A stretch of DNA of 64,000 nucleotides from Aphrocallistes beatrix (Eukaryota; Porifera; Hexactinellida; Sceptrulophora; Aphrocallistidae). How positions within the stretch are numbered: position 1 is the stretch's first letter; each line of letters opens with the position of its first letter. The stretch is taken from assembly GCA_963281255.1 (NCBI GenBank), contig OY725496.1:310001-374000 (forward strand). The letters are read 5' to 3'. The position numbers and the translations under genes are program-made. The notes beneath the pieces were generated by a model. That model did not search any database, was not told the DNA's origin, and saw nothing but the letters and a program-made list of their open reading frames with translations. Below, piece after piece: positions 1 to 64,000 of the stretch.

Positions 1-654
1 CTTTTTAAAGCCAAATTCTGAGAAAATATGCTTAATTTAACTTGAAATATTGAACGTCTTAAAATTAGCGCCATTCTTCTTCGGTTAACCTGTAAAAGTA
101 AAGAAATCTTCGAAAAGATTTGTAAATATGAATATAATTTAAAGATTTTTTTCATCGATCTAGTTGGATGCACCCTTGAGGCAGACTTCTGACATTGACA
201 CCTATTCTCAAGATGAATCCGGGTTTAGAGATACAAAATTATAAACTCTCTTATCTGCTTTTACGCTATTATTTTCATATTTTAAGAGGAAAAACTTGAT
301 TACTAGTTTATTTTCATATTTTATCATAATATTACTACACTATAACATTTATATAACTGTATTTTATTGAAAAATATTAAACTTTTATCTATTTTCCTGA
401 AAAATTCTTATTTGGATTTACACTGGGTCTAAGCTTGTAATACAGAGGTGTGAAATGTTTAACCCCGAATTAAACTAACTCATTTCCGGTTAAGTCATTG
501 TGGGTCCTGGGATGCCATTGTTCTTGTCAAAGGCTTCAAAATAAATGTATTCATGTGCCAACACGATACACTACTAATCTTATAGGAACCATCGTAGAAT
601 GGTAAGAATAGTTTGAAAAAGCTTCAAATATTTATGTTTTATGACAACAGGTAT
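1..654. other. AT-rich flank, no gene seen
   Basis: AT-rich sequence with no open frame of note and no RNA gene or repeat that I recognise. Confidence 0.5.
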
Positions 655-1010
655 ATGTTGGTAGACATTGGCGTAGCTAGGACTTTTTGTAGGGGGGCAT
701 AGCAACCAACTGGGGGGTCTGAGGGGTACGACGCTTTAACCCCCCCTGTAGGACCCAGGAGCAAAGCCATGGAAGCAACCAACAATTTGTCTCAGAATTT
801 GGACAGATTCATCTAATTTTGAGGTCCTAGATATACAAATTAACTCCGATGACACACCCCTCTGCCCTCTATAAAAATCTTAGACACTGAAATATCGATC
901 TACAGCCATTCTAACCATCTATAGAAGATAATTAGCACAATAAGCGCGGGGGTTGGAAAAATCCATAAATTAATAAGCGGGGGGGTCCCATTTATTCGGA
1001 CCCTTAGAGT
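655..1010. repeat. Interspersed repeat with G/C runs
   Basis: It begins with a segment like GGCGTAGCTAGGACTTTT followed by G and C runs, then a core beginning AATTTGTCTCAGAATTTGG. Related sequence recurs at about 7850-8045, 28335-28510, 44270-44525 and 58380-58460, which shows that it is an interspersed family. No coding capacity is visible and the class is unknown. Confidence 0.6.
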
Positions 1011-1154
1011 ATGGAGCAATAATTTTGATCTAATGTATCTTATTATTCATTCATTTTGATGCATAAAAATCAAGACAAAAGTAGAAAGCAACTTTATGAC
1101 TTTATTTAGGGTGCCGTGGAGCCGCTACTGTAGACAGATGGACATGTTACAGGC

Positions 1155-1470
1155 CTCTCAACTCTCACGATTTAGAACCACTGTTCGTAATACTATTTTC
1201 CCATATCCAGGCGGCATCTCAACCTGTGATCTAACCAAATCGTGTGATGGCATATAAATAGTGAGATATGGTAAAATAGTCTTACGAACAGTAGCTCTAA
1301 ATTGTGAGATAATAGTGAGTAATGGTCTCATACGTATAACTCGTGAGACACACGACGAGATCGTGAGAGTTGAGGGGCCTGCATATCTCATGATTTAGAA
1401 CCACTGTTCGTAATACTATTTTCCCAGATCTCACGATTTGTCAGTAGCCATCACACGATTTAGTCAAATT
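1155..1470. repeat. Internally repeated non-coding element
   Basis: The motif TTTAGAACCACTGTTCGTAA occurs at about 1170 and again at about 1394, and a near reverse complement lies between them at about 1275-1305. This arrangement of direct and inverted copies is typical of a small non-autonomous DNA element. Its ends are not clear. Confidence 0.45.
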
Positions 1471-1578
1471 ACAGGTTGGGAGGCCTGGTGATAATTATAA
1501 GCCATCCATACTATAAGTGCAATCTCCCGATAGGAACTACACTAAAATGGGGTTTCGAATCGCATATATTGAAAAGTA

Positions 1579-1643
1579 CATTGCGCATGCGCAATCGTCA
1601 CATTGCGCATGCTCAATTGACACATTGCGCATGCACAGTGAAC
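1579..1643. repeat. Three tandem 22-bp units with GCGCATGC core
   Basis: Three tandem units start at 1579, 1601 and 1623, each opening with CATTGCGCATG. The first contains the 12-bp palindrome TGCGCATGCGCA (1582-1593), which fits the NRF-1 consensus YGCGCAYGCGCR. The block lies about 460 bp upstream of the HSP90 start codon and just upstream of the heat shock elements, so a promoter role is possible but unproven. Confidence 0.55.
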
Positions 1644-1714
1644 TTTTTAATACCTCCGAATCGGGCAACAATTATAGTTTCTTTACATTGAGGTCACGGC
1701 CTCTTTCTAAAACG

Positions 1715-1727
1715 TTCTAGAATGTTC
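1715..1727 (+). promoter_or_regulatory. Heat shock element 1
   Basis: Perfect three-unit HSF site TTCnnGAAnnTTC, about 330 bp before the HSP90 ATG. Confidence 0.75.
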
Positions 1728-1825
1728 CATTATTCTTATAGAACCTTTTACAAGTAATAGAATTGACGCAATAATTTATTATTAGAAGATATAATGACAT
1801 TGTAATGGAGCCTTTATGTTACTCG

Positions 1826-1838
1826 TTCTAGAACATTC
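1826..1838 (+). promoter_or_regulatory. Heat shock element 2
   Basis: A second perfect TTCnnGAAnnTTC site, about 110 bp downstream of the first. Confidence 0.75.
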
Positions 1839-1906
1839 TATTGCTTCCATTCAAACTCAATTATACTATATGGAATTCTGCATCACATCTTTCTAAAGCA
1901 CTACAA

Positions 1907-1931
1907 TTCTAAGAACATTCTAGAACAATTC
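1907..1931 (+). promoter_or_regulatory. Heat shock element 3 (extended)
   Basis: The perfect core GAAnnTTCnnGAA lies at 1913-1925. It is flanked on both sides by further TTC units spaced by three bases, giving up to five pentamers immediately upstream of the TATA box. Confidence 0.8.
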
Positions 1932-1944
1932 CATAAAATATAAG
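1932..1944 (+). promoter_or_regulatory. HSP90 TATA box
   Basis: CATAAAATATAAG lies directly after the proximal heat shock element and about 100 bp before the ATG at 2044. This places transcription start near 1970 and the 5' UTR at roughly 75 bp, if no 5' UTR intron exists. Confidence 0.65.
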
Positions 1945-2043
1945 TACAAGTCACTTCTTAGGCAGATACTTTTGATTATTTGCAAAATTTTCTCTTACTT
2001 ACCCCTATTCACACTTTGGAATATTTGATTTTCTCGTTGCGAA

Positions 2044-5000
2044 ATGGCAGACGTTGAAATGGATGCCCAACCGGATGTGGAAACTTTCGCATTTCAAGCG
2101 GAAATCGCTCAACTGATGAGTCTCATCATCAACACTTTCTACTCGAACAAAGAAATCTTTCTTCGTGAATTGATCTCGAACAGTTCGGACGCTCTGGACA
2201 AAATCCGCTATCAGAGTTTGACAGAACCAGAAGCGCTAGATTCTGAGAAGGAATTGAAGATCACTCTCATCCCGGACAACGCGAACAAAAGTCTTACCAT
2301 CATAGACACTGGTGTCGGGATGACTAAATCGGATCTCATTAATAATCTCGGTACCATCGCGAAATCTGGCACGAAAGCTTTCATGGAAGCATTACAGGTA
2401 TGTTAGGTCTAATTACTATTGATAGAAAGTGTATTCTATTCGTCTCGTATTGTTAGTCCAATTTAGAACCCCCAAAGGATCATTTTCATCCTAATTTTGT
2501 CCCAATTAGACTAATTCAAATCTGTTTCGCACAATTTCATTTATTAGTTCTTCTTATGTGAGACAATTTTGCGAAATTTCATTCGATAACTTATTTAATC
2601 TTGAAGAGTGAGTTTTTCACTAATACATGTTTTTTTTTCAATATACAAAGTACTTCTCCATAGAATTTCCCATTTATCTTCTCAAAAATTCTTCAAAATC
2701 CGACTCACTTGAACATAGTACAGTCGACTCCGCTTAATCGGGTCACTGTTTAATCGGGCCACTTTTGGCAGGATCGGAATAGCTCTCACACATAGAAGCT
2801 AATACAAACTATTTTCGGTTAATAGGGTTCTCCGCTTAATCGGGGCAAAATGTCCTCTGACCGATGTGACCCTATTAAGCAGAGTCGACTGTATTTTATA
2901 TTATAACATTCATCTAACTACTTTCTAACAGGCTGGAGCAGACATCAGTATGATTGGGCAGTTCGGTGTTGGATTCTACTCCTCATATCTTGTATCAGAT
3001 CGCGTTCAAGTCATAAGTAAGCACAATGATGACGAGCAGTACCTTTGGGAGAGTGCAGCTGGTGGGAGTTTTACTGTGACACGGGATAACAGTGAGCCTT
3101 TGGGCAGAGGAACCAAAGTCACTCTCTTCTTTAAAGAGGATCAGACTGAGTTTTTAGAGGAGAGAAGGATCAAAGAGACTGTGAAGAAGCACTCGCAGTT
3201 TATTGGATACCCAATCTCTCTTGTTGTAAGTTCTATGTTACGATTCTTTGAAATTTCAGTTGGTTCTAACCTAAGTTGACTAATTCATTGAAATATGATG
3301 AAGAATTATGAATTATTTGCAGATTCTATGCCCCAAAGTGGTTAAAAGGTTGCTCATGTTATACACCTCTAACATTGCTCAGTCCCTAAGCGAAATATCA
3401 AATATTTTTTTAATTATTTAGTTTCAAATTTTGAGTAATTCATTGATAATTCATGAATTAGTCAACTTAGGTTCTCACTTTTTAGTGGAGCTCCTGCTAG
3501 GGAGATGCCCTTATGGCATGGATGCTTCAGTCTGTATATATGTATGTCCGTACGCGATACTGCGAAATCTAACAATCCGATTTTTACCAAATTTCACATG
3601 ATCTCTTTATGGTGTAGGCAGTGTTTCCCGCCGAGCGCGCTATATAGCACGCTTAGCTTGTCGAATAACCTGAATTTTTTGTGAAATAATGCAATTTACC
3701 CGAATAAATCGCACAAAAATTGCAAAATTAACGCGCTTTCCAATAATCCTGAGGGAAACACTGGGTGTAAGTGTGCACCTTATCTTGCATTTCCGAATCT
3801 TGGAGGTTTACAGTGCATTATTTTCATAGTAGGAATGTCATTTGGGAGAATGGGTTCATATCGCAACTCGGAAGTGCCGTATTTAGAGGAGACCTTTAAT
3901 AATGGATGTGCCATAATATGCGAATTCCACTGTACTTGAAACTACGTATTACAGTGGATGCCGGTTGTAAGAACACCGTTGGGAACTGCATATTATGTTC
4001 TTATAACCGGATAAATTGTATGGGGAATATGTCAACCGTTTTCTAGTAGAATGTTCTTATATCCGGGGCATGCCTAATTTCCGGGACGGGACAGGATCCC
4101 GTCCCGGAAATTAGGCATCTTAACCCGTCCCGTCCCGGAAATTAGGTATCTTAACCCGTCCCGTCCCGGAAATTAGGTATCTTAACCCGTCCCGTCCCAG
4201 AAATTAGGTATCTTAACCAGTCCCGTCCCGGAAATTAGGCATGCCCTTATATCCGACATCTACTGTACTTTTTCAGGTGGAGAAAGAGAAAGACGAAGAA
4301 GTAACAGACGATGAAGCAGATGATGATGATGAACCCGAGCCTAAAGCAGTAGAAGATAAGGCTGAAGGAGATGAGAGTGCGGATAAGGATAAGGATAAAG
4401 AGACGGCTGATGCAGCTGAGAAGAAAGAGGGAGATGATGAGGAGAAGAAGGATGAGGAGAAAAAGGAAGGAGATGATGAAGATAATAAGGTTTGTTTTTA
4501 CTCTTTGTATTCGTGTTAGTTCTTTTATTCTAACTTACTTTCATTGAAAATCCTGTTCCTTCTAAAAAATTCATTGAAAATTTTGTTCTTTCTAAAAATT
4601 CATTGAAAATTTTGTTTTTCTTCTTAACTATCACTCCTTTGATCTGGACAATTGAATCCCTCGATTTTTAGGCAAGTAACTTCAAATATTTGAAATTCCC
4701 TCCTCTTTCTTTAGAAATTTACGTCTTAAAAACGCTACATTTCTACCTCAAATTTGTATGCACAATATTATATTATTTTCAATAACACTATCATACAGGT
4801 TGACATGGATGAGATAGTTGAAGATGACGATGAAGCTGGTAAGGAGAAGAAGAAGAAGACAAAGAAAATCAAGAAAAAGTACACCGACAAGGAAGAACTG
4901 AACAAAACTAAGCCGATTTGGACACGAAATCCTGATGACATCACACGTGAGGAGTACGGAGAATTCTACAAGAGTCTGACCAACGATTGGGAAGATCATT

Positions 5001-8000
5001 TAGGTAAGAATTGAGTTAGATTTTTTGTTTATACAAAAGAACCTCGATAATCCGAACAGCTCTGTACCAATGAACCAAAAAATCGTTCGGGTTAATGAAT
5101 TTGTTCCGATTAGTGAAATAACACTAATTCAATGGGGTATTAACTATAATAAAATTGCATTGTTAGAATATTAAGGAATTATTTGCTTTTTGCTTAGTAG
5201 TATCAGTCAGGTTCGCTTATTGTGAACCACCAGGGGACCAAAAAATCTGTTCATAATAGAGATACTTCATATTAAGCGAACTTGATTCAATACAAATCCT
5301 ATCTAAAAAATGAAATTGGGACCAGGAAGTTAGTTCATAATAAACGGATGTTCATATTAAGCGGATTCATAATAAGCGACACTGACTGAATCTACGATTC
5401 ACACATTCGAAATAGGGTTTTTACAGTTTTCTTGTCCATCTTTTTTTTTTACCGCTAGGCCCCTGCAAAAACTTTGTTTTATTATTAGTAGTACGTAATT
5501 CTACTTTAAAATATTCTGTTTTTTGTCCTTCGATTTATTGTTGTTTTTTATTAAATCAGGTGTGAAACATTTCTCAATTGAGGGACAATTAGAATTCAAA
5601 GCATTGCTTTTCGTTCCAAAACGCGCTCCATTCGATTTGTTCGAGAACAGGAAGATGAAGAATAACATTAAACTCTACGTGAGACGAGTGTTCATCATGG
5701 AGAACTGTGAAGACTTGATTCCTGAATACCTCAACTTCATTAAGGGAGTTGTAGACTCGGAAGATTTGCCTCTCAACATCAGCAGAGAGACGCTACAACA
5801 GAACAAGATTCTTAAAGTACGTTCGTTTCCTAATATGCTTTTTGCTTAAAATATGATCGTAGCTCTTGTGCTATTAGGAAGGATATTTTTGAATAATGAA
5901 TGGATGTACAGTCAGGGTCACTTATTGTGAACCACCAGGGGACCAAAAAATCGGTTCATAATAGAGATACTTCATATTAAGCGAACTTGATTCAATACAA
6001 ATCCTATCTAAAAAATGAAATTGGGACCAGGAGGTTAGTTCACAATAAACGAATGTTCATAATAAGCGACCCTGACTGTACCATAATTTTATAATTTTTG
6101 GCAACTTAATAACAATGACGATCTACAGGTATTGTAGTGTCGTACAATGATTTCTATTGTGACAGTGTAGTCATTTAAAGGTGTGAAAAATTGTTCTCCA
6201 TTTTTTTTGCAGAGGTGTGAAAATTTCGCTTAGATTTTTGAACTTAATCGTAGATTCATCATTTGATATCTACATGCCATTTTTCGTATCTCTACGACTT
6301 GCTAATTCTTCAATCAATTCGGACAAACAAACAAACAAACAAAAAATCCTAGCATTTTAATATATAAGATTTATGTCTCGTTTCTAGATGATTCGCAAGA
6401 ACTTAGTAAAGAAGTGCTTAGAACTCTTCCAAACTTTATCCGAGAATGAAGAAGACTATAAGAAGTTGTACGAACAGTTCAGTAAGAACTTGAAACTCGG
6501 TATCCATGAAGATTCTCAGAATCGAAAGAAGATAGCTGACCTACTCAGATACCACAGCTCTACCAGTGGAGACGACTTGATCTCCCTCAAAGAGTACGTA
6601 TCAAGGATGAAGGTGAGTGTGAATTTCATTTGAAATACCGTATATACACGAATAGTAGCCGGTCCTCAATAATCCCCCCCCCCCAAGAGCCTGTTAGAAA
6701 AATCTGAAATATTAATTTTTCTTCAATGAGTAAATGGAGATAAATATTAAAAATCGCCCCAGGTTACCATTCAAGTATATACGGTATGCAATTTTTTGCC
6801 TGAATTAGCCTAAAATTCCTTGAAAAAATATTCGGTTAAAATCGCCAGTAATTTCCAGTTTATATATACTAAATATCTCTACAGGAAAACCAGAAACAGA
6901 TCTACTACATTACTGGTGAATCATTGGATCAAGTACATAACATCGCATTCGTCGAACGTGTGAAAAAGCGCGGATACGAAGTACTCTACATGGTAGAGCC
7001 TATCGACGAATACGCCGTGCAACAACTGAAGGAATACGACGGCAAAACTCTCGTCTCAGTCACCAAAGAGGGTCTCGAACTACCTGAAGATGAAGATGAG
7101 AAGAAAAAGTTTGAAGAGGACAAAGCTAACTTTGAGAATCTCTGTAAAACAATGAAAGATGTGCTGGATAAGAAAGTTGAGAAGGTAGTCGTATCAAATC
7201 GGTTGGTCGATTCGCCCTGTTGTATTGTAACAGCACAGCATGGGTGGACAGCGAACATGGAACGGATTATGAAGGCTCAAGCTTTGAGGGATACTTCTAC
7301 CATGGGATACATGGCTGCTAAGAAACACTTCGAGATTAACCCCGCTCACCCCATCATCCAACAGGTTAGTACTGTACTCAATGCTGTATGTAGGGCAGAG
7401 GGCAGCGTATGTAAAGCATTCCCAAACTGGGGTGCACGGGACAAGGATTAGAACTGAATTTTGAGCATTTTTAACAATTATTTTTGAAGTTATATGCACA
7501 TTACCCCTAGATCCTAGGTCCTGGGGTGTACAAAATATTAGGTGTCAGGGAGTGCACGAGGTAAAAGAGGTTGGGAACCACTGGTGTAGGGAATGGTGGG
7601 GGTCAGGGGGGAGCAATCCCTGGCTGGATAAAGTCTGAATACAGTCGACTCCGCTTAATAGGATCACTGTTTAATCGGGTCAACCGCTTAATCGGGCCAC
7701 TTTTGGCAGGACTGGAATAGTTCTCACACATAGAAGCTAATACAAAAGATTTTCGGTTAATAGGGTTCTCCGCTTAAACGGGGCAAAATGTCCTCTGACC
7801 GATGTGACCCGATTAAGCGGAGTCGACTGTATTTATTTAATAAATTATAAAATAATTGGTGAGAGGGGAGTGTTATCGGAGGTCATTGGTATTTCTAGAA
7901 CCTCAAAATTAGATGAATCTGTCCAAATTGTTGTTAGCTTCCAGGGGATTTGCCCTTGGACCCCACTGGGGGGCTTACAGCGCCCCAAGACCTCCAGCTG

Positions 8001-8688
8001 GTTGATATGTCCCGCTACAAAAATTCCTGGCTAACGCCCATGACTGTACTTCTCATTCTTCTTTGCAGTCGTCCCCAGGGACTATTTGGTCTAAGACAGT
8101 TTTTTTAAACGTTGAGACCCTTGGTGTATGTAACTCGGCTTAACCGTGATGTTAACCATTGAAAAATATGAACTTAACAACCGAAAAAATGTGAATCGTG
8201 GTGTAATTTTTACACCAAAATCGCTCTTAAAAAATATAGTTTAAAAGTTGATGTTTTTTATCCAAATAACCAAATTTTTCCGTTTTGAATTTTTTGTTGT
8301 TGTTAGAATCAGAATTTTTTGATAAAAAACGATCTTATACCTATCTCCCCACCAAATCTCTTGATTCCTCTCTATGTTTCGCTATAACTATTTCTTGCCA
8401 TACTTAACTATTCCCCTCTTTCAGTTGAAGAACAAAGCAGATGAGGACAAAAATGAGAAATCAGTGAAAGATCTCATTCACCTTCTCTACGAGACTTCAC
8501 TAATGTCGTCCGGTTTTAGCTTAGAAGACCCAAGCACCCATGCACGAAGAATCTACCACATGATCAAACTAGGTCTAGGGGTAGAAGATGATGATGAACC
8601 AGCCACCGAAACCGCCCCGGCAGAAACCATGCCTCCTTTGGAAGGTGAAGAGAAGACGGATGTGACTAGGATGGAAGAAGTTGATTAG
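2044..8688 (+). CDS. HSP90: Cytosolic heat shock protein 90, eight exons
   Basis: ATP-dependent cytosolic chaperone of kinases and receptors. Exons inferred from GT-AG borders and family alignment: 2044-2397, 2932-3225, 4277-4489, 4799-5003, 5560-5816, 6388-6612, 6885-7364, 8425-8688, giving about 763 residues. All junctions are phase 0 except the exon 4/5 join, which is phase 1 (codon GGT, Gly). Visible landmarks are ATPase residues E42, N46 and D88, the [13 protein letters not shown] lid motif at the start of exon 2, the ISRETLQQN loop with catalytic Arg near 431, and the terminal MEEVD that binds TPR co-chaperones and marks the cytosolic form. The acidic and lysine-rich linker (exons 3-4) is about 30 residues longer than in human HSP90, which explains the length. 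Heat shock elements upstream indicate heat induction. The start is the only ATG preceding the conserved N-terminal domain. Confidence 0.95.
2721..2891. mobile_element. TA-flanked MITE in HSP90 intron 1
   Basis: A 171-bp element with inverted ends beginning CAGTCGACTCCGCTTAAT, flanked by TA on both sides. Further copies are at 7642-7829 and 28571-28749. The TA duplication and CAGT-type end fit a non-autonomous Tc1/mariner/pogo-type element. Confidence 0.75.
3619..3763. mobile_element. hAT-like MITE in HSP90 intron 2
   Basis: A 145-bp element with ends CAGTGTTTCCC in inverted orientation. It is flanked by 8-bp near-identical duplications GGTGTAGG (3611-3618) and GGTGTAAG (3764-3771). The 8-bp duplication and CAGTG ends are typical of the hAT superfamily. 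Confidence 0.65.
3952..4265. mobile_element. TA-flanked MITE abutting HSP90 exon 3 acceptor
   Basis: Inverted ends CAGTGGATGCCGG and CAGTAGATGTCGG, flanked by TA (3950-3951 and 4266-4267). Only CTTTTTCAG separates the element from exon 3, so the branch point of this intron must lie in or at the edge of the MITE. It is itself interrupted by the element at 4066-4245. Confidence 0.7.
4066..4245. mobile_element. Nested GGGCATGCC element with 31-bp tandem core
   Basis: Ends GGGCATGCCTAATTTCC in inverted orientation, flanked by direct repeats of about 8-9 bp (TTATATCC). Inside are about four tandem copies of a 31-bp unit CTTAACCCGTCCCGTCCCGG and following bases. A shorter copy lies at 16874-16964 with a different flanking duplication (GGAACTTG), so the element is mobile and its core copy number varies. 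Confidence 0.65.
5214..5398. mobile_element. MITE in HSP90 intron 4
   Basis: Inverted ends CAGTCAGGTTCGCTTATT and CAGTCAGTGTCGCTTATT. It is the same family as 5909-6078 in the next intron. Confidence 0.65.
5909..6078. mobile_element. TA-flanked MITE in HSP90 intron 5
   Basis: Inverted ends CAGTCAGGGTCACTTATT and CAGTCAGGGTCGCTTATT with TA on both flanks. It is closely similar to 5214-5398. Confidence 0.7.
6175..6372. repeat. Retroposon-like repeat, copy 1
   Basis: About 200 bp that end in a (CAAA)n stretch followed by TAGCATTTTAATATATAAGAT. A second copy at 10676-10872 shares the whole body. The simple A-rich tail suggests a SINE or the 3' end of a LINE, but no polymerase coding is present. 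Confidence 0.45.
6636..6786. mobile_element. MITE in HSP90 intron 6
   Basis: Inverted ends TACCGTATATACACG and TACCGTATATACTTG, about 150 bp with no coding capacity. Confidence 0.55.
7642..7829. mobile_element. TA-flanked MITE in HSP90 intron 7
   Basis: Second copy of the CAGTCGACTCCGC family (see 2721-2891), in the same orientation, with an extra internal half-repeat and TA flanks at 7640-7641 and 7830-7831. Confidence 0.75.
7850..8045. repeat. Copy of the 655-1010 repeat family
   Basis: Inverted copy in HSP90 intron 7, recognisable from the segments around TCCAAATTGTTG and CCACTGGGGGG. Confidence 0.5.
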
Positions 8689-8815
8689 AGAGATTAGGAA
8701 TTAGTTTATTAGCTATTTAGTTGTCTCAGAGCTATTCTAGTGCATTGTTTTGTATGAAGTATACACAGTAAGTTGATCATTCTCCTTGCCCTTTATTATT
8801 GCTATAAAAATCAAT

Positions 8816-8821
8816 ATTAAA
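8816..8821 (+). terminator. Possible HSP90 poly(A) signal
   Basis: ATTAAA, the commonest variant of AATAAA, about 130 bp after the MEEVD stop codon. No canonical AATAAA is seen nearer. Confidence 0.4.
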
Positions 8822-8974
8822 TCTTAGAATTATTTTGTCACTAGTCGTTTGATGGGTATAACGAGCTTAGTAGTTATATACGGTTCGACTTTTCGAAAAA
8901 GGAAATAGTTCGACTTTTTATCATTAGGATTAATGGTGGGTTTTTTTTCGAACTATTTCCACCATACCGTTACT

Positions 8975-9480
8975 ACATGCCAACTTGAGCCATGATAAAA
9001 GAGGGACGCGATGAATTACACGGGACATGGCGGGCACAATAGAAAAGTATTGTATTATATGATTTAAAAAAAGCGGGACATGGGAAAATTTCATATAAAA
9101 CGGGACATTAGTGAAAATTAGTCAATGAAAGAATGGAATGGTGGACACTTCGTCACATGGACATTTCGTCCTCTGAACATTAGTTACCGGACAACGGGTA
9201 GCGGAACTTTCGTCCCCTGAAATATCCCTTTTGCTTCTACTTATTTCTCAATCAAAATCCCCCATTGTCACCCTTTTTTCAAACATACTCCACTCAAAAA
9301 GTCTCAACTTCCGTTCCTTACACATTAGTACCTGTTTATTTTAGTCTCTAATGAGGCGAAATTCCCGTGAAACAGAGACGAGAATTCCGCTACACATTGT
9401 CTGGTAACTAATGTTCGGACGAAACGTCCGACCACGAAATGTCTGGCGACGAAAAATCCGTGCGACGAAGTGTCCGTTTA
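8975..9480. mobile_element. Two adjacent MITE-type elements
   Basis: 8975-9140 is a copy of the GGGACA family (CATGCCAACTTGAGCCATGAT and onward) that recurs at 16120, 16680, 23840, 34555 and 52960. 9145-9480 has inverted ends built from GGACACTTCGTC and GGACATTTCGTC, with GAACATTAGTTACC repeated in both arms. Neither has coding capacity. Confidence 0.5.
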
Positions 9481-9868
9481 CCAAAATAATAATTAAGCAA
9501 ACAGAATACTTATATGACACTGGACGATAATGTCACTGACTCTAGCGATAGCATCGCTCGAGTTATTCTAGCAACAATGGAGCTAACTTAAAAACTCCTG
9601 AGATCCGTGGTTTTTAGGCTCTAATCCACACCTAAAACCCGCGACATCCACCTTAATAAATTCCCCGTTCGACAACCTGAGAGACATATCTCCTACCCAA
9701 AATGCTGCTAAATCGGTCTGAAATGGGTATCATTATCCACAGAAAACGCTGCGTTATTATCGCAAGAGTCAACTACATTATCGCTCAGCGACATATAACT
9801 GTTAAGCAAATACATCTTCACCTAGGTGAGGGTGATGAATTATTTCAGGTAGAAATTATTTAAGTACA

Positions 9869-10195
9869 GTCGAACTCGGTTAGTACATAGTCAGGATAAG
9901 ACGCACTTCGGCCTTAGTACGTGCTCATTTCTCTGACCAAAATTCATCCAATACAGTGGAATTCGCTTATTAGCAACTCGAGTTTTGCTCATAAAATGGT
10001 TGCTAATACGCGAAGTTGCTAAGGGAACAGAATTGACACAAAATCTTTACCTGGGACCTGAAAATTGGTTGCTAATAGAGCAATATTGCTAATAAGCGAA
10101 ATCCACTGTACTAGATTCCTATGTAATATCAACTCGGTTAGCACGTACTTTTTTCCACTTCGCGGAGGGGTACGTCTTATCCGAGTTCTACTGTT
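9869..10195. mobile_element. MITE with a second MITE nested inside
   Basis: The outer ends are CAGTCGAACTCGGTTAGTAC and, inverted, CAGTAGAACTCGGATAAG. The inner element (about 9952-10109) has ends CAGTGGAATTCGCTTATTAG and CAGTGGATTTCGCTTATTAG and sits between TA dinucleotides. The related copy at 32195-32369 lacks the inner element and so shows the empty site. Confidence 0.6.
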
Positions 10196-10289
10196 TAGCA
10201 TTATAATATACAGTAGAACTCTGATAAAACGTATCCCTCCGGGAAGCGGGAAAAGTACGTAGTATCCGTAGGTGCGTACTAACTGAGTT

Positions 10290-10672
10290 GATATATATTA
10301 CAAGCACGCTTCGCTTGCTTGCGCTGCGCGGCTTGCGGACACTGCGTGTCCGCAGAGTCGCCCTGCGGCCGCCTGGAGTCGCTCAATCAAACATATTTTG
10401 GAATTTTTTTCCTTTAAATAAATATTGTAAACAAAGGTAGACGAATAATTTCTCATATGGATCCGAAAATATAATATTCAAAATCTACAGCACTAAAAAA
10501 CCCATGTCGACCGTTGGAAGCTAGACTCTAGCCCATTTTTGTAATTTATTTACTTTATGTATCTATTGTAAACAGAAGTAAACAAATTGATGATCAAATT
10601 TCCTCGAAAATATGATATTCGAAATCTACACCCCTGAAAACCCCATGTCAACTGTTGTCATTTATTTTGTAT
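10290..10672. repeat. GC-hairpin repeat, family 2
   Basis: It opens with CACGCTTCGCTTGCTTGCGC and a perfect hairpin TGCGGACAC-TGC-GTGTCCGCA, followed by AT-rich sequence also found at about 60440-60760 and 61210-61400. It is related to the hairpin repeat at 11868 but has a different body. Confidence 0.5.
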
Positions 10673-10675
10673 AGA

Positions 10676-10872
10676 AAAGGTGCGAAAAATTGTTTTCCCT
10701 TCTTTTTGCAGAGATATGAAAATTTCGCTTAGATCTTAGAACTTAATCGTAGTCATATCATTTGACACCTACATGCCAATTTTCACACCTCTATGACTTA
10801 CCAATTCTTCAATCAATTCGGACAAACACAAAAAAACAAACAAAAAAATTAGCATTTTAATATATAAGATAT
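10676..10872. repeat. Retroposon-like repeat, copy 2
   Basis: Copy of 6175-6372, with the same CAAA-rich end and terminal AGCATTTTAATATATAAGAT. Confidence 0.45.
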
Positions 10873-10909
10873 AGGAATTTATGTGTTAAATGAATTTTTA
10901 TGTATAGAT

Positions 10910-11090
10910 TCCGAGGTTCAGAGAAATGAGTACGCACCAATACTCGACAAATCTGATGGTGATAGCCACTAATATTTCACTATAGCCACCAAATTTATGA
11001 AGTACTGGTATTTATACCGTGCATTTAGAATTTGATGGTTAAGATAGCCTCCACCATATTTTTTGTCGAGCACTGGACTATGTTCTAAGC
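10910..11090. repeat. Small inverted-end repeat
   Basis: Starts near AATACTCGACAAATCTGATGG and ends near TTTTTTGTCGAGCACTGG, with GATAGCC in both halves. It is a probable MITE and I saw no second copy. Confidence 0.35.
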
Positions 11091-11135
11091 CAAAGCACGT
11101 ATCCTTACTATTAAAACTCGATTATTGTATATATA

Positions 11136-11187
<52 letters not shown>

Positions 11188-11408
11188 GTAACGAATTGAT
11201 TGAAGAAACTGCCAGGCGTAGAAAGCTGATTTTTGGCATGTCTTTTGGCTATGGGTCCAGTAAGTTCTGAGCTCAGACGAAAATGTCGACTCATCATGGA
11301 ATTATGACGTCATTGTAACATTTTTAAAAGTTAAGCAACACAGTTATTTGAGCATAACTCAGCCATTATAGGAGATAGAAGGCTGAAATTTTCCATCCCA
11401 TAACATGG

Positions 11409-11723
11409 ATGGTTCGCATTCTGCAATTCGATTGGCAAGAAGAATACAATTTCTGCAGAAAGAATGTCCGATTTGCAAAAGGAAGATTCGACGAGTTAGG
11501 CATACCAACTCTTATAAATCCAGCCTCACTTATTATATGTATACCCAATCTACCTGAATGGATAGTGAAGAAATATTTCATAGCTTGTCACGCAGATGCT
11601 CATCTCGGGGAAATGTGTCATATAATCTTATGTCCACATGTGACCGAAGATATTTTGGAGCTATTTTTTTCGGATGTTAAGTCATCTATTGATACTATCC
11701 CTAAGGAGTTCATGCCAATCTGA
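11409..11723 (+). pseudogene. C-terminal fragment of a group II PLP decarboxylase
   Basis: The open frame of 104 residues resembles the last ~95 residues of histidine/serine-type group II PLP-dependent decarboxylases. It has a region like NVRFAKGRFDELGIPTLIN, followed after a few residues by a hydrophobic strand, then VKKYFIACHADAH, then a CPHVTEDILELFF segment and a natural stop. The PLP-lysine domain and the rest of the enzyme are absent, so it cannot be active. It lies inside the foldback element and so looks like a captured 3' exon. The assignment rests on family pattern recall, not on a search. Confidence 0.5.
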
Positions 11724-11867
11724 CAATATTTATCTACAAAGTAATCCTGTACTGCCAAATTTATGAGTATGGCTACCATCCTATCAGAAATATTGATTTA
11801 TGTTTAGATTATTGTTTACAAATAACTCATTTATTAAATACTGTAGAACTCAGTTAGTACATACTCG

Positions 11868-12375
11868 GGGATATATATTATACAAGCGCGCTTCGCTTGC
11901 TTGCGCTGTGCGGCAGGCAGACACTTCGTGTCCGCCGGAGGCTCCCTTCGGTCGCCTGGAGGTGACATTGGTTAATTATAAGGGAGATATCATCTCTAAA
12001 TATGTCCATCTTAGTTTTAAAATCGATATCACTCGAAAAAACACCAAATTTGTCAATTTTAAATTTTTGATGCGTAATGATGACGTCATAACAAAGTGAT
12101 GAGTCATCATTTTTTGATGAAAGTTGCATCATATGTGAGGTATGTTAGTATACAGATTCTATTAAAATATCAGCCTTCTATCTCCTATAATGGCTGAGTT
12201 ATGCCCGAATAACTGTGTTGCTTAACTTTTAAAAGGTGACAATGACGTCATAATTCCATGATGAGTCGACATTTTGCTCTGAACTCAGAATTTACTGGAG
12301 CCATAGCCAAAAGACTCCAACATGCCAAAAATCAGCCTTCTGCGCCCAGCAGTTTCTTCAATCAATTCGTTACAG
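11868..12375 (+). repeat. GC-hairpin repeat unit, copy 1
   Basis: Unit of about 500 bp. It starts with CAAGCGCGCTTCGCTTGC and a hairpin around ACACTTCGTGT, then a body containing ATGACGTCATAA sites, and ends TTCAATCAATTCGTTACAG plus (TA)n. Related copies are at 12376, 28018(-), 30252(-), 51683, 52169 and 60776(-). Confidence 0.65.
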
Positions 12376-12931
12376 CTATATATATACAAGCGCGCTTCGC
12401 TTGCTTGCGCTGTGCGGCTGGCGGACACTTCGTGTCCGCCAGAGGCTCCCTTCGGTCGCCTGAGGTCACATTGGTTAATTATAAGGGAGATAGCATCTAT
12501 AAATATGTCCATCTTAGTTTTAAAATCGATATCACTCGAAAAAACACCAAATTTGTCAATTTTTAAAATTTTGATGAGTAATGATGAGGTCATAGCAAAG
12601 TGATGAGTCATCATTTTTTGATGATAGTTGCATCATATGTGAGACGTGTTAGGATACAGATTCTATTAAAATTTCAGCCTTCTATCTCCTATAATGGCTG
12701 AGTTATGCCCGAATAACTGTGTTGCTTAACTTTTAAAAATGTGACAATGACGTCATAATTCCATGATGAGTCGACATTTTCGTCTGAGCTCAGAACTTAC
12801 TGGAGCCATAGCCAAAAGACTCCCACATGCCAAAAATCAGCCTTCTGTGCCCGGCAGTTTCTTCAATCAATTCGTTACATATATATATATATATATATAT
12901 ACATACAATAATCGAGTTTTAATAGTAAGGA
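12376..12931 (+). repeat. GC-hairpin repeat unit, copy 2
   Basis: Tandem neighbour of the previous unit. The hairpin at 12418-12442 is perfect (11-bp arms CTGGCGGACAC / GTGTCCGCCAG, loop TTC). It ends in (TA)n and the terminal motif AATCGAGTTTTAATAGTAAG. Confidence 0.65.
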
Positions 12932-13233
12932 TTACTTCGGTAATGTAATCTGAGCCTACACTCTTGCAGAACCTTAGTGAGCTGAAAGCACTAAGGATGT
13001 CATCTCGTTTAAAGGTAAAGTAAGGTGCTATCTTTCTTGCCTACTGATAGCCGAGTTTTTCTCTGTAACACGCTATCATATGCACACAGACATGCCATCA
13101 TATGCATACATACACGCCACATGCACACATTCAACAACTATCAGTAGGTTTAGCACCTCACCCAGATTGTGAATCCCCTGAGAACATATTAGCATGGATT
13201 GGGGGGTACATAAATCTATAAACTTTACTTTAC

Positions 13234-13239
13234 TTTATT
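13234..13239 (-). terminator. Ku80 poly(A) signal
   Basis: AATAAA on the minus strand, about 60 bp downstream of the Ku80 stop codon. Confidence 0.55.
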
Positions 13240-13298
13240 AACCAAATTATAATGTAAGTAAACTTCGTGCAATTCTAAACAATTCCGAGAATACAAAA

Positions 13299-15488
13299 CT
13301 ACATATTTTCTAGTAGATCATCAACTTCATCGTCAACCAGTTCGAACGATGGTGTCCCACCAGCTACAGGTTCTAGCGTCGATAAAAACTGCTTCGCTTC
13401 TTCACCAGTCACATCACATTCACACTCTTCCTTGGAAATCAAGGTAATACCCTCCTTTACGATGAGAGTCAAAAATGCCTGATGTCTCTGTTCTTTGCTG
13501 GCATCGCCACTCCCAATTAACAGAACGCGTAGTGACTTAGCAAATTCATTGAATGTCTCAGGCTTTGCTAGACTTATGCACACCTCTCTTAACGATGTGA
13601 TGCAGGAAAGAGCTTTCGGGTAGTTTTGGTCGCCGAAACTCTCCCTTACAAGAGACACAATACGCTCCTGCATTTGTTTACTAGCGACAGGGAACAAATC
13701 TGTTTTCTTACACATTTCCTCAAAATCCTTCACAGGATTTATACTCCCTACATTAGACACATCGCTTGATAACACCTCAGATATGTCCATATCTTCCACC
13801 TGTTCTTCATTACCTTGTTTATCACCACCAATTTCCTTTTTGAAAATGTCAGATTTATCCGTCTTTTTAGACTCAATTTCAATTAAAGGACATAATCCTT
13901 GTATTAGTTTAATGCAAGCCTGGATATTTTCACGATTTGGCAAAGATGGGTTTAGATAGTCAGCAATGATCGGGTCTAATTTAGGCAATTCATTTCCTTT
14001 ATTCAAAGATCTATGCGAAGTGCATTGAAAAAGCCTGTGTATATGTGGATTGGGGCAAAATCGCGGTTGAAACGCCTCTGAACGATCGCCTTCCGAATCA
14101 ATATAAGCCTGACTTAAATCCATCGAAGATAAAAATTGATCCATTGATTCAATTTCTTCATGTGAGTGACCCGACTCATCTAAACTACCAAAAGTGAACT
14201 CACGAATATCCTCAGCAAATGGTAACTGAAAGAAAAGTAATTCCGTATAATCTGGACGTATATGAGGATAGAGACAACCCAATTTGGGACTGGCATTTTG
14301 CCGAAAACAGTACCGAACAATGGCCACACAATCCATCTCAAAGAGGGATTGTGCTAGAGCGGAGAATCCTTGTGAACATTCACTTGTTGGTGGGACAAAA
14401 GTCACCACACTATCACCTATAAAATGGTGACGCTTAATATGGCTACACTGACTAAATCCTATCACTTGTAAGCACTTATTATTGTTCCCCTTGGTTGAGA
14501 TGATATCATATTTTGAGAAGGGAATTAAGTCTTTCCCGAAACGAAAACCTTTCACCATCTGGTCCTTACTAATTTCGGTTTGTTCTTCGTCGCCTAGGTG
14601 ATAACTACGTGAGGTAGTTACTTCCATTGTACCTGGATTCGTCGAGGCTTGAGATATAGCAGAAAGTTTTTTCCATGAAGTCAACTTATTCTCTTTCACG
14701 CGTAAATAACCGTATGTTGGTATTCTGAAGTCAGGTCCGATTTCAATGTCACCACGAAAAACTGTCGTTTGTCTGAGTTGCGTCTTCTTTATATGCGTTA
14801 GAGCTTTCAAAGCTTCGGAAAAAGAGAAACTTGAAAAGTCTCCCTGCGAAACTATTCGCTTCAAAATGTCTTCACCAGCACGTTGTGCTTTAGTCTTAGA
14901 CACCATTTTATCGCGATTATTAACACCTGGAGGGATAGATGGCCCTGGTCCACCTTGGTCGGACCCGTTTGAATGAGGTTCAGGGGGTGAGGATAAATCT
15001 GGACCTACAATATTAAGATCTACATTATGCTTATGCAAGCCATTCAAAACTAAATTCAAATCTTCATCATCGAAAGTGCACCCAGCATCTGTGAACATGT
15101 AAATCTTTTTCGCATTGATTCGCCCGGAAACTTTCTGGAAAAGGTCTAAAGAGACGATCAATGCGTCTAGGAAATCTGAAGATACGTCCGAAGGCCGAAC
15201 TTTATCAGAAAGATACTGGAGGAGAGATAGATCGGGTTGAGAGAACTTCATGACAACTGAAATATTAGCATAACTCCCTTCATCATCTGCTAACTCGTTA
15301 GCTGTTTCCTTTGTTCCGAATAGGACGAGAGAGAACTCATCTTTAGAAGGATAGAACAGTTTCTGTTCTATCATCGTCGCAGCGATTCGTAGACTCAAAT
15401 CGAGCGGTGAATCATCATGGATGGATTTCACGCCCATGGAAGGACCAATGTCAATACAGAGTACAATTAGATCTTTGCCTGCCGCCAT
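13299..15488 (-). CDS. XRCC5: Ku80, DNA end-binding subunit (XRCC5 homologue)
   Basis: Partner of Ku70 in the ring that binds double-strand breaks and starts non-homologous end joining in the nucleus. About 729 residues, matching the family length. It has an N-terminal vWA-like domain opening KDLIVLCIDIGPSMGVK with TDAG further on, the Ku core/beta-barrel from about residue 230 (FRGDIEIGPDFRIPTYGYL, then GFRFGKDLIPFSKYD), and a helical C-terminal domain at about 580-690. The acidic end VDDEVDDLLENM corresponds to the EExxxDDL DNA-PKcs-binding motif of vertebrate Ku80. The ATG at 15488 is chosen because upstream codons do not match the family and a splice-acceptor-like TTATTCTTCCTCAG ends at about 15507, suggesting a 5' UTR intron. 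The coding region is a single exon, unlike the many-exon vertebrate gene. Confidence 0.92.
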   Translation of the reverse strand: MAAGKDLIVLCIDIGPSMGVKSIHDDSPLDLSLRIAATMIEQKLFYPSKDEFSLVLFGTKETANELADDEGSYANISVVMKFSQPDLSLLQYLSDKVRPSDVSSDFLDALIVSLDLFQKVSGRINAKKIYMFTDAGCTFDDEDLNLVLNGLHKHNVDLNIVGPDLSSPPEPHSNGSDQGGPGPSIPPGVNNRDKMVSKTKAQRAGEDILKRIVSQGDFSSFSFSEALKALTHIKKTQLRQTTVFRGDIEIGPDFRIPTYGYLRVKENKLTSWKKLSAISQASTNPGTMEVTTSRSYHLGDEEQTEISKDQMVKGFRFGKDLIPFSKYDIISTKGNNNKCLQVIGFSQCSHIKRHHFIGDSVVTFVPPTSECSQGFSALAQSLFEMDCVAIVRYCFRQNASPKLGCLYPHIRPDYTELLFFQLPFAEDIREFTFGSLDESGHSHEEIESMDQFLSSMDLSQAYIDSEGDRSEAFQPRFCPNPHIHRLFQCTSHRSLNKGNELPKLDPIIADYLNPSLPNRENIQACIKLIQGLCPLIEIESKKTDKSDIFKKEIGGDKQGNEEQVEDMDISEVLSSDVSNVGSINPVKDFEEMCKKTDLFPVASKQMQERIVSLVRESFGDQNYPKALSCITSLREVCISLAKPETFNEFAKSLRVLLIGSGDASKEQRHQAFLTLIVKEGITLISKEECECDVTGEEAKQFLSTLEPVAGGTPSFELVDDEVDDLLENM

Positions 15489-15589
15489 TAGGGATGCACT
15501 AATAAGCTGAGGAAGAATAACAAATCGAAAAGTAAGGTACAAAACTCTAGGATAATCTATTTAGTGTATCTAAGCCGGCCTCGAGTAAT

Positions 15590-16110
15590 CGCCCCCCCCG
15601 CCAAGGAGAATACCCAGGGCCGTAGTCACCGGTCCGGTTGGTCCGGTTTCAACCATAGGTGCCAAGTTTTGGAAAATAGAATAAAACCTGGCGGGGGGGC
15701 AAGAGCGAGCGACGGTAAGGGGGGTCTGGTGGGCTTGCCCCCCAGAAAACTTTTTAAATCTTAGATGCTCAAATATCGATATACAGCTATTGTTGTTACC
15801 TAGGGAAAATAAAATCTCGGACTATAGTGGAAGAAAAATGTAATTGGGATATATATTTAGACTCAATTAACATAATCTGGGGAGTCCTGCCATACCACAG
15901 TTTCCTCCACTGCTCCATTGCCCAGCACCACGGCCCCCCAGGTACCCACACGCCTATGGTTTCAATCTGACCACTTTTTAGTCTCAACCGGACCGCTTCA
16001 CACCTGGTGACTACGGTCTTGATACCGTGTTACCTCGAATAATAGTCGGGGTGATTATTAATTTAAAACCCCCACCTAAGAGGGCGATTTTTGAGGCGGC
16101 AGTATTCGAG
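15590..16110. repeat. Nested MITEs upstream of Ku80
   Basis: The outer element has inverted ends around CCGTAGTCACCGGTCCGG (about 15609) and its complement (about 16000). Inside is an element with ends ATAGGTGCCAAG and CATAGGCGTGTGGGTACC, seen also near 32390, 43190 and 62750. Fragments about a CTCGAGTAATCG / CCTCGAATAATAG motif flank it. Confidence 0.45.
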
Positions 16111-16119
16111 GAGGGCTTC

Positions 16120-16515
16120 CATACATGCCAACTAGAGCCATGATAAAAGCGGGATACGTCGAATTTCGCTGGACATACCTAATTTACAGAATGGAACGGA
16201 ACCATTCGGGAAATCTGAGTACCTCAATTTACGAAACTTGACGGAACCGTTCCGGAATTTTAAATGCCTATTTTACGGAATATTCCATCTCGGATATTAT
16301 AAATGCCTAATTTACGGAGTATTCCGTAAATTAGGTACGTATGTCCATTTAGAAAGACATGGCGGGACGCAATAGAAAAGTATTATACATAGAATAAAAA
16401 AAGCGGGACATTATTGGGGAAATTTCATGTAAAAGCGGGACACTGAAAATTAGCTCAGTAGAAGAGTGAAAAAGGCGGGACGTCCCACCAAAGATGGGAC
16501 AGTTGGCAGTATGGG
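16120..16515. mobile_element. GGGACA-family MITE with nested ACGGAA repeat
   Basis: The ends match CATGCCAACTAGAGCCATGAT and the complement of CATACTGCCAACTGTCCC. In the middle is an insertion rich in ACGGAATGGAACGGAACC (about 16180-16340). Confidence 0.5.
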
Positions 16516-16682
16516 CTACTCGTGTGGTACTATTCATTGAAATTTCTCTCATATCTGAAATATTATTTTTTCATGGTAAATGGGACTAACAATTAATAAT
16601 CATCCCAACTATAAATGGGACTCGCTCCAGCCTTTGCTCTAAATCTTATAAAGTGAGCGCGGTCCCGCTCCTCAAATAAAAG

Positions 16683-17245
16683 CATACTTGCCGACTGTCT
16701 CGTTTTGGGCGGGACGTCCCTTTTTCATTCTTTTATTTAGCTAATTTTCACGAGTGTCCTGCTTTTACATGAAATCTCCTCATTATGTCCCGCTTTTTGG
16801 ACACCTAATTCTAATTTACGGAATGGAACGGAACCATTCCGGGAAATCTGAGCACCTAATTTACGGAACTTGGGGGCATGCCTAATTTCCGGGACGGGAC
16901 GGGATCCCGTCCCGGAAATTAGATATCTTTACCCGTCCCGTCCCGGAAATTAGGCATGCCCCGGAACTTGACGGAACGGTTCTGGCATTTTAAATGCCTA
17001 TTTTATGGAACATTCCATTCCGGATATTATAAATGCCTAATTTAAGGAACACTCCGTAAATTAGGCATTTATTTAACATATCAAGTTCTGTAAATTAGGT
17101 GCTCAGATTTCCCGGAATGGTTTCGTTCCATTCAATTCCGTAAATTAAGTATGTCCCGCTTTTTTATTCTATGTATAATACTTTTTTATTGCGTCCCGCC
17201 ATGTCCCGCGAAATTCAACGCTGTGTTGCGCTTTTATCATGGCTC
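16683..17245. mobile_element. Three elements nested one inside another
   Basis: The GGGACA-family MITE (outer) is split by an ACGGAA-type repeat (about 16804-17150). That in turn is split by the GGGCATGCC element (16874-16964) between duplicated GGAACTTG sequences. The order of insertion can be read directly. Confidence 0.6.
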
Positions 17246-17759
17246 AAGTAGTAGCTATACTTTAATGATATCATAAATACTGTAAATTGACCAGATGGCC
17301 AATTTACAGTTTTTACGATATCATTAAAATATAGCTACTGTTATACACAGGTATAAAATAATGTAAAAAGAGGAAGGTAATCAAAGAAATTATTCAAAAA
17401 TATTTATACCCGCGAAATGTGAAATTTCTTATCTGAATTGCAAAGCACAGCATCTGAAGGCAAATATAATCCAGATTTGGTACTTTAACGTGAAATCATA
17501 TCTTAGTTCAGTTAACCTAGAAAGTAACAAAAATTTTTTTTTAGGAAAAAAACAGTATTAAATTAATCAACCACTACAAACTCATATACATTTTAAACCA
17601 AAAAGTACACCATTAAATCTATAATAATACAAATATTTTGAACAATCTATTGTGTCCAGGTGAAAGATATGTCAAAAGAAGTTGTTGAAGTTAGTTGTCT
17701 CAAATTCTAGTAGAGGTTGGAACTAAAGCTAAATTATGAACAAAACAGGGTACATGAGC
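17246..17759. other. Intergenic, no gene seen
   Basis: Contains a short inverted repeat (about 17260-17340: TATACTTTAATGATATCATAAATACTG and its near complement) and otherwise AT-rich sequence downstream of the B1 receptor. Confidence 0.4.
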
Positions 17760-17765
17760 TTTATT
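17760..17765 (-). terminator. B1 poly(A) signal
   Basis: AATAAA on the minus strand, 17 bases beyond the B1 stop codon. Confidence 0.5.
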
Positions 17766-17781
17766 TGAGCAGATGGATTGG

Positions 17782-20700
17782 TTATTTTTTATTCTTTTTA
17801 ACGGCACCAACATTACCATCAAATCTTACTTCAGACTTTGTTCTAGGAATGATTTTGGAATAATCATTCTCATTAAAACTAGTGTCATTTTCATAAATCT
17901 GTTCATTTCTTGTCGATACTAGATTATTAGATTTAACGTCACGAATAGTTTCATAAATTCTGAATTCAGCTTTTGATCCAGGAAAGGTTTTGGAACTATC
18001 ATCTTCTTGACTAAAACTAGTCTCATTTTCATAAATCGGTTCATTACCTGTCGATATCTTTACAGGACGTGGTAGTATTATTCGAGTTCTTTTCGGATCG
18101 TTCATTTGTTTTCTATACTTTATTATAAAGCAGACCAAGATAATGATAACAGATGTCTCGAGTATGGATATAGCGATAAAAAGTGTGGCAAGGATACCGA
18201 CAGAAGCAGCATAAGAACTCGATTGCGTTTGTCGCTCATTTATTTGAGAATTCAAATTTTCAATTGTACCGTTCGTACGTTCTGTAATGGCAAATGCTAT
18301 TTGTATGTTTTCTTCGTAATCCGCTTTTTCCTGTTCGAATTGTTTCCTAGCATTGTCGAGACTTAAGTTCATCTGTTTTAGGTGAATATTCAACACTTCT
18401 ATTTTTTCTCTGTATTCCACAATTTGTATCTTGAGTTCATTTTGGGAACTTTCAAAACTCGAGTTTTGTTCTATTGCTTGTGCTAACGAAGCTTCAAGTT
18501 GAATTTGACAATTGGAAATTCGTAGCTCATACTCTTTAGTTGATTTTATGTAACTAGAGTTACGTCTTTCGGCTTGGGCAATACAAGATTCCAGTTCACC
18601 TTGACAATTCGTTATTTGGCGCTCAAACATTTCTGTTGAATTTTCGAAGCTTGAATTTAGCTGTTTATTCTTTGCGATAGAAGCATCAAGTTGATTTTCA
18701 CAGCTCGTGATTTGTATTTCAAACATTTTTGTTGCATTATTCAAGCTGGAATTTAGGTTTTGGGCTCTGGAAAGTGAAGAAGCGAGTCTTTCTTTACAGT
18801 TCACAATTTGATCTTGCAACTCGTTAACAGCGATTTCAAAACTCGAGTTTTGTTTTTTCGTTTTTAAGTTTAAAATATTGATTTGCTCCTCCAAATCTTC
18901 AATTCTCATTTCAAATTCCTTTGTTGAATTCTCAAAACTTCGATTCAGTGAAGCTAATTTGACAATTGAAGTATCTAACTCGTTTTCACAGCTCTCGATT
19001 TGTCGCTCAAACTGCTCAGTTGAATTTTTGGCGCTTATTATTGAACGATTAAGTTTCTCTTCACAAATAGTAATTTCTTGTTCAAAGGTTTTGGTTGAAT
19101 TTTCAAAACTCGAGTTTAATTTTTCATTTATTGCAATTAAAATATCAATTCTCCCTTCATATATTCTGATACTTGATTCAAACATTTCTGTAGAATTCAT
19201 GAAACTTGAGTTTAGATTGTCAGCTCTTACAATTGAAGAATCGAGTTCAGTTTCACAACTCAAAATCCTGATTTCAAATGCTTCAATAGCATTTTCAAAA
19301 CTGGAATTTTGTTCCTTCGCTTTTGAGTTCAAAAACTTGACTTCCTGTTCTAGATTTTCAAGCATTGATTCAAAGGTTTTGGTTGAAATAATAAAACTTA
19401 AATTTTGTGCTGAAGCTGTGTCAATTGACTCATCCAATTTTCTTTGACAATTTTGAATTTGGGTTTCAAATTCAAATTTTGAATTTAAATAACTTGAATT
19501 CTGCTGGATAGCTTTTGAGACTGATTCATTTAGTCTGTCCATACAACTCACTATTTCAAGTTGGAAATTATCGCTAGCATTTGCAAAAATGGAGTTTAAA
19601 TTTTCTATTTGAGAGTTTGAATCGTTAAGTTGGGTTTCACAGATGCCAATTCGGTTTTCATATTCTGTTGTAGTGTTAAAGCAGGTAGAATTTTGGTGTA
19701 AAGCGCTTTTAATCGAAGAATCAAGTTGCATTTCGCAATTGCTTATCCTCGATTCTAGGAAATTCTTCGAAATATCAAAACTTGAGTTCTGTAGTTGAGC
19801 CATGAAAATTGACAAATTTAGTTTTTGGTCGCAACTACTAATTCTGAGTTCTAATTCCTTCTTGGAATGTTCGAAACTTAAATTTAGGTTACTGGCTTGT
19901 GAGATTGATGCATGAAGTTTTTCTTGACAGTTCAAAATTTGTTTTTCAAACTCTTCAGTAGAATTCCGAAAACTTGAGTTTCGTTCTTTTGCTTCTGAAT
20001 TTAATAGAATTATATTTTTTTCTAAACTTTCAATTTGGTTCTCGAAGATTTTGGTTGAATTTTCAAAACTTAAATTTTGCTCCTTAGCTTTTATTACTGC
20101 TGACTCAAATCTGTTCTCACAACTCGATATTTGAAAATTTAAATCCTGTATAGTATTTTCAAAGCTTGAATTTTGGTTCTTAAGTAGAGCAATTGTAGAA
20201 TTTAGTTCTCCTTCACAGCTCAAAATGGTTAGTTGAAATTCATTTGTAGAATTTTCGAGGCTATTTTGCTGTTCTGTTGCAATTGCAATTGAGGAATTTA
20301 GCTCGATTTGACAATGTGTCAACTGCGATTCAAATTGATTTTTAGAATTTTCAAAGCTTTCATTTTGTTCTTTAGCTTTTATAATTGATGAATTTACTCT
20401 TTCTTCACAATCCTTGATTTGCAGTTGATAGTCTCTCGTATCATTTTCAAAACTTGAATTCTGTATTTTTGCATTTCTAACCAACGAATCAAATTCGCTT
20501 TGACACCTAGCCATTTGTAGCTCAAATTCATTCCTCGAATGTTTTAGACTAGAATTTAGCTGTGTTACTTCTGTAATTAGTGTATAAATTCTTGCTTTAT
20601 TACTCTCTATCTCCTCTTCAAATTCTCTCCTAGCACTTTCAAAACTTGAATTCTGTTTCACTTCATTAGAGATTGAATCTTCGAGTTGGGCAATGCAGTT

Positions 20701-22635
20701 TCTAATTTGTACTTCCAATATCTTGGTTGAATTTTCAAAACTTGAATTTTGTTCATTTGCTTCATTAATTAAAAGATTTATTCTTTCGTAGTAATTTTCA
20801 ATTTGCATCTCGAGTTTTTCAGTTGAATTTTCGTAGCTTGAATTGAGTTCTTTGATCATTGCATTCAATAAACTAACCATTTCTTCGTATTTCACAAGTC
20901 TAAACTCAAATTCCTTTGAGACATTTTCAAAACTTGAATTTTGCTCATTTATCCTGATTATTGAATAACGAAGTTGACGGTCACAATTTTCAATTTTCGT
21001 TTCAAATTCCATTGTTGACTTTTCGAAACTTGAGTTCTGTTCTTTGATACTGGCATTTAACGCGCCAATTTGAATTTCACAATCGTTTAATTGTAATTCA
21101 AATTCCTTTGTTGAATTTTGAAAACTCTCGTTCAGTTTTTTGTTCTTAATGATGGAAGATTCCAATTTCTCTCGAATTATTTCAATTTCATCATTTTCCG
21201 TGCAATGTGTGAAGTTATATATTTTTTGAGTGGCATTACAATAGCACATATAAGATCCAATTGTATTACCGCAACCAGCTTGGCATCCACCATTGGCATT
21301 CTCGCACTCGTTAATATCTTCACAAGTGTGACCATTCGAGGCAAGTTGAAAACCGCTCTGACAAGCACACTGATAAGATCCTTCTGTATTTATACAAGAA
21401 TATTCACAATTATTTGCCACAGTACATTCATCAACATCTGTACATTCTCCCATACCACCCAAAGAATATCCATTTTTACATTCACAATTGTAGCTATCCT
21501 GTGTATTTTGGCAAATTTGTCCGGTAGGACATGTTATCGACTTGCTTAAGCAATGGTATGATTGTGTTTGCCTACAATTCGTGTAAAGAGAAAGACTATT
21601 GAGTTGATGATACAGCAGAGTTTCTAGATCTAAACATGTGCCCTGTATTTGAACACTTTGTTGAGCTAATAAGGGGATCCATTGTAGCGTACAATCACAT
21701 ATAAACGGATTTTCAATGTAGAGATAACTTAACTGTTTTAATTGCTGAAAGATGAAAGGTTCAAGTGTAGAATAGTTGTTATTTCTGATGTAGAGTGTCA
21801 CTAAATTTCTTGTTTCTAATAGAGTAGCTAATGGGAAATTTAAATTTCTGTCCAAGTGTAGAAAACTTAACCGAGACAAACCTTTGAAAATGTCAATGCT
21901 GATCGAGCTTATATGGTTGTAGTCTAAATACAGTCTTTCAAGCTTGGTTAGAGAATTGAAAGTGTTACTTTCAATTTCGTTAATTTTATTGTAGCCTAAA
22001 TCTAACAGTGTTAACTTTGGGAGGTGTTGAAAAGCGTTTTCTGATATTTTTACGAAGTTAGAACCGAGTAGCGATAGGTACACGAGATTTCTGAGTCCAT
22101 TAACAATTGTATGGTCTAAAATTGCTGTACCCAAAATCTGAATTTGTGCAGTGAGATATGTTAGATTTTGCAGATTAGTGAATGATGGTAACTTTTCTGT
22201 TTTGAGGTTTTGTAAGTATAAATATTTTAATCCAACGAAGTTGTTGAAAAAGTCCTCAGATTCAAGAAATACTTTAGATGTTCGAAAATAAGTGAGAGCA
22301 GTATTCTGTGCTGTAGTTTCAAGCGAGAAATAATCTCCATCAACATTATTCCTTAAATATAAATTTTTTATATTCGTTGGAAGATCGATATCAATAACAA
22401 GATTTTCAGTTTCGTTTGAAGCATACTGCTTATAGACATAGAGGCTAGTGAACCTGCTATGAAGTCCACTACATTGATTTAACAAACTTTTAATTTGTTC
22501 AGTTTTGTTATTCACGATATCACAAGATAGATAAGAACTGTAAGTACATGAACCTGCTCCATTATAGCAATCAATTGCAATGCCAAGACGAAAGAACTCT
22601 AACAAAATAATGAGAATAATGCAAAATGTATTCAT
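17782..22635 (-). CDS. Receptor B1: LRR-EGF-glycosylated coiled-coil membrane protein
   Basis: Family not recognised. Single-exon frame of 1617 residues. In order: signal peptide (1-20); Cys-rich N-cap; about eight LRRs (60-320) closed by an LRRCT cap (NPFICDCTLQW); three EGF domains (about 355-478), two with the DxDEC/DINEC calcium-binding start; then residues 502-1454 as about 30 copies of a 32-residue repeat of pattern NSSFENSTxxFExQIxxCxxxL; a membrane helix (about 1476-1504) followed by KYRKQ; and a 113-residue tail. Almost every repeat has an N-glycosylation site at position 1, often a second at position 6, and about two thirds have Cys at position 18. The tail has Y1535 and Y1581 in YEN(E/D), the YxN form bound by Grb2-type SH2 domains, and Y1561 in YETI. 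It lies head to head with A1. Surface location and signalling are inferred from architecture. Confidence 0.88.
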   Translation of the reverse strand: MNTFCIILIILLEFFRLGIAIDCYNGAGSCTYSSYLSCDIVNNKTEQIKSLLNQCSGLHSRFTSLYVYKQYASNETENLVIDIDLPTNIKNLYLRNNVDGDYFSLETTAQNTALTYFRTSKVFLESEDFFNNFVGLKYLYLQNLKTEKLPSFTNLQNLTYLTAQIQILGTAILDHTIVNGLRNLVYLSLLGSNFVKISENAFQHLPKLTLLDLGYNKINEIESNTFNSLTKLERLYLDYNHISSISIDIFKGLSRLSFLHLDRNLNFPLATLLETRNLVTLYIRNNNYSTLEPFIFQQLKQLSYLYIENPFICDCTLQWIPLLAQQSVQIQGTCLDLETLLYHQLNSLSLYTNCRQTQSYHCLSKSITCPTGQICQNTQDSYNCECKNGYSLGGMGECTDVDECTVANNCEYSCINTEGSYQCACQSGFQLASNGHTCEDINECENANGGCQAGCGNTIGSYMCYCNATQKIYNFTHCTENDEIEIIREKLESSIIKNKKLNESFQNSTKEFELQLNDCEIQIGALNASIKEQNSSFEKSTMEFETKIENCDRQLRYSIIRINEQNSSFENVSKEFEFRLVKYEEMVSLLNAMIKELNSSYENSTEKLEMQIENYYERINLLINEANEQNSSFENSTKILEVQIRNCIAQLEDSISNEVKQNSSFESARREFEEEIESNKARIYTLITEVTQLNSSLKHSRNEFELQMARCQSEFDSLVRNAKIQNSSFENDTRDYQLQIKDCEERVNSSIIKAKEQNESFENSKNQFESQLTHCQIELNSSIAIATEQQNSLENSTNEFQLTILSCEGELNSTIALLKNQNSSFENTIQDLNFQISSCENRFESAVIKAKEQNLSFENSTKIFENQIESLEKNIILLNSEAKERNSSFRNSTEEFEKQILNCQEKLHASISQASNLNLSFEHSKKELELRISSCDQKLNLSIFMAQLQNSSFDISKNFLESRISNCEMQLDSSIKSALHQNSTCFNTTTEYENRIGICETQLNDSNSQIENLNSIFANASDNFQLEIVSCMDRLNESVSKAIQQNSSYLNSKFEFETQIQNCQRKLDESIDTASAQNLSFIISTKTFESMLENLEQEVKFLNSKAKEQNSSFENAIEAFEIRILSCETELDSSIVRADNLNSSFMNSTEMFESSIRIYEGRIDILIAINEKLNSSFENSTKTFEQEITICEEKLNRSIISAKNSTEQFERQIESCENELDTSIVKLASLNRSFENSTKEFEMRIEDLEEQINILNLKTKKQNSSFEIAVNELQDQIVNCKERLASSLSRAQNLNSSLNNATKMFEIQITSCENQLDASIAKNKQLNSSFENSTEMFERQITNCQGELESCIAQAERRNSSYIKSTKEYELRISNCQIQLEASLAQAIEQNSSFESSQNELKIQIVEYREKIEVLNIHLKQMNLSLDNARKQFEQEKADYEENIQIAFAITERTNGTIENLNSQINERQTQSSSYAASVGILATLFIAISILETSVIIILVCFIIKYRKQMNDPKRTRIILPRPVKISTGNEPIYENETSFSQEDDSSKTFPGSKAEFRIYETIRDVKSNNLVSTRNEQIYENDTSFNENDYSKIIPRTKSEVRFDGNVGAVKKNKK
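18274..21132 (-). repeat. About 30 tandem 32-codon repeats in B1
   Basis: The period is 96 bp. Thirty-two residues fit three heptads plus one hendecad, compatible with a continuous coiled coil. Two repeat classes are visible: a common class with Cys at position 18, and a class with Tyr/Leu there followed by a LLN or LN segment. One pair is shortened (the segment IISAKNSTEQFE lacks the usual junction). Confidence 0.85.
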
Positions 22636-24517
22636 AGCAATTGATTTTTTTGTACTTAGTATTAAGGATAAAGTGAGAAGTTTTATTTATTTTAATTAAT
22701 ATACTACACTATATGATATGAAATACGGATATGATGTATTGTTATATTACGTGTGTTTAGAGTAAAATCAAAAGTAAGATATCGAGTGTTAGCAAGCTTG
22801 GATTACTCTAGTTATCCAATACAACACTCCAGGTAAAGTTTATTATGCTAGAATAGATTATTCAATGATGACTTGAACTATCATACATTTCTTTATAATT
22901 TGTTAAATCATGTTGAGTAAAGAAGTAAAAGGAGATGATGTATAGCCATTTGGAAGGTGACTTTTTGAAAAGAATACTTTTGATACTCAGAATAAAAGAA
23001 TGACTATCAATTGTAAATGTCTAAAATATTATGTAAGGTAGATTATACATAATTACAAGAGCGTACACTCGAGATGAGGATTGGAAGGACTTTTGGGCTA
23101 TGATTCAGGATTGGCAGGGTCATTTTGGATAAATCGTATTCTGTCTAATAGCAGATAATAGACTTCGACAATTTTTTGGAAAGGCTTTAGCCCTACTAAT
23201 CCTACAGAGCCTACACCTATCATAATTACCAACAAAATGTCCATCGTATTTTGTGGATAAACCTCTGTAAACATTGCTTTATTAGTAGTGACTCCAATAC
23301 AAAAGAAATTTTGTCCGAATTTTTTTAAGTCTTTTTATCACCTAGTGTCCTAGACCTTTAAAAATCAATTGAACAAAAAGAACTACTTCAACTGTATACG
23401 ATATTTAATTTTAATCTGATTAGCTTGAACAAATTGTATAGCAAAACCAGCTGCAATTTAATATTCTTTATGATAACTTTCTAATTAATTCAAGATTTTT
23501 CATTGTGCCAAACTTACATAATGACAAAAAATACGATGAGATAGTAATCTGATATTACATGTGTTTCAATCATGTGTTCTAACCAAGATTTTGTTCTATT
23601 TCCCACGTATTTATTAATATTCATTCATTTGGGTTAATTTGCCACTGTGCCAAGCTATTTTCGTATCTGTGCAGATGTTGGTGACAACTGGCAATTGCTA
23701 GAAATATAACCAGGTGTATAGGAGAGTAATATTATACGCATATCATAATAAATAATAATTTCTAGGTCTCGACTCGATTTTAAGTGCCACTCGTATTATA
23801 GGAGACGCCTTATATCATAAATAGTGTGTAACGTAAGCATACTTGCAAACTGTCCGTTTTTTGCGGGACATTCCGCTTTCTTCACTCTTCTATTGAGCTA
23901 ATTCTCAGTGTCCCGCTTTACATGAAATTTCTCCATTATGTCCCGCTTTTTCTCACTTTTATCATTGCACAAGTTAGCATGTAACTTAAGTAAAGCATTA
24001 AGCGCTCCTCAAAATTAGGAGTGCACTCTCGCTCTGTGCTCTTTACTTATAATTGTAGCGCGCTCCTCCATACTCTCCTTTAAAATACTTATCGAAAAAT
24101 TTGTTCTGAAATTTTTGGGTTACACAATGAATACATATATGATTTCAATGATGACTTAAAATAACAAACATTTCTTTACACTTTGTTAAATTATTTTGGA
24201 TGTAGAAGTGATGAGGAGAATACATTTGATACTCTTACAATAAGAATTGCTATCAATTAGAAGCGTCTAAAAGGTTCTGAGATACGACATTTAATATTTA
24301 AATACTATAATTAATTTGAAAGAATTGCATAGCAAAGCCATCTGTAATATAATATTCATCTTGACTCGTAGTTCTAATTTTGCTCTGTGCCAAACAACAT
24401 AATGACATGAAATACAAAGAGATAGTTGGATGATATTGATTGTAATTTGATCATGTCTCGAACCAAGATTTTCAAATTTGTGGTGAGTTTGCACATTAAA
24501 TAACTAGCTGCTAGAAG
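22636..24517. promoter_or_regulatory. B1/A1 divergent intergenic region
   Basis: About 1.9 kb between two start codons pointing away from each other, so both promoters must lie here. Most of it is duplicated: inverted at 28985-30215, and direct at 32760-33338/33936-34300, 43650-44265 and 50192-51660. A GGGACA-family MITE (23840-23976) is inserted. Other regulatory motifs are not identifiable by eye. Confidence 0.6.
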
Positions 24518-24526
24518 TATAAAAGG
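24518..24526 (+). promoter_or_regulatory. A1 TATA box
   Basis: TATAAAAGG, 82 bp before the A1 ATG, in the block GCTGCTAGAAGTATAAAAGG conserved before all four A genes. Confidence 0.7.
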
Positions 24527-24599
24527 ACACTGTAAGCAACTCAAATATTTATTTTCATCTTATTAATAACATTGTTAGCTTTGAATCGCATTGCTGAAG

Positions 24600-27491
24600 A
24601 TGGTAAGGTATTTTCTACTTTCACTATTGTTTTGTACTTATATTTTTGCCTCATTGGCAGAAATGGTTTGCAGTGGTTCATCAATTGAATGTACTGACAC
24701 ACGATCTGAATATGCTACCGATGGTGATGACTGTAGCTCCTCAGCTAATCTATTTTGTTACATTTTAAATGACAACACTCAACTCATTAAAAGCCAGCTG
24801 AAAGATTGCAGTTCAAGTTCAAATAGTTTTACTCAGATGTGTCTGGTTAAAAGTTATACTTCCACCATGGTTGGTAATCTAATCATTGATGTTGATTTGC
24901 CAACAAATATTATAGGAATGATCGTTATCAATGCAATAGACCAAGATTATTTTAGGATTACAACCTCTGCTGAGAATTCTTTCCTCACTTCTTTATCGTT
25001 CTATGCAAGTATAAGTATTTTTGATAATGAAACCATTTTCAATTTTTTTGTCAATTTGAGATCACTTAATATTCTTGGTAATGTCATCTCAGATGAAATT
25101 CCATCCTTCACAAATTTACATTCTTTAACATATCTATCCAGTGGATTTCAAGCGTCTGGAACCCCAAGGTTAGATAGTAGTATGGTTAGTGGGCTAGAAA
25201 ATCTCGTTTTTTTGTACATAAGGAATTCTAATTTTCAAGAAATCAATCTAGATGCTTTTCAAAATCTTAATGCTTTAACGTTTTTGACTATCTATAGTAG
25301 TCCATTTTTAACTCTTCAAAACGGTGTATTTGACTCCCTCACCAGGCTTGTGATCCTACAATTAGGATCAACTAGTATTAGTCATGTAGGTAATTCGGTT
25401 TTTGAGGCTTTGAATCAATTGAAATATTTTGCTTTGTATGATAGTCCAAATTTCCCGCTAGAAAGTCTTGCATATGCAAGAGGTTTGGAGGGTTTGATTC
25501 TCGGTTATGGCTCTTATTCTACTCTTGATCCCTTTCTGTTTCAACAACTGATTAGTTTAACATATTTGCACATTAATGACAATCCAATTTTATGTGATTG
25601 CAATCTAGAATGGATTCCCAACTTGGCACAGCAAGGAGTCAATATTCTAGGGTCATGTTCATTTCCTATTAGTGCTCAAGGAATTAGTATTTCTAATTCA
25701 TTACTCTATATTAACTGTTCTCAAACAGAATCTTATCAGTGTTTCAACAGATCTATTACTTGTCCAAGTAATGAGTTTTGCCATAATACAGGTGATTGTT
25801 ACACTTGTGGTTGCATTCCTGGCTATGTCCGTTTAAATACAGGAGAATGTTTAGATGATAATGAATGCTCTAGACCCAATAAGTGTCAGTATTCCTGTAC
25901 AAACACAGATGGATCTTACTACTGCAACTGTAGTGAAGGGTTTCAAATATCCACTAATGGTTACAGTTGTGAGGATATTAATGAATGCCAAGTTGCGAAT
26001 GGAGGTTGTGAAGGTATATGCAACAATACAGTTGGATCTTATTCTTGCGATTTCAGTTATAGAATTAATAGCACAACGAATTTTTCTGTTCTGATTTATA
26101 AAATTTCGCTCTCAGGCGTTATACTCATTGGAGTAATAGCAGCTGGAGCGATCATTAGCACTATGATCGTTTATATTATCGCCCTTAAAATGAAAATAAC
26201 CAAGTTGAATAAAAAAGAAAGTAATCATGAAGAAAGTACTTATGAAGAAATAGGTCCCCATGATGGCATGCAGGTGCAAAATAATATTAGAAATGATCCA
26301 AATCAATCAGAATTGCACAATCCATTATTTGAAATACATACTAACCCAACGGTTTCTCAAGAAGACTCAAAACAATCTGACACAAAAGCCGCTGAGTCAG
26401 GACATATTTTAGGGAGAAAAATTCATATTGACAGCAAGAGAGGAAAATTCGGCGATTATTATGAACAAGTAGAGATGGAAATTGAATATAGTAGTTTGTC
26501 TGTTCCATACGAAGCTATTTCAAATGAAGAGCAAGCTGAACCTTCAGATATTACTGTAACTGAAAGAGAATATAATTCACGAATCGAATATTTGGTTGTT
26601 AATGACACAGATAAAATGGACAAACTTTATGAACAGGTGGGGGTATATAGCAGTTTGCCTACTGCTTACGAAGCTATTTCAAATGAAGAACACACAAAAC
26701 CATCTGATATTACAGAAACTGAAAGAGAACATAATTCACGAAGCGAATTTTTTGTCGGTTATGACACACATAAAATGGGCAAACATTATCGACAAGTAGA
26801 GATGGAATACAGCAGTTTACCGGTTTCATGCGAAGCAATTTCAAATGAAGAACACCGAAAACGTTCTGATATTACAGAAACAGGAGTAGGACTTGATTCA
26901 CGAAGCGAACTTTTAGTTAATGGTGATAAAGAAAAAATGGACAAACTTTATGAACAAGTGGGGGTGGAATACAGCAGTTTGCCAGCTCCATACGAATCTA
27001 TTTCAAATGAAGAACACAGAAAACGTTCTGATATTGCAGCAACTGAAAGAGAACATAATTCACGATGCGAATTTTTCATTGGTGGTGATAAAGAAAAAAT
27101 GGACAAACTTTATGAACAGGTGGGGGTGGAATACAGCAGTTTGCCTGCTCCATACGAATCTATTTCAAATGAAGAACACAGAAAACGTTCTGATGTAACA
27201 GAAACTGGAGTAGGACATGATTCACAAAGCGAATTTTTAGTTAATGGTGTTAAAGAAAAAATGGACAAACATTATGAACAGGTGGGGGAGGAATACAGCA
27301 GTTTGCCTGCTCCATACGAAGCTATTTCAAATGAAGAACACAGAAAACGTTCTGATATTGCAGAAACTGGAGTAGGAGATGATTTACAGAGCGAATTTTT
27401 CGTTGATAGCGATAAAGAAAAAATGACCAAACTTTATGAACAAGTAGACCCGGAATACAGCAGTTTGCCTGTTCCGATTCCTGAAAACTAA
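24600..27491 (+). CDS. Receptor A1: LRR-EGF membrane protein with long tyrosine-module tail
   Basis: Not a named family that I recognise. Single-exon frame of 963 residues from the ATG at 24600; an in-frame TTG nine bases upstream is not a plausible start. In order: signal peptide (1-20), Cys-rich N-cap, about seven LRRs, LRRCT (NPILCDCNLEWIP), one atypical and two calcium-binding-type EGF domains (the last short), membrane helix at about 503-529 with KMKITK stop-transfer, then a 430-residue tail. The tail has a juxtamembrane STYEEI, an HNPLFEI motif, and from about residue 620 six and a half modules of 54 residues patterned YEQVGVEYSSLPAPYEAIS. By eye there are about 20 YxxL/I/V motifs; module 3 has Cys instead of the third Tyr. 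Several match ITIM-type (V/S)xYxx(L/I) and YxxPhi endocytic signals. Phosphotyrosine signalling is inference. Confidence 0.88.
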   Translation: MVRYFLLSLLFCTYIFASLAEMVCSGSSIECTDTRSEYATDGDDCSSSANLFCYILNDNTQLIKSQLKDCSSSSNSFTQMCLVKSYTSTMVGNLIIDVDLPTNIIGMIVINAIDQDYFRITTSAENSFLTSLSFYASISIFDNETIFNFFVNLRSLNILGNVISDEIPSFTNLHSLTYLSSGFQASGTPRLDSSMVSGLENLVFLYIRNSNFQEINLDAFQNLNALTFLTIYSSPFLTLQNGVFDSLTRLVILQLGSTSISHVGNSVFEALNQLKYFALYDSPNFPLESLAYARGLEGLILGYGSYSTLDPFLFQQLISLTYLHINDNPILCDCNLEWIPNLAQQGVNILGSCSFPISAQGISISNSLLYINCSQTESYQCFNRSITCPSNEFCHNTGDCYTCGCIPGYVRLNTGECLDDNECSRPNKCQYSCTNTDGSYYCNCSEGFQISTNGYSCEDINECQVANGGCEGICNNTVGSYSCDFSYRINSTTNFSVLIYKISLSGVILIGVIAAGAIISTMIVYIIALKMKITKLNKKESNHEESTYEEIGPHDGMQVQNNIRNDPNQSELHNPLFEIHTNPTVSQEDSKQSDTKAAESGHILGRKIHIDSKRGKFGDYYEQVEMEIEYSSLSVPYEAISNEEQAEPSDITVTEREYNSRIEYLVVNDTDKMDKLYEQVGVYSSLPTAYEAISNEEHTKPSDITETEREHNSRSEFFVGYDTHKMGKHYRQVEMEYSSLPVSCEAISNEEHRKRSDITETGVGLDSRSELLVNGDKEKMDKLYEQVGVEYSSLPAPYESISNEEHRKRSDIAATEREHNSRCEFFIGGDKEKMDKLYEQVGVEYSSLPAPYESISNEEHRKRSDVTETGVGHDSQSEFLVNGVKEKMDKHYEQVGEEYSSLPAPYEAISNEEHRKRSDIAETGVGDDLQSEFFVDSDKEKMTKLYEQVDPEYSSLPVPIPEN
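26460..27488 (+). repeat. A1 tail: 6.5 tandem 54-codon tyrosine modules
   Basis: Period 162 bp (first unit 168 bp). Modules 4 and 5 are almost identical over their first half, pointing to recent unequal exchange. Each module has YEQV, YSSL and YE(A/S)I separated by three residues, then an acidic/basic spacer rich in SNEEHRKRSD. Confidence 0.85.
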
Positions 27492-27865
27492 GAATATGTT
27501 AATCCTGAAAACTTTGAATTGGTATTGCTATTGTGTCTGTGTTTAGTATAATTCAGCATTTGAGCTTTTCCTATTGCCCCCCGTAACTTAGGCCTTGTAT
27601 TTACTCTTTACTCAAGTATTTACTCTGTTTGATAGGAATATATTCTACAGTGTGTTTGTTTACTTTTTTTCTACAAAAAAATAGTAATATTCATTATTAA
27701 TTATAATATTAATGGGCAGGGCCATCAAGAGGATAGCGAGGCTCCTAAAGGTCTCTTGGAGACCTTTGAAACTCTTATGCATTTTGATTTTCAAAGGATT
27801 TCCAAAATTATTTTCTTGGGGTTCCCAGCATCTCCGAGCACTGGCCAAATTCCATTATCACTAGA
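27492..27865. other. A-type 3' flank
   Basis: Shared with the sequence after A2, A3 and A4: a short GT tract, TTAGTATA, CCTTGTATTTACTC and then AATATTAATGGGCAGGGCC. It is closest to the A3 flank. Confidence 0.6.
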
Positions 27866-27996
27866 AAATTTGTTTGAGCTAATATGGGGATCCATTGTAA
27901 CATACAATCACTTATAAACAGATTTTCAATGTAGAGATACCTTAACTGTTTTAATTGCTGAAAAATAAAAGGTTCAAGTGTAGAATCGTTAATATC
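27866..27996 (-). pseudogene. Scrap of a type-B receptor (last LRR and LRRCT)
   Basis: The minus-strand reading matches B1 around STLEPFIFQQLKQL and IENLFISDC, including QWIPILAQ. It is about 130 bp, carries a Pro-to-Leu change in ENPF and a Cys-to-Ser change in the cap, and has no start or downstream domains. Confidence 0.75.
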
Positions 27997-28017
27997 GATC
28001 AATGTGTTTTATGTATC

Positions 28018-28330
28018 TATATATAACTGTAAAGGATTGATTGAAGAAACTGCCAGGTACAGAAAGCTGATTTTTGGCATGTTGGAGTCTTTTGGCTATG
28101 GCTCCACTAAGTTCTGATCTCAAACGAAAATGTATACTCATCACGGAATTATGACGTCATTGTCATCTTTTTATAATTAGTAATTTCAGTTTTTCGACCA
28201 TAACTCTGCCATTTCAGGAGATAGAGGGCTGAAATTTTGATAAAATGTGTATATTAATATATCTCACATATGATATAACTATCTTCAAAAAATGATGACC
28301 CATCACTCTGCTATGAGGTCATCGTTAAGC
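28018..28330 (-). repeat. GC-hairpin repeat, partial copy
   Basis: Body of the 11868-type unit in reverse orientation (ATTGATTGAAGAAACTGCCAG to TGATGACCCATCA), lacking the GC-hairpin end. Confidence 0.6.
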
Positions 28331-28334
28331 ATCA

Positions 28335-28510
28335 ACTCTGGACCTCACTGTGGGGCGTACTTCTCCCCAGACTCCCAGTTGGTTGATATGTCTCCCCTAC
28401 AAAATTTCCGGTTATGCCAATGAGTTGGGGATCTGAGGGCGCTGTAAGCCCTCCTGCCAACAATTTGTCTCACAATTTGGACAGATTTATCTAATCTCAC
28501 TTGTGCAGTT
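28335..28510. repeat. Copy of the 655-1010 repeat family
   Basis: Shares CAATTTGTCTCACAATTTGG and the adjacent G/C-rich segment with the other copies. Confidence 0.45.
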
Positions 28511-28570
28511 CACCTTGTACGTATGTTTGTTAATTGCTTTTTTGGGTGCCTTTTGTTTCTTTTAGAATTA

Positions 28571-28749
28571 CAGTTGACTCCGCTTAATAAGGTCACATCG
28601 GTCAGAGGACATTTTGCCCCGATTAAGCGGAGAACACTATTTTTCCGAAAATATTTTGTATTAGCTTCTGTGTGTGAGGGCTATTCCGGTCCTGCCAAAA
28701 GTGGCCCAATTAAGCGGTTGACCCTGACCCAATTAAGCGGAGTTGACTG
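28571..28749. mobile_element. TA-flanked MITE, third copy
   Basis: CAGTTGACTCCGC family, in opposite orientation to 2721-2891, with TA on both sides. Confidence 0.7.
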
Positions 28750-28984
28750 TATATTTTATTTTTAGTTCAATTCCTTAGTATAGGAGAGTCTTATGTCATG
28801 ATCGGCACGCAACGTCCGTCTGCTCGCTCCTGGAAATTCTATTATATACCAAATTGCTCCAAATTTGGGCTATATATTCCTTATATGATGGATTTGAACC
28901 TGGTTCCATTTTTTTACTGTGTTTGGAATACAGTACGTATATCTTTCCAGCTGTTCCTCTAAAATAGCTCAAACTACAGGAATC

Positions 28985-30215
28985 GAGGAGTGCGCTCCGA
29001 ATTTTGAAGAGTGCTTAATGCTCTACTTACGTTACACGCTATTTATGCTATAAGGTTCTCCTATAATACGAGCGGTACTGAAAATCGAGTCCAGATCCAG
29101 AAATAATTATTTATTATGATATGCGTTAATATTACTCTCCTATACATCTGGTTACATTTCTAGTAATTATGAGTTGTCCCCAACATCTGTACAGATACGA
29201 AAATAGCGTAGCACAGTGACAAATTAACCCAAATGAATGAATATTAATGATTACGTGGAAAATAGAACAAAATCTTGGGTCAAACACATGATTCAAACAT
29301 ATGCAAATAATGCAATATTACTATCTCACCGTATTTCATGTCATTATGGAAGTTGGGCACAGTGGAAAATCTTGAATTAATTAGAAGGTTATCATTAAGA
29401 ATATTAAATTACAGCTGGTTTTGTTTTACAATATGTTCAAACTAATATTTTTGAAAATAAAATATCGTATACAGTCGAAGTAGTTCTTTTTGTTCAATTT
29501 ATTTTCCAAAGGTCTAGGCGACAAAAAGACGTCGGTCAAAAAGTCTTTTGTATTGGAGTTACTACGAATAATAAAACAATGTTCACAGAGGTTTATCGAC
29601 CAGAACGATGGACATTCTGCTGATAATTATCATAGGTATAGGCTCAGGTAGGATTAGTAGGGCTATAGCCTCACCAATAATTTATCTAAGTCTATTATAT
29701 TTTATTAGCCAGAATGCGATATCTAGAATGGCCCTGCCAATCCTGAATCATGGCTAAAAGGTCCTTCCAATCCTCATCTCGAGTGTATGCCCTTTAATTA
29801 TATATATATAATCTACCTCTGTTGCCACAGAACCTTTTAGACATTCACAATTGATAGCCATTTTCTTATTCTGAGTATCAAATTTGTTATTTTCAAAAAG
29901 TCACCTTCCAAGTGACTATACATCATCTCCTTTTACTTTTCTACTCAACATGATTTAAAAGTATAAAGAAATGTATGATAATGATCGTTTAAGTCATCAT
30001 TGAAATAATACTTATATATTCTAGTATAATAAACTTTGCCTGGAGTGTTGTATTGGAAAACTAGAGTAATCCAAGCTTGCTAACACTCGATATCTAACTT
30101 TTGACTTTACACTAAACACATGTAATAGAGTACTACATCATCTCCGTATTTCACAACATATCATACTGCAGTGTATATTCATTAAAATAAATAAAACTTT
30201 TCACTTTTTCCTTAA
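28985..30215 (-). repeat. Inverted copy of the B/A intergenic region
   Basis: Reads as the reverse complement of 22650-23850 over its whole length (for example TCCGTATTTCACAACATATC near 30160 and TTACGTTACACGCTATTTAT near 29025). The B-type gene expected to its right on the plus strand is missing, so this is the relic of an inverted unit. Confidence 0.8.
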
Positions 30216-30221
30216 TAAACG

Positions 30222-30251
30222 CCAAGTTGCAAATGGTGGATGTGAAGATGA
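30222..30251 (+). pseudogene. Tiny EGF-exon scrap of a type-A receptor
   Basis: About 28 bp reading C-Q-V-A-N-G-G-C-E, identical in sense to the NECQVANGGCE part of the A EGF domains. It sits at the breakpoint where a B gene would be expected. Confidence 0.45.
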
Positions 30252-30650
30252 ATTCTGAGCTCAGATGAAAATGTCGACTCATCATGGAATTATGACGTCA
30301 TTGTCACATTTCAAAAGTTAAGCAATAGTTATTCGAGCATAACTCAGCCATTATAGGAGATAGAAGGCTGAAATTTGAATAGAAACTGTATACTAACATA
30401 CCTCACATATGATACAACTATCATCAAAAAATGAAGACTCATCAGTCTGTTATGACGTCATCATTACGCATCAAATTTTATGAATTCGGTGACTTTTGGT
30501 GCGATATCGATTATAACAGTAAAATGGACATATTTAGAGATGCTATCTCCCGTATAATTAACTAATGTGACCCCAGGCGCCCGAAGAGAGCCTCCGGCGA
30601 ACACAAAGTGTCAGCCAGCCGCGCAGCGCAAGTAAGCGAAGCGCGCTTGT
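30252..30650 (-). repeat. GC-hairpin repeat copy
   Basis: Reverse copy of the 11868-type unit, from GAGCTCAGATGAAAATGTCG to AGCGAAGCGCGCTTG, with a degenerate hairpin. Confidence 0.6.
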
Positions 30651-30654
30651 TATT

Positions 30655-30810
30655 AATTAAAATATTAATGGGCAGGGCCGCCAGGAGGATAGCTCCAAAA
30701 GGTCTCCCGGACACTTAAAATTTTTTATGTATTTAATTTCTAATGGATTTCCAAAATTATTTTTCTTGGGGCTCCCAGCACCTCCAAGTACTGGTAAAAT
30801 TACCCTATCC
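30655..30810 (+). other. Relic of an A-type 3' flank
   Basis: Matches the sequence after A1 and A3 (AATATTAATGGGCAGGGCCGCC and onward) with no A gene in front. It indicates a lost A copy. Confidence 0.6.
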
Positions 30811-31025
30811 ATTCCTATTTAATATATTTGTGGTACGATACCGAATAGTGTTGCCAGATGAATCGTCTAGTATGTTAATGCCACATACCTTGGAATGTTC
30901 ATGCCAAGTTCATGTCAAATCAAAGAAGTATTTTCCATGTTAATCCCTAAAATAAAAAATTCCTGGTGATGTTTGTGTCAAAGTAAGAAGTTCTATGAAC
31001 TTTGTTCATGATATGGCAACATTGG

Positions 31026-31975
31026 TCCAGATATATACTGATAGTCATCAATCTTTTCTCAAAGTTGGTGGAAATCGTCGCTATGCGAGATCAAACAGCT
31101 GAATCAGTGCAAAGCGCGCTACTAAATTGGTAGGTGTATCATTACGGTGCCCCAGGACACACTCTCGACAGACGAAGGCAGGAACGTCGATGGGGAATGT
31201 GTATGGGAGATGTGCATATCATCCTCAGGATTACGGGCGGTAGAGAGTGTGAAACAATCTTTGCGCTATTTCCTGGAAGACCGTAATTTGGGTAAAATGA
31301 ATTGACCGTGCGTGCTCCAGGGGGTTGTTTTCAATATATACTCAGTAAAAAATAGTAGTACAGGATTCACACCGCAAGATATCAAGTCAGCGATTGATCA
31401 AGTTGTAGAGGGGAAACTGAGATGGATGTCATTGATCAGGGAGAACGCGTGAAGCAAGCGGCTTAGAATAAAGTCGAAGCAAAATCGCAGACTAAAGGTG
31501 CTACGACAAGAACACAGTGGAAAAGCCGACAAGCGTCTCCGAGGGACAGATCATTGTATTAAAGAATTTTACACGAGGAGATGGTTTCACCCCAACTTAT
31601 ATAAGGTCTTATGCAGTATATGACACAAAGTATCCGAACGTGAAGATCAAGAGAGGAAACAAATACTCGTGGGTTTGATCGTTTGATTTTGGGTTTGATT
31701 TCGGGTTCGATTGCAAAATAATTCCAGAGAAGTTACCAGAATTCTCACGTATTTATCTTGAGGAGAGGATAGAGGCAAACCTAGTGCAGTCGACGGATGA
31801 GTATACTAACATACCATTGCAAACGGAGGTGACTGAGGACGAGACGGTTGAACGCGTCTCAGTGGATGAGATGGATGTCCCTTTAGCAGAACAGAGTACG
31901 GTGAGGTTCAACTCGAATACGCAGAGAACCGGATAGATTCAGCGACTGGTCGTAGTAGTTTTCTTTAGGAGGGAG
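31026..31975 (+). pseudogene. Decayed Ty3/gypsy integrase fragment, copy 1
   Basis: Nucleotide homology to 41770-42765 (integrase core and C-terminus), with many frameshifts, stops and internal deletions, including loss of most of the DDE core. The sequence to its left (GTTCATGATATGGCAACATTG) is also found left of the larger copy at 40246, so this copy appears to have lost the reverse transcriptase part by internal deletion. Non-functional. Confidence 0.75.
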
Positions 31976-32165
31976 GTGATGTCATAGGTTATGCGAATAG
32001 TGGATGTTTATAAGCAACCACACAGAACAGTAGTCACTCCCCTAGTATATGTTAGTATAGTGTTTTATTTATTGCTAAATAGTTTGTGCATATACTCAAT
32101 TATATTTCTATTGAATTAAAGTTTGCAGCGTCTAGCAAGAGCTTGTTCATCACAATAGCAGTTTT
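31976..32165 (+). mobile_element. Probable 3' LTR of gypsy copy 1
   Basis: Follows a purine-rich AGGAGGGAGGTGATGTCATAG. It is shared with 42963-43135, including TATAAGCAACCAC, AATTAAAGTTT and an end near TTCATCACAATA. It contains the empty site for the small hAT element of copy 2. Confidence 0.45.
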
Positions 32166-32194
32166 CGAATCCCTTGACCATCAATTTTGATATA

Positions 32195-32369
32195 CAGTAG
32201 AACTCGGTTAATACGTACTCGGGATACAACGTACTTCGGCTTAATACGCACTCATTTCTATAAACTAGAATTCATTTATTATATACGTAGATTCCTATGT
32301 AATATCAACTCGGTTAGTACGTACTTATTTCCGCTTCCCTGAGGAGTACATACTAACCGAGTTCTACTG
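32195..32369. mobile_element. TA-flanked MITE, CAGTAGAACTCGG family
   Basis: A 175-bp element with inverted ends CAGTAGAACTCGGTTAATAC and CAGTAGAACTCGGTTAGTAT and TA on both sides. It is the uninterrupted relative of 9869-10195. Confidence 0.7.
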
Positions 32370-32384
32370 TATTTAGTTGTATTC

Positions 32385-32700
32385 TATGCACAGGCGCCAA
32401 AGGTGGGTACCTGGAGGAGCCGTCTGGGGGGCAAGGCCCACATACCCCCCCCTTACCGTCGCTCGCTCTTGGCCCCCAGGTTTTATTCTATTTTCCAAAA
32501 CTTGGCGCCTATGATTCTATGGTGTACGACAATTTAAATTTGGTAGTACAATCGAAACCAGTTCTTACTATTTCAAAATATCATTTGTGTCAGAAAATAC
32601 CAAATCTATTAATTTCCATCAGCTTTTTCTTACTGTTTGAATCTGTAAAGAAATAGTATGCAAAAAAAGTTTCTACTGTATTTCTTTACAGATTCAAACT
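32385..32700. repeat. GGCGCCAA repeat plus hairpin
   Basis: 32390-32520 has inverted ends around AGGCGCCAAAGG and TTGGCGCCTATG. 32636-32655 and 32679-32698 are a perfect 20-bp inverted repeat (TTTGAATCTGTAAAGAAATA) with a 23-base loop. Both recur at 43190-43495. Confidence 0.55.
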
Positions 32701-32759
32701 AAAAAAAAAACGATATTAAGAAAAACCCGTTTCGCGTGTTTGAAGATAGACGAGAGACT

Positions 32760-33338
32760 ACTATCTGGTAAAGTGAGTGCTAATTAGCAAGCTTGGATTA
32801 CTTTAGTTATCCAATACAACACTATAAGTAAAGTTTATTATTCTAAATATATGAATTTAATGATGACTTGAACAATCTTATCGTACATTTCTCTACACTT
32901 TGTTAAATCATATTGTCCGTCGTCTTTTTGTCGCCTACACCTTTGAAAAATTAATTGAACAAAAAGAACTCCTTCGACTTTCCACGACATTCAATTTCCA
33001 ATTTGATTAGCTTGAACAAATTATATAGCAAAACCAGTCGTAATTTAATATCCTTGATGATAACTTTCTAATCGATTCAAAATTTTCCACTGGGCCAAAC
33101 TTACACAATGTCATGAAATACGAAGAGATAGTAATCTGGTATTGCATGTGTTTTAATCATGTGTTCTAACCGAGATTTTGTACTATTTCCCAATGTATTC
33201 ATTAATATTCATTCATTTGGGTTAATTTGCAACTGTGCGTCTCTGTGCAGATGTTAGGAACAACAACATTTGCTAGAAATAAAATCAGGTGTAAAGGCGA
33301 ATAATATTATACACATATCATAATAAGTTCTGGGTCTG
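32760..33338. other. B/A intergenic homologue upstream of A2, part 1
   Basis: Direct copy of B1/A1 intergenic sequence from GCAAGCTTGGATTAC to TAATAAGTTCTGGGTCT, with one internal gap. The B gene that should precede it has been replaced by the gypsy relic. Confidence 0.75.
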
Positions 33339-33935
33339 GGGCCTTATTCACTAAACTTCTTAACTTAAGTTTTGCTTAACTTTAAGCAAAAACTAAGTAT
33401 TTGCTTAAACTTAAGTAAATATTTAGTTTTTAACTTAAATCATGTCTGGGGTTGACTTAACTCTTACGTAAAATCTTGTATATCGTGTTTCGGTTTATAA
33501 ATTAGTATAAAAGCTTGTAGTAGGTAGTTTGATATATTTCTGTTGTATGAATCATTGACGCGCTAGGGGTGTTCTGTCAGTTCTGTCACTGTGGTATTAA
33601 AATGAAAGTTGGCCAATAACTGCTTGAATATTATTAGTATACAAATGTTTTCGAAGAGTGATTGAGAAGCGTAAAGAATCTAATTGTCTAAATATATCCA
33701 TGACGTATTAAAATGATCTAAATAGAAGTTGGTGGAACTTGATAGTGATTACAATATTTGGATAATTCAAAAGTATTAAAGTATTAAATTCCGAAGCAAG
33801 CAAATTCTTAGCTGTTTCTCAAGTTAAGCAAATACTTAGATTTTGCTTAAAGTTAAGCCAATACTTAGTTTTTGCTTAAGTTATACTTAAGTTTTAAGTT
33901 AAGAAAAACCTAAGTTTTGTTAGTGAAAAAGGCCC
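33339..33935. mobile_element. Harbinger-like MITE upstream of A2
   Basis: A 597-bp element with ends GGGCCTTATTCACTAA and GGGCCTTTTTCACTAA in inverted orientation, continuing as A/T-rich inverted arms. Flanks are duplicated CTG. Paralogous empty sites (TCTGGGTCTGGATTTTTAG near 44220 and TCTAGGTCTGGACTTG near 51245) prove the boundaries. End motif and 3-bp duplication fit PIF/Harbinger. Confidence 0.75.
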
Positions 33936-35309
33936 CTGGACTTGATTTTCAGTGCCGCTCGTTATAGATGTCTAAAAGAACATAACTAGCGTGTAACTTA
34001 AGCAGAGGATTAAGGGTTCCTCAAAATTAGGAGTGCACTCCTGCTCAAAATGCGCTCCTTAACTATAATTTTAGTGCGCTCCTCCATACTCTCCTTTAAA
34101 ATACTTTTCGGAAAATTTGTTTCCGAAAATATGATGACTTGAACTATCATACATTTCTTTATACATTGTTAAATCATGTTGGATAAAGCAGTGATGAAGA
34201 TAAGATCATACATTTGGAAAGTGACTTTTTAATCGAATTTATTTGAAACTCAGAATAATAAGAATAGCTATCAATTATAAACGTCTGAAAGGTTCTCTGA
34301 GATACGAGTAACGGAAGTATATTACATATAATTACAGGTGCGTGGACTCGGGATGAGGATTGGTAGGGTCTTTGGGCAATTCGTATTATGACTAACAAGA
34401 TAATAGCATACTTGTTAACTGTCCTGCTTTTTGGACATATATTCAGAGTAATGCCCCCGAAAATCGTCCCGCTCTTCAGGGTATTAGACTAATACAAATA
34501 TACCATGTCCCGATTAATAGCTCAATGTCCCACTAAGTACTACATATGTCTATACATGCCAACTTGAGTCACGATGCAAGTGGGATGCAGCGTTGAATTC
34601 GTATGACATGGCGGGATGCAATATAAAAGTATTAAACATAGAATCAAAAAAAGTGGGACATATAATGAGGAAACTTCAAGTAAAAGCGGAACAATGTGAA
34701 AATTATTTCAATTAGAAGAGTGAAAAAAGCGGGATGTCTCACTAAAAACGGGACAGTTCTCAAATAAGTATGTCCAGATTTTTTCCCTGCAAAGGATGGC
34801 AAGTATGCAATAGTAGTGCACGTGTCACTGGTCCAGTAAAACTGGATCAATTTGGAAAAGTGATCCGGTTAAACCGCCACTTTTCAAAAGTAGTACGGTT
34901 AAACTGGGTCACTTTGAAAAACGAAATGCCGGTCATGAATAGCTATAGCTATCGACAAAATATTGGTAAACCCTACTAAGCCCTACCACCGCTAACAGAG
35001 CCGACGCAGATGATAATTGTCTTTTTTCATCTGACGTTTTTTTGTCGCCTAGACCCTTAATCAATTAAATTGAAAAACGACTGTTAAAGACATTTAATAA
35101 TATTTAAACATAATAACTTGAGCGAATAGCATAGCAGGGCCATCTGATAACTTTTTAACTCATAGTTTTAGTTTTGCCACTGTGCCAAACAACAAAATGA
35201 CATACAAAGAGATAGTCGTATGATAATGAATTTGGTTTGATCATGTGTTCTAACCAAGATTTTCAAATTTTTGGTGAGTTTCCCACATTAAATAACAAGC
35301 TGCTAGAAG
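33936..35309. other. B/A intergenic homologue upstream of A2, part 2
   Basis: Continues the homology to 23780-24517. It contains inserted GGGACA-family pieces at about 34420-34500 and 34555-34780 and no gene. Confidence 0.55.
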
Positions 35310-35317
35310 TATAAAAG
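35310..35317 (+). promoter_or_regulatory. A2 TATA box
   Basis: TATAAAAG, 81 bp before the A2 ATG, in the same conserved block as A1. Confidence 0.7.
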
Positions 35318-35390
35318 AACACTGTAAGCAACTCAAATATTTCTTTTCATCTTATTAATAAAACTGTTACATTGAATCGCATTGCTGAAG

Positions 35391-38291
35391 ATGGTAAGGT
35401 ATTTTCTACTTTCACTATTGTTTTGTACTAATATATTTGCCTTATTGGCAGAAATTGTTTGCAGTAGTTCATCAATTGAATGTTCCGACACAAGATCCGA
35501 ATACGCTACTGATTATTTCTGTAGCTCCTCAGCTAATCTATTTTGTTATATTTTAAATGACAACACTCAACTCATCAAAAGTCAACTGAAAAATTGCAGT
35601 TCAAGTTCAAATAGTTTTACTCAGATATGTCTGTTTAAAGGTATTACCGGTAATGTAATCATTGATCTCGATTTACCCGAAAATATTGTAAGGTTGAGTT
35701 TTATCAATACTTTAGACGGAAGTGCATTTGGGATTACTACCTCTGTTACGAATTATTTCCTCACTTCTTTATTATTCCGTGGAGATGTGAATATTGAAAA
35801 TGAAAACATTTTCAAATTTTTTGTCAACCTAAGATCACTTTATGCACGAGGTGATATATTCTCAAATGAAATTCTGTCCTTCACAAATCTACATTCTTTA
35901 AGGTATATACAAAGTGGATTTCAAGTGTCTGGAACCACAAAGTTAGATGGTAGTATGGTGAGTGGACTAGAAAATCTCGTTGCTTTGTACATAAGGAATT
36001 CTAATTTTCACGAAATCAAACTAAATGCTTTTCAAAATCTCATTAATTTGAGAGATTTGGCTATCAATAATAATCGCGCATTAACTCAAATTCAAAACGG
36101 TACATTTGACTCCCTCACCAAGCTAACACGTCTACATTTAATATCAACTAGTATTAGACCTGTAGGCAATTCTCTTCTTAAGCCTTTGAATCAATTGGAG
36201 GATTTATCTTTGTATGATAGTCAAAATTTCCCGTTAGAAGGTCTAATTTATTTGCGTGGCTTGAAGAGGTTGTCTCTCGGTTATGGATCATCTTCTACTC
36301 TTGATCCCTTTCTGTTTCAACAACTGAATAGTTTAACATACTTGAGCCTTTTTTACAATCCAATTGTATGTAATTGCAATCTAGAATGGATTCCCAAATT
36401 GGCACAGAAAGGAGTCGCGATTGTAGGGACATGTTCATTTCCCATCAGTGCTCGAGGAAGTAGTTTTACCGATTCATCACTCTATACTAATTGTCCTCAA
36501 ACAGATTCTTATAAGTGTTTCAACAGATATATTACTTGTCCAAATAATGAGTTTTGCCATAATACAGGTGATGATTACAATTGTAGTTGCATTCCTGGCT
36601 ATGTCCGTTTAAATACAGGAGAATGTATAGAATATAATGAATGCTCTAGACCCAATCAGTGTGAGTATTCCTGTACAAACACAGATGGATCTTTCTACTG
36701 CAATTGTAATGAAGGGTTTCAAATATCCACTAATGGTTACAGTTGTGAGGATATTAATGAATGTCAATTTGCAAATGGTGGTTGTGAAGTTAGATGCGAA
36801 AATACAGTTGGATCTTACTACTGCAACTGTAGTGAAGGATTTCAAATATCCGCTAATGGTTACAGTTGTAATGATATTAATGAATGTCAATTTGCAAATG
36901 GTGGTTGTGAAGTTAGATGCGAAAATACAATTGGATCTTACTACTGCAACTGTAGTGAAGGATTTCAAATATCCGCTAATGGTTACAGTTGTAATGATAT
37001 TAATGAATGTCAATTTGCAAATGGTGGTTGTGAAGGTATATGCGAAAATACAGTTGGATCTTACTATTGCAACTGTAGTGAAGGATTTCAAATATCCGCT
37101 AATGGTTACAATTGTGAGGATGTTAATGAATGCCAAGCTGCAAATGGTGGTTGTGAAGGTATATGCGAAAATACAGTTGGATCTTACTACTGCAACTGTA
37201 GTGAAGGGTATAAAATATCCGCTAATGGTCTCACTTGTGAGGATGTTAATGAATGCCAAACTGCTGATGGTGGTTGTGAAGGTGGATGCAAAAACACGGT
37301 TGGGTCTTTTAAATGTTATTGCGAGTTTGGTTATACAATTTATGACGAAACAAGCTGTTCAGTTACCAATGAGTTTGAGATTCTTAAAATTTCGATCGCA
37401 GGCGTTGTACCTATTGGAATAACAGTAGCTGGAGTGATATTTGGCACTTTGATCGTTTATATTATCGCTCTTAAAATGAAAATGACTAAATTGAAAGAAA
37501 AAGAAAGGAATTATGAAGAGAGTACTTATGAAGAAATAGGTCCTTATGGTGGCATGCAGATGCAAATTAATCTTCGAAATGACCCAAATCAATCAAAATT
37601 GAATAATCCATTATTTGAAATACATTCTAACCCAACGGCTACACAAGAAGAAACAAAACAATCTGACACAAAAACCACTGAGTCAGAACATAATTTAGAG
37701 AGAAAAATTCATATTGATAACGAGAAAGGAAAATTCAACGATTACTATGAACAAGTTGAGATGAAATATAGCAGTTTACCTGTTCCACACGAAACTATTT
37801 CAAATGAAGAACATGCAAAACCATCTGATATTGCAGCAACTGAAGTAAGACATAGTAATTCACAAATCGAAATTTCCGTTAATGGTGATAACGAAAAAAT
37901 GGACAATCATTATGAACAGGTGGGGGCGGATTATATCAGTTTGCCTGCTCCATACGAAACTATTTCAAATGAAGAACAAACAAAACGTTCTGATTTTGCA
38001 GCAACTGAAGTAGGACCTAATTTACGAAGCGAACTTTTCATTGGTGGTGATAAGGTGAAAATGGGAAAACTTTATGAACAAGTCGATCCTGAATACAGCA
38101 GTTTACCCACTGCATACGAAGCTATTTCAAATGAAGAACAAACCAAACATTCTGAGATTGCAGAAACTGGAGTAGGACATGATTCACAGAGCGAAACTTT
38201 CGTTGATAGCGATAAAGAAAAAATGGGCAAACTTTATGAACAAGTCGACCCTGAATACAGCAATTTGCCTGGTCTGATTCCTGAAACCTAA
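35391..38291 (+). CDS. Receptor A2: LRR-EGF membrane protein with seven EGF domains
   Basis: Single-exon paralogue of A1, 966 residues from the ATG at 35391. Signal peptide, Cys-rich N-cap, about seven LRRs and LRRCT (NPIVCNCNLEWIP) as in A1. It then has seven EGF domains: an atypical one, one starting NECSRPNQCEYSC, and five of the DINEC/DVNEC type, most of them almost identical. The membrane helix is near 670-693 and the tail about 270 residues. The tail has STYEEIGPYGGM, HNPLFEI-like NNPLFEI and three and a half 54-residue modules with 11 YxxL/I/V motifs by eye; the first module has His in place of the third Tyr. The ectodomain is closer to A4 than to A1 or A3 (for example GNVIIDLDLPENIV and SAFGITTSV). 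No B partner remains upstream. Confidence 0.88.
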   Translation: MVRYFLLSLLFCTNIFALLAEIVCSSSSIECSDTRSEYATDYFCSSSANLFCYILNDNTQLIKSQLKNCSSSSNSFTQICLFKGITGNVIIDLDLPENIVRLSFINTLDGSAFGITTSVTNYFLTSLLFRGDVNIENENIFKFFVNLRSLYARGDIFSNEILSFTNLHSLRYIQSGFQVSGTTKLDGSMVSGLENLVALYIRNSNFHEIKLNAFQNLINLRDLAINNNRALTQIQNGTFDSLTKLTRLHLISTSIRPVGNSLLKPLNQLEDLSLYDSQNFPLEGLIYLRGLKRLSLGYGSSSTLDPFLFQQLNSLTYLSLFYNPIVCNCNLEWIPKLAQKGVAIVGTCSFPISARGSSFTDSSLYTNCPQTDSYKCFNRYITCPNNEFCHNTGDDYNCSCIPGYVRLNTGECIEYNECSRPNQCEYSCTNTDGSFYCNCNEGFQISTNGYSCEDINECQFANGGCEVRCENTVGSYYCNCSEGFQISANGYSCNDINECQFANGGCEVRCENTIGSYYCNCSEGFQISANGYSCNDINECQFANGGCEGICENTVGSYYCNCSEGFQISANGYNCEDVNECQAANGGCEGICENTVGSYYCNCSEGYKISANGLTCEDVNECQTADGGCEGGCKNTVGSFKCYCEFGYTIYDETSCSVTNEFEILKISIAGVVPIGITVAGVIFGTLIVYIIALKMKMTKLKEKERNYEESTYEEIGPYGGMQMQINLRNDPNQSKLNNPLFEIHSNPTATQEETKQSDTKTTESEHNLERKIHIDNEKGKFNDYYEQVEMKYSSLPVPHETISNEEHAKPSDIAATEVRHSNSQIEISVNGDNEKMDNHYEQVGADYISLPAPYETISNEEQTKRSDFAATEVGPNLRSELFIGGDKVKMGKLYEQVDPEYSSLPTAYEAISNEEQTKHSEIAETGVGHDSQSETFVDSDKEKMGKLYEQVDPEYSNLPGLIPET
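36630..37364 (+). repeat. Tandem EGF-domain repeats in A2, 123-bp period
   Basis: Units start at 36630 (120 bp) and then at 36750, 36873, 36996, 37119 and 37242, 123 bp each. The units at 36750 and 36873 differ at only a few bases, so the expansion is recent. Confidence 0.9.
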
Positions 38292-38329
38292 GGATAAGTT
38301 AATCCTGAAAGCTTTGAATTAGTATTGCT

Positions 38330-38331
<2 letters not shown>

Positions 38332-38426
<95 letters not shown>
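38332..38426. repeat. (TG)n microsatellite after A2
   Basis: About 47 TG units 40 bp after the A2 stop. The paralogous positions after A1, A3 and A4 hold only about 3 to 7 units. Confidence 0.95.
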
Positions 38427-38428
<2 letters not shown>

Positions 38429-38813
38429 AGTATACTTCAGCATTTGAGCTTTCCATATTTCCCCCTTTGTAACTTGCCTTGTATTTACTCTTTACTCAAG
38501 TCTTTACTCTGTTTAGATAGGAATACAGTGTGTTTGTTTACTTTTTTTCTTTAAAAAAATAATAACATTCATTGTTAATCAAAATATTATTGGGCAGGGC
38601 CGCCAAGAGATAGCGAGGCTCCAAAAGGTCTCCTGGACCACTTTGAAAATCTTATGCATTTAATTTTGAATGGATTTCCGATATTATTTTTCTCGGTGCC
38701 GCCAGCATCCCGGGGCATTTCCCTATCTACCCCTCTCCATGGATTTGTAGCACTATGATGAGCTATGATATCCACCACATCTCACCCAACGGGGAGTCGC
38801 GATTGATCTAGGC
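38427..38813. other. A-type 3' flank of A2
   Basis: Nearly identical to the flank after A4 (55680-56050) and less similar to those of A1 and A3. It ends at the hAT target site ATCTAGGC. Confidence 0.65.
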
Positions 38814-39753
38814 CAGGGATTTTCAACCTTTTTTAGACCACGACCCACTTTCTAAATTTTGCAGTCTTCGCGTCCCACCCCGCAGTGTTGTAATGAAGCT
38901 CAAAAATTTTTCTAAGCACCTTTTAATAATTAATTGAGCCTAATGTATAGAATATATTACTAATTCTTGCTTTATTTTATTTTATTAGTTTTAATGTGAT
39001 TTTTGATGTTGTTTCTGATCTACTAGTCTTTCAATTCTTGGCTGTGTTAATGATAAACAGCAGCGTAAATCTGGCTCAACCTCAAGTTTATTTCTAGCCT
39101 TTGTTTTGATCACAAGCATGCTAGAAAACGCCGTTTCACAAAGATAGGTTGATGGGAATGGCATTAGTAACTTAAGGGCAATCTGTGACACTTTTGGGTA
39201 GCTTATGAGTATGGAACTCCAAAAACTTGTCAAATTCACCCTTGAAAACAAATTATTTGCTCCTGAATCACACATTGTGGCTTTTCAATACCTTCCGTTA
39301 AGATACTGGTAAATCCAAATTTCAGATAATCATCTGAATAGACTCGCTTAGGAGCACGTTTTGTTGCCATTTAACTGAAAATAAAAGAAGTATTGAAAAT
39401 GTAGATATTTTTAGAAGCTAATGAACACATATGTAATATGTGAATATATATATTACAAAGTTGTGTATACGTGTACTAGGTTTTGACTATCATAGGTTCT
39501 GATAATTAAACAGTTATAATATCACACTTCAATATGTCTTCTCTATTCTTTCATTTATCAATACCTTGGTATATAATTACAATATTGTTCACTAATTCAC
39601 AATTAGACACTAACAACAACCAAATTTGATTGAAATTCAATACTAACTCCAAGACCGAGAGTAGTTAGTTTGTGTAAATGTTTAATAAGAGAATATTCGT
39701 TACTCAAATAATTTAGTACCCACCTTCCGCGACCCACTGGTTGAAAACCCCTG
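38814..39753 (-). mobile_element. hAT element, internally deleted, with 8-bp duplication
   Basis: A 940-bp element with ends CAGGGATTTTCAACC and CAGGGGTTTTCAACC in inverted orientation. It is flanked by ATCTAGGC (38806-38813 and 39754-39761). The A4 flank carries the same site once (56042-56049) with no insertion. Confidence 0.9.
38991..39275 (-). pseudogene. hAT transposase C-terminal fragment (ZBED5/SCAND3-like)
   Basis: Residues such as YPKVSQIALKLLMPFPSTYLC followed by ETAFS and a DLRCCLSLTQPRIERL end match the hAT dimerisation domain of ZBED5/SCAND3-type transposases. About 95 residues remain and the DDE catalytic part and BED finger are missing, so the element is non-autonomous. Confidence 0.75.
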
Positions 39754-39761
39754 ATCTAGGC

Positions 39762-40245
39762 AGTTGGGGCTCCAGAGATTTTAATTTAGGAGGCCAACTT
39801 AAATTCGACTGTCCTAGAATGAGAAGACTAGTATTAATGCAGGGGCGTAGCCAGGATTTTTGGATTAAAGAGGTGATATAACAGTTGTTCCCTTGCATCT
39901 TCATTTACTTCATATTTAATACATTTGGGCGGGCTTTGCTGGGTTTTTTTCAGCTGAGAAAATACAACTGGAGTCGGGAAACGTTGTTGAGTGCGGGCGA
40001 TTTGAAACAATTTCCTCACTGGAATTGACAGCTGCATTACATGAATCTGTGGAGGGAAGCAATATTTGTAAAGGAAGCTCATTATTGGACTCCACGGAAT
40101 CATTTCAAGTTTATTCTAAAATTAAAAGGTTTACGCCAAATTCATGTTTAAAGTCAAAAGTTCATGCCATATTCATGCCACAACTCAAAATCTCATGAAA
40201 ATGCTCAAATCGATGAACTTTGTCCATGATATGGCAACATTGGGA
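39762..40245. other. Intergenic repeats
   Basis: 39835-39900 resembles the start of the GGCGTAGCCAGGATTTT repeat. 40140-40245 (TTCATGCCATATTCATGCCA to GATATGGCAACATTG) recurs near 30890-31025 and 58165-58255. No gene. Confidence 0.4.
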
Positions 40246-42768
40246 TGCCTACCCAATGCCCGATGCACGTATTCTAATTGATAGGATAGGAAGTAGTACC
40301 ATATTTTCGAAACTAGATGGTGCCTCGGCTTATTGGTGCATCCCAATGCGAGAAGAACATAAAGAGTTCACCGCGTTCGTTTCGACACGAGGACTTTTGA
40401 GTTTAATAAAATGTCGTTTGGTTTATCAAACTCACAGGCAACGTATCAAAGAGCGTAGCTCAAGCACTCCGAGGATACCCTAATGTACAGGCCTTCGTGG
40501 ATGATACGTGTGTCCACTCACGTAGCTTTGAGGATCATTTAAATAATCTGGAATAAGCGTTGAGTAGGTTTAGTCGGGCCGGAATTCAGCTATGAGTAGA
40601 GAAATACGCGTTCGGGTATGACGAGTCAGACTATTTAGTTTCGAGTGAGGATAGACGTCCCCTGCCGACCACAGTGTTGAAGATTTCACAGTTCCCACGT
40701 CTGGGGAATAAGAAGAAGGTATGTCAACTTATGGGGCTGATAAATTGGTATCACGATTATTTTCTCAGCGTGTTTGCTACGGCCGTGCCATTATATGCGC
40801 TTGCAAACAAAAGAAACTAGTGGGTTTGGACAGAAGCGTGTGAGCGCAGTTATCGAACGTTAAAGGAACAGCTGGTTAGCAAGCCGCATCTTTTAGCCTT
40901 CCCTGATTGGAAAATTCCCTTTTACATGGAGACTGACGCTTCAAGTATAGCGGTGGGGGCAGTGCTCTCTCAGGACGACAGAACTAGGACGAGGAGAATC
41001 CTGGAATTTAGCTCGAGTAAGCTGAACGACGCACAACAGAAATATTCGGCGAGAGAATTAGAGACATACGCAGTGGTGGCTGCACTAAAGAAACGGAAGG
41101 TCTACCTCCAGACCGCTAGTAAGGTAATCATAGTAACCGACCACCACCTTCTGAAATGGTTAAGACAACAGAGATTTTGAGCTCGTCAATAATGAAATAC
41201 AGTATCGTAAGGGTCATGAGAATGGAGTAGCAGACTATTTAAGCCCGATCCATGGGAACGTAGGAAAAGACTTAGATGACGAAGATATTTTCGAGCGAAA
41301 TGTATCATTATTATAACAAAAGGTGGATGTACTATGTGAAGGCTTAATGGTAAGACAGTTAAAGGACCAGAGCATTCTGAACGCCATTAAGCAACTACGG
41401 ATAAAAAGAGCAATTCTATCTGGGCCTTTTAAGGGGCAGGAGGGTTTGAGGATAGATGAGAAGGGTAGACTGTTCAGTAAGAGGACGATGGTCGTTTCGC
41501 GGAGTCAGAGGGCGAAAATTACAGAGTTGGCCCATCGAATCACACATTCAGTGGTGGAGAGAACTACCGCGGACTTACGAGACCGGTTTTATTGGATAGG
41601 ATAGGGATGAGGAAGGACGTGGAGCAATGCTGCTGAATGTTTATAGTGTGTTTGGAGAACAAAAGAACAGTGAAGAAAAGAGAACCATTGAAACCGATCG
41701 TACTAGACAGCACTAAACCGAGAGGACAATTGCAGCTGATTTTGCTGTTCTACCTTGAAGTGCAGAAGGGTCCAGATATTGCTGATAGTCATCGATCTTT
41801 ACTCAAAGTTTGTGGAAATCGTCGCAACAGCTGAATCAGTACGAAGCGCGCTACTAAATGGGTGGGTGTATCATTACAGTGCCCGGAAACACTCTTGACA
41901 GACCAAGGCAGGAACGTCGATGGGGAATGTGTATGGGAGATGTGCGCGAGCTACGGAATTGAGAAAAAATATTCAGCGCCATATCATCCTCAGTGTATTG
42001 GGCAAGCGGAACGGGTGGTAGAGAGTGTGAAACAATCTTTGCGCTGTTTCCTGGAAGACCGTAATTTGGATAAAATAAATTGGGTGAGCGTGCTTCAGGA
42101 GGTAGCTTTCAATATAAACTCAGTGGAGTGTAGTAGTATAGGATTCACACCGCAAGAACTAATGTTTGGAGCAACAAATATCAAGTCAGCGATTGATCAA
42201 GGAGATTACGAGGAAACTGAGATGGATGCCATTGATCAGGGAGAAGGCGTGAAGGAAGCTGCTGAGAGTATAGCCCGAAAAAAAAAAATCGCAGGCTGAA
42301 AGGTACTACGACAGGAACACGGTGAAAAAACCGACAAGCGTCTCCGAGGGACATATCATTTTATCAAAGAATTTTACACGAGAGGATCGTTTAGCTCCAA
42401 CTTATATATGGCCTTACGCAGTATATGACACAAGGTATCCGAACGTGAAGATTAAGAGAGGAAACAAATACTTGTGGTTTCACCTTAACGATTGCAAAAT
42501 AGTTCCAGAGAAGTCACCAGAATTCTCACGTATTCATCTTGAGGAGAGGATAGAGGAGCCAGAGGCAAACCCAATGCATTCGACGGATGAGTATACTAAC
42601 ATACCATTACAAACGGAGGTGACTGAGGACGAGACGGTCGAACGCGTCTCAGTAGATGAAATGGATGTCCCTTTAGCAGAACAGAGTACTGTGAGGCGTT
42701 CAACTCGAATATGCAGAGACCAGATAGATTCAGCGACTGTCGTAGTAGTTTTTTTATGGAGGGAGGTG
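40246..42768 (+). pseudogene. Broken Ty3/gypsy pol: RT, RNase H, integrase
   Basis: Retrotransposon remnant, 5'-truncated, with no gag, protease or 5' LTR. Visible in order: reverse transcriptase (FSKLDGASAYW near 40315 and FVDD near 40500), split by frameshifts; RNase H (ETDASSIAVGAVLSQ at about 40926 to VTDHHLLKWL); zinc-binding integrase region (about 41323-41604); integrase core (LLTDQGRN near 41893, PYHPQCIGQAERV near 41970-42015); and integrase C-terminal part to about 42777. At least five frame breaks separate these parts, so it is dead. It occupies the place where a type-B receptor would be expected. Confidence 0.85.
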
Positions 42769-42779
42769 ATGTCATAGAT

Positions 42780-42954
42780 CAGGCGTGTCAAACTGGTGGC
42801 CCGCAGGTTGCTCAGTGGTGGCCCGCCAGCCAGTTGCGAAAAAATATTATAATTGAATGAATTAGTAGTTAAAATTTATCATTTCTATCATGACCCGGGG
42901 AAGAGCTAGGGTTATGAAATTGGCCCACTATCCGATTCGAGTTTGGCACACCTG
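42780..42954. mobile_element. Small hAT-type MITE nested in the gypsy relic
   Basis: A 175-bp element with ends CAGGCGTGTCAAACT and CAGGTGTGCCAAACT in inverted orientation. Perfect 8-bp duplication TCATAGAT (42772-42779 and 42955-42962). The paralogous gypsy copy at about 31980-31990 has the uninterrupted site. Confidence 0.9.
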
Positions 42955-42962
42955 TCATAGAT

Positions 42963-43135
42963 TATGCTAATAGTGGAGGTTTATAAGCAACCACAACAAC
43001 AGTAGTCACTCCCCTAGTATATGTTAGTATAGTATTTTGTTTATTGCTGAATACGTAGTTTGTGCATATACTCAATTATGTTTCTATTCAATTAAAGTTT
43101 ACAGCGTCTAGCAAGAGTTCGTTCATCACAATAAC
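42963..43135 (+). mobile_element. Probable 3' LTR of gypsy copy 2
   Basis: Follows the purine-rich GGAGGGAGGTGATGTCATAG, split by the hAT MITE. Similar to 31976-32165. The end near TTCATCACAATA is approximate. Confidence 0.45.
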
Positions 43136-43184
43136 AGTTTCGAATCCCTTTACCATCAATTTTGATTGATTTAGTTGTATTCTA

Positions 43185-43640
43185 TGTATAGGCGCCAAGT
43201 GTGGGTACCTGGAGGAGTCGTCTGGGGGCAAGGCCCACAAACCCCTTCTTACCACCGCTCGCTCTTGGCCCCCCAGGTTTTATTTTATTTTCCAAAACTT
43301 GCGCTTTTGATTCTATGGTGCATGACAATTCAAATTTGGCAGTTAAAACGAAACCGTTTTTTCTTACTATTTCAGAATATAATTTGTGTAAAAAAATCAG
43401 AATCTATTGATTTCAATCGGCTTTTTCTTATTGCTTGAATCTGTAAAGAAATAGTAAGAAATAACGGTTTCAACTGTATTTCTTTACAGATTCAAATTTT
43501 AAGAAAAAACGATAGTAAGAAAAATCCGATGGAAATTAACATATATTTAAATATTTTTACACCATACTATATATTCTGAAATAGTAAGAAAAAAAGATAA
43601 GTAGGAAAAACTGGTTTCGAGTGTTTGAAGATAGATGAGA
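43185..43640. repeat. GGCGCCAA repeat and large palindromic element
   Basis: 43190-43320 matches 32390-32520. 43345-43625 is a nested palindrome: outer TTTCTTACTATTTCAGAATATA and its complement near 43580, and an inner perfect 19-bp stem at 43435-43453 / 43477-43495. Confidence 0.5.
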
Positions 43641-43649
43641 GACTACTAT

Positions 43650-44265
43650 CTGGCAAATTGAGTGTTAGCAAGCTTGGATTACTGAGTTATCCAATACAAC
43701 ACTCCAGGTAAAGTTTATTATACTAGAATATATGATTTCAATGATGACTTGAATTATCATTTTAATCCATTTCTTTAAACTTTGTCAAATAATTTTGGCC
43801 GTCGTCTTTTTGTCGCTTAGACCTTTGAAAAATCAATTGAACAAAATGAACTATGACAGTACGCGAAATTTAATTTTCAATTTGATTTGCTTGAACTTGT
43901 ATAGCAAAACCAATTGTAATTTAATATTCTTTTTGATAAACTAATTAATTCAAAATTTTCAACTGTGCCAAACTTACATCATGACATGAAATACGAGAAG
44001 ATAGTAATCAGTTTTTGCATGCGTTTTAATCATGTGTTCTAACCAAGATTCTTGTCTATTTCCCAAGTGTTCATTAATATTCATTCATTTGGGTTGATTT
44101 GCCACTGTGCCACGCTATTCTCGTATCTGCACAGATGTTGGGAACAACTGACAATTGTTAGAAATATTACCAGGTGTATAGGAGAATAGTATTACTATAC
44201 GCATATTATAATAAGTTCTGGGTCTGGATTTTTAGTGCCGCTCGTATTATAGGAGATGTCTTATA
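43650..44265. other. B/A intergenic homologue upstream of A3
   Basis: Direct copy of B1/A1 intergenic sequence (GCAAGCTTGGATTACTGAG to GCCGCTCGTATTATAGGAG). It is now separated from A3 by repeats and a transposon. Confidence 0.75.
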
Positions 44266-44269
44266 GCAT

Positions 44270-44530
44270 AAATCCAGAAGCGAAAGCCCTTGAAGCTAAC
44301 AACAAGTTGGTCCAAAGATTTGGACATATTCTTTCAATTTTGAGGTTATAGAAAGACAAATTACCTCCGATAAACTCTCCTTTCACCAATTATTGTATAA
44401 TTTACTAATTAAATATTCAGATTTTATCTAGTAGCGATGCGGCAGCTGCTCTCGTCTCCCTACGTCCTTGCCCCAGCTGGTTAAATGCACCACTACAAAA
44501 AATCTTGTATACGCCCATGACCACCAAGCA
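44270..44530. repeat. Copy of the 655-1010 repeat family
   Basis: Contains the AAGTTGGTCCAAAGATTTGG and TTTTGAGGTTATAGAAAGAC segments and ends CTACAAAAAATCTTGTATACGCCCATGA. Confidence 0.5.
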
Positions 44531-44647
44531 TGTTCCATACTCAGAACTGGAAGAGAAAGTTAGGTGACTGATAGATGGATAATATAGCTCTAATTGAACG
44601 AAATTGAGAGGCTTGAAAATTGCTTGATTCCAACTTTTTGTCTTTGA

Positions 44648-44711
44648 ATACTCAGTATATGTATATACTCGTATATGTATATACTCAGTATATGTATATA
44701 CTCAGTATATG
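44648..44711. repeat. TACTCAGTATATGTATA tandem repeat, left part
   Basis: Short AT-rich tandem units, continued at 46064-46147 on the other side of the transposon. The insertion split one array. Confidence 0.8.
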
Positions 44712-44713
44712 TA

Positions 44714-46061
44714 CAGGGTGTATCATAAGTGTTGTCGGGTAGTAGAATTGTCAAAGTAGTCATACTATTGTATTATAACCACAAGTAGTTTTCATTTATT
44801 AGTTCAGTATTGCTTAGTATCCCGTTGCACTTTGTAGAAAATTACTTAATCTATTTCTAGCTAAACTGAAATTCCAGAATTTTTACTATCGTTGTCAACC
44901 TGTTATTTCCAGGAAAATGAATGTCCGAGATCATGGTTTAGAGCTCCTTACGCAGGCCATTGGGATGTTGAATGCAGGAATGACTCAGAAGGATGTTGCA
45001 TTAAAGCTCCGAGTTAGTTTGAGATCAATCGAACGTTGGTGGAACAAAGAGAAACTTGGAGAATCTCAAAAGACCAAAAGTCGCCCCGTACGAAATTCAA
45101 CTGTTAAAAAGGCCGCCAAAATTATGATTTCGAAATCTCTCGGTAAGAGAGGAAAATCTACTAGGAAACTGGCAAGAATAGTGAGTAATAGGGGATATCC
45201 TATATCCCATTCAACTGTTTACCGATATCTCAGGGATAGCTTAGGAGTGAGATCCTTTAAATGGCCAAAAATCCCGCGATTGACTGCGAAAATGAAGGAA
45301 AACCGTCTAAAATTTGCTGAATTTCGCAAAGAATGGACTGTTGAGGATTGGAAACGCGTTTTGTGGTCTGACGAAGCACCCTTTCAATTGTTCAATACCC
45401 CAAATAGACAAAATGATCGTGTTTGGGCTCGGATTTCAGCTGAGGTTGAGCCTTGTGTTCAAGTCAAATTTCCTGGAAAAATTAACGTCTGGGGCATGAT
45501 GTCACATCGTGCAGTATCTGAGTTGCATATTGTTCCGCAAAAACAGACGATAAATGGTTGTTACTACCGAAACTATATTCTGGAAAAGACCTGTAAAGAT
45601 GCCATTGAACGTAGGTCGGATTATGGTTCAATAATGGAGAAGTCAATGCTCTCAAACATGTCGAATTTTATTTTCATGCAGGATGGTGCCCCAGCACACA
45701 CAGCAAATTTGACTCAAGTCTGGTGTGCAGAGCATTTCCCAGGGTTTTGGCGTAAAGGGGAGTGGCCAGGCAACTCACCGGATCTCAATCCTATCGAGAA
45801 TCTATGGTCGATTTTGAAGGATAGTGTCAGTCAAATGGAGAATGTCACTAAAATCGAAGACCTGATTTTTCAAGTAAAAAAGGCCTGGGCAAGCATTGAC
45901 CCGAATATCTTGGAAAATCTAGTCGCCAGTATGCCTGATCGTGTTAAATCAGTAATAGATAGTCGAGGAGATTACATAAATAAGTGAAAATATATACATG
46001 ATATACATTCTGGGTTTTTACATTCAATTATATTACCCGACAACACTTATGATACACCCTG
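44714..46061 (+). mobile_element. Intact Tc1/mariner-type DD37E transposon
   Basis: A 1348-bp element with perfect 28-bp inverted ends (44714-44741 and 46034-46061, beginning CAGGGTGTATCATAAGTG), flanked by TA on both sides. One uninterrupted transposase gene is inside. Perfect ends and an intact frame point to a recent, possibly active insertion. Confidence 0.95.
44917..45987 (+). CDS. Tc1/mariner transposase, DD37E type
   Basis: 356 residues, full length for the superfamily. N-terminal helix-turn-helix DNA-binding region (about 1-110, with DVALKLRVSLRSIERWW). The catalytic triad is D in LWSDEAPF, D in FMQDGAPAHT and E in PDLNPIENLW. Counting gives 37 residues between the second D and the E, the spacing of DD37E Tc1-like elements rather than the usual DD34E. 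It cuts and pastes DNA at TA sites. No stop or frameshift is present. Confidence 0.93.
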   Translation: MNVRDHGLELLTQAIGMLNAGMTQKDVALKLRVSLRSIERWWNKEKLGESQKTKSRPVRNSTVKKAAKIMISKSLGKRGKSTRKLARIVSNRGYPISHSTVYRYLRDSLGVRSFKWPKIPRLTAKMKENRLKFAEFRKEWTVEDWKRVLWSDEAPFQLFNTPNRQNDRVWARISAEVEPCVQVKFPGKINVWGMMSHRAVSELHIVPQKQTINGCYYRNYILEKTCKDAIERRSDYGSIMEKSMLSNMSNFIFMQDGAPAHTANLTQVWCAEHFPGFWRKGEWPGNSPDLNPIENLWSILKDSVSQMENVTKIEDLIFQVKKAWASIDPNILENLVASMPDRVKSVIDSRGDYINK

Positions 46062-46063
46062 TA

Positions 46064-46147
46064 TATACTATATACTCACTACTATATGTATATACTCAGT
46101 ATATGTATATACTATATACTCACTACTATATGTATATACTCAGTATA
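46064..46147. repeat. TACTCAGTATATGTATA tandem repeat, right part
   Basis: Continuation of the array at 44648-44711. Confidence 0.75.
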
Positions 46148-46306
46148 TCTTGCAGCAATACTTTTTATGACGAAGCAATGTTAGCTCCATTGCAGATGGT
46201 ATTCGTTAATACTAAAACGACAATGTCTACATTGTTGTTTTGGTTATATGAACTTTTGATGGTGCTGTATAGTGAGTTTCCCACTTCAAAAACAAGCTGC
46301 TGAAAG

Positions 46307-46315
46307 TATAAAAGG
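46307..46315 (+). promoter_or_regulatory. A3 TATA box
   Basis: TATAAAAGG, 82 bp before the A3 ATG. Homology to the other A upstream regions starts only at about 46270, so A3 keeps the core promoter but little else. Confidence 0.65.
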
Positions 46316-46388
46316 GCACTGTAGGCAATTCAAATATTTCTTTTCATCTTATTAATAAAACTGTTAGCATTGGATTGCATTGCTGAAG

Positions 46389-48425
46389 ATGGTAAGGTAT
46401 ATTCTACTTTCACTATTGTTTTGTACTTGTATTTTTGCCTCGTTGGCAGAAATGGTTTGCAGTAGTTCATCAATTGAATGCACTGATACACGATCTGAAT
46501 ACGCTAAGGATGGTGGTTACTGTAGCTACTCAACTAATCTATTTTGTTATATTTTAAATGACAACACTCAACTCATTAAAAGCCAGTTGAAAGATTGCAG
46601 TTCAAGTTCAAGTAGTTTTACTCAGATGTGTCTGGTTAAAAATTATACCTCCACCATGGATGGTAATCTAATCATTGATGTTGATTTACCTGCAAATATT
46701 ATGGGAATGCGTGTTATCAATGCTATAGACCAAGATTATTTTAGGATTACTACTTCTGCTGAGAATTCTTTCCTCATTTCCTTATCATTCAAAGGAAATG
46801 TAAATATTGAAAATGAAACCATTTTCAATTTTTTTGTCAATTTAAGATCTCTTAATTTTCGTGATCATATCATCTCAGATAAAACTCCGTCCTTCACAAA
46901 TTTACATTTTTTAACATCTCTATCAGGTGGTTTTAAAGTCTCTGGAAACACGAAGTTAGACAGTAGTATGGTCAGTGGACTAGAAAATCTGATATTTTTG
47001 CATATACAAAGTTCTAATTTTCAAGAAATAACTCTGAATGCTTTTCAAAATCTTAATAATCTGACAGATTTGGTTATCTTGCATAGTCCTTTAAATCAGA
47101 TTCAAAACAGTTTATTTGATTCCCTCACCAAGCTGAAGTATCTACAATTAGGATCAACTAGCATTAGTCATGTCGGCAATTCTGTTTTTAAGGCTTTGAA
47201 TCAACTTGAGGCTTTTGTTTTGTATGATAGTCAAAACTTCCCGTTAGAAAGTATTGCTTATGCAAGAGGGTTAAAGCGTTTGTATCTCATTGCTACCTAT
47301 TATTCTACTCTTGATCCCTTTCTGTTTCAACAACTCAAAAATTTAACGAATTTGTACATTAGTTCCAATCCAATTTTATGTGATTGCAATCTAGAATGGA
47401 TTCCCAAATTAGCACAGCAAGGAGTCGAGATTGAAGGGTCATGTTCATTTCCCATTAGTGCTCAAGGAATTAGTATTTCCAATTCATCACTCTATAGTAA
47501 TTGTCCTCAAACAGAGTATTATAAGTGTTTCGACAAATCAATTACTTGTCCAAATGATGAGTTTTGCTATAATACAGGTGATGATTACAATTGTAGTTGC
47601 ATTCCTGGCTATGTCCGTTTAAATACAGGAGAATGTGTAGATGATAATGAATGCTCTAGACCCAATCAGTGTGAGCATTCCTGTGCAAACACGGATGGAT
47701 CTTACTACTGCAACTGTAATGAAGGGTTTCGGAAATCCGCTAATGATAGTTGTGAAGATATTAATGAGTGCCAAACTGCGAATGGTGGGTGTGAAGGTAT
47801 ATGCAACAATACATTTGGATCTTTTTATTGCGAGTTCGATAATATAATTTATGAAACAACGAATTGTTCTTTTGCAAATCAGTTTGAGATTCTTATATCT
47901 TCGATCGCTGGCGTTATATTCATTGGAATAGCAGTAGCTGGAGTGATATTTGGCACTTTGATTGCTTATATTATCGCTCATAAAATGAAAACGACCAAAT
48001 TGAAGAAAAGAGAAAGTAATCATGAAGAAAATAATTATAAAGAAATAGGTCCTCATGGAGGCATGCAGATGCAAAATAATAGAAATGATCCAAATCAATC
48101 AAATTTGCATAATCCATTATTTGAAATAAATGCTAACCCAACGGTTACTCAAGAAGACTCAAAACAATCTGACACAAAAGTCACTGAGTCAGGACATAAT
48201 TTAGGGAGAAAAATTCATATTGACAACGAGACAGGAAAATTCGGCGATTATAATAAACAAGTCGAGATGAAATATAGCAGTTTTCCTGCTCCATATGAAG
48301 GTACAAGTTTTTCAAATGAAGAACACACAAAACCTCCTGATATTGCAGAAACTAGAGTAGGACATGATTCAGAATGCGAATTTTTCGTTGATAGTGATAA
48401 AGAAAAAATGGTCAAACTTTGTTAA
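46389..48425 (+). CDS. Receptor A3: LRR-EGF membrane protein with degenerate tail
   Basis: Single-exon paralogue closest to A1, 678 residues from the ATG at 46389. Signal peptide, LRRs, LRRCT (NPILCDCNLEWIP), three EGF domains (the last short, as in A1) and a membrane helix near 505-528 are intact. The tail has only one 54-residue module, in which the motifs read YNKQ, YSSF and YEGT instead of YEQV, YSSL and YEAI; the juxtamembrane site is YKEI. The frame ends at TGT-TAA where the others read TAT-GAA (Tyr-Glu). The sequence beyond still aligns to the last half-module up to the family's usual stop at 48474-48476, and its second Tyr is also Cys. The gene is probably losing its signalling tail; expression is unknown. 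Confidence 0.82.
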   Translation: MVRYILLSLLFCTCIFASLAEMVCSSSSIECTDTRSEYAKDGGYCSYSTNLFCYILNDNTQLIKSQLKDCSSSSSSFTQMCLVKNYTSTMDGNLIIDVDLPANIMGMRVINAIDQDYFRITTSAENSFLISLSFKGNVNIENETIFNFFVNLRSLNFRDHIISDKTPSFTNLHFLTSLSGGFKVSGNTKLDSSMVSGLENLIFLHIQSSNFQEITLNAFQNLNNLTDLVILHSPLNQIQNSLFDSLTKLKYLQLGSTSISHVGNSVFKALNQLEAFVLYDSQNFPLESIAYARGLKRLYLIATYYSTLDPFLFQQLKNLTNLYISSNPILCDCNLEWIPKLAQQGVEIEGSCSFPISAQGISISNSSLYSNCPQTEYYKCFDKSITCPNDEFCYNTGDDYNCSCIPGYVRLNTGECVDDNECSRPNQCEHSCANTDGSYYCNCNEGFRKSANDSCEDINECQTANGGCEGICNNTFGSFYCEFDNIIYETTNCSFANQFEILISSIAGVIFIGIAVAGVIFGTLIAYIIAHKMKTTKLKKRESNHEENNYKEIGPHGGMQMQNNRNDPNQSNLHNPLFEINANPTVTQEDSKQSDTKVTESGHNLGRKIHIDNETGKFGDYNKQVEMKYSSFPAPYEGTSFSNEEHTKPPDIAETRVGHDSECEFFVDSDKEKMVKLC

Positions 48426-49189
48426 CAAGTAGATCTGGATTGTAGCAATTTGCCTGGTCCGATTCCTGAAAGCTAAGAATAAGTTGATCCTGAAAACTTT
48501 GAATTAGTATTTCTATTGTGTGTGTGTCTTTAGTATACTTCAGCATTTGAACTTTTCCTATTTTCCCCCTTGTAACTTAGGCCTTGTATTTACTCTTTTA
48601 CTCAAGTATTTACTCTGTTTAGATAGGAATATATTCTACAGTGCGTTTGTTTACTTTTCTATTAAAAAAATAAAATCATTGTTAATTAAAGTATTAATGG
48701 GCAGGGCCGCCAAGAGGATAGCTCCGGAAGGTCTCCTGGACACCTTTGAAATTCTTATGCATTTAATTTTGAATGGATTTCCTAAACTATTTTTCATGGA
48801 GCTCCGAGTATCTCCTAGTACTGGTCAAATTCCGCTATCTCTCACTCTTTCATGGATTTGTGGCACTATTCCGAGGTGTTCGCCTGCTCGGGCTCTCGAC
48901 GGCACTATACCTATCAGTGGTGTAGACTGATTCAAAAAGTGGTTCGGCTAAAAACAGGTAAACCATGAGTTGGACTCGGAATTTTGCTATATCATTTGTC
49001 CAATAAAAATAAAATTAATAATATTATTCTGTGGATTCGTCGTAATGGATCCACTTCCACTGCTCAAACCACTTTACATTGAATGTTCTTTGCACAACAT
49101 TAGTCAACCCAAAAGAGCGTTTTGGGAAAATAAAAGTTTTTGGATGATGGGGCTCTTTAGGTAAAGGCGATGCCATTGAGAGATATAAT
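48426..49189. other. A-type 3' flank of A3
   Basis: 48426-48476 is the now untranslated remainder of the A3 tail. Then come the common A 3' flank (closest to A1) with AATAAA at 48669-48674 and AATGGGCAGGGCCGCC. 48950-49189 shows nothing recognisable. Confidence 0.55.
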
Positions 49190-50191
49190 TCAGCTAGCAA
49201 ACTTGATAAATAAGGTCAGACAAAAGATATACATACATTGGAATGTAATAGCACATATAAACGGATTTTCAATGTAGAGATACCTTAACTGTTTTAATTG
49301 CTGAAAGATGAAAGGTTCAAGTGTAGAATAGTTGTTATTTCTGATGTAGAGTGTCACTAAATTTCTTGTTTCTAATAGAGTACCCAATGGGAAATTTAAA
49401 TTTCTGTCCAAGTGTAGAAAACTTAACCGAGACAAACCTTTGAAAATGTCAATGCTGATCGAGCTTATATGGTTGTAATCTAAATACAGTCTTTCAAGCT
49501 TGGTTAGAGAACTGAAAGTGTTACTTTCAATTTCGCTAATTTTATTGTAGCCTAAGTCTAACAGTGTCAACATTGAGAGGTGTTGAAAAGCGTTTTCTGA
49601 TATTTTTACAAAGTTAGAACCGAGCAGCGATAGGTACACGAGATTTCTGAGTCCATTAACAATTGTATGGTCTAAAATTGCTGTACCCAAAATCTGAATT
49701 TGTGCAGTGAGATATGTTAGATTTTGCAGATTAGTGAATGATGGTAACTTTTCTGTTTTGAGGTTTTGTAAGTATAAATATTTTAATCCAACGAAGTTGT
49801 TGAAAAAGTCCTCAGATTCAAGAAATACTTTAGATGTTCGAAAATAGGTGAGAGCAGTATTCTGTGCTGTAGTTTCAAGCGCGAAATAGTCTCCATCAAC
49901 ATTATTCCTTAAATACAGTTCTTTTAAATTCGTTGGAAGATCGATATCGATAACAAGATTTTCAGTTTCGTTTGAAGGATACTGCTTATAGACATAGAGG
50001 GTAGTGAACCTGCTATGAAGTCCACTACATTGATTTAACAGACTTTTAATTTGTTCAGTTTTGTTATTCACGATATCACAAGATAGATAAGAACTGTAAG
50101 TACATGAACCTGCTCCATTATAGCAATCAATTGCAATGCCAAGATAAAGGAACTCCAGCAAAATAATGAGAATAATGCAAAATGTATTCAT
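49190..50191 (-). CDS. Receptor B2: truncated LRR-only copy of B1
   Basis: 333 residues, open from its ATG. Over the first ~318 residues it differs from B1 at about 13 positions by eye: signal peptide, N-cap and all LRRs are kept. At ENPFIC in the LRRCT cap the match to B1 stops abruptly and about 15 unrelated residues lead to a stop. EGF, coiled-coil, membrane and tail parts are missing. The 5' flank matches that of B1, so its promoter may be intact. It is either a pseudogene or a secreted LRR protein. It stands head to head with A4. Confidence 0.75.
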   Translation of the reverse strand: MNTFCIILIILLEFLYLGIAIDCYNGAGSCTYSSYLSCDIVNNKTEQIKSLLNQCSGLHSRFTTLYVYKQYPSNETENLVIDIDLPTNLKELYLRNNVDGDYFALETTAQNTALTYFRTSKVFLESEDFFNNFVGLKYLYLQNLKTEKLPSFTNLQNLTYLTAQIQILGTAILDHTIVNGLRNLVYLSLLGSNFVKISENAFQHLSMLTLLDLGYNKISEIESNTFSSLTKLERLYLDYNHISSISIDIFKGLSRLSFLHLDRNLNFPLGTLLETRNLVTLYIRNNNYSTLEPFIFQQLKQLRYLYIENPFICAITFQCMYIFCLTLFIKFAS

Positions 50192-51660
50192 AGCAATAGA
50201 TTTTTTGTATTAAGGATAAAGTGAAGTTTTATTTATTCTAATTAATATACTACACTATATGATATGAAATACGGATATGATGTATTGTTATATTACGTGT
50301 GTCTAGAGTAAAATCAAAAGTAAGATATCCAGTGTTAGCATGCTTGGATTACTCTAGTTATCCAATACAACACTCCAGGTAAAGTTTATTATGCTAGAAT
50401 AGATTATTCAATGATGACTTGAAATCATACATTTCTTTATAATTTGTTAAATCATGTTGCGTAAAGAAGTAAAAGGAGATGATGTATAGCCATTTGGAAG
50501 GTGACTTTTTGAAAATAACACATTTGATACTAGGAATAATAAGAATGGCTATCAATTGTAAATGTCTAAAAGATTCTGTAAGGTAGATTATACATAATTA
50601 CAAGGGCGTACACTCGAGATGAGGATTAGAAGGACTTTTGGGCTATGAATCAGGATTGGCGGGGCCATTTTTGACATCGCATTCTGGATAATAGAAGATA
50701 ATATACTTCGATAAATTATTGGTAAAGCTATAGCCCTACTAATCCCACCTGATCCTATACCTATGATAATTATCAGCAGAATGTTCATCGTTATTTGTCG
50801 ACAAACAAACTTTTGTTTTATTATTAGTAGTAATTCCAATACAAAATATTTTTTGTCCAAAAATGACTACTTCGACTGTATACGATTCAATTATTTACAA
50901 TTTGAATAATGTTAACGAACTGTACAGCAAAACCAGCTGTAACTTAATATTCTTAATGATAACCTTCTAATTAATTTAAGATTTTCCACTGTGCCGAATT
51001 TGCATAATTGCAAGAAATACGAGGAGATAGTGATCTGTTTTTGCATGTGTTTCAATCATGTGTTCTAACCAATATTTTGCTCTATTTTCCACGTGCTCAT
51101 TAATATTCTTTCATTTAGGTTAATTTGCACTGTGCTACGCTATTAACGTGTCTGCACAGATGTTGGGAACAACTCACAATTGCTAGAACTATAACCAGAT
51201 GTATAGGAGAGTAATATTATACGCATATCATATTAAACAATAAGTTCTAGGTCTGGACTTGATTTTCAGTGCCGTTCGTATTATAGGAGATGTATAGCAT
51301 AAATAGCATGTAACGTAAGCAAAACATTAAGCGCTCCTCAAATTAGGAGTGCACTCCTGCTCAAAATGCGCTCCTTACCTATAATTGCTGCGCGCTCCTC
51401 CATACTCTCCTTCAAAATACTTTTCGATAATTTGTTTCCGAAAATAATGGGTCATACAATGAATATATGATTTCAAAGATGGCTTGAACAATCATACATT
51501 TCTTTACGCTTGTTAAATCATGTAGAGTAAAGAAGTAATGAGAAGATGATGTATGTATACCCACTTGGAAGGTGACTTTTGAATCGAATATATTTGAAAC
51601 TCAGAATAATAAAAAATGCTATCATTTATAAACGTCTAAAAGGTTCTGAGATATTAGAAA
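50192..51660. promoter_or_regulatory. B2/A4 intergenic region, B-proximal part
   Basis: Co-linear with 22636-24080 (for example TACACTATATGATATGAAAT just outside both B start codons), including GGAGTGCACTCCTGCTC-type sequence near 51345. It should hold the B2 promoter. Confidence 0.65.
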
Positions 51661-51682
51661 CGGAGGTAGATTATATATAACA

Positions 51683-52168
51683 GGTGCGCTTCGCTTGCTT
51701 GCGCTGCGCGGCTGGCGGACACTTTGTGTCCGCCGGAGGCTCCCTTCGGTCGCCTTGGGTCACATTGGTTAATTATAAGGGAGATAGCATCTAAATATGT
51801 CCATCTTAGTTTTAAAATCGACATCACTCGAAAAATCATCAAATTTGAAAATTTTGATGAGTAATGATGACGTCATAACAAAGTGATGAGTTATCATTTT
51901 TTGATGATAGTTGCACAATATGTGAGATATGTTAGTATACATATTCTATTAAAATTCCAGCCTTCTATCTCCTATAATGGCTGAGTTATGCTCGAATAAC
52001 TCTGTTGCTTAACTTTTAAAAATGTGACAATGACGTCATAATTCCATGATGAGTCGACATTTTGCTCTAAACTCAGAACTTACTGGAGCTATAGCCAAAA
52101 GACTCTCACATGCCAAAAATTAGCTTTCTATGACCGGCAGTTTCTTCAATCAATTCGTTACAGAAATA
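51683..52168 (+). repeat. GC-hairpin repeat unit
   Basis: 11868-type unit starting GTGCGCTTCGCTTGC with hairpin GGCGGACAC-TTT-GTGTCCGCC. It ends TTCAATCAATTCGTTACAG. Confidence 0.7.
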
Positions 52169-52735
52169 TATATACAAGCGCGCTTCGCTTGCTTGCGCTG
52201 CGCGGCTGGCGGACACTTCGTGTCTGCCGGAGGCTCCCTTCGGTAGCCTGGAGGTGACATTGGTTAATTATAAGGGAGATAGCATCTCTAAATATGTCCA
52301 TCTTAGTTTTAAAATCGCTATTACTCAAAAAATCACCAAATTTGTCCATTTTTAAAATTTTGATGAGTAATGATGACGTCATAATAAAGTGATGAGTCAT
52401 CATTTTTTTGATAGTTGCATCATATGTGAGATATGTTAGTATACAGATTCTATTAAAATTTCAGCCTTCTATCTCCTATAATGGCGGAGTTATGCTCGAA
52501 TAACTGTGTTGCTTAACTTTTAAAAATGTGACAATGACGTCATAATTCCATGATGAGTCGACATTTTGCTCTGACCTCAGAACATACTGGAGCCATAGCC
52601 AAAAGACTCCCACATGCCAAAAATCAGCTTTCTACACCTGGCAGTTTCTTCAATCAATTCGTTACAGATATATATATATAAATAAATAAATATACATTAA
52701 TCGAGTTTTAATAGTAAGGATTACAGGGGCGTAAA
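52169..52735 (+). repeat. GC-hairpin repeat unit, tandem copy
   Basis: Direct neighbour of the previous unit. It ends in a TA/AAATA tract and AATCGAGTTTTAATAGTAAG, the same outer end as the foldback element at 11100-12931. Confidence 0.7.
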
Positions 52736-52794
52736 TTAGGGATGGGAATTGGTTTGGTATTTGGGCCATTCGTATTACGATAACAGATTACAAT

Positions 52795-53200
52795 AACATA
52801 CTTGCCAACTGTCCTACTTTTTGGACATATATTCAAAGTAATGCCCCCGAAAACCTTCCAAAAGTGGAATCGTCTCGCTCTTCAGGGTATTAGACTAATA
52901 CAAATATACCATGTCCCGATTAATAGCTCAATATCCCACTAAATACTACATATGTATATACATGCCAACTTGGCTCACGATAAAAGCGGGATACACCGGT
53001 GAACTTGGCAGGACATGGCGGGGCGCAATAGAAAAGTATTAAACATAGAATAAAAAAAAGTGGGGCATATAATGGGGAAACCTGATGTAAAATCTGGACA
53101 CTGTGGAAATTATCTCAATTAGAAGAGTGAAAAAGAGGGATGTCTCACCATAAATGGGACAGTTCTCAAATATATATGTCCCGATTTTTTTCAAAATGAC
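52795..53200. repeat. GGACA-type repeats upstream of A4
   Basis: Two pieces parallel to 34420-34780 upstream of A2 (CATACTTGCCAACTGTCC, then CATGCCAACTTGGCTCACGAT to AAATGGGACAGTTCTC). They were present before the A2/A4 duplication. Confidence 0.55.
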
Positions 53201-53307
53201 ATACAAAGAGACATCTGTATGATAGTGAATGTGATTTGTTCATGTGTTCTAACGAAGATTTTCAAATTTGTGGTGAGTTTCCTTATTAAAAAACAAGCTG
53301 CTAGAAG

Positions 53308-53316
53308 TATAAAAGG
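53308..53316 (+). promoter_or_regulatory. A4 TATA box
   Basis: TATAAAAGG, 82 bp before the A4 ATG. Confidence 0.7.
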
Positions 53317-53389
53317 ACGCTATAAGCAACTCAATTATTTCTTTTCATCTTATTGTTAAAACTGTTAACATTAAATCGCATTACTGAAG

Positions 53390-55627
53390 ATGGTAAGGTA
53401 TTTTCTACTTTCACTATTGTTTTGTACATATATTTTTGCCTCATTGGCAGAAATGGTTTGCAATAGTTCATCAATTGAATGTACTGACACAAGATCCGGA
53501 TACGGTACTGATTATTTCTGTAGCTCCTCAGCTAATCTATTTTGTTATATTTTAAATGACAACACTCAACTCATCAAAAGTCAGCTGAAAAATTGCAGTT
53601 TAAGTTCAAATAGTTTTACTCAGATATGTCTGTTTAAAAATATTACCGGTAATGTAATCATTGATCTCGATTTACCGGAAAATATTGTAAAGATGAGTTT
53701 TATCAATACTTTAGACGGAAGTGCTTTTGGGATTACTACTTCTGTTGGGAATTCTTTCCTCACTTCTTTATTATTCCGTGGAGATGTAAATATTGAAAAT
53801 GAAACCATTTTCATTTTTTTTGTCAATTTAAGGTTACTTTATGTACAAGGTGATATGTTCTCAAATGAAATTCCGTCCTTCACAAATCTACATTTTTTAA
53901 CACATCTGCACAGTGGATTTCAAGTGTCTGGAACCACAAAGTTAGACAGTAGTATGGTTGGTGGACTAGAAAATCTCGTTAATTTGGGCATATGGAGTTC
54001 TAATTTTCACGAAATCAAACTAGATGCTTTTCAAAATCTCATTAATTTGAGAGATTTGGCTATCACTTATAATCCCGCATTAACTCAAATTCAAAACGGT
54101 GCATTTGACTCCCTCACCAAGCTAACACGTCTAAATTTAGGATCAACTAGTATTAGACCTGTAGGCAATTCTCTTCTTAAGCCTTTGACTCAATTGGAGG
54201 ATTTATCTTTGTATAATAGTCCAAGTTTCCCGTTAGAAGGTCTAATTTATTTGCGTGGCTTGAAGAGGTTGTCTCTCGGTTATGGCTCTCATTCTACTCT
54301 TGATTCCTTTCTCTTTCAACAACTAAATAGTTTAACATACTTGAGCCTTTTTTCCAATCCAATTGTATGTAATTGCAATCTAGAATGGATTCCCAAATTG
54401 GAACAACAAGGAGTCACGATTGTAGGGACATGTTCATTTCCCATTAGTGCTCAAGGAACTAGCATTACCAATTCATCGCTCTATACTAATTGTCCTCAAA
54501 CAGAGTCTTATAAGTGTTTTGACAGATCTATTACTTGTCCAGATAATGAGTTTTGCTATAATACAGGTGAAGATTACAATTGTGGTTGTGCTCCTGGCTA
54601 TGTCCCTTCAAATACTAGTACAGGAGGATGTATAGATGAAGATGAATGCTCTACACCCAAAATGTGTGAGTATTCCTGCACAAACACAGATGGCTCTTAC
54701 TACTGTAACTGTAGTGAAGGGTTTAAAATATCCGCTAATGGTTACAGTTGTGAGGATATGAATGAATGCCAAGCTGAGAACGGTGATTGTGAAGCTATAT
54801 GCAACAATACAGTTGGATCTTACTCCTGCAACTGTAGCGAAGGGTTTCAAATATCCGCTAATGGTTCTAGTTGTGAAGATATTAATGAATGTCGAGATGC
54901 AGATGGCGGTTGTGAAGGTGGATGCAAAAATACAGTTGGGTCTTTTAAATGTTATTGCAAGTTCGGTTATAGAATTTATGACGAAACGAAATGTTCAGTT
55001 ATCAATGAGTTTGAGATTCTTAAAATTTCGATCGCAGGCGTTATAACTATTGGAATAACAGTAGCTGGAGTGATATTTGGCACTTTTATCGTTTATATTA
55101 TCGCTCTTAAAATGAAAATGACTAAATTGAAAGAAAAAGAAAGTATTTATGAAGCAATACATCCTTATGGTGACATGCAGATGCAAATTAATCTTCGAAA
55201 TGACCCAAATCAATCAAAATTGAATAATCCATTAATTGAAATACATTCTAACCCAACGGCTACTCAAGAATACTTTTCACACGAAGCTATATGTATTTCA
55301 AATGAAAAACACGCAAAACCATCTGATATTGCAGCAACTGAAGTAAGACATAGTAATTCACAAATTGAATTTTTCGTTAATGGTGATGAAGAAAAAAGGT
55401 GTAAACTTTATGAACAGGTGGGGGTGGAATACAGCAGTTTGCATGTTCCATACGAAGCTATTTCAAATGAAGAACAAACTAAACGTTCTGATATTGCAGC
55501 AACTGAAGTAGGACCTAATTTACGAAGTGAACTTTTCATTGGTGGTGATAAGGTGAAAATGGGCAAACTTTACGAACAAGTCGACCCGGAATACAGCAGT
55601 TTGTCTGTTCCGATTCCTGAAAGCTAA
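53390..55627 (+). CDS. Receptor A4: LRR-EGF membrane protein with short tyrosine tail
   Basis: Single-exon paralogue, 745 residues, closest to A2. Signal peptide, Cys-rich N-cap, LRRs and LRRCT (NPIVCNCNLEWIP). Four EGF domains: an atypical one with an inserted NTSTGG, then DECSTPKMCEYSC, NECQAENGDCEAIC and NECRDADGGCEGGC. Membrane helix near 549-572, tail about 170 residues. The juxtamembrane site reads IYEAIHPYGDM. The first module has lost its YEQV/YSSL part (YFSHEAICIS remains), followed by one full and one half module. About six YxxL/I/V motifs are left. It pairs with truncated B2. Confidence 0.87.
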   Translation: MVRYFLLSLLFCTYIFASLAEMVCNSSSIECTDTRSGYGTDYFCSSSANLFCYILNDNTQLIKSQLKNCSLSSNSFTQICLFKNITGNVIIDLDLPENIVKMSFINTLDGSAFGITTSVGNSFLTSLLFRGDVNIENETIFIFFVNLRLLYVQGDMFSNEIPSFTNLHFLTHLHSGFQVSGTTKLDSSMVGGLENLVNLGIWSSNFHEIKLDAFQNLINLRDLAITYNPALTQIQNGAFDSLTKLTRLNLGSTSIRPVGNSLLKPLTQLEDLSLYNSPSFPLEGLIYLRGLKRLSLGYGSHSTLDSFLFQQLNSLTYLSLFSNPIVCNCNLEWIPKLEQQGVTIVGTCSFPISAQGTSITNSSLYTNCPQTESYKCFDRSITCPDNEFCYNTGEDYNCGCAPGYVPSNTSTGGCIDEDECSTPKMCEYSCTNTDGSYYCNCSEGFKISANGYSCEDMNECQAENGDCEAICNNTVGSYSCNCSEGFQISANGSSCEDINECRDADGGCEGGCKNTVGSFKCYCKFGYRIYDETKCSVINEFEILKISIAGVITIGITVAGVIFGTFIVYIIALKMKMTKLKEKESIYEAIHPYGDMQMQINLRNDPNQSKLNNPLIEIHSNPTATQEYFSHEAICISNEKHAKPSDIAATEVRHSNSQIEFFVNGDEEKRCKLYEQVGVEYSSLHVPYEAISNEEQTKRSDIAATEVGPNLRSELFIGGDKVKMGKLYEQVDPEYSSLSVPIPES

Positions 55628-56120
55628 GAATAAATTAATCCTGAAAGCTTTGAATTGGTATTGCTATTGTGTGTGTGTGTGTTTAGTATACTTCAGCATT
55701 TGAGCTTTTCTTATTTCCCCCTTTGTAACTTAGGCCTTGTATTTACTCTTTACTCAAGTATTTACTCTGTTTAGATAGGTTTACTTTTTTTCTTTAAAAA
55801 AATAATAACATTCATTGTTAATCAAAATATTTTTGGGCAGGGCCGCCAAGAGATAGCGAGGCTCCAAAAGGTCTCCAGGACCACTTTGAAAATCTTATGC
55901 ATTTAATTTTGAATGGATTTCCGATATTATTTTTCTCGGTGCCGCCAGCATCCCGGGGCATTTCCCTATCTACCCCTCTCCATGGATTTGTAGCACTATG
56001 ATGAGCTATGATATCCACTGCATCTCACCCAACGGGGATAGATCTAGGCAGTTGGGGATCCAGAGATTTTAATTTAGGGGGGCCAACTTAAATTCGACTG
56101 TCCTAGAATGAGAAGACCTG
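55628..56120. other. A-type 3' flank of A4, with empty hAT site
   Basis: Almost identical to the A2 flank, with a short (GT) tract. ATCTAGGC occurs once at 56042-56049, where the A2 flank has the 940-bp hAT insertion. Confidence 0.75.
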
Positions 56121-57096
56121 TATTAATGCAGGTGCGTTGCCATTACCTTTGGATTAAAGGAGTCCAGAGCGAGCAAATAAGGGTGTTTGGGGGCAAGTCC
56201 CTCAGAAAATTTCCAAATCTTAGAATCAGATGCTGAAATATCAATCTAGTTATTATTCATTCATTTTGATGCGTAAAAATCAAAAATTTCTAAACTTGAA
56301 CAATCTTGGTTATTATGGCCTTTAGATTTTGTGACTCAAATATTTTCAAAGATGTTAAAAGATTTTAGTATAAGAGCTGGAAATGTGTTTTAATAGTTGT
56401 ATCCTATGTAAAAAATAATATACACATTCTATCAAATTTCATATCCAAAATTATCCATGCAAATAGTTATAATACTGATTTAGTTAGCGTTTCAAGAATA
56501 TTTAATTTGTGAGAGATACACTTAATTTTACTTCAAATTATAATTCTCCACATTCAAATGACCCACTTTATAAGTTTTCAACTTAATTACTCTTCTTCAA
56601 GACTAAGTGTTTTCAGCATTTCCTTCCCTATGCCACTTGTCACGAGTGATCACCATTGTATATGGTGGCATTGGTGGTATGAGGTGTCACAGTTTGAAAA
56701 CTTTAACCTTGTGGATGTGTAAACAAGTTGAGAGATTAAAAAGTGAGTAATTCGAATATGGAGAATTCGTATTTGCATAGTTAATGGAACATACGTAGTC
56801 TAGTTAATAATGGAAAAACTATTGTAACTAAGTGGATATTAGTGGTAAATCAATGGTAAAGAAGTTTAAAAAGTTTTGTGTATATTAAGTGCATTTGTTG
56901 CATATCCATTTGGAATGCTTATCACTCATTTTTTTATGGAAATTTCTGCTGAAAGGATTGTAAACACCTTCTTTCTCGATGATCCATCGTCCAATTGAGG
57001 TGTTTATCTCCGGGTGGATGTTTTTAAGGTAATATTTATAAACTGGGTTGCTCCAAAGAACTGATAATTGAATAATTGTTGGTGGAATAATTCTAT
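56121..57096. other. Intergenic, no gene seen
   Basis: 56130-56260 is a degenerate GGCGTAGCC-type repeat. The rest is AT-rich with no convincing frame. Confidence 0.45.
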
Positions 57097-58163
57097 CCAT
57101 AGCCTACTCTAATAATGCCTCACAGTAAATAACCAAGGATGCGGTAATAGCCGAATGGATTAATACACGATTAGCCTAAAGTCGTCAACCATGTAGGATA
57201 GGCATTAAGAATGTATTACCAGTATATATAAACATGGCATCAAATAACATATATCCGTTGTCAAAATTTCGATTCGTCATCATATCATTGCGCAACAGGT
57301 CATTTTAAGCACGATTTTGGCAATTTTCTAAGCTGTTTTAACCCTATTTCTAAATGATATTAAGGTGTGATTTTTGCGTAGAACCAAGATTAGTACGAGT
57401 TGATTTGAAAAATTTGGAATTTTTCAATGGAATGTTGCTACATTCCTGCGTTGCTATGGTAAAGCATTTTGGTCAGTTTGGGCCATATCCTGCAAACTGT
57501 AAGAACTAGGTCTTCAAATTTCATTTTATTTGATAGGCAATTGGCTACATCCTATTAGTTAATAATACAATTTAAACTTCTAAATTCACAGACTATAGAG
57601 TTATGAGACAATTTAGTGTTTTGGTCACATTCTTAAAACAACCCATAACTCAAAACTCGTTGAATTTAAAAGTTCAAGTTGTATTAACACCTAATAGGAA
57701 GTAGGCCATTGCCTATCAAACACGATCGAATTTGAAGATCTAGCTACTACAGTTTGCACGAAATGGCCCAAACTGACCAAAATGCTTTACCATAGCAACG
57801 CAGGAATGTAACAACATTCCATTGAAAAATTCTAAATTTTTCAAATCAACTCGTACTAATCTTGGTTCTACACAAAAAACACACCTTAATACCGTTTAGA
57901 AATAGGACTAAAACAGCTTATAAAATCGCTAAAATTGTCCTTAGAATGACCTGTTGCGCAATGATATGATGACTAATCGAAATTTTTCCAACGGATATAT
58001 GTACTTTGATATCATGTTTATATATGCTGGTAATACATTCTTAATGCCTATTCTGCATGGTTAACGATTTCAGGCTAATCGTGTATTAATCCATTCGGCT
58101 ATTACTTCATCCCTAGTCCATGATTTTCAGTCTACTGTGAGGCATTATTAGAGTAGGCTATGG
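57097..58163. mobile_element. 1.07-kb foldback (palindromic) element
   Basis: Two arms of about 500 bp in inverted orientation meet near 57630. The outer ends are CCATAGCCTACTCTAATAATG and its complement, and long matching stretches include CATCATATCATTGCGCAACA on both arms. By eye the arms are roughly 85-90 percent identical. No coding region. Confidence 0.85.
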
Positions 58164-58164
58164 T

Positions 58165-58490
58165 TCATGCCATATTCATGCCAGAATTCAAAGGTTCATG
58201 AAAATGCTCAAATCTATTAACTTTGTTCATGATATCGCAACATTGATGCCAAGGTGTTTTAAAAATATCGGATGGGGCCTGCTCGCTCTCTCGACGGCCC
58301 TGTATATGCGTATATAGAAATGAATTTCTTATGGGTGCTACGTTCCAATCAGAACAATTAAAATTGAAAGAATTTGGTTCAATTGTGATCATATTGGCTT
58401 CAGCTTCCAGGGCAAAGCCCCTGGACCCCACTGTGGGGCTACACCACCCCCAGATTCTCAGCTGTTCCTTTTCACACCAAACAAACACAA
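58165..58490. repeat. TTCATGCC repeat and G/C-rich repeat
   Basis: 58165-58255 matches 40140-40245. 58380-58460 is a copy of the 655-1010 family (CTTCCAGGGCAAAGCCCCTG). Confidence 0.5.
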
Positions 58491-58499
58491 TGTTCTGGA

Positions 58500-58760
58500 C
58501 AATCCTCCATAAGATACACCCCAGACCTTCACCTGTACATGCATAATCTCTACATCTCTGTTAGTATTACTTGTACAATGGAGTTGCACTATCAATTTGT
58601 GTCGACCGACATTTTTATTCTTTAGATTTAGATAGGAGAATATTTTCTAACTTAACTTTCGTCTTGATTCTCTTTATGGAGAGATTAATACTCCATTAAT
58701 TGGATTCTACAAATTATTTAATTAAATCATACATATTTAATCACTATATTTCACAAGACA
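58500..58760. repeat. Locally triplicated segment, copy 1
   Basis: The sequence from ACAATGGAGTTGCACTATC to ATTTAATCACTATATTTC recurs at about 62030-62240 and 62925-63120. Confidence 0.7.
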
Positions 58761-59930
58761 CATAATCTAAATAGCTATACAGATATGTTAAAACAAGTAT
58801 TTTTTGACGTTCCTGGATTGAATGTGCGTCCACAGCTAGAAGAAATAATGTTAAATCAGTAGTCCTTAAACTTTTCAACTCTGGGTGACATAGTAATTTT
58901 CTAGTTTTTGCATTCTTATCTCGGCCAAGGTGCATTCAGGGTGCGACAAGGGTGCAGCGCAAAATTATCTGGCTGAGGGCTTGGCCGCATGTACCGCACC
59001 CTCGCTACGCTTTTGAGTGAAGGCCAATTTGAATTTGGTTGTATGTAACAGATAGATTAAACTATCCTGCCAGATGAACACTAGCTTTAGCCGTTTATTT
59101 TAACGAGTGTACCAGTGAACATATATTAGAACTCTGCAGGCATTTGGCGTATGCCTTATAGCTACTTACTTCAGTTCAAAAAATCACTTTTATGAGATTA
59201 CTACTAGTATTTGGCAAATGTGATTGCCTATAAAGAAAGCTAACTCACATATTATTGCAAAAAGGAAAAGGATCCCAATTAATATGATTTGTAGGCTTTT
59301 CATCATCTTGACCGAGTACTGTAGTTTTGTTTTGTTGTTTGGTCTTTATCACAATTACATGATGATTCCTATTTGAAAAAATACATATATATAGTGAATT
59401 TGGCTATGTACATGTGATATAATGAGTTAATTCTCTTAGAATCTCAAATCTTTTATTGAATATATTATTGATTGTTTAGCTATTGAAATATCAATAATAC
59501 GTGTATTGTCCTGCAACCATATCGATGAATAAACAAAACTTTTCTGCAAAATTTTGAATAAAACTCATATGATTTGACTGTTTTAAACACTATACGATCT
59601 TGTATCCGTATTCTGTTAGTTTGGTCATGACCTACTACATCTTAGACTGAACAGTCACTTGCGGATTCGGTTATTATAAAATAGAATAGTTAAAATTACA
59701 CCTCACAATGTCTTGCTATAGTTATATATAATTCTTCTACTTGTATTATTTCAAGAATAAATCCTGGATAAAAGCACAATTACCCTTTTGTCTAAGTGAA
59801 TAAACTAAGCATAAAGGGTGCGATTATCTTTGAAGTACTATTTTGTTCTACAAATAACATTGTAATGATCGTTTCCTTTGAGCCTTTAACTCAATGAAAA
59901 TACATATTCTCCTTTAAATTTCTATTAAAA
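58761..59930. other. Intergenic, no gene seen
   Basis: AT-rich, no coding frame, RNA gene or repeat recognised. Confidence 0.4.
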
Positions 59931-59939
59931 TGCATCGAA

Positions 59940-60335
59940 TAACGTCGGGCGGAAAAAAAGTTGTACGGATTTTTTTTTGCCAACCGTTTACTTGCTACTT
60001 TATCTTTTTCTCCATTTTAGATTTAGTTTTACTCACTCACTACTTTTTTTTTACTTGCTACTCATTTTTGAACGACATTTAGTTGGCGTGAGGGGAAGAA
60101 ATTATTGATTGTACTACAAGTATATATGACCGAAACGAGGGCGCATCGAGGGATTTTTTAGTATTTCAGAATCAAAATTTTCTAATTTAACCATGTCCAT
60201 TTCATCAGGGTGTCCTGGAAATTTACTTGCTACTTTTTTTGCTCGTCATCCAGAATATTTACTTACTACCTTTTCTTTTTCTCCAAAAAAATAAAAAGGT
60301 AGTAAGTAGCAGGTAAAAAAAAGTAGCAAGTAAAT
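59940..60335. repeat. TTTACTTGCTAC inverted repeat element
   Basis: Several TTTACTTGCTACTTTTT copies at the left and the complement AAAAAAAGTAGCAAGTAAA at the right (about 60317-60335) form a palindromic, probably MITE-type element. Confidence 0.45.
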
Positions 60336-60404
60336 CCCTGTTGTATTATCGTTTAACACTCGTAATAGAATATCTCAAGACTCCGGATATATCATTATAT
60401 ATAC

Positions 60405-60807
60405 TAGTAAGAAAATATCTTCATTTTTATATCATAAGCACGCTTCTTGTGCACTTGCATAGCGAGGCTAGCAAACACTTTGTGTTCGCAGAGTCAATGG
60501 GGATCTCAGCAAATTCAAAATCGAAAGATTCAAAAATGCAATAATAGGGATCTACGCCCCGGAAACCCCATGCCAAAAGTTGAAAGCTAGTTTCTAACAT
60601 CTTTTTGAGATTTGTTTACTTTATGTATCTATTGTAAACAAAGTAACCAAATAATTTATCATATAGATTTGAGGATATGATATTCGAAATCAACACCTCT
60701 AAAAACCCATATCAAACATTTGAAGCCAGTTTTTAACATTTTTTCAAAATTCATCAAATTGTGTGAAAATATGTACATCCTTACTATTAAAACTCGATTA
60801 TTGTTTA

Positions 60808-60854
<47 letters not shown>

Positions 60855-61400
60855 GTAACGAATTGATTGAAGAAACTGCCAGGCGCAGAAAGCTGATTTT
60901 TGGCATGTGGGGGTCTTTTGGCTATGGCTCCAGTAAGTTCTGAGCTCAGAGCAAAATGTCGACTCATCACTTTGTTATGACGTCATCATTACTCATCAAA
61001 ATTTTAAAAATTGACAAATTTGGTGACTTTTCGAGTGAAATCGATTTTAAAACTAAGATGGACATATTTAGAGATGATATCTCCCTTATAATTAACCAAT
61101 GTCACCTCCAGGCGACCGAAGGGAGCCTCCCGCGGACACGAAGTGTCCGCCAGCCGCGTAGCGCAAGCAAGCGAAGCGCGCTTGTTATATATAAGAAAAT
61201 ATCTTCATTTTTATATCATAAGCGCGCTTCTTGTGCACTTGCATAGCGAGGCTAGCAAACACTTTGTGTTCGCAGAGTCAATGGGGATCTCAGCAAATTC
61301 AAAATCGATAGATTCAAAAATGCAATAATAGGGATCTACGCCCCGGAAACCCCATGTCAAAAGTTGAAAGCTAGTTTCTAACATCTTTTTGAGATTTTTG
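60405..61400. repeat. GC-hairpin repeats of both families, with flanking direct repeat
   Basis: 60405-60611 and 61193-61397 are almost identical direct repeats (AAAATATCTTCATTTTTATATCATAAG, hairpin region, ATCTACGCCCCGGAAACCCC). Between them lie family-2 sequence and a reverse 11868-type unit (60776-61190) with (TA)n at 60810-60852. Confidence 0.65.
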
Positions 61401-62358
61401 AGAAGTTCACATCATATCTAAATATTTTAACTAAATATTATGTTAGTAGTAGTATTGTACACCCAGTAATGTTGTAAACTAATTGAATATAATTGCTTAA
61501 TGGAAGATGATATGTGTTGTTTGTGTAAAGATCTTTGTAAGACATTTTTATAAGACATTTTACCTTACATCCAGATGTGTTCATTTCCATGATCCTTTAA
61601 GTAAAATGTATCCAAAAATTGTTTCAATCTTGTCTAGCATATTTTCCAGAATCCTACAGATATGTTCGGACGTTTCACGTCGTTCATGCCATGATGTAAC
61701 TCCTATGGTATGAACTGCATTAAAATTTACACCTCAGAGGAACAAAATGGTCAATTTTAGTATGATTCATATTAGAAAATTTCGCACGTCGGAAGATATT
61801 ATCAAATTAAGTTGCATGTGTTCCTACCAAAAGTTCCATTTCTTTTTCTCACGTATCATTAATATTCATCAATTTGAGTTAACTATGCTATAATCCCTCA
61901 CTCACTATCCCTCTTATGGATCTAGTATGCCACTATGACGAGGTGTTATCCAGCGCATCTCACCCAACGGGGAGGCACCTAAGATTTAGGCTGAGGGCGA
62001 AATAACGAGATCATTATGATACATGCATAATTTCTATATTTATATTGGTGTTACAATGGAGCTGTACTATCTGTTTGTTTCGACCCACATTATTATTCTA
62101 TTGATTTAGAATAATATCATACAGAATATTTTCTAACTTAACTTTCGTCTTGATTCCTTCACGAGGCGACTAATACTCCATCAATAGGATTTTACAAATT
62201 ATTTAATTTAATACTATTTAATCATTTTATTTCATAACATGCACAATAATAAATATCTATACATTCTACATGCGAAATAATATCAAAATATTTTTATCTG
62301 GAAAAATAGACTGAATAGCTATTTTGCTTATAATAAAAAGCTACTCAAGTATAACTGT
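61401..62358. other. Intergenic with locally duplicated segments
   Basis: 61455-61690 matches 63225-63450 (ACACCCAGTAATGTTG to CGTTTCACG). 62030-62240 is copy 2 of the 58500 segment. No gene. Confidence 0.5.
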
Positions 62359-62672
62359 TCAAATGTTTGTGTGAGAATGCCAAATTGCTCCTCCGAATAT
62401 AACAAAGTTCCGATCATCTTGTATAATATGTTCATATATAGGTCCAGGTCCCCTGTATGTGTGGCTTTCCCAGACAACACGATCCCTATGTCCATAGATA
62501 ACCAGATTTCCATCATCTTTCATTCCAGCTTTATACGGGCCTGGACACCCACTAGGATTAGCCATATTGGATTCCCAAACAACGTTATGATAATCATGTC
62601 CTTCATACATCGCTAGATTACCGACAGGTTGCATTCTGACGATGTAGCGATTATTAGGCGAGTTTAAATCAT
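62359..62672 (-). pseudogene. Bulb-type (GNA-like) mannose-binding lectin fragment
   Basis: The minus strand reads KDDGNLVIYGHRDRVVWES, then IQDDRNFVIFGGAIWHS, and before them SPNNRYIVRMQPVGNLAMY. These are successive subdomains of the bulb-type lectin fold with the QxDxNxVxY sugar-binding motif (one close match, others changed). About 91 codons follow the ATG at 62634 and homology continues upstream to an in-frame TGA near 62673. The first third of a normal ~110-residue domain is absent. It is a pseudogene, or the last exon of a gene whose start I cannot find. Confidence 0.65.
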
Positions 62673-62744
62673 TTAATCACTTCCAGCACCAAACAAACAT
62701 GATGCTCTTGACAACCTCTCTATAAGAAATATCTTAGATCCGTT

Positions 62745-62930
62745 CACATAGGCACCATGTGTGGGTACCTGGGGGGCCCGTACCTCCCAGTGACAACCAA
62801 ACCCAAAATTATGTTAATTGGGTCTAAATATATATTCCAGTTGCATTTTTCTCCCAATATAATCCGAGATTTCTTCTCCCTAACGGTAACAACAATAGCT
62901 GTATATCGATATTTGAGCATCTAAGATTTA
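62745..62930. repeat. GGCGCCAA-type repeat
   Basis: Shares GTGTGGGTACCTGGGGGG and AGATGCTCAAATATCGATATACAGC (here inverted) with 15640-15960. Confidence 0.45.
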
Positions 62931-63470
62931 AACAATGGAGTTGAACTGTTGGTTTGTGTCGACCAACATTTTTATTCTTTTGATTTAGATAATATTAAGG
63001 AGAATATTTTCTAACTTGACTTTCGTCTTGATTCTCTTCATGGAGCGATTAATACTCCATTATTAGGATTTGCAAATTATTTAGTTGAGTAATATTTAAT
63101 CAGTTTTTCACAACGCACACAATACTAAATATTTCTTCAATTTACGTGCAGGTTAAATAATCAATATTTTTTTATCTAGAAAGATTTCCTGAATACTGAT
63201 TTTGTATTACACTTTGATTCAAGCACACCCAGTAATGTTCGTAAACTAATTGAATATAATTGGTCAATGTAAGATGATATAGTTTGTGTAGATATCTTTG
63301 TAAGACATTTTTGTAAGACATTTTACCTTACATCCAGATGTGTTCATTTCCATATCCTTTAATTAAAATGTATCCAAAAATTGTTTCAATCATGTCTAGC
63401 ATATTTTCCAGAATCCTACAGATATGTTAGGACGTTTCACGTGGTTTCTGTCATGATGTACCTGTTATGG
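62931..63470. repeat. Locally duplicated segments, copy 3
   Basis: 62925-63120 matches 58510-58750 and 62030-62240. 63225-63450 matches 61455-61690. Together these show tandem duplication of the lectin-fragment neighbourhood. Confidence 0.65.
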
Positions 63471-63539
63471 TTAGGTTATTAGGCAACCAGATCTTAGTTT
63501 GATAAAGGAACTACTCCTAGCGTAGCTCCACTTCAAGGC

Positions 63540-63895
63540 ACGGGTATCGGTCACTTCGTACCCAACACTCTTTCGTACCTTAATTATGACACTTTCGTAC
63601 CCAATACACTTTCGTACCCAATACACTTTCAGATTTGTGTTTTTATAAAAACGAAATTGTGTTTTTATATATACGAAATTGTGTTTTTATATATACGAAA
63701 TTGTGTTTTTATATATACGAAATTGTGTTTTTATATATACGAAATTGTGTTTTTATATATACGAAATTGTGTTTTTATATATACGAAATTGTGTTTTTAT
63801 ATATACGAAATTGTATTAGTTACGAAATTGTGTTAGGTACGAAATTGCAATTAAGTACGAAATGGAAAGAGTACGAAATGGTTTAGGTGCGAAAT
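63540..63895. repeat. Palindromic element with central 22-bp minisatellite
   Basis: The left arm has repeated CACTTTCGTACCCAA-type units and the right arm their complements (GGTACGAAATTG). The centre holds about seven tandem copies of ACGAAATTGTGTTTTTATATAT (about 63650-63810). Confidence 0.8.
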
Positions 63896-64000
63896 GACTT
63901 GTATTCTCAAGGCACTAGTATGCGCGATTACTTAACTAGAATCCTCTTTCCTTTATACTTAAGTAGCTCATATTATATCCTATTATACGAGTACTTTATT
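63896..64000. other. AT-rich end of window
   Basis: No feature recognised. Confidence 0.4.

Follow-up and report, generated by a model that had tools for sequence, protein, structure and literature searches.

Within the window considered here (the whole stretch of 64,000 nucleotides that was analysed), the genome of the glass sponge Aphrocallistes beatrix contains a cluster of duplicated LRR-EGF genes of two types, A and B, whose copies have had very different fates. We think it rather probable that the A genes encode recognition receptors diversified in the germline, which signal via phosphotyrosine motifs, and that B is a conserved, long-stalked partner that is often lost. Genes A1–A4 lie on the plus strand, and B1 and B2 on the minus strand. 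As judged from ORF translation, all are open single-exon frames and LRR-EGF genes, B2 by LRR profiles only. The coding features of the cluster are:

17782..22635, minus strand: B1, 1617 aa, ATG at 22635; LRR, EGF-type domains, stalk, transmembrane-like segment and tail
24600..27491, plus strand: A1, 963 aa, ATG at 24600; LRR-EGF-TM
27869..27990, minus strand: 122-bp scrap of B, matching the B1 coding sequence at 92% identity
35391..38291, plus strand: A2, 966 aa; EGF array enlarged, ~3 tail repeats
46389..48425, plus strand: A3, 678 aa; tail motifs decayed
49190..50191, minus strand: B2, 333 aa, ATG at 50191; resembles B1 as far as residue ~319 and finishes with a hydrophobic stretch unrelated to it
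53390..55627, plus strand: A4, 745 aa; LRR-EGF-TM, ~2 tail repeats

The first-pass annotation of this DNA described head-to-head pairs of transmembrane LRR-EGF genes, with B on the minus and A on the plus strand. The open reading frames, the Pfam matches (LRR_8 with EGF_CA/cEGF in A1–A4 and B1, LRR families only in B2) and the transmembrane-like segments found in A1–A4 and B1 all agree with that description. Open reading frames and DNA matches also bear out its account of the copies, in which A is kept four times and B is whole once (B1), truncated once (B2) and a scrap once. B2 is 95% identical to B1 until the match ends at 49233. The scrap at 27.87 kb was considered as a possible A remnant and rejected on its identity to B1 DNA. 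A3 has a premature stop ahead of its last tail repeat; it appears damaged, which counts against the explanation that we favour.

The sequence between B1 and A1 is repeated in the cluster, and remnants of transposons lie among the copies:

22660..23837, plus strand: B1–A1 intergenic block, ~1.2 kb, found at five places in the cluster
23838..23951, plus strand: dispersed ~115-bp element adjoining the intergenic block, with at least 33 copies elsewhere among the matches listed
29026..30217, minus strand: inverted copy of the block, 84% identity
31679..31936, plus strand: gypsy-type ORF remnant upstream of A2, the same C-terminal segment as 42274-42777, identified by reading
32403..33339, plus strand: partial block upstream of A2 (32784-33326) with a B-less left flank common with unit 3
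40217..42777, plus strand: gypsy-type remnants upstream of A3, identified partly by reading ORFs, with one rve match below cut-off
43657..44273, plus strand: partial block of unit 3, upstream of A3
44818..45987, plus strand: ORF of a Tc1/mariner-like transposase, located after the unit-3 block and before A3
50159..51321, plus strand: unit-4 block between B2 and A4, 83%

It had been proposed that the intergenic sequence recurs upstream of all four A genes and once inverted, and copies are indeed present at these five places, the full-length ones with 83–84% identity. Gypsy remnants upstream of A2 and A3 had been reported as well, and are recognized from the ORFs and the single sub-threshold rve match. 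A search of the genome with the block recovered the cluster only, plus one 96-bp stretch (query 367–463, 80%, C10:3155843-3155938), with 40 of 1044 candidates scored, so that weak dispersed matches could be missed. The block is thus nearly confined to the cluster, and the intergenic homology is therefore not due only to dispersed repeats, dispersal being limited to the 115-bp element and, weakly, the 96-bp stretch. A 20-bp motif, part of an internal duplication in the intergenic region, is present in two copies in each of units 1, 2 and 4, one of these copies having 5 mismatches, and in single copies in unit 3 and the inverted block; with 5 mismatches allowed, each strand of the window is expected to contain ~1 match by chance. 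In 20 other loci the motif was absent when up to 4 mismatches were allowed.

The suggestion that the duplicated unit was the pair stands in part: units 1 and 4 keep both sides, but the pair was not the sole unit in the history of the cluster. The genes group as A2/A4 and A1/A3 and the 3' flanks as A2/A4, while the B-less left flank is common to units 2 and 3, and these groupings suggest exchange between units. Beside the inverted block, the B scrap is the one coding match to A or B that reaches E ≤ 1e-3; a 12-residue EGF-like match is also present at 30211-30246 (E 0.033). The scrap lies on the A side of the block, and is therefore not its B partner.

There is slightly less than an even chance that the head-to-head pairing is incidental, the genome being gene-dense and B a decaying neighbour without a functional link to A. 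Each A gene has its own TATAAAA, as listed here for A1, with those of A2 (35310), A3 (46307) and A4 (53308) likewise at -81 or -82:

24518..24524, plus strand: TATAAAA upstream of A1, 82 bp 5' of the ATG

Along with the distance of 1,964 bp between the start codons of B1 and A1, these elements fit an incidental pairing; there is no case to be made for a compact bidirectional promoter. Three of the five intergenic copies are also without an adjoining B, those of units 2 and 3 sharing their B-less flank. Against this, the pair was copied jointly at least once, with 83–84% identity over 1.2 kb, and a second, very different LRR-EGF head-to-head pair is located ~230 kb off (C10:96362-102011). The question concerns the pairing alone, and an incidental pairing would be compatible with recognition by the A receptors.

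A and B had been regarded as two distantly related families. Their ectodomains are 40–45% identical and, on this identity and a phylogenetic tree, they are instead two branches of one family, made up of single-exon LRR-EGF receptors of glass sponges. In the A. beatrix genome (100.5 Mb), LRR and EGF matches occur together in at least 29 ORFs, a hand-matched lower bound for family copy number. Among named sequences the nearest homologues belong to Oopsacas minuta, another glass sponge, and there are others among ENA proteins; the named ones carry labels such as fibrillin-like, EGF-like or hypothetical. Eight of them (P0005–P0007, P0010–P0013 and P0103) share with A and B the order LRR, EGF, transmembrane-like segment, at 39–47% identity to A1 or B1; for five of the eight the contig given has one and the same length, 278,206. 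They differ in having mostly longer EGF arrays and short tails (YQIN, YQTL, YETL, YMSM), with no 32-aa stalk or 54-aa tail repeat in the sequences read. In the tree, seven Oopsacas members form their own clade with P0010 outside it. Identity falls to 28–30% for P0049, and 36 columns are invariant in a 23-row alignment of the family. Within A. beatrix, P0008 (C10:397058-399133) is sister to A1–A4 (100/99) and has the LRR-EGF-TM order and a tyrosine tail; unlike A, it retains, by reading, a short remainder of a B-type stalk and has no tail repeats, and it looks intermediate between A and B.

No named protein outside the glass sponges aligns over more than 20% of A1 in a search that requires shared 5-residue words, and there is no sign that A and B are one-to-one orthologues of a conserved developmental receptor. 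A database search with the P0008 LRR missed clear Oopsacas relatives, which makes absence from it weak evidence. The earlier statement that the architecture matches no receptor family that its author could name is supported for the families tested. TLR, VLR and plant surface immunity all depend centrally on recognition receptors with extracellular LRRs. Toll-like receptors share the LRR solenoid with A and B, but Pfam finds no TIR domain in either, and the TIR profile PF01582 has no matches across the A. beatrix genome; NOD-like receptors differ by their NACHT domain, also absent from A and B by Pfam. The VLRs of jawless fish resemble A in their LRR solenoid and concave-face diversity, which here lies between paralogues and is not somatic; the germline VLR gene is incomplete and is completed by somatic cassette assembly, whereas A and B1 are complete open frames. 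VLR chains do give matches by sequence, and none is among the 50 structure-alignment (VIA-align) rows listed. Fibrillin, the name used in the Oopsacas annotation, is a secreted matrix protein with TB (PF00683) domains; A and B have no PF00683, and A1–A4 and B1 have the transmembrane-like segment. Vasorin combines LRR, EGF and transmembrane segments as A and B do, but has a fibronectin III domain between EGF and membrane and a short tail, and A and B have no FN3 match in Pfam. The main texts of the Oopsacas and A. vastus genome papers do not contain ‘LRR’, and the LRR-EGF family was not found in a literature search at the level of titles and abstract openings. One study states that sponges lack canonical LRR-TIR receptors, and reports no bona fide NLR in the glass sponge A. 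vastus (PMC12909245).

Variation among the A genes is concentrated on one face of the LRR domain, which was assessed over the following stretch:

24978..25598, plus strand: A1 LRR stretch used for the concave-face test, residues 127-333

Predicted concave positions are variable at 31 of 36 sites, compared with 69 of 171 elsewhere. By counting (NG86) across the four A genes, pN/pS is ~1.7–1.9 at the predicted concave face and 0.5 elsewhere, values that conversion between copies can distort. The concave face is the usual ligand-binding site of LRR proteins, and natural selection seems to have altered its residues in A, a pattern like that of recognition receptors. Variation is likewise highest there in seven Oopsacas paralogues and in an ENA trio, which could come from the same species as this cluster. 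A seven-gene cluster of the A. beatrix genome (C8) was rejected as a second case: its concave pN/pS is 0.75, with the highest values at phases -5 and -3 and not at 0, and diversification is therefore not a rule of the family. Between B1 and B2, a single pair, none of 14 residue differences falls at the 33 concave sites (~1.6 expected).

We consider it unlikely that these proteins are adhesion or matrix receptors of sponge tissue, whose heads bind matrix or a partner membrane and have diverged by relaxed constraint after duplication. LRR proteins of adhesion and matrix (LRRTM2, chondroadherin, FLRT, Nogo receptor) are indeed among the nearest solved folds; for LRRTM, FLRT, LINGO and the Nogo receptor, identity is 15–22% and the LRR part alone aligns (model 29–420 at most), not the EGF array or tail. 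The sequon-rich long stalk and cbEGF arrays would suit adhesion, as would constraint in C8 and the decay of A3. Relaxed constraint predicts pN/pS of at most 1, however, against the elevated values seen on one face only in A, and change is concentrated on that face in three of the four sets of paralogues examined.

The two types of gene differ most in the parts outside their LRR heads:

18226..21195, minus strand: B1 stalk (residues 481-1470), predicted helical, built of 31 repeats, each 32 aa long
26172..27488, plus strand: A1 cytoplasmic tail, with six copies of a 162-bp (54-aa) repeat unit

The B1 stalk has no proline in 990 residues, a sequon asparagine at one register in 22 of its 31 repeats and a cysteine at one register in 17; NCBIfam gave only weak coiled-coil matches to it, far below cut-off. 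The B1 tail is 112 aa, with YENE, YETI, YEND and YSKI. A1 lacks a B-type helical stalk and has instead its repeated YxxPhi tail, in which the motifs YEQV-YSSL-YEAI recur with tyrosine spacings of 7, 7 and 40 (18-mer tail peptide, YEQVGVEYSSLPAPYEAI). Tail tyrosines are in YxxPhi at 21 of 24 positions in A1, 12 of 14 in A2, 7 of 8 in A4, 2 of 5 in A3 and 2 of 4 in B1. The motif is not universal, several relatives being without it, and outside A the Y-1 position is hydrophobic as often (39%) as Y+3. The A spacing fits no canonical ITAM; the ITIM consensus, [SIVL]xYxx[LVI], is found at six A1 tail tyrosines.

Sorting signals recognised by clathrin adaptors (mu2) have the same YxxPhi consensus. 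The repeats could then be AP-2 signals of endocytic or scavenger receptors, which would take up bound particles and not signal through phosphotyrosine, an explanation that we find improbable. It fits the absence of ITAM spacing, and has a precedent in amphioxus FrLRR, an LRR protein reported to be able to promote bacterial uptake (PMC10199209). It fits less well with the YxN-type ends of some relatives (YENL, YANL, YVNL), which are closer to SH2 sites. Tandem triplets are also unusual for a sorting signal.

Under the favoured explanation, diversified recognition through A, tandem duplication and exchange between units would generate new A copies, and positive selection would alter residues on their concave LRR face. 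Ligand binding would cluster A receptors, leading tyrosine kinases to phosphorylate the YxxPhi repeats and thereby recruit SH2 proteins; signal strength would depend on how many repeats a tail has, with six in A1, ~3 in A2 and two in A4, those of A3 being decayed. The LRR head of B would be more conserved and would sit on a rod, predicted to be helical, of ~148 nm (990 residues × 0.15 nm), with a short tail of other motifs. It may be a long-reach co-receptor or a sensor of a conserved ligand, expressed with A and dispensable in most units. The role served may be immune or one of self-recognition, an idea to which the pattern of selection on the concave face lends indirect support.

Three separate internal repeats have expanded in different members of the cluster: the EGF array in A2, the extracellular stalk in B1 and the tyrosine tail in A1. 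Glass sponge tissue is largely one continuous syncytium. Tentatively, and with the chances against it, glass sponges might have evolved their own germline-diversified LRR recognition system without LRR-TIR receptors, pairing an A receptor of hypervariable head and tunable phosphotyrosine tail with a B receptor of conserved head and ~150-nm rod, such that pairs varying between haplotypes would serve as marks of individual identity or of microbes. An LRR-EGF family with apparent concave-face selection is a candidate, open to testing, for a recognition system at the base of animals.

The receptor genes A1–A4 (plus strand) and their head-to-head partners B1 and B2 (minus strand) each read as a single-exon open frame. 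In A1–A4 and B1, Pfam matches to LRR_8 and EGF_CA/cEGF are followed by one predicted TM-like segment and then a tail. On the evidence of these frames and matches, the array of transmembrane LRR-EGF genes described in the first-pass annotation is real. Their single-exon state is nothing special, because Ku80 (window 13299-15560; 753 aa) likewise lies in one open frame, hinting that this genome may have many single-exon genes.

The intergenic sequence had been described as repeated across the array, once inverted, and the block between B1 and A1 (22660-23837) does recur at four further sites, one of them inverted. The concern that this homology reflects dispersed repeats only was addressed genome-wide, scoring the best 40 of 1044 candidates. 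The block is nearly cluster-confined, being found in the cluster itself and in one 96-bp stretch (C10:3155843-3155938, 80%); the dispersed sequence is the adjoining element 23838-23951, with at least 33 copies across the genome among the matches listed. An internal direct duplication in the intergenic region (23396-23592 and 24282-24472, 72%) means that a segment near the A promoter is present twice in units 1 (B1–A1), 2 (A2) and 4 (B2–A4). Bordering the inverted block on its B side, at 30211-30246, is a 12-residue A-type EGF match (E 0.033) that could be due to chance. Elsewhere, the window holds an inverted repeat (57132-58117; arms of 474 nt, 88% complementary, spacing 38 nt) and a tandem array of a 22-bp unit, TTGTGTTTTTATATATACGAAA (63591-63854).

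As had been proposed, the fates of B are unequal: B2 is 95% identical to B1 as far as 49233, and elsewhere only a fragment is left. Two features of the array are:
27869-27990: B scrap, 122 bp left over
44818-45987: open frame of a Tc1/mariner-like transposase, after the intergenic block of unit 3 and before A3

Past its homology to B1, B2 acquires a short hydrophobic end (49190-49240), and its product could conceivably be a small LRR protein attached to the membrane. In units 2 and 3, the side on which B would be expected, left of the block, carries the same dispersed elements in an identical order (85% identity across 359 bp). By reading, a gypsy ORF end identical in kind is found in both, in agreement with the gypsy remnants reported there. 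B was probably lost once, with subsequent copying of the B-less unit.

The suggestion that the pair was the duplicated unit holds in part. Units 1 and 4 both keep it, which shows at least one copying event for the whole pair, but the histories of the pieces conflict. In a 29-row gene tree, A2 joins A4 (100/100) and A1 joins A3 (95/78), and the A2 and A4 3′ flanks share 94% identity across 386 bp; the B-less flank is common to units 2 and 3; and synonymous divergence is far lower for B1/B2 (0.07) than for A1/A4 (0.27). Since gene, flank and synonymous histories disagree, exchange between units, by conversion or unequal crossing over, offers the simplest reading.

Variation among the A genes is concentrated on one LRR surface. 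In an AF2 model of A1 residues 1-533 (pLDDT 82.5, pTM 0.74, 23 rows), the strand begins at L1+2 in 9/9 repeats used (motif LxxLxLxxN, L1 being the first residue); the concave face was set at +2, +4, +6 and +7 ahead of counting. Variable positions in A1–A4 make up 31/36 concave sites vs 69/171 other LRR sites (Fisher p 3.4e-7). Among 24 phase shifts tried, the predicted phase ranked top (0.86; runner-up 0.75). The excess persists when the conserved L/N scaffold is removed from the comparison (p 3.8e-6), in all four leave-one-out sets, in both sister pairs and under a tighter mask (p 0.012 at the weakest).

Synonymous change was compared because concave variability alone could be mere tolerance. 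In this check for rapid evolution of the LRR surface, pooled pN/pS, which counts sequences more than once, is 1.91 for concave codons vs 0.53 for the rest of the LRR and 0.64 outside it. For disjoint A pairs, concave ratios to LRR-wide synonymous change were 1.74, 1.77 or 1.85 (bootstrap 95% ranges 1.25-2.47, 1.32-2.39 and 1.36-2.53). None of 5000 random 36-site sets reached the observed concave pN, and a plain test of concave N vs concave S in A1–A3 plus A2–A4 gave p 0.021. Together these point strongly to a diversified surface in A. In five of six A pairs, identity drops to 71-91% within LRR windows (86-96% still in A2–A4), compared with 87-96% in windows from -88 and -28; farther upstream (-200) it is 52-87%. 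Selection on the LRR could account for this dip, but so could uneven conversion.

Similar patterns occur in two other sets. At the protein level, seven of nine proteins from Oopsacas minuta (P0010 and P0049 left out) vary at 23/32 concave vs 59/160 other sites (p 3.5e-4). The ENA trio P0114, P0160 and P0129, also at the protein level and with other ENA proteins left out, varies at 28/36 vs 62/170 (p 6e-6); in both sets the top phase is as in A. By contrast, seven genes on contig C8 gave 18/36 vs 55/173 (p 0.054), highest at phases -5 and -3, with pN/pS of 0.75 on the concave face and 0.28 in the remainder. Between B1 and B2 (dN/dS 0.33), none of 14 residue differences falls at the 33 concave sites, where ~1.6 would be expected, a non-significant deficit.

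In a protein database search, all named matches covering more than 20% of A1 came from the hexactinellid O. minuta, annotated as fibrillin-like, hypothetical or EGF-like. In their aligned parts, P0005-P0007 and P0010-P0013 share 42-45% identity with A1, and P0049 shares 30%; P0103 is 46% identical to B1. A and B themselves are not the distantly related families first supposed, their ectodomains being 40-45% identical. In the tree, A1–A4 join the A. beatrix gene P0008 (C10:397058-399133; 100/99), B1 joins B2 (100/100), and seven of the nine rows from Oopsacas make up a single clade (100/99) with P0010 outside; P0049 groups with A. beatrix genes of C12 and C13 (99/97), and P0213 with the C8 genes (100/100). 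Forks linking A, B and the remaining groups are not supported either way, and the long branches P0035 and two genes at C10:96-102 kb are placed unsurely. From these groupings, older subfamilies span species, whereas A1–A4, B1–B2 and the main Oopsacas group each expanded later and separately.

At least 29 ORFs in the genome carry LRR and EGF matches: 20 by hand-pairing LRR_8 and EGF_CA rows (best 150 of 415 and of 655 candidates) and nine scanned directly (A1, A3, A4 and six others); for the C10:100053 ORF, cEGF is over its cut-off and EGF_CA under. Tandem clusters, mostly uniform in orientation, lie on C8, C12 and, twice, C13. A second head-to-head pair, C10:96362-98119(-) and C10:100053-102011(+), has first ATGs ~2.1 kb apart and members very unlike each other and unlike A and B. 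The C8 cluster (C8:4530732-4562471) comprises seven genes of 684-1020 aa under stronger constraint; two ORFs that by eye resemble those of NHL-repeat proteins lie between and beside them (C8:4558384-4559658(-) and C8:4564128-4565381(+)). A dense group of LRR ORFs of ~420-510 aa at C15:3708001-3748000 shows cysteine runs (e.g. LLLCCCCCC) in signal-peptide-like starts; two members scanned had LRR matches and no EGF_CA match.

Internal repeats also distinguish the genes. The B1 stalk contains 31 repeats of 32 residues, with self-identity of 0.33 at lag 32 vs 0.04-0.12 at the remaining lags from 26 to 39. Its 990 residues include no proline and six glycines, and its hydrophobicity has periods of 3.56 and 2.29 (32/9 and 32/14). 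In 22/31 repeats a sequon asparagine sits at a single register, and in 17/31 a cysteine sits at a different one. Such a composition agrees with a long unbroken helix, which may form a coiled coil linked by disulphides and, at 0.15 nm per residue, would extend ~148 nm. By reading, P0008 has one or two B-type stalk repeats as a stub between EGF and TM; the A genes are without it. A1 has a 162-bp tail repeat in six copies, A2 an enlarged EGF array, and A3 a decayed tail with a stop codon.

PMC12909245 describes sponges as without LRR-TIR receptors, LRRCT as not found in the sponge genomes studied, and no bona fide NLR as detected in the glass sponge A. vastus. A profile search of the A. beatrix genome gave no TIR (PF01582) matches. 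In contrast to the A. vastus report, it gave 94 NACHT matches, the majority each within one open frame of ~1,100-1,200 aa; NACHT proteins are therefore present in this animal. PMC10282587 describes AIG1 genes that are tandem and mostly single-exon; 'LRR' is absent from its main text, with 'leucine' in a reference only, and 'leucine', 'LRR', 'Toll' and 'allorecognition' are absent from the main text of PMC10280926. Our literature search found no published description of the A/B receptor family. Its B–A pair may plausibly act as one functional unit. An analogue for the kind of function proposed here is an amphioxus LRR protein, which promotes bacterial uptake with the involvement of Grb2 (PMC10199209).
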